A DNA stretch of 49,483 bases from Candidatus Syntropharchaeum sp. (GTDB lineage Archaea > Halobacteriota > Syntropharchaeia > Syntropharchaeales > Syntropharchaeaceae). The translations under genes were made by a program, and so were the position numbers. The DNA is taken from NCBI GenBank assembly GCA_026134025.1, contig JAOQII010000007.1, positions 1 to 49,483 of the forward strand. Direction: 5' to 3'. A model generated the notes under the pieces. That model had not been told where the DNA came from and made no database searches. It saw only the letters and a list, made by a program, of their open reading frames with translations. Within the stretch, counting starts at the first letter, position 1. Every line of letters begins with the position of its first letter. Of the stretch, positions 1-49,483 are shown in pieces.

Positions 1-2
1 CG

Positions 3-131
3 GGAGGCAGCTTAGCGATAGCTATTGTCAAATTAAGGATTAGAGGGGGATTAAAGGGAGATCTGGTGTTAGCGGCATTTATTCATGAGAGGGAGTTTGT
101 TTTAAGTTTTGACTGGTGTGGGGAGGGGTAA
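3..131 (+). CDS. 3'-terminal fragment of an ORF running off the left edge (GGSLAIAIVKLRIRGGLKGDLVLAAFIHEREFVLSFDWCGEG*), unknown product
   Basis: Open frame from position 3 to TAA at 129-131; not in the ORF track because it has no start in the window. Confidence 0.35.
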   Translation, partial: GGSLAIAIVKLRIRGGLKGDLVLAAFIHEREFVLSFDWCGEG

Positions 132-170
132 ATCAAAATACTCTTAAGTGATCGGTGGGCAGCTTCTTTT

Positions 171-443
171 TTAAATATCCCAATCTCCCCTTTGCGCTGC
201 TTCTGCTGCTACTTCAAGAAGTTTCTGGAATAACTCGTTTGCATCTCGCTTGAATCGGGGTGCATGTTTTGCCACCTTTTTGCCAAAATTAGCCATGCAA
301 CTTCCACCTCCAGTTGAATCCCCGGTTCCTATCTGGCAGTAAAGTGAGAATTGTGCATCCACTCTCAGATCTTCCAGAATCTTTTCATCCTCAGGACTCA
401 AAACAGGTTTCTTCTCCCTTATCCATTCCTCAAGGTTTCTCAT
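171..443 (-). CDS. Conserved-looking small hypothetical protein (MRNLEEWIREKKPVLSPEDEKILEDLRVDAQ...)
   Basis: In-frame ATG at 443 is preceded on the minus strand by GAGGTGA, so likely the true start of ORF 171..545; last gene of the minus-strand operon. Confidence 0.6.
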   Translation of the reverse strand: MRNLEEWIREKKPVLSPEDEKILEDLRVDAQFSLYCQIGTGDSTGGGSCMANFGKKVAKHAPRFKRDANELFQKLLEVAAEAAQRGDWDI

Positions 444-450
444 TATCACC

Positions 451-729
451 TCACCTCTCAACTTTCTTCTCGATTCCCTCAAGCATCTTCTGTACCATCC
501 TGCCCCTCTCACAGATTCCTTCTGCATCATCTCTCGAGGCACCAACGCAGTTTGATAGAAGATCCATTAAGCGATCTGAAAGGTCGAATAGCCCTTCCTC
601 CTCAAGATCGATGAGAAGATCCGATGCTTCCGCGTTGAACCTTCTGCAGAGCGCTCCACCCCCCTCATTGATCACGGATCTGTGGAGTTCGACAAGTTCA
701 AGTACCTGTATCTTTATGTTCTCATTCAT
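451..729 (-). CDS. Small hypothetical protein (92 aa)
   Basis: Overlaps the 3' end of trm56 by 8 nt; same strand and tight spacing as operon. Confidence 0.6.
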   Translation of the reverse strand: MNENIKIQVLELVELHRSVINEGGGALCRRFNAEASDLLIDLEEEGLFDLSDRLMDLLSNCVGASRDDAEGICERGRMVQKMLEGIEKKVER

Positions 730-1246
730 TGATTATAACCTCTTTCCCAACTTGTTTGCCAACAATTCTAATTCGACCACCAAAATCTGCTTCAAGCTCA
801 TTTCCTTGCTGTATTCGATCAAGAAAAACCGCAATCGCAGCAAGTTCTGAGTGAGGCTGATTTGTAATTGCAACATTCCAGTCAGAACGCTCGTAAATAC
901 TAAATGGGACTTTTTCTGCCCCAATTATAACAAGAAGATCCTTTGGACAGTTCCTGATCTCATCCTCAAGGTTCAGGATACTTTCCCCATACATCGTCAG
1001 ATGAACAACAGCACCTTCCCATTCCTTCAGAACGTCCTGCCACCTGCACCCACTCTTTACCCAGAAATCTCCGCCCCAGCGGTATACGACATCACTGATG
1101 CTTTTTTCGACCTCACGATCTTCTGCAGTCAGGATCATCCCTGAAGCACCAAGTGCCCGCGCAGCAAGCCCAATATGTGTTGTAATGCGCTTATCTCGCC
1201 CAATCCTATGCCCGATCCTCAGGATAACAATTCTTTTTCGATTCAT
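722..1246 (-). CDS. trm56: tRNA (cytidine(56)-2'-O)-methyltransferase
   Basis: MNRKRIVILRIGHRIGRDKRITTHIGLAARALGASGMIL... matches the archaeal Trm56 N-terminus as I recognise it. Confidence 0.85.
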   Translation of the reverse strand: MNRKRIVILRIGHRIGRDKRITTHIGLAARALGASGMILTAEDREVEKSISDVVYRWGGDFWVKSGCRWQDVLKEWEGAVVHLTMYGESILNLEDEIRNCPKDLLVIIGAEKVPFSIYERSDWNVAITNQPHSELAAIAVFLDRIQQGNELEADFGGRIRIVGKQVGKEVIINE

Positions 1247-2956
1247 CTATAGTATGTTCTGAATGATCCGTCCATAAGCAGGTCTTGCTACAAGCACTCC
1301 GATCAGAACACCAACGATGATGATGATTGCAAACCCTTTGAGTGCCCCAAATCCCATCCATACAAGCGGGCTCATCGCTATGACGGTGGTTGCAGCAGCC
1401 GCAAATATGATTGCAAATGCACCTTTGAGTCTGCTCAAAAACAGACCCGATGTCGGGATCTTACCCTCACTCAGCACCTCATCTGTGATGATCACAAGGT
1501 GATCGACGCTTGTCCCGATGACAGCAATGATACCTGCGATCGAGGCGAGATCGAGCTGCCAATTAATCAATGATGCAAACCCAAGCAGGATCACAACCTC
1601 ACTCAACATTGTTGCGATCATTGGGAGGACGATCTTTGGCTGTCGATATCTTAAATAAATCACAAGCCCGACGACGAGTATGGCAAGAAGTCCAGCGATT
1701 GCGGTCTGCTGTCTGAACTTTTCTCCAAGCGGCGCAGGGATGCTTATCGGTATGCCAAGTATCTTGACATTAACAGGAAGTGCCCCCGCTCTCAAATGGA
1801 CGAGAAGGACTTTTGCCTCGTTAAATCCCTCATCTCCTGTACCGGTTGATGCCTGAAGACTGTAAACCGGAGACTTGACAATATCCTTTGCAAGCTGATC
1901 AGAGAACGGAGCACTGTAGATGACCTCATCATCCAGTAGCATCACAACCTCGTGGTTTACAGGGTCCTGGACCACGCCGTACTTGAGCGCAGCATCTCTC
2001 AATACCTCTCCACCTTTTACACTTAGATGAAAAGATGCTCCCCATGGTGCATCATCTGTATGCCCGGTCTTTCTTGGTGCGAGGTCAACGGATGCGATCC
2101 CTTCTGACCCATAGAAGACATGCGCCGTGATATTTTCAATCTCATCGAGCTTCATGCCCTTCTGAATTGCACCCGCCCCTTCTGTTGTCTGAATTCTGAT
2201 CTCAAACTTACCTGGCTTTCCAACAACTGCTCTGGCAGTCTCGATATCAACGCCCGGAAGATCGACGAGGATGTACTGATCTCCTACTGTACGCGTGTGA
2301 ATATCCTTGAGTCCGATCGTATTGATCTTATCATCGATCACCTGCTTGGTGATATCACGGGTCTGAGGCGTCACACCCTCGATGAAGATCGGTTTACCCT
2401 CTTTGTCGAGCGCAATTTTTGCACCAACACTGGCAAGCAGACTTTCGAGATCTTCTTTCCTGACCTCATTTCTTATCTCATAGACCTCAAGATCATTGTA
2501 TCTGGTGTATACCACCTCCGTATCAAGCTGCTTCTGGAGGTGGGTTGACATGATCGTCTGAGGGGTTGTCTCGATCGTTACCCTGGAACCTCCTTCAGAT
2601 GGTGAGACTGTTGCATTTCCAAGCCCGAGGTTTGTCATCTCCTCCTGGGTAACGCTTGCAGGGGTTGTGAATGTGATAGATTCATCACTTGATGAGGTTA
2701 TCGTGATCGTGTTATTCAGGAGTTTTTCCATCAGAGCATTAAAAACCGTGTCACGGTCAAAATCGATCCCAACAAGCACACCTTCAAGCTCAAGCTGTAT
2801 CGAAGTTCCTCCGACAAGCTCAAGCCCATATTCCAGATTCGATCCGAAGTGTGGTTCAGGAGTCGTTGAGTAAACAGGGTGTATCGCGATGATCGATGCG
2901 AGAACAAGCAATATCAATGCAACTACCCGCACGTCCTTGAAGATCTCTCCTTTCAT
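1247..2956 (-). CDS. secD: Preprotein translocase/protein-export membrane protein SecD
   Basis: YGLELVGGTSIQLELEG (D1-like motif) and five C-terminal TM helices with IAGIIAVIGTSVDHLVIITDE. Confidence 0.9.
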   Translation of the reverse strand: MKGEIFKDVRVVALILLVLASIIAIHPVYSTTPEPHFGSNLEYGLELVGGTSIQLELEGVLVGIDFDRDTVFNALMEKLLNNTITITSSSDESITFTTPASVTQEEMTNLGLGNATVSPSEGGSRVTIETTPQTIMSTHLQKQLDTEVVYTRYNDLEVYEIRNEVRKEDLESLLASVGAKIALDKEGKPIFIEGVTPQTRDITKQVIDDKINTIGLKDIHTRTVGDQYILVDLPGVDIETARAVVGKPGKFEIRIQTTEGAGAIQKGMKLDEIENITAHVFYGSEGIASVDLAPRKTGHTDDAPWGASFHLSVKGGEVLRDAALKYGVVQDPVNHEVVMLLDDEVIYSAPFSDQLAKDIVKSPVYSLQASTGTGDEGFNEAKVLLVHLRAGALPVNVKILGIPISIPAPLGEKFRQQTAIAGLLAILVVGLVIYLRYRQPKIVLPMIATMLSEVVILLGFASLINWQLDLASIAGIIAVIGTSVDHLVIITDEVLSEGKIPTSGLFLSRLKGAFAIIFAAAATTVIAMSPLVWMGFGALKGFAIIIIVGVLIGVLVARPAYGRIIQNIL

Positions 2957-2957
2957 G

Positions 2958-4160
2958 CTAATTAATCAGCCTGTCACTATAAATATCTTTTTGGGTAACG
3001 CTGTACTTGAAACGTTTCGGGAAATATAGTTCCATCACTGTATCGTTGAAGTATTTATCCGTCATACCTGCGATAAAATCCCGGACGATCTCAGCATTTG
3101 ATGTTTCATCCGCGTACGCTGGGTTTTTATCCTTTATAAGATCGATGTGGTGCTGGAAGATCCTTGAATCCCGTTTATTCTCCTCCAGATCCTCCATGAA
3201 TTCCTCAAAGATCAGCCTGAACATCTTATCGATCTTATCGACTTCTCGCTCAACTGTTGGGTTTTCATAGATCCGTTTGTAGTTGAATTCTTTGAAGGCT
3301 GAAAGCGCACGTGAGACCTCTTCACTCAGTGCGATACAGTCCTTCTCCCAGCTATTCTCGATGACATCGATTATCAGTGTATTCACGATATCCCGATTAT
3401 TATCTCCGATCGTCTCCTGACAGATCTCGGGAAGTTCGTCGCGTTCAATCAACCCAACCATGATCGCATCCTCAAGATCTCTACCGATGTAACTTATCGT
3501 ATCAGCGATCCTGACAACACAGCCCTCAAGTGTCATCGGGAAGTTTCCAGGATCCCCATTGATCATCGACTGAATCTCACTGTCGTGATCATCCCAAGTC
3601 TTACCTCGTTCTGGCTTGATAATCCGTTCATGGATCTCGCCGTTGTGGCAAAGGATGCCATCAAGAACCTGGAGTGTGAGGTTCAACTGTTCGATTCTTT
3701 CAAGTGAGATCACGCTCTGGACGTTGTGGTGAAACTCCCCAATCCCCTGCTTTTTGCATATCGCTGATAATATCTTCTCTCCCTTGTGCCCGAACGGTAC
3801 ATGCCCGATGTCATGCCCAAGTGCGATCGCCTCGATCAGATCCTCATTAAGCCCGAGCGAGCGCCCGATCTGTCTTGCGATCTTTGATACAAGCTGGACG
3901 TGAAGCACTCTGTGGGTTATGTGATCATTCTCAACAAAATAGAAGACCTGTGTCTTGTCGATGTAGCGGGTGTAGGGCGTTGAATGGATGATACGATCAG
4001 TATCTCGTGAGAAAGCTGGACGTATATCATCCTCATCCTCGCTCCTTCTCAAGCCCTCCTCACTTCGTGTAGCACCCATCCTCAGGGACTTTTCTCGCTG
4101 TGTATTGAGATCTCGCATCTTCTCGGATAGATCTTTACGAATCTCTCGCCTCAAGGACAC
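2958..4160 (-). CDS. HD-domain deoxyguanosinetriphosphate triphosphohydrolase-like protein
   Basis: FSRDTDRIIHSTPYTRYIDKTQVF...HITHRVLHVQLVSKIARQIGRSLGLNEDLIEAIALGHDIGHVPFGHKGE (Dgt-like HD motif). Confidence 0.85.
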   Translation of the reverse strand: MSLRREIRKDLSEKMRDLNTQREKSLRMGATRSEEGLRRSEDEDDIRPAFSRDTDRIIHSTPYTRYIDKTQVFYFVENDHITHRVLHVQLVSKIARQIGRSLGLNEDLIEAIALGHDIGHVPFGHKGEKILSAICKKQGIGEFHHNVQSVISLERIEQLNLTLQVLDGILCHNGEIHERIIKPERGKTWDDHDSEIQSMINGDPGNFPMTLEGCVVRIADTISYIGRDLEDAIMVGLIERDELPEICQETIGDNNRDIVNTLIIDVIENSWEKDCIALSEEVSRALSAFKEFNYKRIYENPTVEREVDKIDKMFRLIFEEFMEDLEENKRDSRIFQHHIDLIKDKNPAYADETSNAEIVRDFIAGMTDKYFNDTVMELYFPKRFKYSVTQKDIYSDRLIN

Positions 4161-4186
4161 ACACTCCCCTACCTTTAAGTAATGGT

Positions 4187-4933
4187 ATGCGTCTTAAATG
4201 CCTTATGGTAAGCCGTGAGATCCACGAGATCTTCACATCTTTCCAGGGAGAGGGTTCACTTCTTGGGAGGAGACAGATCTTTATCCGATTCAGAGGATGC
4301 TCGCTCAATTGCTTCTACTGTGACACAAAAAATGCACGCACGAAAGATCTAATGGCATCTCCCACAGATGTCGAAGAGGTGATCAGGAGAATAGAATCGC
4401 TGATAACCCCTGACCTTCACAGCATCTCATTTACGGGTGGCGAGCCGCTCGAATCATGCGACCTCTTGATGGAGCTTGCATCTCGGTGTAAAACGCTTGG
4501 ACTCGCCTGCTATCTCGAGACCGCTGGCGTGGATGCTGATGCCTTCAAAAAGGTTGTAGATCTCTTTGATTATGCTGCTATTGATGTGAAACTTCAAAAT
4601 CACCGGGCGGTATCTACACACGAGGCATGGAGCAGGCTCTATCAAGAGGAGCTTGTATGTATCAGGATCGCTGCTACAGCAGGGCTATACACAATCGTCA
4701 AGATCGTGATTCCCGAGGATACAACGCCCCGGATGATCGCTGATGTATGCCATGATATATCAGAATATGCGATCGATCTAATCCTCCAGCCACTTACAGG
4801 AGGAAAAGCACCCTCGATTGAGCTTTTACTTGAGCTGTCAGCAGTTGCAGGAGCATATCTTAAGAATAGGGTGATGGTGATCCCACAGGTTCACAGATTG
4901 TACAGGGATGGTTCTGGGAGTAGGTTTATGTGA
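4187..4933 (+). CDS. queE: 7-carboxy-7-deazaguanine synthase (radical SAM); start could be ATG 4205
   Basis: EIFTSFQGEGSLLGRRQIFIRFRGCSLNCFYCDT with CX3CX2C cluster and FTGGEPL. Confidence 0.85.
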   Translation: MRLKCLMVSREIHEIFTSFQGEGSLLGRRQIFIRFRGCSLNCFYCDTKNARTKDLMASPTDVEEVIRRIESLITPDLHSISFTGGEPLESCDLLMELASRCKTLGLACYLETAGVDADAFKKVVDLFDYAAIDVKLQNHRAVSTHEAWSRLYQEELVCIRIAATAGLYTIVKIVIPEDTTPRMIADVCHDISEYAIDLILQPLTGGKAPSIELLLELSAVAGAYLKNRVMVIPQVHRLYRDGSGSRFM

Positions 4934-4984
4934 TCCCTTCTTTTCATCAAAATCTTTAATAAGTACTAAACCCTACTTCACGCA

Positions 4985-5635
4985 ATGGATGAAAAGAATC
5001 TGCTTCATATAATCGGGCTTATTTTGCTTTATCTTATCGTGGGATCTGGTATCTATGCTATATTTTACATCCTCCCCCCGGAGGCTACAGGGTTCACGGA
5101 ATATCGCATATTATTTTTTCACCTGCCATGTTCAATCATCTCATACGTCTCCTTCACGATAACACTTATCGCGAGCGTGCTGTATCTCTGGAAACGAGAA
5201 GAGCGGTGGGATGAGCTTGCCTCAGCTTCTGTCAGGATAGGTCTCGTATTCATCACGCTTGCAACCGTGACTGGTGCGATCTTCTCGAATGTTGAGTGGG
5301 GGAGGTACTGGAACTGGGATCCGAAGCAGACAACAACACTCATTTTATGGTTTGTCTATGCGGCATATCTCACACTTAGATCCTCGATCGAGAACCCTGA
5401 GGCGAGAGCACGGATTTCTTCGATTCTTGGGATATTCGGGTATTTCACGATTCCGTTAACCTATTTTTCAACCAGGATCTGGGCAAGCTCGCTCCATCCA
5501 CCAGGATCGGCTACACTTGACCCTGTAATGAAGAATGTCCTCATTCTGATGATATCTGGATTTCTGATATTTTACTTCTACCTAATCTCGTACGAAGTTC
5601 GTCTAAAGAGGTTGAATGAGGTGATCAATAGATGA
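4985..5635 (+). CDS. ccmC: Heme exporter/cytochrome c biogenesis protein CcmC-like
   Basis: Multi-TM protein with the tryptophan-rich WGRYWNWDPKQT heme-handling motif. Confidence 0.85.
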   Translation: MDEKNLLHIIGLILLYLIVGSGIYAIFYILPPEATGFTEYRILFFHLPCSIISYVSFTITLIASVLYLWKREERWDELASASVRIGLVFITLATVTGAIFSNVEWGRYWNWDPKQTTTLILWFVYAAYLTLRSSIENPEARARISSILGIFGYFTIPLTYFSTRIWASSLHPPGSATLDPVMKNVLILMISGFLIFYFYLISYEVRLKRLNEVINR

Positions 5636-5763
5636 CTGATACTACAGCACTTTTTGCGGTCTCGCTGCTCTTCTGGACGGGGATTACACTCTACCTTGTC
5701 TATCTGCATCTGAAGCTTAGAGGCGCCGAGAGAAAGGTTCAGAGGTATGAAAGCGATCGTTGA
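5632..5763 (+). CDS. 43-aa single-TM protein, CcmD-like
   Basis: ATGA overlap with ccmC stop; MTDTTALFAVSLLFWTGITLYLVYLHLKLRGAERKVQRYESDR: one TM then basic tail, the CcmD layout. Not in supplied ORF track (too short). Confidence 0.65.
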   Translation: MTDTTALFAVSLLFWTGITLYLVYLHLKLRGAERKVQRYESDR

Positions 5764-6703
5764 AGCCCCTTCCCGTCTCCATTTAACGCTCATTGACCTG
5801 AACGGCGATCTTGGGAGGATTGATGGGGGGATCGGGGTTGCCCTCAATCGACCATCCCTCAGGGTGGAGGTTGAAGAGGCCAGCGAAGATCAGATATCGA
5901 AAGATCTTCTCCCGATTCTGGATCGCATCCGCTCAAAAGTTAACCCCGATAGTCGCTACCGGGTTGAACTCACAGAACCGCTCCCTGCTCATGTGGGTCT
6001 TGGGTCAAGGACACAGACCTCACTTTCGATCGCAAAGGCGATAAGTATAATTGAAGGGTTTGATTATAACGCTTCTGAGCTTGCAAAAATCGTTAAGCGG
6101 GGCGGGACGTCGGGGATCGGGATTGCAGCATTTGAGAATGGGGGTTTCATACTCGATGGCGGACATTCAAGAAGAGTTAAACCAGATTTTCTCCCATCCC
6201 GTGCCTCAGATGCTCCTCCTCCACCGATACTCTTTCAGCATCCGCTCCCAGAGGACTGGTACTTTGTTATCGTAATCCCGGACGTGAACCGTGGCGCTCA
6301 TGGAAGAAGAGAGGTGAATGTATTCCAGGAGTTCTGTCCGATTGCAGCGCATGACGTGGAGAGGCTAACGAGAATTATTTTGATGGAGATTCTTCCTGCC
6401 GTCATAGAAGGTGAGATTGAGCCATTTGGAAAGGGAATAACCGCCATCCAGGATACAGGATTCAAGAAGATCGAGTGTAGTCTTCAGGATAAGATTGTTA
6501 AAGATCTATTTGAGGTTTTAAAGGCTTCTTCGTATGGTTATGGAATGTCCTCGTTTGGACCTGCGGTCTTTGGGGTCGTGGAGGGTGAAAAAGCCGCAAA
6601 AGATTTGAAAGGCGAGCTTCTGAGATTTCTGGATGAAAGGGGAGTTGAAGGAAAGGTTATCTACTCCAACTCGAATAACAGAGGGCATACTACTTCCTTC
6701 TAA
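5747..6703 (+). CDS. Beta-ribofuranosylaminobenzene 5'-phosphate synthase (methanopterin biosynthesis, GHMP fold)
   Basis: APSRLHLTLIDLNGDLGRIDGGIGVAL... EPLPAHVGLGSRTQTSLSIAKAI; GRHGTSGIG-like motif (KRGGTSGIG). Confidence 0.85.
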   Translation: MKAIVEAPSRLHLTLIDLNGDLGRIDGGIGVALNRPSLRVEVEEASEDQISKDLLPILDRIRSKVNPDSRYRVELTEPLPAHVGLGSRTQTSLSIAKAISIIEGFDYNASELAKIVKRGGTSGIGIAAFENGGFILDGGHSRRVKPDFLPSRASDAPPPPILFQHPLPEDWYFVIVIPDVNRGAHGRREVNVFQEFCPIAAHDVERLTRIILMEILPAVIEGEIEPFGKGITAIQDTGFKKIECSLQDKIVKDLFEVLKASSYGYGMSSFGPAVFGVVEGEKAAKDLKGELLRFLDERGVEGKVIYSNSNNRGHTTSF

Positions 6704-8975
6704 GATATACCACCCCAAAAAGCCCGGCCAATATCAGACCGATGACGATAAGCACCACAGACCAGCTCATATGAGGCATTTCTGGTTTTTCACTGATTCC
6801 ATCTGCTACTGCGGTCGCTGTCGGAGTGGCTGAGGCAGTAGCTGTAGGTGTAGGAGTCCAGGCAGGCGTAGATGTTGGCGCTGGAGTAGAAGTCACAATG
6901 GGAGTTGGTACAATAATATTGAACGTATCTGTATCTGTGTGTCCATTTTGATCATCCACCTCCACGGTGTAGGTGCCTGTTACAGCTTCCAGGGTCTCAA
7001 AGACTGCCATGAATCTGCCATTTTTAACTTCAGCGAGCTTTTTTCCAAGATCCATTGTACCATAGACTCTGACCGCAACCGAGTACCCCTCTCTATTTGA
7101 AGATCCTGTTACAACTATATCATCACCGATCACAACATCATCGATCGGATCAAGCTCAACCGAACTCTCCCTAACCTCGATCTCAATCATCTTCATGATG
7201 TCATCGCTTCCAGGTCCTGAGGTTATATCCCTTATTATCGCATCAAGCTCATCCTGCGTCTTTCCGGCTAAGTTCATAAGATCTCCGCCGGCATATCTAT
7301 CCTTTACACCATCAAGAAGATAGGATGATCCTGTTCTACCATAGACCCCATCTTTTCCAGGAACAAGGACAAAGATAAGATATTCTCCCTCGTCTGCATC
7401 ATCCTGAATATCGATCTCAAACGAGAACCTGCTATCTTCATCTGATGTTGATTCGATGTAGTGTGTGATCCCAGTTGGGAGTCCATCGAGACCTGAATCA
7501 GACGGATTCAAACCATCTCCACCACCACCCTCGGGCGAGATCGCAATGAGATCAACAGCATCAAAGCCCGGTGCATAACCTGTGAGCTTCAGTGTATCAC
7601 CGCGTGCGATAAGTGAAGGGTGATCATCCAGACTCAGATCTCCTTCAACCATCGTAACGATACCCATGCCATCCTCACTCAGATCTTTCACATTATCGCC
7701 CACCGCAAGCCCTTCATCGATGAATACGCGAATTTCAATATCACCCTCTACGGCTGTCCCATGTGTCTGGGGCGTTGGAAGTTCCTCACTGAACCTTCCG
7801 CTGCTATCAACCGGGATATCGGTCATGACAACAAGATCGTCGATCGCTATGTCAACCGTATTTCCAGCATTAACTGTCCCGTTGATCCTGAGATCCTCAC
7901 CGATCACACAGGTATCTGGTAGATCCAGAACTGCCTTCTTCTTAACAACCGATACATCCAGAGAATCCATCTCACCACTATTTAGATCCTGAACCTGAAT
8001 CGTGTACGAGCCAGACCTCGTAAAGTAGATTGAGTACACATTCTCACCATCAACATCATCAAGCTCATCCGTGAAAGACCCGATCGTCTCCTCGTGTGGG
8101 TTATCATTGACACCCGGTGGGAATATGGCAAACTCACCACCTCTTCCAACCGAGATGTTTATACTATTATCAGGCGCACCTGTCACGGTCAGCTTGAACC
8201 TCTCAAGTTCTGCAACTTTCTCCCGCTCTGTTTCAAGTTTGATCTCGCTCTTCACGATCTCAAGCTTCTTCACATCGCTCTTCTCTGAGAACCCCCGTGC
8301 GTACTCCTCCTCAGTAAGGATCCTGAACTCATACTCACCAAGATCCCATCCTGTTGTATTTATCAGAAGATCCTCAAGGTGCTCAACATTCACCTGATCG
8401 AAGACCGTTCCATCTGCAGGATTTGTCTTCAATATATCGCCTGTCGGGTTTTTAACCTCAAGCGTCACACCATCATACGGATCGAGTGAGTTTTTGAAAT
8501 CTATCGTGAAACCTGTACCCTGCGGAAGCTTCTTACCAGCGACCGATTTTGTTCCACGCTTGAGATCCAGTTTGAAGGATGTACCTGTGACCTTGATCGT
8601 TGTGGGTTTGCATCCATCACAATCTGCAGTTGCGTTGTACTTACCTGTCTCCATATCTTCAGTTACATCAGTACCGAGCACACCATCGGCGTCCGACTCC
8701 TCGCTCTCATCCTCTGCATCCCCGCTCAATCCCTCAAGGTTTACAATTCCGCAGGGACACCCCGTCTCATTAAAAAAGTGCACCTCCTGACCCTTTATGA
8801 TCGTTGCATCCTCTCCATCAAGATAGACTGTAACATTATCTTGATTCACTCTGAAGTATGTTCCCTGGCTCTCTATCACCTGTGTTTCTGGAATTATGGA
8901 TGCAGATGCCACCATGGGAGTTAACAGTATAAATATTATGATCAAAAGCAATATGGCTCTCTGTACTTTTATCAT
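6690..8975 (-). CDS. Large secreted S-layer/surface-type protein with Thr/Pro-rich stalk and C-terminal TM anchor
   Basis: N-terminal signal peptide; beta-rich repeats; PTPIVTSTPAPTSTPAWTPTPTATASATPTATA stalk; C-term WSVVLIVIGLILAGLFGVVYLRRK. Confidence 0.75.
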   Translation of the reverse strand: MIKVQRAILLLIIIFILLTPMVASASIIPETQVIESQGTYFRVNQDNVTVYLDGEDATIIKGQEVHFFNETGCPCGIVNLEGLSGDAEDESEESDADGVLGTDVTEDMETGKYNATADCDGCKPTTIKVTGTSFKLDLKRGTKSVAGKKLPQGTGFTIDFKNSLDPYDGVTLEVKNPTGDILKTNPADGTVFDQVNVEHLEDLLINTTGWDLGEYEFRILTEEEYARGFSEKSDVKKLEIVKSEIKLETEREKVAELERFKLTVTGAPDNSINISVGRGGEFAIFPPGVNDNPHEETIGSFTDELDDVDGENVYSIYFTRSGSYTIQVQDLNSGEMDSLDVSVVKKKAVLDLPDTCVIGEDLRINGTVNAGNTVDIAIDDLVVMTDIPVDSSGRFSEELPTPQTHGTAVEGDIEIRVFIDEGLAVGDNVKDLSEDGMGIVTMVEGDLSLDDHPSLIARGDTLKLTGYAPGFDAVDLIAISPEGGGGDGLNPSDSGLDGLPTGITHYIESTSDEDSRFSFEIDIQDDADEGEYLIFVLVPGKDGVYGRTGSSYLLDGVKDRYAGGDLMNLAGKTQDELDAIIRDITSGPGSDDIMKMIEIEVRESSVELDPIDDVVIGDDIVVTGSSNREGYSVAVRVYGTMDLGKKLAEVKNGRFMAVFETLEAVTGTYTVEVDDQNGHTDTDTFNIIVPTPIVTSTPAPTSTPAWTPTPTATASATPTATAVADGISEKPEMPHMSWSVVLIVIGLILAGLFGVVYLRRK

Positions 8976-9018
8976 TTACATACGCCTTCCATTATTTTGT
9001 AGAATGGTCTTATACCTC

Positions 9019-9052
9019 TTTATTAATAAGTTTTTTGATTTTAGTAAGATTA
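9019..9052 (-). promoter_or_regulatory. Promoter-like shared motif for the 6690..8975 surface protein gene
   Basis: Minus strand reads TAATCTTACTAAAATCAAAAAACTTATTAATAAA, close to 26509-26541. Confidence 0.6.
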
Positions 9053-9055
9053 AAT

Positions 9056-9085
9056 AAATCATAAACCAAAAACTTTATTAATAAA
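9056..9085 (+). promoter_or_regulatory. Promoter-like shared motif upstream of cohesin gene 9121
   Basis: ...ATAAACCAAAAACTTTATTAATAAAA; core AAAAACTTTATTAAT at 9068-9082. Confidence 0.6.
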
Positions 9086-9120
9086 ATAGATACGTTTAGA
9101 ATTATGATAAGAGGTATGAG

Positions 9121-10341
9121 GTGCTGATGATGCGAAAAGTTGGAAAGAATTTCATTATTATATCTGCTGTGCTTATATTGCTCATCACACAGTTCTCAGT
9201 AGCACTGGCAGGAGATACAAAGGTGAGTGTGAGTGCACCCGATGAGGTAAAGCCGGGTGATGTATTCAGTGCGTATATCATGATAGAGGATGTTACGGAT
9301 TTTGTTGCAGGACAGTTTGATCTGAGCTTTGATTCGGATGTCATTACCGTGGTTGATGTTAAGAACGGTGAGATAGAGAGTCAGGATGTTCCGATTCTTG
9401 CATGGAACTTCAAACCTGGAACTGATAACTATCTCAGGGTTGTATATGATCTTCCAGGTGCTGATGGTGTGAGTGGTTCAGGATATCTTGCAGAGATCAT
9501 CTTTGAGGTTAAGGGTGCTGATGGGGATACAAGCAGCATAGAGATCTCAAATCTACAGCTCGGTAACAAGAATGCAGAGGAGATTACAGCAGACTGGTCG
9601 AGCGGTGAAGTTAAGGTGGATGCCTCTGCAACACCCCAGCCAACAACAATTCAGGAGTCAACCTATCAGGGAAGTTCTGGATATGCATTCAATGAAACTG
9701 ATACGAGCGGTGAGGCGACGACCACAACGAGTGAAAAAGTCACAAGATCGATTCCGGCTATTCAGGCAGGAACAAAGACCTCTGTTGTATTCAGTGATAT
9801 GGATATCTCGATGATCACACTTGATGTGGATCAGGATCTTTCCAATATTGAACTTTCGATACAACCTCGGGATCTGCCCGGAGAGATACCTGAACCTGAT
9901 GGAGTACTCTATAGCTCTTACGAGATAAAAGCAGAAGAGCTGGATGGAGCAGAAGTAACCGCAACGATCGATTTCAGGGTTTTAAAGTCATGGATTGAAG
10001 AAAACAGTATAGATAAGGCAACGATCACGCTGAACCGCTATCACAATGGTAAGTGGCAGGAACTTCCAACTTTCATGGCAGGAGAGGATGAGAATTTTGT
10101 CAACTACCAGGCAGAGAGTACTGGTTTCTCGTACTTTGCGATAACCGGGGAGGTGGTTACCGGATCAGAGATGACACCTGCATCAAGGGATGCCACATCA
10201 ACACCGATACCCACGACAACACCCCTGGAAGCAGATTCGACTGCTGGAACTGAGATAACGTGGGGTGTGATTATTGCAGCTATTCTTCTAACTGCTGTGA
10301 TCTGTGCGGCAGTATTCATATTCCTCTCAAAGAGAAAGTAG
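9121..10341 (+). CDS. Secreted, TM-anchored protein: one cohesin domain plus a PGF-pre-PGF-like domain
   Basis: Signal peptide; cohesin-type VSVSAPDEVKPGDVFSAYIMIEDVTDFVAGQFDLSFDSDVITVVDV...GSGYLAEIIFEVKG; C-term WGVIIAAILLTAVICAAVFIFLSKRK. Confidence 0.8.
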   Translation: MLMMRKVGKNFIIISAVLILLITQFSVALAGDTKVSVSAPDEVKPGDVFSAYIMIEDVTDFVAGQFDLSFDSDVITVVDVKNGEIESQDVPILAWNFKPGTDNYLRVVYDLPGADGVSGSGYLAEIIFEVKGADGDTSSIEISNLQLGNKNAEEITADWSSGEVKVDASATPQPTTIQESTYQGSSGYAFNETDTSGEATTTTSEKVTRSIPAIQAGTKTSVVFSDMDISMITLDVDQDLSNIELSIQPRDLPGEIPEPDGVLYSSYEIKAEELDGAEVTATIDFRVLKSWIEENSIDKATITLNRYHNGKWQELPTFMAGEDENFVNYQAESTGFSYFAITGEVVTGSEMTPASRDATSTPIPTTTPLEADSTAGTEITWGVIIAAILLTAVICAAVFIFLSKRK

Positions 10342-10450
10342 AGTGGCGAGGGTTTTTTGCTTTTTTATTTTTTATTATATGTAAACCCTGATATTTTTAA
10401 TGAGTATCTTATAATAGACAAAAATCAAAGACTTAATGTTACCAAATCCG

Positions 10451-10470
10451 AAAAGTTTATTAATCAATAA
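10451..10470 (+). promoter_or_regulatory. Promoter-like shared motif upstream of the three-cohesin/dockerin gene
   Basis: GTTACCAAATCCGAAAAGTTTATTAATCAATAA; core at 10451-10464. Confidence 0.6.
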
Positions 10471-10510
10471 GTCGATTCGAAATACATTTTAAGAGTTAGG
10501 AGGAATATAT

Positions 10511-12010
10511 GTGATAAAAGGTAAGATAGATGCAGTGGTGCTTGTGGCGGTTATGCTACTTGCGCCAGTGGCGTATGCAGGTATGATGGGGAGCGTTACA
10601 GCAACGAATATCCCAACGGTTACAGTCAGTGTGCCCGAGTATATCTCCGGAAGCTTCGAGGCAACGATCGAGGTGGAGGATGTTTCCAATCTCAACTCAG
10701 GGCAGTTTGACCTGACATTTGATCCAGATGTGATCAATGTGACAGATGTACTTGAGGGTGAGATCGATGGTGTGACGATCCCGATCGATATGTGGGAGTT
10801 TATGAGTTATGACAGGATAAGGGTGCTCTTCAAGTTACCCGATGTTGATACTGCGAGTGGATCAGGGTACCTTGCAAAGATCGGTTTCGAGGTTAAAGGG
10901 GAGAATGGTGATACAAGTGAGCTTGAGATCACAAAAGGTCTGCTGGTAGACTATGATGGAGAGGGAATGGATGCAAACTGGAATGGCGCTGCACTCACCG
11001 TTGCAATGGGTCCCTCAGTAACGGTCAATGCTCCAGCAGCAGCATCAGATAGCTTTGAGGTTCAGATCGAGATAGATGATGTGGAAGATCTCGATGCAGC
11101 CCAGTTTGATCTGAGCTTCAATCCGGATGTGCTTACGGTTGCATCTGTAAGTGATGGGGAGATAGATGGTAAAGATATACCAGTTCTAAACTGGAACCTT
11201 GATCCCAGTGATCCAGGTACCCTCAGAGTGGTGGTTGATCTTCCAGGTGTGAAAGGGGTGAGCGGTTCAGGACACCTTGCAAAGATCGAGTTCGATCCCA
11301 AAGGGGGTGGCGTAAGCAGGCTCGTGCTCAGCAATGTGATTCTGAGTGACATTAACGCAGATGAGATCAAGGGGCCACAGCTTGGAAGCTCAGAGGTCGA
11401 GGTCACGTTACCCGGTGGAACGGTCATATCAATCAGTGATGTTGCAGCCATAGGGACGATCACAGTACCGATTACAATCGAGAACGCCACGAATGTTGGC
11501 TCATGCGATCTGACTTTGAGTTATGATCCAGATATCGTGATTGTATCAGATGTTGGGGGAGGTGAGTTCGATAGCCTTCAGGCAAACCTTGAGGATGCAT
11601 CTGATGGTATCATCCGAATCGGTACATACCAGACATCAAGCCCGGGCCTCAATGGCGACGTCGTACTTGCAGAGGTTACCCTCATGACAATGGGTGATAT
11701 AGAGTCATCCACCACGCTTGATCTTGAGGTTACAACCCTGAAAGACGCAACGCCCGAATGCAACCCAATTCCATGCCTTGTCGAGGATGGAAGCTTCACC
11801 GTGCTTTTGAAGGGTGATGCAAACGGTGATGGCAGGATAGATATGGCAGATTGTATGTATCTTGCGAAGAATATCCTGGGTATCAGCGGTTTTGAGCAAA
11901 TTGTTGAGGCGGCTGTGGATGTCAACGGTGACGGTGAGATCGATATGGCAGATTGCATGTATCTCGCAAAACACATCCTCGATATTGCTGGGTTTGAGGA
12001 GCTTAAGTGA
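10511..12010 (+). CDS. Secreted adaptor-scaffoldin-like protein: three cohesin domains plus C-terminal dockerin, no C-terminal TM
   Basis: GTG start; cohesins ~10620-11010, ~11015-11410, ~11410-11808; dockerin 11813-12007 (GDANGDGRIDMADCMYLAKNILG...VDVNGDGEIDMADCMYLAKHILD). Confidence 0.82.
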   Translation: MIKGKIDAVVLVAVMLLAPVAYAGMMGSVTATNIPTVTVSVPEYISGSFEATIEVEDVSNLNSGQFDLTFDPDVINVTDVLEGEIDGVTIPIDMWEFMSYDRIRVLFKLPDVDTASGSGYLAKIGFEVKGENGDTSELEITKGLLVDYDGEGMDANWNGAALTVAMGPSVTVNAPAAASDSFEVQIEIDDVEDLDAAQFDLSFNPDVLTVASVSDGEIDGKDIPVLNWNLDPSDPGTLRVVVDLPGVKGVSGSGHLAKIEFDPKGGGVSRLVLSNVILSDINADEIKGPQLGSSEVEVTLPGGTVISISDVAAIGTITVPITIENATNVGSCDLTLSYDPDIVIVSDVGGGEFDSLQANLEDASDGIIRIGTYQTSSPGLNGDVVLAEVTLMTMGDIESSTTLDLEVTTLKDATPECNPIPCLVEDGSFTVLLKGDANGDGRIDMADCMYLAKNILGISGFEQIVEAAVDVNGDGEIDMADCMYLAKHILDIAGFEELK

Positions 12011-12017
12011 GGTGGTT

Positions 12018-13172
12018 ATGAAGATAGGAGCTTTCCTGTTTGCTATCTGCCTGCTGGGGTTATCTATAGGCACGGTGGCATCAGCAGGTGAGTGCAGGGT
12101 TGTGGTGGAAGATCTCAGAGTGACATCAGAGACTGTTGATCTTCCTGTGAGGATTATGGACGCAGAGAAGATCGGTTCATGCGACCTGATTCTCACCTTC
12201 AACCCATCCTCCTTCATTGTAACAGATATCACAGCAGGGGATTTTGATACGACCATCTGGAACCTTGAGACTGCAGACTCAGGTCAGGTGAGAATCGGTG
12301 GATTCCAGACCACGAGCGATGGACTTGATGGGGAGGTTCTCGTTGCGACGATCGTCTTCGAGCGTGTGGGGGAAGACTCAACTCCAATCAACATTCAGGT
12401 TAAAACCCTGAAGGATGCAACACCTGCCTGCAATCCGATCCCCTATACGATCGAGAACGGGAGACTATTCACAGGAGGATCCGACTACATCGGAAGCAGA
12501 GGGTACGGAGATCTTCCCATCTCAACCCACAGCATCAATACGACAGAGGTTACAAGACGGATTCCCCTGATCGAGGCTGGCAGGGAAGCTTCTGTGATCT
12601 TCAGGGATATGGTAATCTCGATGATAACGATCCTGACAGAAGAGGATCTGAGGGATATTGCACTATCTCTTCAGGAGTTTGATGGAAAGCCACCTGTTAC
12701 ATCTACTCCTGATGCTATTCCCTATGCCTACTTTGAGATAGAAGCGGATGGCTTGAACACAGCAGACGTAAAGGCAGGGATCAGTTTCAGGGTTCCACAG
12801 TCATGGATCGATGAGAACAAAATCGATGCGCAAACGATTCTACTTAACCGATACAATGGCGGATGGATCTCGCTTCCAACTGTCAGGATCGATGACGATG
12901 ATGAGTTTATTACATTCAAATCAGAGACGAGTGAGTTCTCCTGCTTTGTGATAACAGGTGAGAGGATGGAATCAACTGGACAGGTTGAATCATCAATCGA
13001 GGCTGACAGAAGCGATACAGTAACTTCCAGGCCAACACCGATGACAGGCGAGGCGGGGGCAACTCCTGCACAGCCAGCATCTTTGAGCTGGAGCTATGTG
13101 CTCCTTGCTGTAATCGGAACGATACTTGTATGTGGAGCGATATTCCTTGTGATCTCAAGAAGGAGGAGATAA
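12018..13172 (+). CDS. Secreted, TM-anchored protein: one cohesin-like domain plus PGF-pre-PGF-like domain
   Basis: MKIGAFLFAICLLGLSIGTVASA signal peptide (start internal to ORF 11862); MDAEKIGSCDLILTFNPSSFIVTDITAGDF; paralogous C-terminal half to the 9121 product; C-term WSYVLLAVIGTILVCGAIFLVISRRRR. Confidence 0.78.
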   Translation: MKIGAFLFAICLLGLSIGTVASAGECRVVVEDLRVTSETVDLPVRIMDAEKIGSCDLILTFNPSSFIVTDITAGDFDTTIWNLETADSGQVRIGGFQTTSDGLDGEVLVATIVFERVGEDSTPINIQVKTLKDATPACNPIPYTIENGRLFTGGSDYIGSRGYGDLPISTHSINTTEVTRRIPLIEAGREASVIFRDMVISMITILTEEDLRDIALSLQEFDGKPPVTSTPDAIPYAYFEIEADGLNTADVKAGISFRVPQSWIDENKIDAQTILLNRYNGGWISLPTVRIDDDDEFITFKSETSEFSCFVITGERMESTGQVESSIEADRSDTVTSRPTPMTGEAGATPAQPASLSWSYVLLAVIGTILVCGAIFLVISRRRR

Positions 13173-13179
13173 AACGATC

Positions 13180-13202
13180 CGGGCGGAATCCCGGTTTTTA
13201 TT
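13180..13202 (+). terminator. Hairpin plus T-tract
   Basis: CCGGG-CGGAAT-CCCGG followed by TTTTTA. Confidence 0.5.
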
Positions 13203-13233
13203 TGATTTGAATGAGGTAAGGAGGCTTTATTGA

Positions 13234-14499
13234 ATGAATCTGAATAAGATTGGTAGTTTAGCGATGGCAACTTTGATAGTCCTTGCGTCTGTTACGCTTC
13301 TGAGCATTGTGCCAGTATTAGCATCAGATGACTTCACATTGGGCATCTATGGCAATGCAAACCAGGATGATACGATCGATATGCGGGATGTCACAAAGAT
13401 CGCACGGATGATCTGCTGGCTCGAGGATGAGGTGGATTTAGCAGATGCAAAGTATGATGGGAATATAAATGTGCTTGATATAATCCAGACCGAGCTTGTT
13501 ATACTTGGAAGAGAGAAGGAGCTTACGGTTCTTGATTCTGCTGATAGGATAGTGACGGTGGAGATGCCGGTTGAGAGAGTGGTTCCCCTTCACATGCGCC
13601 ATGCAGGAACAGTCTGCGTGCTGGGTGCAGATGATGAGGTGGTTGGCGTAGACAGTACAGTGATCTCACGCGGAAGGCTTTTTCCGGAACTCAGCACGCT
13701 GCCTTCCATTGGGACAGTACGAGCACCTGACCTGGAGCAGATATTGACGCTCAACCCGGATCTGATCATTACCTTCACAAACTTCCCTGACCCCGCCTCT
13801 CTTGAGGATAAGCTACCTGACACGGTATCCGTTATCCGTATGGATCTCTCAAGGGCAGATGATATACCAGGGGAGATGAAGATGCTTGGCTACATACTCG
13901 GCAGAGTCTCTGTGGCAGATGATTATATTGCGTGGTATGATGGGTATGTAGATGCGGTGAAGGAAAGGGTCTCAGCAATTCCAGCAGAGGAACGGGTCAA
14001 CGTCTTTATGGAAAGGGAAAAGAAGACCGGGAAAGACCCACTTGTTCGATGGGCCTATGCATCAGGGACGGGATACACTGACCTATGTGCTGTGGCAGGT
14101 GGTATAAACATCGCGGAGGATTATATCGACTATCACGGCGATGTCGAGACGGAATGGGTGGTTGACCAGAATCCAGATGTTATCATCGGGTTATCCTACA
14201 AAGGCGGGTATGAGGTGGATGATGATACAGCGATGAGGGAGTATTACGAGGAGATAATCGGTCTGCCAGGCTTTGAGAACGTCACCGCGGTTAAAGATGA
14301 TCGAGTTCATATAATCTCAGGCGATTTCTCAATCGGGGCACAGCTACCCATCGGGATTGTAACGGTTGCAAAATGGCTCTATCCAGATAAATTCGAGGAT
14401 CTTGATCCGGATGAGATTCACGAGGAGTTTCTCACGGAGTTTATGCAAATAGAGTACAATCTTGACGAATGGGGCGTGTTTGTGTACCCTGATATCTGA
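13234..14499 (+). CDS. Secreted N-terminal dockerin fused to BtuF/FhuD-type (TroA fold) ABC substrate-binding protein
   Basis: Signal peptide; dockerin YGNANQDDTIDMRDVTKIARMICWLEDEVDLADAKYDGNINVLDIIQTELVILGRE; then VLDSADRIVTVEMPVERVV...LEQILTLNPDLIITF. Confidence 0.85.
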   Translation: MNLNKIGSLAMATLIVLASVTLLSIVPVLASDDFTLGIYGNANQDDTIDMRDVTKIARMICWLEDEVDLADAKYDGNINVLDIIQTELVILGREKELTVLDSADRIVTVEMPVERVVPLHMRHAGTVCVLGADDEVVGVDSTVISRGRLFPELSTLPSIGTVRAPDLEQILTLNPDLIITFTNFPDPASLEDKLPDTVSVIRMDLSRADDIPGEMKMLGYILGRVSVADDYIAWYDGYVDAVKERVSAIPAEERVNVFMEREKKTGKDPLVRWAYASGTGYTDLCAVAGGINIAEDYIDYHGDVETEWVVDQNPDVIIGLSYKGGYEVDDDTAMREYYEEIIGLPGFENVTAVKDDRVHIISGDFSIGAQLPIGIVTVAKWLYPDKFEDLDPDEIHEEFLTEFMQIEYNLDEWGVFVYPDI

Positions 14500-14540
14500 A
14501 AGATGCGATTAATTTGAATGAGGTAAGGAGGAATTATTGA

Positions 14541-16280
14541 ATGAATCTGACTAAGATTGGTGGTTTGGCGATGGTAACTTTGATGGTGCTATCGATTCTA
14601 CTGCCATTTACAGTTATGCCCGCGTCTGCAACACTCTTCGGTGATGCGAACACTGATACAACGATCGATATGCGTGATGTGACAAAGATCGCACGGATGA
14701 TCTGCTGGCTCGATCCAGAGACAGACGCTGCAGATGCAAATAACGATGGATCTGTGAATGTGCTTGATATAATTTATACAGAGCTTATCATCCTTGAACG
14801 AGTGCCGTTTCCGGGTGGAGAACTCAGGGCAGCGATGATATTTGGGCCCAAAAGTGATTCACTCGATCCAGCTTACTCGTGGACAGGATGGTATGTGAGA
14901 AAAGCCGGGATTTACGAGACACTCTTCAGCTATGACGAGAATATGAGACTTCAAGATGAGCTTGCAACAGGTTACAGCCAGATCAGCGATACCGAGTGGA
15001 GGATATACCTGCGAGACGGTGTCAGGTTCCATGACGGCACACCACTAAACGCTGATGCCGTGATCTACTCCCTTGAGCGGGTGATGGATCCTTCAAACAG
15101 CAGGCACACACAGTACGACTTTATTGAGTCTGTATCAAAGTTTGATGAACACACGGTGACAATCATAACAAAAGAACCTTATGCCCCAACGATCGCAAGT
15201 TTGACAGATCCTGTGGTCTCAATCGTGAGTCCCGCGGCAGATGATCTCGCTCATAACCCTGTAGGTACAGGTCCGTTCAAGTTTGTCGACCATGAACAGG
15301 GTGTGAGTCTAACTGTTACAAGAAACGATGACTACTGGGGCGGGGCTGTCAAGCTCGAGGGTGCGATCTTCTACTATGTGAGCGATCCATTGACAAGGTC
15401 ACTCATGCTCGAGGGTGATGATGTCGATATCGCACGGGGTATACCACAGAGTGAGTACAATGAGATCGAGGATGATCCCGATCTCGAGGTTCTGACCAAA
15501 GAGACGCTTCGGACATACTTCATGTATGTGAATACGAGGAAAGCACCGCTTGATGATGTGAGGGTTAGACAGGCTATAAACTATTGCATCGATCGTGAAG
15601 AGATCGTTGATACAGCACTTGAAGGTGTCGGTGGCACGCCTGCAAAGAGCATCTTCCCATCGATTTTACCATGGTCTGCAAATGACGAGCTGGAGGGATA
15701 CACGTTCAATCAGGCAGAAGCACTATCGCTACTTGAAGCGGCTGGTATTACAGACACCGATGGCGATGGCTGGCTTGATTATGATGGTGAGACCTTTGAG
15801 CTTACGATAAAGACCTACACCAAGCGACCTGAGCTCCAGCCAACTGCTGAGGTGATGGTGAGCCAGCTTGAGGATATCGGGATCAAGGCAAGTGTGATTA
15901 TCCTTGAAACAGGTGCTCTGAAGGCTGATATGAATGACGGTAACTTCGATCTTGCGCTCTATGCATGGGGTACCGCCCCGACAGGAGATCCGGACTACTT
16001 CCTCTCGTACCACTTTGAGTCAACAGGAAAGTATGCGGGATGGACAGGTTATTCAAACCCTGATGTGGATAACTGGATAGAGCTTGGACGGAGAACGATG
16101 AACGAGGACGATCGATATGAGTACTATGCCAATGTACAGGAGCAGATACTCGAGGACTCGCCAGAGATCTTTGTATTCTATCAGAACGAACTTGTAGGAG
16201 AGAATACACGGGTAATCGGCTATGAGATATTCCCGAACGAGATATCTTTCCTGACAAAAGATATGTACATTGGAAAATAG
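14541..16280 (+). CDS. Secreted N-terminal dockerin fused to nickel/peptide (NikA/DppA-type) substrate-binding protein
   Basis: Dockerin FGDANTDTTIDMRDVTKIARMICWLDPETDAADANNDGSVNVLDIIYTELIILERV, then SBP_bac_5-like SLDPAYSWTGWYVRKAGIYETLF...RIYLRDGVRFHDGTPLNADAVIYSLERV. Confidence 0.85.
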   Translation: MNLTKIGGLAMVTLMVLSILLPFTVMPASATLFGDANTDTTIDMRDVTKIARMICWLDPETDAADANNDGSVNVLDIIYTELIILERVPFPGGELRAAMIFGPKSDSLDPAYSWTGWYVRKAGIYETLFSYDENMRLQDELATGYSQISDTEWRIYLRDGVRFHDGTPLNADAVIYSLERVMDPSNSRHTQYDFIESVSKFDEHTVTIITKEPYAPTIASLTDPVVSIVSPAADDLAHNPVGTGPFKFVDHEQGVSLTVTRNDDYWGGAVKLEGAIFYYVSDPLTRSLMLEGDDVDIARGIPQSEYNEIEDDPDLEVLTKETLRTYFMYVNTRKAPLDDVRVRQAINYCIDREEIVDTALEGVGGTPAKSIFPSILPWSANDELEGYTFNQAEALSLLEAAGITDTDGDGWLDYDGETFELTIKTYTKRPELQPTAEVMVSQLEDIGIKASVIILETGALKADMNDGNFDLALYAWGTAPTGDPDYFLSYHFESTGKYAGWTGYSNPDVDNWIELGRRTMNEDDRYEYYANVQEQILEDSPEIFVFYQNELVGENTRVIGYEIFPNEISFLTKDMYIGK

Positions 16281-16298
16281 AAGAAATGGTTTGATCAG

Positions 16299-16342
16299 AG
16301 CAAAATGGCTTTATGCAGAGCTGTTTTGCTTTACCATTTTTA
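16299..16342 (+). terminator. Hairpin followed by T-rich tract
   Basis: AGCAAAATGGCT...AGCTGTTTTGCT stem then TTACCATTTTTATTT. Confidence 0.4.
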
Positions 16343-16366
16343 TTTAATCTTCAATCTGGTGTTCTT

Positions 16367-17122
16367 ATGGATGTAAAAGGCGTTATTGCAGACTACTGGG
16401 ATAAAAGAAGCCATACATACCACAACGGTTTAAATAAGCTTCGGGCAGATGAGCATTCGATCTGGGTGGGTGCACTTAAAGATGTCTTGAATGGTGGTGA
16501 GCATCTGAAGATCCTCGATCTCGGAACAGGTCCTGGTTTTCTGGCACTGATCCTCGCAGAGTTAGGGCATGAGGTGACAGGTCTTGATATCTCGGAAGGC
16601 ATGCTTGAGAAAGCGAGATACAATGCCAGAACAAGAAATTTAATGATAGATTTCTGCCTGGCTGATGCAGAGAACCTTCCGTTTCAGGATGAAGACTTTG
16701 ACCTTGTTGTGAGTAAATACCTCCTCTGGACGTTACCGCATCCGGAAAGAGCGGTGGACGAATGGAACCGTGTATTAAAGCCAGGTGGTAAGGTTGTTTT
16801 AATCGATGGGGTCTGGTTTGATCCCGCCATAAATAGGTGGCTTCGCCGCAACCTCTCAACCCTTCTCGCAATCGTTACTGAACGGAGAAATCCATGGAGA
16901 TTTAAACGGTACTATAACCCGATAAAAGATAGACTGCCGTTTTACAGCGGTGTGAAGCCTCACGAACTTTACACCCTCTTCAATGAGGCTGGACTTACAA
17001 ATGTATCACTCAAACCCCTGAGCGAGGTGCAGGAATTTTATATGAACTGTGGATCGCTGTCTCGAAAGATAATACATAAAGAACCAAATTTTATTTTAAC
17101 AGGTGAAAAAATAAGGTGTTAG
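16367..17122 (+). CDS. Class I SAM-dependent methyltransferase
   Basis: ILDLGTGPGFLALILAELGHEVTGLDISEGMLEKAR; start taken at internal ATG 16367. Confidence 0.8.
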   Translation: MDVKGVIADYWDKRSHTYHNGLNKLRADEHSIWVGALKDVLNGGEHLKILDLGTGPGFLALILAELGHEVTGLDISEGMLEKARYNARTRNLMIDFCLADAENLPFQDEDFDLVVSKYLLWTLPHPERAVDEWNRVLKPGGKVVLIDGVWFDPAINRWLRRNLSTLLAIVTERRNPWRFKRYYNPIKDRLPFYSGVKPHELYTLFNEAGLTNVSLKPLSEVQEFYMNCGSLSRKIIHKEPNFILTGEKIRC

Positions 17123-18070
17123 ATGCTGTGGTATATACTTAGAAGAGTCCTGCTCCTTCTTCCTACCCTGTTTTTAGTATCTATCATCAGCTTCTCCCTG
17201 ATATACATAACTCCTGGGGATCCTGCAGAGATACTTCTAACAGGTCCGGGAGGGGGAGCAGATCCGAAAGCTGTCGAGGAGTTCAGGGTCAGGATGGGGC
17301 TTGATCAACCTTTCTATATCCAATACCTGAGATGGCTAAATGATGTTCTGCATGGAGACCTTGGATATTCCTATATGACAGATCAACCTGTAGCCGATAC
17401 GGTTTTTGGTAGTTTTCTCTCCACCCTGAAGCTTGCAGCGGTGAGTATGGTGATAGCACTTCTTATCGCAATTCCATTCGGTATCCTCGCCGCGATGAAG
17501 CATAACACGATAATAGACGATCTTAGCAGGTTGACAGCACTTATTGGTGTCTCTATCCCGAATTTCTGGCAGGGCTTTCTCCTTATTCTGATATTCTCCA
17601 TATATCTTGGCTGGTTTCCGGTTGCAGGATATGGCGATGGAGGAGATCTTAAACATATAATCCTGCCTGCAGTTACACTTGGAACAAGCTCTGCCGCGGT
17701 TACGATGAGATTGATGCGATCAAGCATGTTTGAGGCACTGGAACAGGATTACATAATAACTGCCAGGGCAAAAGGGTTGCACGAGAGGGTTGTTATTGGA
17801 AAACATGCGTTAAAAAATGCGTTAATTCCGGTTGTAACCATGATAGGTTTGAACGCTGGATTTCTCCTGAATGGATCTCCGATCATTGAGGTGATATTCG
17901 CCTGGCCTGGAATCGGAAGACTTGTTGTATCCTCAATATACCAGCGAGATTATCCGATGATACAGGGCTCGATTCTCTTTGTTGCGATCATATTTCTTAC
18001 TGTAAATTTTATTGTCGATATATTATACACATACATAAATCCGAGGATAAGATATGAGGCAGGTGATTAG
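17123..18070 (+). CDS. Nickel/peptide ABC transporter permease (DppB/NikB-type)
   Basis: MLWYILRRVLLLLPTLFLVSIISFSLIYITPGDPAE...ARAKGLHERVVIGKHALKNALIPVVTMIGL. Confidence 0.9.
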   Translation: MLWYILRRVLLLLPTLFLVSIISFSLIYITPGDPAEILLTGPGGGADPKAVEEFRVRMGLDQPFYIQYLRWLNDVLHGDLGYSYMTDQPVADTVFGSFLSTLKLAAVSMVIALLIAIPFGILAAMKHNTIIDDLSRLTALIGVSIPNFWQGFLLILIFSIYLGWFPVAGYGDGGDLKHIILPAVTLGTSSAAVTMRLMRSSMFEALEQDYIITARAKGLHERVVIGKHALKNALIPVVTMIGLNAGFLLNGSPIIEVIFAWPGIGRLVVSSIYQRDYPMIQGSILFVAIIFLTVNFIVDILYTYINPRIRYEAGD

Positions 18071-18884
18071 GAATCCAGGCATCCTCTTTGGAACTGCTGT
18101 AATCGTCTTTCTAATCTTTGTAGCCGTATTTGCAGGTTTTATCGCACCCCACGATCCAACAGAGACACATCTGAAAGATAGGTTGAGTTCACCATCATCA
18201 GAGTATCCGCTTGGAACCGATCATCTTGGCAGGTGTATCTTAAGCAGAATCATCTATGGTACAAGGATCTCGCTTTCTGTTGGTGTTCTTGTGATAGGTG
18301 CATCGCTTCTTCTCGGGCTTCTTCTTGGTACGATTGCAGGCTACTATGGTGGGATAATCGATGATCTGATCATGCGCATCGTCGATGGATTTCTGGCGTT
18401 TCCGAGTATGTTTCTTGCACTGGCTATAGCCGGCGCTCTTGGCCCCAGTCTGACCAATTTAATGATCGCACTCATCGTTGTGGAGTGGACAAGCTATGCG
18501 AGGGTTGTGAGGGGTTCTATACTTTCTATAAAAGATCAGATGTTTGTAGAGGCTGCAAGAGGACTTGGTGCAGGGGATATTTATCTTCTTACCCGTCACG
18601 TCCTTCCAAACACCCTCTCACCGCTTATCGTGATGGCAACGCTCGGGGTTGGCTACATCATACTCACAGCAGCGGGCTTGAGCTTCTTAGGATTGGGTGT
18701 ACAGCCACCAACGCCAGAATGGGGGGCGATGTTAAATGACGGGCGCCTCTTCATGCGAAGTGCACCGCATATCATGATCTTCCCAGGGCTTGCAATAATG
18801 ATAACGGTTCTTGCTTTCAACTTCCTTGGAGACGGGCTGAGGGATGTGATGGATCCAAGGTTGAAGCAGGAAGTGATAGAATAG
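18054..18884 (+). CDS. Nickel/peptide ABC transporter permease (DppC/NikC-type)
   Basis: PLGTDHLGRCILSRIIYGTRISLSVG...EAARGLGAGDIYLLTRHVLPNTLSPLIV...GLSFLGLGVQPPTPEWGAML. Confidence 0.9.
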   Translation: MRQVIRNPGILFGTAVIVFLIFVAVFAGFIAPHDPTETHLKDRLSSPSSEYPLGTDHLGRCILSRIIYGTRISLSVGVLVIGASLLLGLLLGTIAGYYGGIIDDLIMRIVDGFLAFPSMFLALAIAGALGPSLTNLMIALIVVEWTSYARVVRGSILSIKDQMFVEAARGLGAGDIYLLTRHVLPNTLSPLIVMATLGVGYIILTAAGLSFLGLGVQPPTPEWGAMLNDGRLFMRSAPHIMIFPGLAIMITVLAFNFLGDGLRDVMDPRLKQEVIE

Positions 18885-18902
18885 ATTGAATAGTAGCATT
18901 TG

Positions 18903-18932
18903 GTAATACTAAAACAAAAAGTTTATTAATTA
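18903..18932 (+). promoter_or_regulatory. Promoter-like shared motif upstream of the cooC-like gene
   Basis: GTAATACTAAAACAAAAAGTTTATTAATTA, followed by AAGAATCCAATTCAATCACAATCTTAAGAGGAACAGAGG, nearly parallel to 26541 onward. Confidence 0.6.
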
Positions 18933-18977
18933 AGAATCCAATTCAATCACAATCTTAAGAGGAACAGAGGTATAATC

Positions 18978-19751
18978 ATGAAGATCCTGATATGCGGTAA
19001 GGGCGGCAGTGGAAAGAGCACCGTATCAGCGCTTCTTGCAAGATCGATGGCAAAAAGGGGGAGAAAGGTTCTTGTGATCGATACGGATGAGTCAAACTTC
19101 GGACTGCATAGACAGCTTGGGATGGAACTCCCCCCTGACTTCATGAACCGCTTTGGTGGAAAGCAGGCGATGACCGAGAGGCTGATGGAAGCGTTCCGTA
19201 GGGGTGAAGCGGTCAACGTCTTTGATCAGAAGTGGGAAGTTGATTCCATACCTGATGATTACATCCATACAAAGGACGGGGTAAAGTTGCTGGCGATCGG
19301 TAAGATCCATGACTTTGGTGAGGGATGTGCCTGCCCGATGGGTGCACTCTCGCGTGAGTTTCTCAAAAATCTTGAGCTTAAAGACGATGAGGTTGTGATC
19401 GTTGACACCGATGCCGGGATCGAGCATTTTGGGAGGGGTGTGGAGGATGGGTGTGACCTGATCATCGTTGTTGTGGATCCATCCTATGAATCGCTCAGGC
19501 TCTCTCTAAAGATAGAGGAGTTAGCGGTCAGTATCAAAAGACCTGTCTATTTCATTCTCAACAAAATTGACGATGAGAGCAGGAGCATAATGCTCGAATC
19601 ATTGAATCAAGAGAGAGTTGCAGGAGAGATTCCATCAAACCGCGAGATCTTCAAAGCCTCCCTTGAGGGAAGAGAGCTTGATATGCGACTGGATGAGATT
19701 GAATCGCTCGTGGATAAGCTAAGTATGGAAACACGCGGTGATAATGTATGA
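18978..19751 (+). CDS. CooC-like nickel-insertion ATPase (MinD/ParA superfamily)
   Basis: KILICGKGGSGKSTVSALLARSMAKRGRKVLVIDTDESN deviant Walker A and CXC (GCACPMG). Confidence 0.85.
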   Translation: MKILICGKGGSGKSTVSALLARSMAKRGRKVLVIDTDESNFGLHRQLGMELPPDFMNRFGGKQAMTERLMEAFRRGEAVNVFDQKWEVDSIPDDYIHTKDGVKLLAIGKIHDFGEGCACPMGALSREFLKNLELKDDEVVIVDTDAGIEHFGRGVEDGCDLIIVVVDPSYESLRLSLKIEELAVSIKRPVYFILNKIDDESRSIMLESLNQERVAGEIPSNREIFKASLEGRELDMRLDEIESLVDKLSMETRGDNV

Positions 19752-20326
19752 TCCTGGATCCTTCCCAGCGAGGAAGACTGCTTCCCTTACCGGTGGTTCT
19801 GATCTCGACCGTTGATAGATCGGGCGTTCGAAACATCGCACCTTACGGGAATGTGATGCCGATCTTAAGACCCCTGGATCTTATCGCTTTTGCATCGTGG
19901 TTCAGGCGAGACACGCTTGAGAATATCCGTGCGACAGAGGAGTTTGTGATCAATATCCCATCTATCGATCTTGTGGATGCGGTTATGATCTGCTCAAAGA
20001 ATTATCCAAAAGATGTGGATGAGTTTGAGGAGGCTAAACTTACGGTCAGAGAATCAGAGAAGGTTAAAGCCCCATCTATCGCAGAATGCATCGGATGGAT
20101 GGAGTGTGTTCTGGAAAAGGAAGTGGTTGAAGAGGGAAAGTATGCGATCATCATCGGAAAGGTGGTGTATCTCGAGGTGGATGATCAGTACCTCACAGCA
20201 GATGGTGCTATCGACCTTGAGAAGGCGAGACCGCTCTCAATGATGCTTGGAAAGGATGGAATGCAGTACACATATCCCAGGCAAATCGGAGAGGAGCGGC
20301 GTTATGCCGAGATGTCTATAAGATAA
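19748..20326 (+). CDS. Flavin reductase-like (FMN-binding split-barrel) family protein
   Basis: PLPVVLISTVDRSGVRNIAPYGNVMPILRPLDLIAFAS...RRDTLENIRATEEFVINI. Confidence 0.8.
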   Translation: MILDPSQRGRLLPLPVVLISTVDRSGVRNIAPYGNVMPILRPLDLIAFASWFRRDTLENIRATEEFVINIPSIDLVDAVMICSKNYPKDVDEFEEAKLTVRESEKVKAPSIAECIGWMECVLEKEVVEEGKYAIIIGKVVYLEVDDQYLTADGAIDLEKARPLSMMLGKDGMQYTYPRQIGEERRYAEMSIR

Positions 20327-20340
20327 GGAGGCTGTAAAGA

Positions 20341-22071
20341 ATGAGAAAATTGCTGGTCTTTCTGATGCTGGCAGCACTTCTTGCAAGTGGGTTTGCAGGG
20401 ATGCCGGCAGCAGCAGAAGATAAGAAGGTCTTGAAGATCGAAGGAGGAGATTACGGTTACCCATCCCCCTTCACATTCTATTCAAGAGGTCCGGGGTACA
20501 TCAGGATGAGCCTCATCTTCGATACCTTGACATGGAAGGATGATGAGGAGATAATACCGTGGCTTGCAAAGAGCTGGAAGTCTGAGAATGGCGGTACAAA
20601 ATGGACGCTGTATCTCGAGGATGATGTGAGGTGGCATGATGGCGAGCCGCTAACGGCAGATGATGTGAAGTTCACATACGAGTATATCAAGGATCATAGT
20701 GGAAGCCCTCTCTTCAAATGGTTCAGCGTCCTGAACTATATGGATCATGTGGAGGCTCCCAATGATCGAACGGTTGTTGTAACCTTAACAGATCCGTTGC
20801 CATCCTTCTTGACCGACTTTGCTGGCTGCATCCCGATAATTCCGGAGCACATCTGGAAGGATGTTTCAGATCCAACCAGATTCACAGATCCGGAAGCGGT
20901 TATCGGAAGTGGACCTTTCAAGCTTGCTGAGTACAACAAGGCTGAAGGTTACTATCTCTATGAGGCAAATGAGGACTACTTCAAGGGAGTGCCCCTCGTT
21001 GATGAGCTGATTCTCCTTGAGGTGGGTGATCCCGCACTTGCACTAAGCGCCGGGGAGATCGATGAGGCGAGCTTCTGGGGTAGTGAGATCGATGCGGTTG
21101 AGACGTTTGAAGCCGATCCAAACTTTGAGGTGATATCTGGTCCAAGCTTCTGGGTGCTGAAGACGATCTTCAACTGCGAGAAGTACCCGACAAATATACC
21201 GGATTTCAGAAGAGCAATTGCATACGGGATAGACAGGGGTGAAATCATCGATCAGGTTGTGCACGGTGGCGCGATAGTTGCAAACACAGGTATACTTCAT
21301 CCGGACTCAAGCTGGTATATGCCAGGCCTTCCGGATTATGCGAAGAATGATGCAGTGGCAAATCAACTCCTCGATGATCTTGGGTTCATAGATACAGATG
21401 GTGATGGTATAAGGGAGTATCCATCTGGTGAAGATCTTGAGTTTGAGCTTTTGACAGGAGACAGGTTCGCACGTGAGGCAGAACTTATACAGGAGCAGCT
21501 TGAAGCGATCGGGATAAAGACGACCGTCAAGGCGATGAGTACAAAGACGCTTGATGCAATCCTCAAGGAGGGTAACTTCTACATTGCGGTATCAGGACAT
21601 GGAGGGATCGCAAATCCAAACCTGCTGGAGACACCAAACTGGCCGGGGGATACGTATCATAACGACACTTACGATTCGATCTTTCTGGAGCAGGAGACTG
21701 AGATGAACCATGCAAAGCGAAAGGATCTTGTGAATCAACTGCAGAAAACGATCGCAAATGATTTACCTGTCTACACGCTCTACCATCCGTTGATATGGTC
21801 TGTTTACAATCCGGATAAGCTTGACAGGTGGTTCTATACACTGAATGGCGTCGCAACAGGCATACCGATTGAGATGAACAAGCTCATATTCTTTGCAAGG
21901 TTCGGCGATGCAAACGAGGACGGTGATATCGATATGCGGGATGTGACAAAGATCGCACGGATGATCTGCTGGCTCGATCCAGAGACAGACGCTGCAGATG
22001 CGAACCGTGATGATAAGCTTAATGTGCTCGATATAATCTATACAGAGCTTATCATACTTGGAAGGGTATAG
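20341..22071 (+). CDS. Nickel/peptide-type substrate-binding protein with C-terminal dockerin
   Basis: Signal peptide; SBP_bac_5-like WTLYLEDDVRWHDGEPLTADDVKFTYEYI; C-term FGDANEDGDIDMRDVTKIARMICWLDPETDAADANRDDKLNVLDIIYTELIILGRV*. Confidence 0.85.
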   Translation: MRKLLVFLMLAALLASGFAGMPAAAEDKKVLKIEGGDYGYPSPFTFYSRGPGYIRMSLIFDTLTWKDDEEIIPWLAKSWKSENGGTKWTLYLEDDVRWHDGEPLTADDVKFTYEYIKDHSGSPLFKWFSVLNYMDHVEAPNDRTVVVTLTDPLPSFLTDFAGCIPIIPEHIWKDVSDPTRFTDPEAVIGSGPFKLAEYNKAEGYYLYEANEDYFKGVPLVDELILLEVGDPALALSAGEIDEASFWGSEIDAVETFEADPNFEVISGPSFWVLKTIFNCEKYPTNIPDFRRAIAYGIDRGEIIDQVVHGGAIVANTGILHPDSSWYMPGLPDYAKNDAVANQLLDDLGFIDTDGDGIREYPSGEDLEFELLTGDRFAREAELIQEQLEAIGIKTTVKAMSTKTLDAILKEGNFYIAVSGHGGIANPNLLETPNWPGDTYHNDTYDSIFLEQETEMNHAKRKDLVNQLQKTIANDLPVYTLYHPLIWSVYNPDKLDRWFYTLNGVATGIPIEMNKLIFFARFGDANEDGDIDMRDVTKIARMICWLDPETDAADANRDDKLNVLDIIYTELIILGRV

Positions 22072-22082
22072 CTTCAGGAGAG

Positions 22083-22117
22083 GGTAAATAAAACCCTTTT
22101 CTTCATTTTTTCAGGAT
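22083..22117 (+). terminator. Small hairpin plus T-rich tract
   Basis: AGGGT-AAATAAA-ACCCT then TTTCTTCATTTTTT; followed directly by a permease gene, so likely partial read-through. Confidence 0.3.
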
Positions 22118-22124
22118 AATAACG

Positions 22125-23105
22125 ATGCACCACCTGACAAAGATCACCGCGTATATTCTTATCATCTTTGTAGCCATCTCAATCAATTTTGCGCTTCCAA
22201 GGATGATGCCGGGCGATCCGATAACCTCCCTGACAGATGATCCAACGACAGGGATGCCGGTGATCATGGATGAGGATATAAAAGAAGAGATTCGCTCATA
22301 CTACGGGCTTGACAAACCCATATCTGAACAATATACAGACTACCTGAAGGATATTCTGAAATGCGATCTCGGGTGGTCGATATACTACAACGCCCCGGTT
22401 GCTGAGGTGATCTTTGAGCGATTGAAGTGGACTTTGCTTCTTGTTGGAACGTCCACACTGATCTATATGATTCTGGGAATCTTTCTCGGAGCGGTATCGG
22501 CATGGAAGAGGGGTGAGAGAGGCGATCTTGGCCTTCTTGTATCGGTCTTATCTATCGGTTCATTTCCCTCATTCTTCCTCGCGATGCTCTTTATCATTCT
22601 GTTCGGGGTAAAGCTTGACATCTTTCCAATATTTGGTGCAACCACACCGTTTATGGAGTATTCAAGCACTTTTGATGCGTTCAAGGATGTTCTGTATCAC
22701 CTGATTCTCCCGGCATCAACCCTTGTTTTAACCTCGATCGATGGACCCTATCTCCTGATGCGAAACTCGATGCTTGGTGTACTTGGAGAAGACTATATCG
22801 TGACCGCAAGGGCGAAAGGACTCACAGAGTGGGCAATACTCAAGGATCATGCGATAAAGAATGCTCTGCTTCCAATCACCACGGTCATCGCTATTCGGAT
22901 GGGTTTTATGATATCCGGGGCGATATTTGTTGAGACCGTCTTTGCGTATCCTGGTATTGGGAAGTTACTCTATGATGCGGTCTCTTTCTCTGACTATCCG
23001 CTCCTGCAGGGTGCATTCCTGATCATAACTCTGATAATAATTGCTGCAAATTTTATTGCGGATATGACCTATTTATATCTGGATCCAAGGGTGAAACATG
23101 GATGA
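22125..23105 (+). CDS. Nickel/peptide ABC transporter permease (DppB-type)
   Basis: NFALPRMMPGDPITSL...ARAKGLTEWAILKDHAIKNALLPITTVIA. Confidence 0.9.
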   Translation: MHHLTKITAYILIIFVAISINFALPRMMPGDPITSLTDDPTTGMPVIMDEDIKEEIRSYYGLDKPISEQYTDYLKDILKCDLGWSIYYNAPVAEVIFERLKWTLLLVGTSTLIYMILGIFLGAVSAWKRGERGDLGLLVSVLSIGSFPSFFLAMLFIILFGVKLDIFPIFGATTPFMEYSSTFDAFKDVLYHLILPASTLVLTSIDGPYLLMRNSMLGVLGEDYIVTARAKGLTEWAILKDHAIKNALLPITTVIAIRMGFMISGAIFVETVFAYPGIGKLLYDAVSFSDYPLLQGAFLIITLIIIAANFIADMTYLYLDPRVKHG

Positions 23106-23953
23106 GGGGAGCTCTCAAATCCGGGAATGTTTTTTGTAAAAACCGAATAGGCGTTACAGGACTTGGTATCCTGAGTGTTTTTATCCTGACCGCGATCTTT
23201 GCGCCATTTCTCGCACCCTATGATCCGTGTGAGATGTTTGAGCCGATGGCACCTCCTGATTCTCAGCACGTACTTGGAACAAATGACATAGGTCAGGATA
23301 TCTGGAGCGAACTGATCTATGCCAGCAGAATCTCACTATTTATCGCCTTCACGACATCCATCATAGCAACGTTCATCGGGACTTTATCTGGCCTTTTTTC
23401 GGGCTACTATGAGCGTTTCGGGTTTTTTGTGATGCGGGTCGTGGATCTCTTCCTTGCGCTGCCAAGGCTCCCACTGATCATCATACTTGCGGTATTTATG
23501 CCAACGAGCATCTGGAATCTTATTATTATATTTGTCTTATTTGGATGGCCCATCACGACACGTATCATACGATCAGAGGTTTTAACGCTTCGAACCCGAC
23601 CATATATCGATTCTGAAAGGATGATGGGTGCGGGAGATCTTTATATTCTGGGGCGTCACATTCTTCCAAATATCTTTCCACTGGTTGTTGTCCAGTTTGT
23701 GATGGAGGCACGGCATGTGATACTTGCAGAGGCGGGTTTGAGTTTCCTGGGCCTTGGTGATCCAACCTCAAAGAGCTGGGGGATGATGCTCCACTACGCG
23801 TTCGAGTATCCGACAATCTTCATATCAGAGGTATGGAAATGGTGGATGCTGCCTCCAGGTCTCTGCATCGTTGTTGTGATACTTGCACTTGTATTTGTTG
23901 GTTTTGCACTTGAAGAGATATTAAATCCAAGGTTGAGGAGAGAGATAGTATGA
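23102..23953 (+). CDS. Nickel/peptide ABC transporter permease (DppC-type)
   Basis: HVLGTNDIGQDIWSELIYASRISLF...ERMMGAGDLYILGRHILPNIFPLVVVQ...GLSFLGLGDPTSKSWGMML. Confidence 0.9.
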   Translation: MRGALKSGNVFCKNRIGVTGLGILSVFILTAIFAPFLAPYDPCEMFEPMAPPDSQHVLGTNDIGQDIWSELIYASRISLFIAFTTSIIATFIGTLSGLFSGYYERFGFFVMRVVDLFLALPRLPLIIILAVFMPTSIWNLIIIFVLFGWPITTRIIRSEVLTLRTRPYIDSERMMGAGDLYILGRHILPNIFPLVVVQFVMEARHVILAEAGLSFLGLGDPTSKSWGMMLHYAFEYPTIFISEVWKWWMLPPGLCIVVVILALVFVGFALEEILNPRLRREIV

Positions 23954-24885
23954 ATCTCCTTAAAATCAAAGCTCTCAGGGTCTACTTCCCAACCGATGAC
24001 GGCATCGTGAAAGCGGTGGATGGGGTTGATCTAAATATAAAAAGGGAAGAGATACTGGGGCTTATCGGAGAGACGGGGTGTGGAAAGACGGTTCTTGGCA
24101 TGTCGATCATGCGATTGATCCAGTCCACCACGCTAACAGATGGTGAGATCATCTACAAAGACAGAGATCTTCTCTCCTTGAGCGATGATGAGATGCGAAA
24201 GATCAGGGGAGGTGAGATCGCAATGGTGCTCCAGAACCCGATGACCTCTTTGAATCCAGTCATAAGGGTTGGTGAACAGATCGCAGAGACGATCAGACTC
24301 CATCAGGGACTGGATAAAAAAGCTGCAAGAAAGCGTGTCATCGAGATGCTGCGTGATGTGAGGATTCCAGATCCTGAAAAATCGGTCGATTCATATCCTC
24401 ATCAGCTAAGCGGTGGGATGCAGGAACGGGTGATGATCGCGATGGCACTTGCATCCGATCCTGAGCTTATCATCGCAGATGAGCCGACGAAGGGGCTGGA
24501 TGTGACGGTTAAGAGAGAGATAATCAGGCTTATGAAGGAAGTGACAGCTAAAAGATCGATGCTATTCATAACACACGATCTCGGGGCTGCAGCAGAGATC
24601 TGTGATAATATTGCTGTGATGTATGCAGGAGAGCTTCTTGAACATGCCAGTGTAGATTCTATATTCAGTGAGCCGCTGCACCCTTACTCAGAAGGACTAC
24701 TGAACTCTCTTCCAGAAAGAGGTCTAAAACCGATAAGAGGAATCAGTCCGTCGCTTATCGATACGCCACAGGGATGCAGGTTTCACCCGAGATGTGATTA
24801 TGCGATGGAGATATGCAGGGAAAAGCATCCTGAGATGGTTAAATTAGAGGATGGACGTGCTGTGAGGTGTTTCCTGTATGCTTGA
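23950..24885 (+). CDS. ABC transporter ATP-binding protein (DppD/NikD-type)
   Basis: GETGCGKTVLGMSIM, QLSGGMQERVMIAMALASDPELIIADEPT, C-terminal CRFHPRCDYAMEIC. Confidence 0.92.
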   Translation: MNLLKIKALRVYFPTDDGIVKAVDGVDLNIKREEILGLIGETGCGKTVLGMSIMRLIQSTTLTDGEIIYKDRDLLSLSDDEMRKIRGGEIAMVLQNPMTSLNPVIRVGEQIAETIRLHQGLDKKAARKRVIEMLRDVRIPDPEKSVDSYPHQLSGGMQERVMIAMALASDPELIIADEPTKGLDVTVKREIIRLMKEVTAKRSMLFITHDLGAAAEICDNIAVMYAGELLEHASVDSIFSEPLHPYSEGLLNSLPERGLKPIRGISPSLIDTPQGCRFHPRCDYAMEICREKHPEMVKLEDGRAVRCFLYA

Positions 24886-25639
24886 AGTTAAAGGCCTCAG
24901 CAAGTATTTTTCTTCAGGAATATTAAGAAAGCGTTACACAAAAGCCGTGGATGATGTAAATTTCAGTATAAAGAGGGGTGAGACGCTCGGGCTTGTGGGA
25001 GAGAGTGGATGTGGTAAAACAACGCTCGGGAGATCCATCCTGCGGCTCATTGAGCCAACCGCTGGAAAAGTCCTCTTCGATGGTATAGATATACTAAAAC
25101 TGAATAAGAAAGAGCTTAGAACTTTCAGACCCAGGATGCAGATGATCTTTCAGGATCCCGATGCATCGCTGAATCCCAGAATGAAGATAAGAGAAAGTAT
25201 TGCAGAGCCATTGAAGCTTCAGAGGGTGGAAAAATGTGAGATTGAGGGAAAGGTTCAGGAACTTATAGAAAGGGTAGGATTGAGTCCTGAGCATGCAAAC
25301 CGCTATCCACACCAGTTGAGCGGTGGACAGAATCAGAGGGTCGTTCTTGCAAGGGTACTCGCTTTAAATCCTGATTTTATCGTTGCAGATGAGCCTACTT
25401 CCGCTTTAGATGTCTCTGTTCAGGCACAGATCTTGAATCTGATACAGGATCTAAAACGTGAGCTTAACCTGACACTTCTTTTTATATCGCATGATCTTGA
25501 GGTTGTGCGGTATATGAGCGACAGGATCGCGGTGATGTATGGTGGTAAGATCGTTGAGATGGGGGATGTGGAGGATATATTCAATGATGCAAAGCACCCT
25601 TATACAAAGCTGCTTGTGTCAGGAAAGGAGGTGGTATGA
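24878..25639 (+). CDS. ABC transporter ATP-binding protein (DppF/NikE-type)
   Basis: GESGCGKTTLGRSILRLIEPT, QLSGGQNQRVVLARVLALNPDFIVADEPTSALD. Confidence 0.92.
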   Translation: MLEVKGLSKYFSSGILRKRYTKAVDDVNFSIKRGETLGLVGESGCGKTTLGRSILRLIEPTAGKVLFDGIDILKLNKKELRTFRPRMQMIFQDPDASLNPRMKIRESIAEPLKLQRVEKCEIEGKVQELIERVGLSPEHANRYPHQLSGGQNQRVVLARVLALNPDFIVADEPTSALDVSVQAQILNLIQDLKRELNLTLLFISHDLEVVRYMSDRIAVMYGGKIVEMGDVEDIFNDAKHPYTKLLVSGKEVV

Positions 25640-26457
25640 TCAGAGCCATAGACTGGAACAAACGCTGGATGGAAGCGATGGAGAATAGTTCATTGAGAAC
25701 GTGTCGTGAGAATATGACAGCGTTCTGGAACAGAAGAGCCAGGCGATATAACGAAGCGGTGAAACGTAATAATCGTTCGATGGAGATGATGTCGAAGTTA
25801 GATATCGATCCAGCGTACACTGTACTTGATATTGGTGCAGGACCTGGCACGCTAACGATTCCACTTGCAAAGCGGGTGAAACATGTAACGGTCGTAGAGC
25901 CCTCCAGTGGGATGCTTACCTGTCTGAAGGAGAATGCAAGAAGTGAGGGATTGAAAAATATAACCTGCATAAACAAGAGATGGGAGGATATTGTCCCTGG
26001 AGTCGATCTTGATGAGCACGATCTTGTGATAGCATCCTACTCGCTCGCGATGCTGGATATGGAAGAAGCGCTCTCGAAGATGAACAGGGTTGCAAGACGA
26101 TCTGTTTATCTATTTGACTTTGCAGGAGGTCGTATGAAGGGCTACAGTGAACTCTGGCCAAGGCTGTACGGTGAGGAATTTCGAGCAAGGCCTGATTACA
26201 TCTATCTCTACAATATCCTCTATGAGATGGGGATCTATGCAAACGTTGAGATCTCAAAGACCGAGTTCAAAGAGCGATTTTCAAGCCTAAATGAGGCAGT
26301 GGAGGAATGGAAGGAGAATCTTGGTGTATCAACGCCAGAAGCAGAGGAAGTGATAGGAGCCTATCTCTCAGCGAATCTGGTTGAAGAAGACGGTGCGTTC
26401 TACTTGAAGAATGAAATAAAGTCTGCGATGATCTGGTGGAAGAAAACAGACGGATAA
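25636..26457 (+). CDS. Class I SAM-dependent methyltransferase
   Basis: YTVLDIGAGPGTLTIPLAKRVKHVTVVEPSSGMLTCLKENA. Confidence 0.8.
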   Translation: MIRAIDWNKRWMEAMENSSLRTCRENMTAFWNRRARRYNEAVKRNNRSMEMMSKLDIDPAYTVLDIGAGPGTLTIPLAKRVKHVTVVEPSSGMLTCLKENARSEGLKNITCINKRWEDIVPGVDLDEHDLVIASYSLAMLDMEEALSKMNRVARRSVYLFDFAGGRMKGYSELWPRLYGEEFRARPDYIYLYNILYEMGIYANVEISKTEFKERFSSLNEAVEEWKENLGVSTPEAEEVIGAYLSANLVEEDGAFYLKNEIKSAMIWWKKTDG

Positions 26458-26508
26458 AATACTGATCTTGAAAAAAGGTAGTTTTACTGAACAATTTTTG
26501 ATCTTATC

Positions 26509-26541
26509 TAATATTACTAATATCAAAAACTTTATTAATCA
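26509..26541 (+). promoter_or_regulatory. Promoter-like shared motif upstream of dockerin-SBP gene 26589
   Basis: TAATATTACTAATATCAAAAACTTTATTAATCA. Confidence 0.6.
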
Positions 26542-26588
26542 AGAACCTGATTCTATTTTAACCTTAAGAGGAATGGAGGAATTACTGA

Positions 26589-27854
26589 ATGAATCTGAAT
26601 AAGATTGGTAGTTTAGCGATGGCAACTTTGATGGCCCTTGCGTCTGTTACGCTTCTGAGCATTGTGCCAGTATCGGCATCAGATGACTTCACATTGGGCA
26701 TCTATGGCAATGCAAACCAGGATGATACAATCGATATGCGGGATGTCACAAAGATCGCGCGTATGATCTGCTGGCTCGAGGATGAGGTGGATTTAGCAGA
26801 TGCAAAGTATGATGGGAATGTGAATGTGCTTGATATAATCCAGACCGAGCTTGTTATACTTGGAAGAGAGAAGGAGTTAACGGTTCTTGATTCTGCTGGG
26901 AGGACTGTTACGATACCCAGGCCCATCGAGAGGATCGTCGTATTCAATTCTGAGACGGTTGAGACGATGCGATCACTCAGAGCAACTGAAAAAATAGTCG
27001 GCGTTGGTAAATACACGATTAAGGATGGGATCTTCTTCCCTGAGTTTGCCGACTACCCAAATGTAGGGTCAGTATGGTCACCAGACTATGAAGGTGTGGT
27101 AAGCTGCAACCCGGATCTCGTATTCCTCTACGGGACGTGCTCTGTGAGCTACTGTGATGAGATTCAGAATAAGCTTGAGGAACTCGATCCAGCGATTACA
27201 GTGGTTCGTCTCGACTGCTACAAGCCAGAAAGCTATGTACGTGAAGTGGCAGAGCTTGGATACATTCTCAATCATGTGAGTGATGCCGATAACTTCATCA
27301 GATTTTACGATGGTTACATGGAAACGATCAGGGATAGGGTCAAGGATATCCCAGAGAATGAACGGCCAGAGGTCTACTTTGAGGCGTGGAGGCCATATCA
27401 CACCGCAGGTAGTGGATCTGGATGGCACGAGAAGGTCGTGTATGCCGGAGGTAAGAATATCTTTGACGATCTTAGCGGTTATCCCGACGTGGATCAGGAA
27501 GAGGTCGTGGAGCGGGATCCTGAGATTATCATCAGAGCCGCAAAGGATGAGGGGGGTTATGACACGAGTGACGTAAGTGAGCTTTCAGAGATATGGGATG
27601 AGATCATGGCTCGGCCTGAGCTTGCAAACGTCACCGCAGTGCAGAATCAAACGGTCTACATAATCGCAAACCCGATTCTCGGTGGTGTGAGGCACTTCAT
27701 AGGTATCGGATACATGGCAAAGTGGTTCTACCCTGATCTCTTCACCGATCTGGATCCAGAAACGGCTCATCGAGAGTACCTAACAGAGTTCCAGGGGCTT
27801 GATGAGAGCCTTGTCGATAATGGAGTGTTCGTCTATCCACCACAGGAAAGCTGA
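26589..27854 (+). CDS. Secreted N-terminal dockerin fused to BtuF/FhuD-type substrate-binding protein
   Basis: Signal peptide plus dockerin almost identical to 13234 product; VLDSAGRTVTIPRPIERIVVFNSETVETMRSLRATEKIVGVGKY; SCNPDLVFLYG. Confidence 0.85.
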   Translation: MNLNKIGSLAMATLMALASVTLLSIVPVSASDDFTLGIYGNANQDDTIDMRDVTKIARMICWLEDEVDLADAKYDGNVNVLDIIQTELVILGREKELTVLDSAGRTVTIPRPIERIVVFNSETVETMRSLRATEKIVGVGKYTIKDGIFFPEFADYPNVGSVWSPDYEGVVSCNPDLVFLYGTCSVSYCDEIQNKLEELDPAITVVRLDCYKPESYVREVAELGYILNHVSDADNFIRFYDGYMETIRDRVKDIPENERPEVYFEAWRPYHTAGSGSGWHEKVVYAGGKNIFDDLSGYPDVDQEEVVERDPEIIIRAAKDEGGYDTSDVSELSEIWDEIMARPELANVTAVQNQTVYIIANPILGGVRHFIGIGYMAKWFYPDLFTDLDPETAHREYLTEFQGLDESLVDNGVFVYPPQES

Positions 27855-27881
27855 GTGCTTTCCTTTTATCTTTATATCAAT

Positions 27882-28655
27882 ATGATCGAAGTCAATGACT
27901 TGACCAAATACTTCGGGAATCTTTGTGCGGTCGATCACGTCAGTCTGCACGTTGAGAATGGAATATTTGGACTCCTGGGTCCAAATGGGGCTGGAAAAAG
28001 CACAATTGTACGAATATTATCAACGCTTCTGAAGCCGACAGGGGGTAATGCCACTATCTGTGGGTATGATCTTGCAAGAGAGCCAAAAAAAGTGAGGGAA
28101 GTGATCAGCTATGTGCCTCAGGAGATGGCACTTGATATCAAGTTGACAGGCAGGGAGAACGCACTCCTCTACGCAAAGCTCTATGGTATCGCTGATAGAT
28201 CCAGAAAGGTGGATGAGGTGCTCGAACTGATGGAACTGACCGCACGTTCTGATGATCTGGTGAGGACATATTCTGGTGGGATGAGGCGGAGACTGGAGCT
28301 TGCGCAGGCACTGGTACATGAACCAGAGGTACTTTTTCTCGATGAACCCACGCTTGGTCTTGATGTTGCAGCGAGAACGAAGATCTGGAGGCATATATTA
28401 TCGTTGCAGGAGCAGGGCATCGTGATTTTTATGACAACCCATTACATGGAGGAAGCAGACGAGTACTGTGATACCGTGGCGATCATCGATCACGGGCGTA
28501 TCGTTGCCCTTGACACACCAGAACGGCTGAAGAGTGAGATGGAGGGCGAGAAAACGTCGCTGAACGATGTCTTCATAGATCGAGTCACAACACCCGAAGA
28601 AGAGAGTGTCTTTGATGGCTATAAATTTAGAACGATGCTGAGGCGACGGCGATGA
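27882..28655 (+). CDS. ABC transporter ATP-binding protein (ABC-2/NatA-type)
   Basis: GLLGPNGAGKSTIVRILSTLLKPTGGNATICGYDLAREPKKVREVISYVPQE; SGGMRRRLELAQALVHEPEVLFLDEPTLGLD; start at internal ATG 27882. Confidence 0.88.
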   Translation: MIEVNDLTKYFGNLCAVDHVSLHVENGIFGLLGPNGAGKSTIVRILSTLLKPTGGNATICGYDLAREPKKVREVISYVPQEMALDIKLTGRENALLYAKLYGIADRSRKVDEVLELMELTARSDDLVRTYSGGMRRRLELAQALVHEPEVLFLDEPTLGLDVAARTKIWRHILSLQEQGIVIFMTTHYMEEADEYCDTVAIIDHGRIVALDTPERLKSEMEGEKTSLNDVFIDRVTTPEEESVFDGYKFRTMLRRRR

Positions 28656-29380
28656 ATGCAACATGGTACTATTTTGAGAGAGATCTCGTTAAATGGATCC
28701 GCGGAAAGGTGACGGTATTCTCACATCTGGTGACCCCTGCGGCATGGCTCATATTTGTTGGGCTTACACTCCCTGTGACATTCACTGATAATTATCTTGA
28801 GTATCTCACTCCCGGTATCATGGTGATGAGTGTACTCTTCGCAGCCCTCCAGAGCGGAAACCTCGTAATATTTGATAAAGTACTGGGATTTCTGAATAAG
28901 TTTTTTGCCATGCCTCCACCGAGAGAGAGTTATCTCTTTGGCACGATCCTGTTTATAACATTTCGGGGCATGATACAGGCAACTGTGATATTTTGTGTCG
29001 CAGTCTTACTTGGAATTACCATCTACAGCCTGAAGAGCGTTCTCTTAACATACGTTGTCCTCTTCCTCTTTGGAATACTCTTTGCCTCGATTGCAACAAC
29101 CATCGCACTTGCGGTTGATGACCACGATGGATATGCTGCGATAAACAGCATGATCAGTATGCCCCTATTTTTCACAAGCACAGCTCTGATGCCCTATGAT
29201 AAGATGCCAGACTGGCTCCAGATGGTGGCATCGGTGAATCCGGTAAGCTATGCTATCGATAACGCGAGAGCGCTCCTGAGTGGAAGCGATCCAGTGATAG
29301 GGGAGATTGTGATGCTTGCAGTGGGGGCTGTGATCGTACTTACGATCTGTAGTTATCTCTTCAGGAGAGCGACATTGTGA
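28652..29380 (+). CDS. ABC-2 type transporter permease
   Basis: ATGA overlap with ATPase; multi-[21 protein letters not shown]...[13 protein letters not shown]. Confidence 0.8.
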
Positions 29381-29402
29381 TACGAACTGTACAGATAAGG
29401 AG

Positions 29403-31505
29403 ATGATTGGAATGCACCATATAGAAAGAAAGATACTTCCTTTCACCGCGATCGTGGGGCAGGAGAAGATGAAGAAAGCACTGATCCTGAACGCCATCAA
29501 TCCAAAGATCGGTGGTGTCCTGATCAGGGGCGAGAAGGGAACTGCTAAATCCACGGCAGTACGGGCGCTTGCAGAACTGCTTCCTGAGATCGAGGTCGTA
29601 AACGGCTGTTCTTTTAACTGTAATCCCAGAGACGTGAAAGAGATGTGTGATATCTGCTATGGGCGTATGAAGGGGGGTGAAAAACTTGAAAGCATAAAGA
29701 GAAGAGCCCGTGTCATAGATCTTCCGCTTGGCGCAACCGAAGATAGGGTTGTTGGCACGCTTAACATAGAGAAAGCGATCAAGGAGGGGATACGGGCACT
29801 TGAGCCTGGAATACTGGCAGCCGCAAATCGTGGAATCCTCTACATCGATGAGGTGAACCTTCTGGATGATCACGTCGCTGATGTTCTTCTGGATGCAGCC
29901 GCGATGGGTGTTAACCTCGTCGAGCGAGAAGGGGTCTCTGTGGCTCACCCGTCCAGATTTATCCTGGTCGGAACGATGAACCCTGAAGAAGGTGAGCTCA
30001 GACCACAGCTCCTTGATCGGTTCGGATTGCAGGTTAATGTTGAGAGCCTGGATGATGCTGATTCACGCGTTGAGATTGTAAAGATTGCAGAAAGCTTTGA
30101 AACCGATACAGATGAATGCATAGCAAAATTTAAGGATCAGCAGCTTGAGCTGAGCGAGAGAATCGTTTCAGCAAAGTCGCGCCTTCCTGAGGTTAAAATC
30201 TCTGATGACCTTCTCAGAACAACTGCCAGGATGTGCATCGAGCTTGGTGTAAAGACACATCGTGCCGAGATTGTGATAACCCGAACCGCAAAGACGATTG
30301 CAGCGTTCGATGATCGTCAGGAGGTCACGCTCGATGATATAAAAGAGGCGATGGAACTTGCACTGCCACACAGAATGCGAAAGCGTCCCTTTGAGCCGCC
30401 ACAGCTTGATACCGAGAAGCTCGATGATATGATGAAGGAGCAGAATGAAAATGAAGAAAAAAAGCAGGAGAGCAGAGAGAAGAAGGATCAGGATGAACAT
30501 AAGCAGGATCGCGAGCACAACCAGCAACAGGAGCCGCAAAATCCACCTGATGATGGGGATGAGAGATCAGAGATGGAGCAGTCTGAGTCAGTCTTTGAGA
30601 TAGGGGATCCAATCGATATTAGCAGCGTGCGACCAAAAGAGAGGCAGGACAGGCTATATCGCAGAAAGACATCTGGCAGACGGATTCCATCGCTTGCGCG
30701 TTTCAATCGTGGTCGTTATGCTCGCCACACCATGCCACGGGGAAAGCCCACCGATATCGCTATAGACGCAACGATCCGCGCTGCTGCACCATACCAGAAG
30801 GATCGTGGTGTCAGCGCCATTGGCAAAAATGCCATCATCCTCAAAAATCAGGATATCAGGGAAAAGATCAGGGTCGGGAAGGTCTCAACCGCAACCCTCT
30901 TTGTGGTAGATGCCTCTGGCTCGATGGGCGCCTCAAATCGGATGGAGAGTGCCAAGGGTGCCATCATGTCGCTTCTCATGGATTCTTATCAAAAACGAGA
31001 TAGGGTTGGAATGGTTGCGTTCAAAGGCGATGGTGCAGATGTGCTACTTCCACTCTCTTCAAGTGTCGATCTTGCATTTGAAAGGCTCAGAACGCTTCCA
31101 ACCGGTGGGAGGACACCACTTGGTGCAGGACTCATGAGGGGCCTGAACCTCCTTCTTGGTGAGAAGCGAAAGAATGAAGAGACGATCTCGATGATGGTCT
31201 TAATCTCGGATGGCAGGGCAAATGTTCCAATCGTGGAAGGTAGATCTGAGAGGATAAGAGAAGAACTCGTTGCGATTGCAGAAGAAGCAAGATCTTCCGG
31301 TATTCATGTGGTTATTCTTGATACCGAATCCACCGGTAATTCGTTTGTGAAGATGCAGCTTGGGTACTGTAAAGAGATCGCAGATCATGCAGGAGGACGG
31401 TATTTTTCGCTTGATCGCCTTTCAGGGAGGGAAGTCCACGATATTGTCTCATCTGAGCAGGAACTTCTGACAGAGATCTACTCGATGGGTGGTCGTGTAT
31501 CATGA
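29403..31505 (+). CDS. Mg-chelatase-type AAA+/VWA fusion (ChlI-ChlD / BchI-BchD-like) chelatase subunit
   Basis: [55 protein letters not shown]; charged linker; [16 protein letters not shown]. Confidence 0.9.
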
Positions 31506-34500
31506 AGATTGGATGCATCATGTGGAGCGGGTACATCGCAACAATGGCAGAGGCTGCACGTGAGCTTGACTTTCTTGAGATGAACCTCAAATCTCTGAAG
31601 GATCTTGAGGATGCGAGAAAGCGGGGTGAGTTTCTCGATTACCTTGAGAATGAAGCTGATGTAATCCTTGTATTGCACTCAGGCTTCGACGGGACGCTCG
31701 ATGAGATTCTATCCCAGGTTAAGGATAAGTTTATCATATCTTTTGGCTATACTGCCTCTCATCTATCTCCAGAGGTGAGTCCCGAGCAGGCAGAGACGAT
31801 CTATCGCTATCTTCGGCTTGGAGGGGTTAACAATCTAAAGAATGCGCTTTTATTTATCGCAAAGGAGTTCTTCGGGATCGATATTGAGGTTGAACCTCCA
31901 GCAGAGACGCCATGGGATGGGATATATCACCCCAGGTCTCCTGTTCCTTTCTACTCGATCGAGGATTATATCGAATGGTATGGAGAGGAGCGGATAGGGA
32001 GAAATCCAACTGCTGGAATAATCTTCTACAAGACCCATCTTGTCATCGACGATCTTGAAGTTGAGGATGTGCTCATCAAGACTTTAGAGGGGCGTGGTCT
32101 CAATGTCATTCCGGTATTCTCATGGGGCTTTCCAAACCAGGAGCTTGGAATTAGAGAGAACCATGACGTCATTAACGATTACTTTATGAGAGATGGCAAA
32201 CCCATCATAGATCTCCTGATCGATCTCCAATCCTCATTCCTGATACACACTGGTGATCGAAGTATTCTGGAAGAGATGGACGTCCCGATCATAAAGGGTG
32301 TGATAGTATATCATAGAAGTGAGGATGAATGGCAGGATGATGAACATGGGCTTGGTGGTGAGCTTGTATGGTCGGTTGTCATGCCCGAGTTTGAGGGGAT
32401 AATAGAGCCACTCGTTACAGGTTCAAGGGTGAGAGAAGAGATAGGAGGAGGGACATTTGAACGCTTCTCTCCGATAGAAGAGCGAGTTTCTCATCTCGCA
32501 GATAGGGTTTTGAAGTGGGTCAATCTCAGGAAAAAACCAAAAATAGAGCGAAAGATCGTATTCATCCTTCATAACAATCCATGTTCAGGGCTTGAGGCAA
32601 ACGTTGGTGGAGGATCAAACCTCGATACACTCGAGAGCGTCGTAAGGATTCTGAAAAGGATGAAAGAAGAGGGCTACTCGATAGAAGACATACCAGCTGA
32701 TGGCAGAGAGCTTATAGATCGGATAATGGATAGAAAGGCAATATCAGACTTCAGGTGGACATCTATTGATGAGATCGTTGAGAAAGGTGGTGCGATTTGC
32801 CTTCTTGATGAAGAAGAGTACAGGTCATGGTTTGATGGACTCCCAGGTGATGTTAGGGAGAGGATGATCGAAAGCTGGGGCACACCTCCAGGGAATGCGA
32901 TGGTATATGATGGCAGGATCGTTATAACCGGGCTTGATCTTGGGAATGTGCTTGTTTGCACCCAGCCAAAGCGGGGATGTTATGGTGCAAGATGTGATGG
33001 AAGTGTCTGTAAGATCCTCCATGATCCAGATGTTCCACCAACACATCAGTATCTTGCGACATACAGGTTTTTTGAGAGGGTCTGGGGTGCGGACGGAATC
33101 GTTCACGTCGGGACGCACGGAAACATCGAGTTTCTGCCAGGAAAGTCTGTTGGGCTCTCAGGAAGCTGTTATCCGGATATCGCGATTGGAAGTCTACCCC
33201 ACCTCTACATCTACTCGGTTGATAACCCTTCGGAAGGTATCGTTGCAAAGCGAAGGTCGTATGCGACACTTGTAGATTATATGCTTCCTGTGATGACAGC
33301 AAGCGGAACGTACGGAAAGCTAAATGAGCTTGAGCAGCTTCTGGGAGAGTATGAGCTTGCAAAGGTGGGAGATCATGCAAGGGCGCATGCACTTGAGCAT
33401 CTGATACTTGAGGCGATCGATGAGGCGAATCTCGGTGATGAGATCGGATTTTCTGAGGAGATGGCATTTGAAGAGGTTGTAAAAATAACACATGATGCAA
33501 TCTCGAGGATAAAAGGATCGCTTATAAACAGGGGGCTTCACATATTCGGAGAAGTTCCCGAGGGGGAAATGAAGGTTGAGCTTATAACATCGATGATACG
33601 TTTCGATGAGGATGTGAAGAAGCTCTTTGGTGATGATCGGGATCGTCTCAGGGAGGCTGTATCAGGTATCCTTGAGGGCAAAGATGACGTGATCGCTCCC
33701 CAGGTTAAAGACGTCTCAGAAAGGATCGATCGCTGCAAAAACGAGATCGAGAATCTTCTTCATGGATTTGACGGAGGTTACATAGAACCAGGACCCTCCG
33801 GACTTCCAACCCGGGGCAGGTGGGATGTGCTTCCCACAGGAAGAAACTTCTACACACTCGATCCGAGAAGAATTCCCACGAGGGCTGCATGGAGGGTTGG
33901 GAGAAAGCTTGCAACAGGTTTAATAGAAAAGTATGAGCGTGAAACTGGCAGGATTCCTGAAAACTGCGGGATGATACTCTTCTCAACCGATATAACATGG
34001 GCAGATGGTGAGGAGCTTTCACAGATCTTTTACCTCATAGGCGTTGAGCCTGAATGGGATGAATCTGGAAGGGTCAACGGGTTCAGAATAATCCCGCTTG
34101 ATGAGCTTGGAAGACCGAGGATCGATGTTACTGTGAGAATCAGCGGGATAATGAGAGATTCATTCATGCAGATCATCGAACTTCTCGATGATGCGATAAG
34201 ACGGGTTTCAGAGCTTGATGAACCCCCTGAGCTGAATTTTATTAGAAAGCATGCGCTGGCGCAGGCAAACGCAGGACAGGAGTGGTCGCGTGCTGCAACA
34301 AGGATATTTGGATCAAAGCCAGGGACGTACGGTGCAGGGGTTAACCTTGCGGTCAATGCATCGGCATGGAAAGATGAAGAGGATCTTGCTGATGTATTTG
34401 TTTACTGGAGTGGCTATGCCTATGGAAAAGGAATCGATGGTAAGGAATCCCACGAGGAACTTTTGAATCAGCTTAAAACGGTTGATCTTTCCTTCAGATC

Positions 34501-35125
34501 CAACCCAACGGATGAGCATGATCTCTTCGGATGCTGCTGCTACTTCGGATATCATGGAGGATTGACCGTTGCTGCACGCTCCCTTTCAGGGAAAGAGGTT
34601 AAGGCTTACCATGGTGATACGAGAGATCCTTCGGATGTACGGGTGACGGATCTCAAAGATGAGATAAAGCGGGTTGTGAGGACAAAGCTTCTAAATCCAA
34701 AGTGGATCGAGGGGATGAAGGAGCATGGATACAGGGGGGCGTCTGAGATCTCTGGCAAGGTTACAAGGGTTTATGGCTGGCAGGCAACCACGCATGAGGT
34801 GGATGACTGGGTCTTCGATGATATAGCCCGGACATATATCCTTGATGATGATATGCGAGCGTTCTTTGAGGAGAACAACCCTTATGCACTTGAGGAGATG
34901 GGAAGAAGGCTACTGGAGGCTTATGAGCGGGATCTCTGGGACCCTGATCCTGAAGTCTTGGATGAACTCAAGAGATACTACCTGGAAATCGAGGGATGGA
35001 TCGAGGGGCGAATGGGGGGTGTCTCCGGGGTCCAGGGAGGATCGATCGATGTTTTTACGATGGAAGAGGTTGAGGAGTGGAAGGAGCGAATGGAGAAGGT
35101 AAAGAGGTACGAGAAGGAGGTGTAG
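31502..35125 (+). CDS. cobN: CobN/Mg-chelatase H-like chelatase large subunit
   Basis: 1207 aa; ATGA overlap with Chl[83 protein letters not shown]. Confidence 0.88.
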
Positions 35126-35247
35126 CGATGGGCTGGCAAGAGTTTTTCCAAAAGCACGATCCCTGTATAAACATAGATCGATCAAGCATTCCTCGCCTTT
35201 CAGCTGCTCTTATGCTCAAATGTAGAGATATGATCCATTCAAGTCGG

Positions 35248-37668
35248 TTACTCCACGATCTTCGCAACTCCAACGACGCGATCTCCGTTACCCTCAGCCA
35301 ATCGCATAACTCGCACACCCTGGGTGTTTCTGCCTATTACTCGTATATCAGTAACACGCTGGCGTATCACAAGACCGTTCTGCGTTGTTATCATGATCTC
35401 ATCATCATCCTTGACCGAGATCATCCCGGCTACCATCCCATTTCGCACGGTCGTTACAATATTTATAACGCCCTTACCACCCCTCTTGTGGATTGGATAA
35501 TTCTCAAAGTTCGTTCTTTTTCCGTAGCCGTTCTCTGTCAGCGTAAGAAGTGTCTCATCCTCTCGCAAAACCACCATGCTTATGACATTATCACCCTCTT
35601 CGAGCCTGATTCCTCTGACGCCACGTGCAGTTCTTCCCATCGGCCGCACATCAGATTCTGAGAACCGCACAGCTTTCCCGAATCGTGATCCAAGAATTAT
35701 ATCCTCTTCTCCAGCTGTGAATCTAACACCTACGACTTCGTCACCCTCTTTAAGTCCGATTGCGATCTTTCCAGCCTTTGTAACATTCTTGAACGCAGAT
35801 GCCACGGTCTTCTTGACCATTCCACTACGGGTTGCAAAGAATAGATAATGTTCGTCGTCAAAGTCTGCCGCACGAGAGATCGCAACAACTCGTTCATCCT
35901 GATCAAGGTTTAGAAGGTTTATGATCGGTTTTCCTCTCGTCTGACGAGTTCCTGTAGGGATTTCATAGACCTTCTGCTTGAAAACCCTTCCACGATTTGT
36001 GAAGTAAAGCAGAAAATCATGCATCGATGCTGAGATTATATCCTCGACCCAGTCCTCTTCCTTTGTTCCCATACCGATTACGCCCTTCCCACCCCTTGCC
36101 TGACTTCTGAAAACTTCTGTGGGCATCCGTTTTATGTATCCTGTGTGCGTGATCCCGATCACCATCGGCTCGTCAGAGATCAAATCCTCGAGATCTATCT
36201 CACCAGGTTCATGCATGATCTCAGTCCTTCTACGATCTCCATACTTCTCTTTTAGTTCGAGAAGTTCTTCCCTGATGATCCCGATTATCTTAGCTTCATC
36301 TGCAAGAATACCCTCAAGCTCATCGATTCGCGCTTTTAGCTCCTCATGCTCATCCTCAAGCTTCTGCCGCTCAAGGGCGGTCAGACGCTGGAGTCTCATA
36401 TTGAGGATCTCTTTTGCCTGGATCTCCGAAAGATTTAGAAACCCCTGAAGTGAATTTTTTGCGGCATCAACATTCTCAGCCGATTTTATGATTTTGATGA
36501 CCCGATCTATATCAGCGAGTGCGATAAGGAGACCTTCAACGATATGAAACCTGTTTTTTGCCTTTTTGAGGTCAAATTCGGTTCTTCTTCTGATAATCTC
36601 CTGCCTGTGAGTTATGTAATGCGTGATAAGTTTTTTAATCCCGAGAACCTCTGGCACACCATCAACGAGTGCGAGGTTTATGATTCCAAAGCTCGTCTCC
36701 ATCTCTGTATGTCTGTAAAGCTGATTGAGGACGATATCTGGGTTTACGCCACCTTTAAGCTCGATAACGATCCGCATACCTTTTTTGTCAGACTCATCCC
36801 TCAGATCGCTGATGCCCTGGATTGTTTTATCCCTTACAAAACCTGCGATCTTCTCGATCAACCTCGACTTGTTGACCTGATATGGTATCTCAGAGACGAT
36901 GATCCTGGATCGTTTTCCCACCTCTTCAACCTCTGCCCGCGCACGGATCTTGATACTACCTCTACCCGTCTCATACGCAGTCCGCACACCCGCGGTTCCC
37001 ATGATGATTCCACCAGTAGGAAAGTCTGGCGCACGAATCTTTGTCGCAATCTCAGGTGTTGAGACATCAGGGTTATCAAGAACCATCAAAATCCCGTCAA
37101 CGACCTCTGACAGGTTATGAGGTGGCATATTGGTTGCCATTCCAACAGCGATTCCAGAAGATCCGTTTATCAGTAAATTTGGAAGTTTTGCAGGGAGTAT
37201 GGTTGGTTCTTTAAGTGTTTCATCAAAATTCGGGATAAAATCGACCGTCTCCTTCTTTATGTCCTCCAGCATAGAATCAGCGATCTTTGCAAGCCTCGCC
37301 TCGGTGTAACGCATCGCAGCAGCAGCATCGCCATCCACTGATCCAAAGTTTCCCTGTCCATCAATCAGCGGATAACGGAGTGAGAAGCTTTGCACCATCC
37401 GAACCAGGGCGTCGTAGATCGACATATCGCCGTGCGGGTGATACTTCCCAAGCACATCACCCACAATCCTTGCGGTCTTTCTGTACGCCTTATCTGCACT
37501 CAGACCCATATCAAACATTGCATAAAGGATCCTGCGATGCACGGGCTTTAAACCATCCCTTACGTCTGGTAACGCCCTCCCCACGATCACGCTCATCGCA
37601 TAATCGATATAGGAACTCTTCATCTCCTCTTCTATGCTGACAGGTATAACCCGCTCAGAGATTGCCAT
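35248..37668 (-). CDS. gyrA: DNA gyrase subunit A
   Basis: [72 protein letters not shown]-terminal beta-pinwheel repeats. Confidence 0.95.
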
Positions 37669-37747
37669 ATCAAAAAAACTACCCCTTGAACCTACTTAAA
37701 ACTTGTGAAGTAAAACCCTAAATAGAATAATATCTGATGGTTGTACG

Positions 37748-39829
37748 ATGGATGACACGGGCGTTGAACGGTGGATGGAGTTTTTAAGAAGATATTACAG
37801 CGATGAGGTGCGGGAGCTCTCAGTGTATTATCCCGATAAGAAAAGTCTATATGTCGATTTTCAGGATATCGAGCGGTTTGATCCTGGACTTGCATCTGAG
37901 CTTATCGAGAATCCGACAGAACTTCTTCGTCTGGCAAATGAAGCCCTAAAGAAGAGCGATCTCTCAACGGGTGGGGAGATGCCTGATGCACACTTCAGGG
38001 TGGTAAAACTTCCCAGAAAACTCCCGATAAGGGATATCAGGGGGCACCATATCAATAAGCTCATCGCGGTAGATGGACTTGTGAGAAAGGTCGCAGATGT
38101 GAGACCCAAGGTGAGGGTTGCCCATTTTGAGTGCGTGAAATGCCACACGATAAACAAAGTTGTGCAGCAGGGGCTCACATTCAGAGAACCGAGAACCTGC
38201 GGCGAAGGCTCGGACGAGGAAGGTTGCAAGAGTAGTGGTAAGATATTCAGATTCTTGAAGGATGCCTCAGCGTATATCGATGCACAGAAGATCAGGATAC
38301 AGGAGTATCCAGAGAATTTGAGGGGTGGTGAGCAGCCACAGACGCTTGATATTGAAGTCGAGGATGATATAGCAGGAAATACAATGCCAGGTGATCGTAT
38401 AGTCATGAACGGCATCCTGAGGTCATACCAGCGGCGAAGCAAGACCGGAGTCCGAACGCCAATCTTTGATATATATCTCGATGGGCTTTCGATTGAGATG
38501 GAGGAGCAGGAGTTTGAGGAACTCAAGATCACAAAGGAGGATGAGGAGAAGATAAAAGAGTTGAAAGACGACCCAAAGGTTTACGAGAAGATTGTACGCT
38601 CGATCGCACCCTCGATATTTGGGTATGAAAATATAAAGGAAGCGATGGCACTCCAGTTATTCTCTGGGGTCGCAAAAGACCTTCCTGATGGGGGGAGGAT
38701 CAGGGGGGATATCCATACACTTGTTGTGGGTGATCCAGGAATCGCAAAGTCACAACTCTTGAGGTATGCTTCTAAGATTGCCCCACGCGGGATTTATACA
38801 TCAGGAAAGAGTACAACGAGCGCAGGTTTGACCGCAACAGCTGTGAGGGATGAGTTCGGGGATGGAAAATGGACGCTTGAGGCGGGAGCACTTGTTCTGG
38901 CTGATAAAGGTCTTGCAGCAGTTGATGAGATTGATAAGATGGAGAAGAAGGATCAATCAGCCCTGCACGAGGCCATGGAGCAGCAGACAGTTTCTGTGGC
39001 AAAGGCGGGAATTCTGGCAACACTGAAATCAAGGTGTGCCCTTCTGGGTGCGGCAAACCCGAAGTATGGGAGGTTTGACCGTTATGAGCCGATCTCAGTC
39101 CAGATTGAGATGTCCCCAACGCTTCTGTCAAGGTTCGATCTCATATTCACACTCACAGATGACCCTGATGAAGTTCTCGATACACAGATCGCAGAGCATA
39201 TCCTGGAATCGCACTATGCAGGTGAACTCAGGGCGAAAAATGAGGGTGATGGAGAAGGGGGTGACTTTTTCAAAGCAAATGTACCTGAGATCCCGCCCGA
39301 CCTCCTGAGAAAATATATCGCATACTCACGGAGAAATATCTTTCCTGTGATGAGTGAGGAGGCACGGGATGAGTTCAAGCGGTTCTATGTCGATCTTCGG
39401 TCTCAGGGGATCGGTTCTGATGCACCTGTTCCTGTTACAGCAAGACAGCTCGAGGCACTTGTGAGACTGGGTGAGGCGAGTGCAAGAATGAGGCTTGATG
39501 ATACAGTGATGCTTGATGATGCGAGACGTATCATCAAGATCGTCAAGGACAGTCTCTCGCAGGTGGGAGTTGATCCAGAGACTGGCAGACTGGATGCAGA
39601 CTGGATCGCTGTTGGAACAACGAAAACACGCCGAGATCGTGCGAAGATCATACGGGATATCGTCAGAGGCTTGATAAAAGAGCATGGTGGTCACGCCCCT
39701 ATTGATGAGGTTCTTGATCTGGCAGAATCAGATGGGATTGAGCGGCAGAAGGCAGAGGAGATCGTTGAAGGGCTCCTGCGTGATGGGACATTCTTCAGTC
39801 CAAAGCATGGGATGATCGGGCTGCCGTGA
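37748..39829 (+). CDS. mcm: Replicative helicase MCM (no intein visible)
   Basis: GDPGIAKSQLLRYASKIAPRGIYTSGKSTTSAGLTATAVRDEF; VDEIDKM; SRFDLIF; N-terminal zinc-binding region. Confidence 0.95.
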   Translation: MDDTGVERWMEFLRRYYSDEVRELSVYYPDKKSLYVDFQDIERFDPGLASELIENPTELLRLANEALKKSDLSTGGEMPDAHFRVVKLPRKLPIRDIRGHHINKLIAVDGLVRKVADVRPKVRVAHFECVKCHTINKVVQQGLTFREPRTCGEGSDEEGCKSSGKIFRFLKDASAYIDAQKIRIQEYPENLRGGEQPQTLDIEVEDDIAGNTMPGDRIVMNGILRSYQRRSKTGVRTPIFDIYLDGLSIEMEEQEFEELKITKEDEEKIKELKDDPKVYEKIVRSIAPSIFGYENIKEAMALQLFSGVAKDLPDGGRIRGDIHTLVVGDPGIAKSQLLRYASKIAPRGIYTSGKSTTSAGLTATAVRDEFGDGKWTLEAGALVLADKGLAAVDEIDKMEKKDQSALHEAMEQQTVSVAKAGILATLKSRCALLGAANPKYGRFDRYEPISVQIEMSPTLLSRFDLIFTLTDDPDEVLDTQIAEHILESHYAGELRAKNEGDGEGGDFFKANVPEIPPDLLRKYIAYSRRNIFPVMSEEARDEFKRFYVDLRSQGIGSDAPVPVTARQLEALVRLGEASARMRLDDTVMLDDARRIIKIVKDSLSQVGVDPETGRLDADWIAVGTTKTRRDRAKIIRDIVRGLIKEHGGHAPIDEVLDLAESDGIERQKAEEIVEGLLRDGTFFSPKHGMIGLP

Positions 39830-39904
39830 GATTAAACTTATGAGAGGGTGATAGAGGTGAATATTAATTCTTTGCCAATATATAAGTTAAGCTTTCTAAA
39901 AGGT

Positions 39905-40363
39905 CTACCGCGTTATCAGCATCTCTGCAGCCTCTGGATTGTATGACCAATCCTCTGGTAATACATGCTCTCTTCGATAGTACTTAACAAGCCGTCGTAT
40001 CTTTGATTCGGTCAATCCAAGCGCCCTTTTGTTGTGAAGATCTTTTTTATTACTATCCATATGTTTCCTGAGACGAAGTGCCTTTATAATGAGATTCTCA
40101 AGATCTTCAGGTACTTTTATAGCCGTTCCCTGCTCTTCAAGGATTTTTGAGATTTTCTTACCGGTCACAAGCCGCGTCGAGGTAATGCCGTGCGTATCCC
40201 TCAATATCATCCCTATCATGCTCGTCGAGTATCCCTGGGCATAGAGCTGTGCTACCGTCTCCTCAACATCCTGGGAGGTTAGATTGAGCCACTCTGGGAT
40301 CTCTTTACGGTATGGTTTTGTTGAACCTGACTTTCCCTTCCGTCTGGCATACATCCTTGCCAT
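39905..40363 (-). CDS. rps15: 30S ribosomal protein S15 (archaeal)
   Basis: MARMYARRKGKSGSTKPYRKEIPEWLNLTSQDVEETVAQLYAQGYSTSMIGMILRDTHGI. Confidence 0.93.
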   Translation of the reverse strand: MARMYARRKGKSGSTKPYRKEIPEWLNLTSQDVEETVAQLYAQGYSTSMIGMILRDTHGITSTRLVTGKKISKILEEQGTAIKVPEDLENLIIKALRLRKHMDSNKKDLHNKRALGLTESKIRRLVKYYRREHVLPEDWSYNPEAAEMLITR

Positions 40364-40422
40364 TACGCTTCACCGATCATCCTTAATATCAGGGTGTATT
40401 TAAGAGTTAAGTCTCCTGCTCT

Positions 40423-40660
40423 TCATCTGTACATGTAGCATCCCAACTTATATCTACACGTTCTCTCCAATAGATTTCTCAGCCCTCCTCTCAACCTCTC
40501 AGCAAACCGTTCTCTCTTTCCATTCGTTTGAAGGTGTTTTATCCTTGCCGCAAGTTCCACTTTCGCCTGTTTCTCTGAATTCTTTGATTATCTGATGGGT
40601 TCGTTTGACCATTCTCAGTATCTCCCTCTTCGTTAGCTTTCTCACATGGCGATCCTGTTG
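40423..40660 (-). pseudogene. Possible decayed/frameshifted small gene
   Basis: Minus strand encodes HVRKLTKREILRMVKRTHQIIKEFRE then, in another frame, EKQAKVELAARIKHLQTNGKRERFAERLRGGLRNLLERTCRYKLGCYMYR*. Confidence 0.25.
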
Positions 40661-40765
40661 GATTGTAAAGTTATTTTGGGATACTACAACTACAATGAAT
40701 AAAAAAACCCAAATCCTTATAAGTAAGCGTGGAGATTACATTTTAAGACCTGATTTAGCGATTAG

Positions 40766-41854
40766 ATGAAGGTGTATACGATGAATTCATACGAGAGGAT
40801 GAAGTTAATTTTGGAGGGTAAGAAGGGGGAAGTTGATAGGATTCCCTGTGCCTGTCCAGGAGTTGGGACATATACAGAAGAGTTGATGACAGAGTTCGAT
40901 GCGATGTGGCCTGAATCCCATCGTGAGCCTGAGAAGATGGCAACGCTCGGTGCAGCGGCGCATGAAAAATACGGACTTGAGAGCGTGGTTGTACCCTTTG
41001 ATGCAGTCGTTGAGGCAGAGATACTTGGGATGGCTATAGACTTCAGGGACAAGCAACTCAAGAAGGGTAAGATTCTCTGGCCAGGCGTATTGAGACCTGG
41101 TTTCACAAAGGATGGGATTGAGATCAAAGAGCCATCGGATATCGTGATCCCAGAGGATATCGCGAATGCGGGAAGGGTTCCTGTGATCACAAAAGCCATT
41201 GAAATTCTTCATGAGAAGTACTACGGCGAAGTTCCGATCTGTGCCTATACAATGGGCCCCTTCACCACACTGATCGGGTACGTCCTTGATACGATCCAGT
41301 TCATGATGATGGTGAGAACCGATCCTGAAAAGGTGAAGGAGTTCTACCGGGCTGTGATGGAGGTACCGATCGAACTTGCAAATATCTTCAAGGAGGCGGG
41401 TGCAGATCTGGTTGCATTCAGGGAGGATGGTGCATGTTGTGATAACGTCTCGCCAAAGGACTTTGTTGACCTCTTCAAAGCACCGATCACTGAGGTCTTC
41501 GAGAAATCATCTGCAGAGGTTCTTACGATGTCAGGAACAGCCGGTCCGATCATGAAGGACTGTGCAGAGGTTAAGGCGAAGATGATCGTGATCGATGAGA
41601 AGACCGACGCAGTCAAGGCGAGAGAGGATATTGATGCTACTGGAACAGGTGTTGCGCTTGCCGGAAATCTCCCGACAATGACGCTCCTTAAGAAGAAGAA
41701 GAATGAGGACAAGATCGATGCGTGGGTGAAGAAGATAATTGAAGAGGCGCATATCGATGTGGTATCTCCTGGATGTGACTTCTTCGTGAAGACGCCTGGT
41801 GCAAATATCGAGGCGATGGTCAAGGCTACAGAGAAGTACGGCCAGATAAATTAA
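40766..41854 (+). CDS. Uroporphyrinogen decarboxylase / methylcobamide:CoM methyltransferase (MtaA/MtbA/CmuA)-family protein
   Basis: MNSYERMKLILEGKKGEVDRIPCACPGVGTYTEELM...ILHEKYYGEVPICAYTMGPFTTLIGYVLDT...DVVSPGCDFFVKTPGANIEAMV. Confidence 0.82.
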   Translation: MKVYTMNSYERMKLILEGKKGEVDRIPCACPGVGTYTEELMTEFDAMWPESHREPEKMATLGAAAHEKYGLESVVVPFDAVVEAEILGMAIDFRDKQLKKGKILWPGVLRPGFTKDGIEIKEPSDIVIPEDIANAGRVPVITKAIEILHEKYYGEVPICAYTMGPFTTLIGYVLDTIQFMMMVRTDPEKVKEFYRAVMEVPIELANIFKEAGADLVAFREDGACCDNVSPKDFVDLFKAPITEVFEKSSAEVLTMSGTAGPIMKDCAEVKAKMIVIDEKTDAVKAREDIDATGTGVALAGNLPTMTLLKKKKNEDKIDAWVKKIIEEAHIDVVSPGCDFFVKTPGANIEAMVKATEKYGQIN

Positions 41855-41885
41855 GGTCCTGAAAAGGGACCTGCTTATTTTTTTT
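41854..41885 (+). terminator. Hairpin plus T-tract terminator
   Basis: AGGTCC-TGAAAAG-GGACCT followed by GCTTATTTTTTTT. Confidence 0.6.
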
Positions 41886-42030
41886 GAAAAAGTATCTTAT
41901 GCGCAAATTCCAGGATCTGTAAGGAATTTTATCGTCCATTTCTCTGAGCTTTCTTCCAGAATTATTCTGGGAATGCTACACATATAAGATATTAACAGAA
42001 TCCTTAAATATTGATAACCCCTCTTTCTCT

Positions 42031-42885
42031 GTGGTGATCATGCTGAAAAAATGGATCTTATTATTAATCGGGATCGTTCTTGTTTCACTTGTTTCAGGAT
42101 GTATAGCAGAAAAATCTCCTGATGATAGCAAGATAGGTGTTGTTGTTACGATTCTTCCGCAGGAAGCGTTTGTTAAAGCGGTTGGGGGTGATCATGTAGA
42201 TGTAACGGTGATGGTTCCACCTGGTGCAAGCCCGCATACCTATGAGCCGACACCTGGACAGCTAAGGGATCTTGAGGGGGCTGATATATACTTCAAGGTT
42301 GGATCTGGTGTGGACTTTGAGCTTGACTGGATGGATAAGATCACAGCCATGAACCCTGAGATGCTCGTCGTCGATTGTTCAGAAGGGATCGCGAAGATCG
42401 GAGATGATCCGCATATCTGGAACTCACCCGTCAACGCTAAAAAAATGGTGGAAAACGTTTGTGCTGGACTCATACAGGTAGATCCTTTAAATGCAGCGTA
42501 TTATACAGCGAACAAAGATGAATACCTACGGGAACTCGATGATCTTGATGGATACATTCATGCGAGGCTTGATGGTTTTACAAACAGAGCTTTCATGATA
42601 TACCATCCTTCGTTTGGATACTTTGCTGATGAATATAATCTGACGCAGATCGCGATCGCGGATGAAGGAAAAGAACCAACCCCGCAGGTCATGCAAAGTT
42701 GTATCGATAATGCAGAGCGGTATAATCTCTCTTATGTCTATGTGGCACCGCAATTTGCGACGCAGCATGCTGAGACGATCGCCCATGAGATCGGTGGAGA
42801 AATAGTTTTTATAGATCCACTTGATAAAAACTATATCGCGAATATGCGATCTGTAGCTGCTTCACTCTCACTGGAGATGGAATGA
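42031..42885 (+). CDS. Zinc/manganese-type ABC substrate-binding lipoprotein (ZnuA-like); ATG at 42040 possible start
   Basis: Lipobox [54 protein letters not shown]. Confidence 0.88.
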
Positions 42886-43628
42886 CCGAAGAGATCGTTG
42901 GCTTGAAGAATATATGGGTTTACTACAATGATATTCCTATCCTTGAAGATGTTACGCTCTCTATAAAACAGACCGATTTTCTTGCAATCATCGGACCAAA
43001 CGGTGGTGGGAAAACGACATTATTGAAGGTCATTCTTGGACTGATCAAACCTGATAGCGGAGAGATCGAAGTTTTTGGAGAAAGTCCACGAGAGGGTCGG
43101 AGACTGATCGGCTACCTTCCTCAATATACACACTTTGATCTGAATTTCCCGATAAGTGTCTTTGATGTAGTCATGATGGGAAGGTATAAACAGAAATTCA
43201 AGCGTTATTCAAAGAAGGATCATGAGATCACACTCGATGCGCTTGAAACCGTGGGTATGCTTGAGTTCAAAGACAGACAGATCGGTAGATTATCGGGCGG
43301 ACAGATACAGCGGGTCTTTGTGGCAAGGGCGATCGTGCGAGAGCCAAAACTGCTTCTTCTCGATGAACCGACAGCAAGCATCGATCCTGAGATGCAAAAA
43401 GTATTTTATGAAATGCTCCTGGAACTCAAGAAAAAAATGGCGATTGTTCTGGTGACGCATGATACCAGCGTTGTATCAACGTACGTCGATGAGATCGCAT
43501 GCCTGAATCGCAGACTATTCTATCATGGAAAGCTGGAAGGAGGTATTGGAATGCTTGAGGAGATATACAAATGCCCGATCGAAGTACTCGCTCACGGAAC
43601 GCCACACAGAGTATTGAAAACGCATTAA
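42882..43628 (+). CDS. Zinc-type ABC transporter ATP-binding protein (ZnuC-like)
   Basis: [63 protein letters not shown]. Confidence 0.88.
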
Positions 43629-44531
43629 ATGGAACTAAAACTTGATGAAACAAGACCATTTAACCTGGATCATACGCTGAGCTGCGGGCAGGTCTTTAGA
43701 TGGGAGAAAATAGATAGATGGTGGGAAGGGGTTGTGGAGGGAAATGTCATCAGGATAACTCAGGAAAGAGACCGATTACTTTTTCGCACCAACCACAGCG
43801 CAGAAGATTGTGCTGAATTCTTAAAAAACTACTTACGCCTGGATGATGATCTACCGATGATTCTATCTTCGATAGATAAGGACAGTTGGGTTAATAGCGC
43901 GATTCAGAAATTTCATGGATTGAGACTTATCAGGCAAAATCCGTGGGAGTGTCTGATCTCCTATATCTGTGCAACAAATACAAACATCCCGGCCATCAAA
44001 AATCGGATCCTGGAGCTATCTAAAAGATTTGGTGATGAAGTTACTTTTGAGGATAAGGTGTTTTATACGTTCCCAGAGCCACAAGAACTTGCAGAGGCTG
44101 ATCTGGATGAATTGAAAAGCTGTGGGCTCGGATACAGGGCAAAATATGTATTGAAAACCGCAAAGAAAATTAAAGCCAGCCCCGATCTTTTGAAAGCGTT
44201 CAAAAGTTTGGAGTATGAAGAACTGCGCAAGGGGCTGCTCTCATTAGCGGGGGTTGGTCCCAAGGTTGCAGACTGCATCACATTGTTTGCATTTGATAAG
44301 CTGGAGGCGTTTCCGATCGATGTCTGGGTTAGAAGGGTGATGTATCAGCGATATCTCAAAAAGGAGATCCCTCAATACCCAAAAACAGGACGTGCTAAAC
44401 CACTCACAGGATCCGAGTATGATGAGCTTCGCTCATTTGCCTGGAGATATTTTGGAAAATACGCAGGTTATGCACAGCAATATCTATTTTACCACATTCG
44501 GATAGAGGAATCGAGGAGGATGAGTGGATGA
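43629..44531 (+). CDS. 8-oxoguanine DNA glycosylase (OGG1-type, HhH-GPD)
   Basis: [76 protein letters not shown]. Confidence 0.88.
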
Positions 44532-45328
44532 TCGAGATTCTTCAGTATGAATTTATGCAAAACGCCCTCCTTGCCGCCATTCTCGTGAGTGTTGCCTGCG
44601 GGATCGTTGGCACGTATGTCGTTATAAACCGAATCGTCTTTATAAGTGGAGGGATCTCGCATACAGCATTTGGGGGGATCGGTCTTGGCTATCTCATAGG
44701 AATAGACCCCATACTTACAGCCATCCCGTTTTGCATACTTGCTGCGATCGGTATTGGAACGATCAGTAAGGAGACAGATGTGAGCGAGGATACAGCCATC
44801 GGGATATTATGGACGATGGGGATGGCACTTGGGATCATATTCATCGGGCTGAGTCCTGGTTATGCACCTGACCTCTTCAGCTACCTATTTGGGAGCATTC
44901 TAACGGTTCCCACCTTTGATCTTGCTATAATGGTGGTTCTGGATCTTATCATTATTCTTACAGTGCTTCTATTCTACAGGGAGTTTTCAGCGATCTCATT
45001 TGATGAAGAATTTGCAGAGATCGTCGGAATTCCAACAAAATGGCTATACATACTCCTTCTGTGTATGGTTGCCCTGAGTGTGGTTGTCCTTATCAGGGTC
45101 GTGGGGGTAATCCTTGTAATCGCGCTTCTGGCAATTCCAGCAGCAATAAGTGGGCAGTTCACCCATAAAATAAAAAATATAATGCTCCTCTCGATTGTGA
45201 TCGGAATGATTCTGACTGTAGCTGGTCTATGGCTATCTTACATCCTTGATCTGGCATCAGGTGCAACGATCGTTATGGTTTTGGGGGTTGCTTTTTTTGT
45301 GGCTTCAGTTTTGAAGAGATCTGTGTGA
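44528..45328 (+). CDS. Zinc-type ABC transporter permease (ZnuB-like)
   Basis: [52 protein letters not shown]. Confidence 0.88.
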
Positions 45329-45381
45329 TTGAGTGCTGTAGAACTATCCACGAGATAGCAAATGAACTCATTTCAAAACCC

Positions 45382-45822
45382 TCAGCACCATCCTGATACA
45401 TGCCAAATTGACAGCCGCTCGAACCTCACCAGTATCCTCTTGAATGACTCGATCCAGGCGTTAAATCGCTCCACTGCACTCCTGTTTCTCATATAACCAT
45501 CCTTATCCAGCCTTGTTGGTCTTCCCCGCTTGGGAAACTTCCTGTTTCTTTTATTAACAGGAATATTTGACTTTATACCTCTCCCCCTGAGGTAACTACG
45601 TATCTCATCCGAATCATAGGCAGGATCTGCATTCACCTCATCCGGTCTCGTTCTGGGTCTTCCTCTCTCACCTTTTAGCGATATCTTATCGACCAGGTCT
45701 ATGAAATAAGGGCTGTCCTGGTCATTTGCAGCACTTATCTCGATGCTCAATGGCATCCCCTCCTTGCTGACTGCAACGTGGATCTTCGTCCCTTTTATCA
45801 TCTTGTGCCCGTTGTAACCCAC
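45382..45822 (-). CDS. IS5-family transposase, C-terminal ORF B (reached by -1 frameshift)
   Basis: GYNGHKMIKGTKIHVAVSKEGMPLSIEIS...AYDSDEIRSYLRGRGIKSNIPVNKRN; frame joins ORF A at AAAAAAG (45833-45839). Confidence 0.9.
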   Translation of the reverse strand: MGYNGHKMIKGTKIHVAVSKEGMPLSIEISAANDQDSPYFIDLVDKISLKGERGRPRTRPDEVNADPAYDSDEIRSYLRGRGIKSNIPVNKRNRKFPKRGRPTRLDKDGYMRNRSAVERFNAWIESFKRILVRFERLSIWHVSGWC

Positions 45823-46154
45823 ATATTCGCCCCTTTTTTGGCTGGGATTGTCTTACTATCGACCGAAACAGACTCAAGGGAGATAAGGCCAGCCTGGTGC
45901 GCTCTATCTCGCAGTGCCTGGAGAATCCTCCCCCATACTTCCTCTTCTTCCCATCTCTTCAGCCTTCTCCATGCAGTAGAATAGGATCCGTACTCTCTGG
46001 GTAAATCCATCCATTTGCATCCTGTTGTGAGGACGTAGAGGATGGCGTTGAGCGTTTTTCTATCATCTGCTCTCGGTCTTCCTGTCGGGGCAGGTGGCGG
46101 AAGGAGTGGTTCGATAAGTTCCCATTCCTCGTCAGTCAATTTCTCAAATTTCAT
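45798..46154 (-). CDS. IS5-family transposase, N-terminal ORF A
   Basis: MKFEKLTDEEWELIEPLLPPPAPTGRPRADDRKTLNAILYVLTTGCKWMDLPREYGSYSTAWRRLKRW. Confidence 0.9.
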   Translation of the reverse strand: MKFEKLTDEEWELIEPLLPPPAPTGRPRADDRKTLNAILYVLTTGCKWMDLPREYGSYSTAWRRLKRWEEEEVWGRILQALRDRAHQAGLISLESVSVDSKTIPAKKGANMWVTTGTR

Positions 46155-46373
46155 ATCATCCCCTCAGATGATGTTAGTTTGTTATTGAGGGGATCTTATA
46201 TAAATGTTTTGAAATGAGTTCTACAGAAAAAAATGGGACGGTGCCGGATAACATAGAGGCTCTGAGGAGGATAATCGAAAGAACATTCAGTAGGCTTGCA
46301 GAGAGTTTATCATTTGCTAAGTCGTGGATAGAAAAATTCATCCCATCGTGGATTTAGTTTTGCGGGGGACTAT

Positions 46374-46700
46374 AATTGGATATACCAACTATAATCACGC
46401 ATGATAAGCGCGTTGATAGAGCTTTAAAGGGCGATAGGTTGATGAAGGCTACAACAGGACTATCTGTGTCAGAATTCAATGGCATAACGCTAAAGTTTGG
46501 TCAGGAGATTGAAGTTGAGAAATGGAACAGAGGGGTATGAGCGGAGTTGAGCAAGGCGACAGAGAAAGGAGTTCTGGAGGCGGTAGAAAACGAAATTTAA
46601 GAACCGTCTCAGAGAAGCTATTTTTCATCCTGCTTTATTTCAAGTGCTATCCAACATATCCAGAAATTGACGCCAATCCTGGAGAATCTGCTATATAAAG
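46374..46700 (+). pseudogene. Degenerate transposase (second, unrelated or distant IS) with multiple frameshifts/stops
   Basis: Fragments LMKATTGLSVSEFNGITLKFGQEIEVEKWNRGV* and, in another frame, RSSGGGRKRNLRTVSEKLFFILLYFKCYPTYPEID, resembling the N-terminal HTH region of DDE_Tnp_4-type transposases. Confidence 0.65.
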
Positions 46701-46832
46701 TTCAGAGTCCTTGTAGAACACGCTACGGCTAAGATTGAGCGGTGTGGGATGAGTGGATACGTTCGTTATGGGGTGTTATTTTGCAACAGGTCTATTGTAT
46801 AGAGGTGGGTAAATCAAAATACTCTCTTTTAA

Positions 46833-47282
46833 TTATATCCTGAAGTCCATCGTATCTGAGATCCCATTCTCGGTAATAATCCGTAGACTGTGGTCGCCAC
46901 TCGATATCTCCGAACTTGCGACGTTCACCTCAAGTACTTCCCCCTCTCGCCATGTCGTCTCCCCTGTATCAAGTACTTTGAGAACAGTTGAGCCATCGGT
47001 TATGTACTTACCATCCACAAATACATTGACCTGATTTATATCAAGGTTTGTTTTACCTGTATTCTTTACATAGAAAACCCTGTAGCTACCGTTTGTAGGT
47101 ATCTGGCTAGAATCACTTATAATCGTGATATCGGTCTTTATCTGTTTTGAGAGTGCCGTCCCACTACTTATTGATGCATCGCTGATGGAGTGGACGTTGA
47201 CGCTGATAACACCTACCACAAGCGTTGCCAAAACCATCGCTGCTGCAAAGAATATAACATGCGATGCTCCAACATCAGACAT
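46833..47282 (-). CDS. arlG: Archaellum protein ArlG (FlaG)
   Basis: MSDVGASHVIFFAAAMVLATLVVGVISVNVHSISDASISSGTALSKQIKTDITIISD. Confidence 0.85.
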   Translation of the reverse strand: MSDVGASHVIFFAAAMVLATLVVGVISVNVHSISDASISSGTALSKQIKTDITIISDSSQIPTNGSYRVFYVKNTGKTNLDINQVNVFVDGKYITDGSTVLKVLDTGETTWREGEVLEVNVASSEISSGDHSLRIITENGISDTMDFRI

Positions 47283-47297
47283 ATATTATCATCCACC

Positions 47298-47741
47298 TCA
47301 AGTCCCGTAACAATCTGATACGCCATTCCCTGCGATCACTTTTATTCGCGTGGGATCTGACGCTATACCTGATACTTTGATCTCAAGCGTCTCTTCCGGA
47401 GCCCAAACAGTCGTATCTGCTCCATCAACAAGAAGTGATGTGATATTACCTGTCTGCATTCTTCCATCAACTATCACGTCAATCTCATCAGTATCAAGCG
47501 TGATGCTCCCACTATTATCAACATCGATCGTCAGGATATCCAGAGTTGGGTTGTAGCTCGTTTGTACAATCTCAAGATCGGTCTGAAGCTCGTTTAGCAT
47601 CCTTTCCTGCCTTATTTCTTTTGCATCATCAATTAAATTTGATCGATAATCGTAAGAGGATACAAGGATACTTGAGAGCGCCAGAAAAGCCACGAGAAAT
47701 ATCGCAAATGTCACTGAGACACTAAATCCCATACTCTCCAC
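47298..47741 (-). CDS. arlF: Archaellum protein ArlF (FlaF)
   Basis: MGFSVSVTFAIFLVAFLALSSILVSSYDYRSNLIDDAKEIRQERMLNELQTDLEI. Confidence 0.83.
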   Translation of the reverse strand: MESMGFSVSVTFAIFLVAFLALSSILVSSYDYRSNLIDDAKEIRQERMLNELQTDLEIVQTSYNPTLDILTIDVDNSGSITLDTDEIDVIVDGRMQTGNITSLLVDGADTTVWAPEETLEIKVSGIASDPTRIKVIAGNGVSDCYGT

Positions 47742-49182
47742 CCATCAGGTTCTTGAGTTTCAATACCTCCTGCTCTACGAGGTTCACCGTGATCATATCG
47801 ACCTCATTGCCACGTATCATCTCGATGAACAGGAGCGACTTCTTGTGATCCTCGGGAGCAAGCCTCCACTCCGCTTTGTCCTTGTAGTAGTCTATCCCTG
47901 CTGCATACTCCATCGCCTGATTTCTTAGCTCTTTGGTGACCCATCCAATATGGACGTAGTAGTTCAGCGCCTCAAGGAGGTTGTTTCTACCAACGCGCTC
48001 AAGCAGAAACTCAACCCACCTTATGAGAACGAGTGATTTCACAGGATCATTCTCAATCCGTTCGAGCTGTTCGAACCCAGTCTTAGCCTGCTTTTGTGGC
48101 GCTTCCGATGTCGCTGCATTTTCAACCACGAGACTTTCTGATGTGGGTGTTTGAGTTTTCAGATCCTTAAGTTCCTCTATAACCTCTTTAAATGACTCCA
48201 ATTCGCTCTTTATCTTATCCTCTTCCATTCCAAGCTCTGTCAAACGCTGAAATATATTATTGAACTTAAGATCAAGCTCAGAACTATTCAAACCGCCTTC
48301 ATTGATACGCCCCTCGATCTGATCTATCTTCTGCGAGAGATTGTTGACCATCTCTGTGATCGTATCAAGAGCACCACCACCTTCCTGCCCCTGTATATTA
48401 TTGATCCGAGCTTCGATGTTCCTGACCACCGCGGCGACCTCCTCCAACGATCCGATCCGAGCTTCGATCTGGTCAAACCGTTCGGTCACAGCAGAACTCA
48501 TCCCAGTCTCCCCTACAAATGGATTTACCTGGTCAGATACAACTTCATAAAGGCTTAAAAATTGTATTGTCGTCTCATCAAGTTTCTTTAACTTATCTAT
48601 CACCTCATCATTCTCTTTCTTGAGTATTGAGATCGACACATCTGACTTACTCAGCTTGGTCTCAAGCTCATCAAGCCTGTCAAGGATTGCTGCAATATCG
48701 CCCCCACCCCCCACTTTCTTCGGCGATGCCTCCTCTTCAAAATCATCATCTTCAAAATCATCATCTTCAAAATCATCATCTTCAAAATCATCATCCTCCA
48801 TGATATCCTCCCTCTCTTTTTTTTCATTCTCACCTAATAGATCATCATCAAAACCTTCGTCCTCATCCTCAAAATCATCTATCTCAAAATCATCATCCTC
48901 TTCTTTTGCTTCCATTTCTCCACTGTCCTTGAGATCAAAAAAATCATCAAGATCGTCTTCATTCTTTTCTTTCTTACTTTTCCTTTTCTTGCCGCCTCCT
49001 TCACCTGCGAGTGCCTTAAATTTGTTCTTGAGTGAGTTTTTCCTGATACGACTTATCCTATCCGTATCTATCAGATTTTTCCTGGTTTTCTTGGATTTAG
49101 AATCAAGATTTACAAATGGATTCGAAAGATTCTTGATATTCAAAGCCCCTTTAAATGAGTTGAGTGCTTTATCTATATTCAT
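47722..49182 (-). CDS. Archaellum motor-associated ArlD/ArlE (FlaD/FlaE) family protein with acidic repeat linker
   Basis: C-term FLaCE-type domain ENDPVKSLVLIRWVEFLLERVGRNNLLEALNYYVHIGWVTKELRNQAMEYAAGI; coiled-coil middle; DDFED repeats. Confidence 0.82.
   Translation of the reverse strand: MNIDKALNSFKGALNIKNLSNPFVNLDSKSKKTRKNLIDTDRISRIRKNSLKNKFKALAGEGGGKKRKSKKEKNEDDLDDFFDLKDSGEMEAKEEDDDFEIDDFEDEDEGFDDDLLGENEKKEREDIMEDDDFEDDDFEDDDFEDDDFEEEASPKKVGGGGDIAAILDRLDELETKLSKSDVSISILKKENDEVIDKLKKLDETTIQFLSLYEVVSDQVNPFVGETGMSSAVTERFDQIEARIGSLEEVAAVVRNIEARINNIQGQEGGGALDTITEMVNNLSQKIDQIEGRINEGGLNSSELDLKFNNIFQRLTELGMEEDKIKSELESFKEVIEELKDLKTQTPTSESLVVENAATSEAPQKQAKTGFEQLERIENDPVKSLVLIRWVEFLLERVGRNNLLEALNYYVHIGWVTKELRNQAMEYAAGIDYYKDKAEWRLAPEDHKKSLLFIEMIRGNEVDMITVNLVEQEVLKLKNLMGGEYGI
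48738..48797 (-). repeat. 15-bp tandem repeat (TCAAAATCATCATCT)x4 in arlD/E coding (DDFED)n
   Basis: Four consecutive near-identical copies in the + sequence. Confidence 0.9.
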
Positions 49183-49258
49183 ATAAAATATATGGAATGG
49201 AATTAATATTTAAGTATTGACATTTTTTTTATGTTTGAGAAATTTAAAGTTTATACAA

Positions 49259-49360
49259 TTTAAAATATTTATCCACAATTTCTAATTTATTTTAGTGGCT
49301 AAGTATCCCTCACCCTCCAGCATCGTTAGGTTTCCATAGCTACGAGAGGGATACATTAGA
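49259..49360 (+). ncRNA. Candidate small structured RNA / hairpin upstream of the archaellum locus
   Basis: 9-bp perfect inverted repeat GTATCCCTC (49303-49311) / GAGGGATAC (49346-49354), preceded by a TATA-like TTTAAAATATTTAT ~30 nt upstream. Confidence 0.25.
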
Positions 49361-49483
49361 CCTCTTGCGTAATTATTCATACTCAGACCATCTCTTTTTA
49401 TAGAGAACTTTGAAAACCCCCCCCACCCTCAACCCTACCAAACACAACAAACAACTAAAAAATCTTTTTAACCAAAACCGAAA

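Follow-up and report, generated by a model that had tools for sequence, protein, structure and literature searches.

Dockerin-bearing solute receptors beside two classes of cohesin in a Syntropharchaeum genome: a putative plug-in handle, probably kept uniform and exchanged by recombination

Introduction

To our knowledge, the cohesins and dockerins that occur outside cellulosomes have so far received no firmly assigned function. In ANME archaea, their domain counts are available (Timmers et al. 2017, PMC5244752), and the accessible part of Chadwick et al. 2022 (PMC9012536) describes dockerins on the binding proteins of ABC transporters together with multi-cohesin proteins, for which cell-surface attachment was proposed. 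The original prediction for the locus analysed here had been unsure whether such an arrangement was described elsewhere: for ANME archaea it was already in print, as that part of the report attests, and the basic idea (i.e. binding proteins with dockerins plus a cohesin scaffold) is known for related archaea.

Results and Discussion

All seven open reading frames underlying the original prediction lie where it had placed them in the window (i.e. the whole 49,483-nucleotide stretch analysed; all features below are on its forward strand) of the genome G000, and the sister genome (G001) retains the same cluster, a conservation which argues that the latter is more than a chance association. The five cohesin domains of the three cohesin proteins exceed the Pfam cut-off, and two of these proteins end, as predicted, in a membrane helix. 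The first (9121..10341) is composed of a signal peptide, one class-A cohesin (approximately 9220-9618; Pfam Cohesin E=4.7e-13; class A versus B assignment), a PGF-pre-PGF domain (TIGR04213, 2.5e-25), the helix and a K/R tail; the second (12018..13172) of a signal peptide, one class-B cohesin (approximately 12081-12470; Pfam E=2.3e-5, 25.1 bits for a cut-off of 24.1; custom profile 4.8e-28), a PGF-pre-PGF domain (TIGR04213, 7.8e-24) and the helix. In both, about 22 hydrophobic residues precede K/R, and the PGF-pre-PGF domain (NCBIfam) is common to the two. The PGF-CTERM motif that would mark an archaeosortase substrate had no match in the window (both anchors having only PGF-pre-PGF and the membrane segment), while the relatives L081 and L106 do have it. 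The third protein (10511..12010) was correctly read as secreted, with three cohesins and a dockerin and without a membrane anchor: a signal peptide is followed by cohesins of class A (10619-11002), A (11018-11401) and B (11429-11803) and by an S-type dockerin (11810-11980) (Pfam Cohesin in three stretches, 1.2e-30; Dockerin_1, 4.8e-13; custom HMM). This scaffoldin has four cohesins in its G001 orthologue (versus three in the window), and its third cohesin matches a structure from Archaeoglobus fulgidus (2xdh, E=9.7e-4); a phmmer search of the first anchor against PDB gave no match at E<=0.01. Pfam detected no carbohydrate-binding module in any of the three proteins. Elsewhere, G000 also encodes several adhesin-like cohesin proteins.

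The cargo consists of four receptors, each with a signal peptide, a Pfam receptor domain and a dockerin, near permease and ATPase genes. Receptor 1 (13234..14499) and receptor 4 (26589..27854) carry Peripla_BP_2 domains (3.2e-25 and 6.9e-28, respectively) and receptor 2 (14541..16280) and receptor 3 (20341..22071) SBP_bac_5 domains (1.1e-95, NikA/OppA-like, and 2.4e-77, respectively). The dockerin is N-terminal in receptors 1 (13351-13509), 2 (14640-14795) and 4 (26706-26864) and C-terminal in receptor 3 (21904-22064), a difference absent from the original prediction. Between and after them lie a DppB/DppC-type permease pair (17123..18884, genes at 17123-18070 and 18054-18884; BPD_transp_1 1.3e-44 and 1.1e-33, OppC_N) and, at 22125..25639, a second pair (starting at 22125 and 23102) with two ABC ATPases (23950 and 24878; BPD_transp_1, ABC_tran, oligo_HPY). 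The proposed HMM check held for the cohesins and for the dockerins of the scaffoldin and of receptor 2 (Dockerin_1, 5.2e-5); those of receptor 3 (0.0025) and, far below, of receptors 1 (0.28) and 4 (0.27) missed the Pfam cut-off. Dismissing the latter two as non-dockerins was rejected on profile, fold and Foldseek results. A profile built from eleven such modules found the Clostridium thermocellum dockerin 1ohz_B as its top PDB match (E=0.0018), all 15 of its 15 matches being dockerin-bearing or cellulosomal chains, and a custom HMM recovered the modules of receptors 3 (8.4e-22) and 4 (6.1e-23). Furthermore, the AF2 model of the receptor 1 module (pLDDT 93; full-length protein, 94) has two loop-helix units, and its 31 best Foldseek matches are dockerins without exception (the top 21 with probabilities of 0.99-1.00; the E values of 0.03-0.2 reflect the small size of the domain). 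As judged from profile and predicted fold, the sub-threshold modules are genuine dockerins, so that the prediction of four binding proteins with signal peptide and dockerin stands. A point against a cohesin-binding role is the K at loop position 3 of the second Ca loop in the dockerins of the Peripla_BP_2 receptors.

None of the four window receptors has a lipobox or C-terminal membrane segment in its protein sequence, as originally noted, and the wider comparison agrees: an anchor of its own was found in 0/52 dockerin receptors versus 7/27 non-dockerin relatives (p=3e-4; including two lipoboxes ending in GCM, L153 and L157). Dockerin and membrane anchor are not strict alternatives, since many non-dockerin receptors are without lipobox or C-terminal membrane helix too. 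Several non-dockerin receptors (L178, L195 and L204) have another EF-hand-like stretch.

Across cohesin-holding loci, the nearest cohesin lies within 1 kb in 13/13 cases (mostly <200 bp). Cohesins adjoining receptor dockerins are of class A in 16/16 pairs (A:T) and those adjoining scaffoldin-type dockerins of class B in 5/5 (B:S), with no mixed pairs; the 16 A:T pairs are spread over about 11 genomes, and the counts lack phylogenetic independence. Profile searches moreover recovered a class-A-like cohesin missed by Pfam at a contig end (G005) and showed L130 to be cohesin-positive; both are labelled as cohesin-bearing in the module tree described below. We consider it likely, from gene order and domain classes, that the dockerin acts as a plug-in handle for the local class-A cohesin, and that this wiring, the uniformity of the handle and the swapping of receptors by recombination form one system. 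The receptors would be secreted without an anchor of their own, the dockerin serving as a non-covalent plug that clips to a class-A cohesin (on membrane anchor 1 or at positions 1-2 of the scaffoldin), and the S-type dockerin of the scaffoldin would clip to a class-B cohesin (on membrane anchor 2 or at the end of another scaffoldin, giving rise to chains). If correct, only seven proteins lay out a specific scheme in which receptor dockerins go to class A and the dockerin of the scaffoldin to class B, and a changeable set of binding proteins may be held beside a few shared ABC permeases under the S-layer (Opp/Dpp ones in the window, FecCD ones elsewhere). No FecCD permease was found in the receptor cluster, and two lie elsewhere in the genome. 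Receptors outnumber permeases in ANME-1 G013 (22 Peripla_BP_2 versus approximately 6-7 FecCD matches). The solutes captured may be metal chelates, corrinoids or tetrapyrroles, and Ni or peptides.

The same proteins could instead form an adhesion or partner-recognition complex, in which surface- or matrix-borne dockerin receptors contact a bacterial partner rather than feed importers. Cohesin/dockerin proteins are indeed encoded by both ANME archaea and their SRB partners and are highly expressed in ANME-2c/Seep-SRB2 (PMC10553843), and the adhesin-like cohesin proteins of G000 would fit such a role. The dockerin cargo of the cluster, however, is made of binding-protein domains beside permeases and ATPases, and about 145 of 179 distinct dockerin ORFs (in loci selected for dockerins) bear a binding-protein domain, which renders adhesion a very improbable explanation.

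The DNA of signal peptide plus dockerin is 94-98% identical among receptor paralogs (signal-peptide DNA, 96-100%), as opposed to about 50% in their receptor domains, and at 4-fold sites the handle is approximately 80-95% identical versus 20-40% in the receptor. This pattern recurs in G013 (n=14; 4-fold identity 0.69 in the handle versus 0.34 in the receptor) and G020, and is weaker in ANME-2c. As paralogous arrays share ancestry by nature, recent duplication followed by fast receptor divergence might account for it with no need of recombination; yet 4-fold sites are saturated in the receptors (approximately 0.34 identical) and not in the handle or signal peptide, and the orthologous receptors of G000 and G001 evolve slowly (96% nucleotide identity). 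Moreover, pairs of G000/G001 receptors with those of ANME-2c type or ANME-1 have receptor identities of 0.80-0.86 and dockerin identities of 0.57-0.62 (an ANME-3 versus ANME-2c pair, 0.81 and 0.58; pairs within one dockerin type, 0.79-0.98), which cannot come from fast receptors. We therefore regard simple descent as scarcely credible; receptors shared with distant lineages bear the local dockerin type.

In line with recombination, two differences between G000 and G001 switch parentage at the signal-peptide-plus-dockerin module. At the first (13200..13539) the 5' side corresponds to the G001 receptor SBP1 and the 3' side to SBP2 (diagnostic sites 168:3 upstream, 15:349 downstream); at the second (26589..26865), a homogenised handle with 97% identity to 13234-13510, the sequence before the module corresponds to SBP3 of G001 (diagnostic sites 123:3) and that after it to SBP5 (3:367). 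Since G000 is a 98-contig draft, both could be assembly joins at a 290-bp repeat; against this counts the fact that the missing FecCD gene was not found elsewhere in the assembly. We propose that gene conversion or crossover may keep the cassette uniform within each genome, as every receptor would have to fit the same local cohesin, and that the same recombination may insert, delete and swap receptor domains, including ones from other lineages. A search of the literature for dockerins and gene conversion retrieved no relevant paper. A homogenised handle on exchanged receptors is evidence from evolution for a dockerin that has to fit a partner in its own genome, and handle exchange would offer anaerobic alkane- and methane-cycling archaea a change of receptor without a change of permease.

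The same fusion is also found without cohesins. Pfam and a cohesin profile from the window cluster gave no convincing cohesin in 8/8 fusion-bearing genomes tested that fall within the second dockerin clade or border on it (Methanothrix/Methanosaeta, Methanospirillum, Methanocellaceae, Methan_01, Bathyarchaeota and Methanolliviera); a dockerin module is thus by itself no proof of a cohesin tether, and has to serve some additional function or to have a partner that escaped recognition. The receptor dockerin may accordingly be a Ca-binding module of greater age whose function does not involve cohesin (it may dock to the permease, to other receptors or to the S-layer or sheath, or else stabilise the exported protein), and which in cohesin-bearing lineages was recruited later or is merely cohesin-ligand-like. 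The module tree divides cleanly by cohesin presence (support 99/92), with the cohesin-less Methanolliviera as the basal branch on the side that has cohesins, and the cohesin-less set includes the sheathed Methanothrix and Methanospirillum (PMC11576556), yet ANME-1 is partly sheathed too. Conversely, all tested genomes of the window's lineage have cohesins, often directly adjoining the receptors, the class pairing is strict and foreign receptors have acquired the local module, so that we hold the older-module explanation to be rather unlikely. The original view of swappable receptors tethered over shared permeases thus gains from adjacency, class pairing, anchor counts, handle exchange and the excess of receptors, and is weakened by the cohesin-less fusions. 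With the latter included, we lean slightly towards a view in which each genome has a handle of its own, kept uniform by recombination and matched to its local class-A cohesin, and in which the receptor domains travel from gene to gene, from genome to genome and across distant lineages, receiving the handle of the new host. The cohesin-less clade represents a natural control.

Comparison with known systems

The label 'cellulosome-like' holds as an analogy only. As in the clostridial cellulosome (type I/II, CipA, OlpB/SdbA), a multi-cohesin scaffoldin has a dockerin whose class differs and which could attach to an anchor encoded separately, the secreted cargo is dockerin-bearing and the dockerin fold is shared; the window cargo, however, comprises SBP_bac_5 and Peripla_BP_2 solute receptors in place of polysaccharide-degrading hydrolases, no carbohydrate-binding module was found by Pfam in the three cohesin proteins, the anchors are of TM or PGF type rather than SLH, and the scaffoldin ends its cohesin series with the very class that its dockerin is predicted to bind. 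The Archaeoglobus fulgidus proteins (2xdh) belong to the same archaeal cohesin sequence family; we know of no arrangement of them as receptor cargo on a scaffold. Archaeal binding proteins anchored by PGF-CTERM or lipobox occur side by side with the dockerin receptors in these genomes and belong to the same families, and differ in having within the receptor chain the anchor that dockerin receptors lack. Closest is the ANME system, which, in the accessible part of its description (PMC9012536), shares a scaffoldin-like protein of dockerin and multiple cohesins and dockerins on NikA/OppA-like and metal binding proteins; the window genome likewise combines a NikA/OppA-like protein with dockerin and a multi-cohesin protein with dockerin, although its host, a genus from that same class, probably does not belong to ANME. 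Relative to that part of the report, the two-class wiring, the homogenised and exchanged handle and the cohesin-less sister clade are features of the present analysis only, and what is new comprises the homogenised handle, the two parentage switches, the local dockerin on foreign receptors, the class pairing and the cohesin-less relatives.

Architecture of the cohesin-dockerin cluster

We observed that the cohesin and receptor genes of the window are all encoded in the same direction, and that every component named in the original prediction is present: two TM-anchored cohesin proteins (9121-10341 and 12018-13172, hereafter anchors), both with a PGF-pre-PGF domain, a scaffoldin (10511-12010) comprising three cohesins and, at its C-terminus, a dockerin and, after the second anchor, dockerin-bearing binding proteins of ABC importers (starts at 13234, 14541, 20341 and 26589, hereafter receptors), among which Opp/Dpp permeases, ABC ATPases, SAM methyltransferases and a small P-loop ATPase are interspersed. 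A predicted S-layer-like protein (6690-8975; weak NCBIfam match) is situated just ahead of the cluster. We infer the source organism to be a Syntropharchaeum-like alkane oxidiser; four McrA copies are found in its genome (G000) and likewise in that of the sole relative of the same genus (G001, hereafter the sister genome), and G013, the Methanophagales genome CONS3730B06UFb1, belongs to a large family (f3) of the same class.

The dockerins of the window's Peripla_BP_2 receptors matched Pfam Dockerin_1 at E ~0.28 only. A profile built from eleven receptor dockerin modules recovered a C. thermocellum dockerin as its top PDB match (1ohz_B, E=0.0018), with 15/15 matches being dockerin-bearing or cellulosomal chains. 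Furthermore, the AlphaFold2 model of the 13234 module (73 sequences, pLDDT 93) comprises two loop-helix units, and its Foldseek ranks 1-31 are all dockerins, mostly out of cohesin-dockerin complexes (probability 0.99-1.00 among the top 21; E 0.03-0.2); the complete receptor minus its signal peptide was modelled at pLDDT 94 and pTM 0.91. A lipobox or C-terminal membrane helix was found in none of the 52 complete dockerin receptors from ten genomes of the class, as compared to 7/27 non-dockerin receptors in the same genomes (p=3e-4), some of the remaining ones having an uncleaved N-terminal helix or another EF-hand-like stretch. In same-family binding proteins of relatives (L166, L178, L195, L197 and L204) a different short EF-hand-like stretch (e.g. 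DGDKIVSEGELV, EKSEVIDAIQDYF) replaces the dockerin and is perhaps a second attachment module.

Cohesin classes and predicted wiring

The cohesins fall into two sequence classes: A (that of 9121 and scaffoldin cohesins 1 and 2) and B (scaffoldin cohesin 3 and that of 12018). With the window cluster excluded, all 16 cohesin genes with a receptor-type dockerin gene no more than 500 bp away were class A and all five beside a scaffoldin-type dockerin were class B (~11 and 5 genomes; Fisher p=5e-5, a value that ignores shared ancestry). In the predicted wiring, receptor dockerins would bind class-A cohesins and the scaffoldin dockerin a class-B cohesin, either anchoring the scaffoldin to 12018 or chaining scaffoldins. 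A minimal two-part version is found in ANME-3 (L106, L118), where a lone class-A anchor (PGF-CTERM recognised in L106) lies 3-5 bp ahead of receptor genes. The scaffoldin orthologue of the sister genome (L052:11754-13655) has four cohesins (the first two 83% identical in DNA) versus three in the window, thus cohesin number differs between sister species. A further gene pair of G000 (L047:8454-9865) encodes a short class-B cohesin protein with no obvious anchor and a secreted protein that bears a dockerin of the scaffoldin type.

Homogenisation and exchange of the dockerin handle

Among Peripla_BP_2 paralogs of the two sister genomes, signal peptide and dockerin (together the handle) share 94-98% nucleotide identity (4-fold sites ~80-95% identical), whereas the receptor domains share ~50% and are saturated at 4-fold sites. 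The signal-peptide DNA by itself is 96-100% identical, which exceeds what protein selection would require. In ANME-1 G013 (14 paralogs) 4-fold identity is 0.69 for handles versus 0.34 for receptors; G020 shows the same excess, ANME-2c and Methan_01 a weaker form, and Methanosaeta/Methanothrix arrays little or just a moderate one, from few sites.

Across lineages the receptors are similar and the dockerins divergent: 80-81% versus 57-62% identity between the sister genomes and ANME-2c-type genomes, 86% versus 57% between G001 and G013, and 81% versus 58% between ANME-3 and ANME-2c (receptor pairs of one common dockerin type: dockerin identity 79-98%). This is what one would predict if incoming receptors had to gain a handle fitting the local cohesin. 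A frame-broken (5' end) receptor gene of the sister genome (L053:15338-16658), with signal peptide and dockerin resembling ANME-2c-type modules (NEDDTINMQDVTYTELIILEY) and unlike the local type, is possibly a decaying immigrant with a foreign handle.

Upstream of its switch (within 13200-13539; diagnostic sites 168:3, then 15:349) 13234 corresponds to the first receptor of the sister genome and in its receptor domain to the second; 26589 passes likewise from the third to the fifth (123:3, then 3:367), with the caveat for both that G000 is a 98-contig draft in which a 290-bp repeat could misguide the assembler. The DNA skipped (one receptor along with FecCD permease and ATPase, plus two further receptors) was not found elsewhere within the G000 material examined; of the two full-length FecCD genes of G000, both outside the receptor cluster, the one compared was only 64% identical. 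The difference may have arisen by deletion from G000 or by gain on the G001 side.

Cohesin-less relatives and putative cargo

Fusions of receptor and dockerin were recovered by a genome scan in further taxa as well, namely Methanothrix/Methanosaeta, Methanospirillum stamsii, Methanocellaceae, Methan_01, a Bathyarchaeota bin and Methanolliviera. Pfam cohesin was absent from 8/8 of the fusion-bearing genomes tested in this set, and a cohesin profile from the window cluster yielded sub-significant matches only, in two of them (the profile was positive for the cohesin of another relative, G005, that was Pfam negative). The dockerin tree, based on few columns, places cohesin-bearing genomes in one clade (99/92), with the cohesin-less Methanolliviera at its base, and the cohesin-less ones in the other. 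This split, together with the cohesin-less fusions, implies that the receptor dockerin module either is older than the cohesin partnership or lost it in one clade. Arrays of 4-6 fusions occur in Methanothrix/Methanosaeta genomes without detectable cohesin (L135, L138), neighboured, as judged by eye, by nitrogenase-like (L135) and CobN-like (L138) genes.

Metal chelates or tetrapyrroles are the putative cargo, judging by the families of the receptors (Peripla_BP_2 of Fe-siderophore/B12 type, SBP_bac_5 for Ni/peptide), by the chelatase genes (CobN and ChlID-like) that lie downstream of them in the window and by the nitrogenase-like genes within the G013 array. The ChlID-like AAA/VWA and CobN-type proteins are encoded immediately downstream of the receptor cluster (29403-35125); in the sister genome (L058) such genes are followed by FecCD, an ATPase and an Mcr/Acr-like operon. 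The G013 array (L080 and L081) holds in 32 kb ~15 dockerin-Peripla_BP_2 genes, NifH and NifD/K relatives, SAM methyltransferases and one FecCD/ATPase pair, with a cohesin anchor and a four-cohesin protein at one end. As receptors outnumber FecCD permease matches (22 versus ~6-7 in G013; 25 versus ~7-9 in G020), the data are consistent with permeases being shared among receptors.

Relation to known systems

Taken together, these observations partly support the original prediction that dockerins tether secreted receptors to the envelope via local cohesin proteins, as a swappable scaffold over shared permeases: the homogenised and exchanged handle and the class pairing argue for it, and the clade with the same fusion and no cohesin argues against it. 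Cohesin/dockerin domain counts (Timmers et al. 2017, PMC5244752) and an extension to bacterial partners and adhesion (PMC10553843) have been published, and Chadwick et al. 2022 (PMC9012536) describe, for ANME archaea, ABC-transporter binding components (NikA/OppA, TroA) as common dockerin proteins, and also proteins that combine a dockerin with as many as five cohesins. The central idea has thus been published for ANME, in outline and as a proposal; what is added here is that the handle is homogenised and exchanged, that cohesin and dockerin classes pair, and that a cohesin-less clade exists, additions which make the tether hypothesis directly testable.
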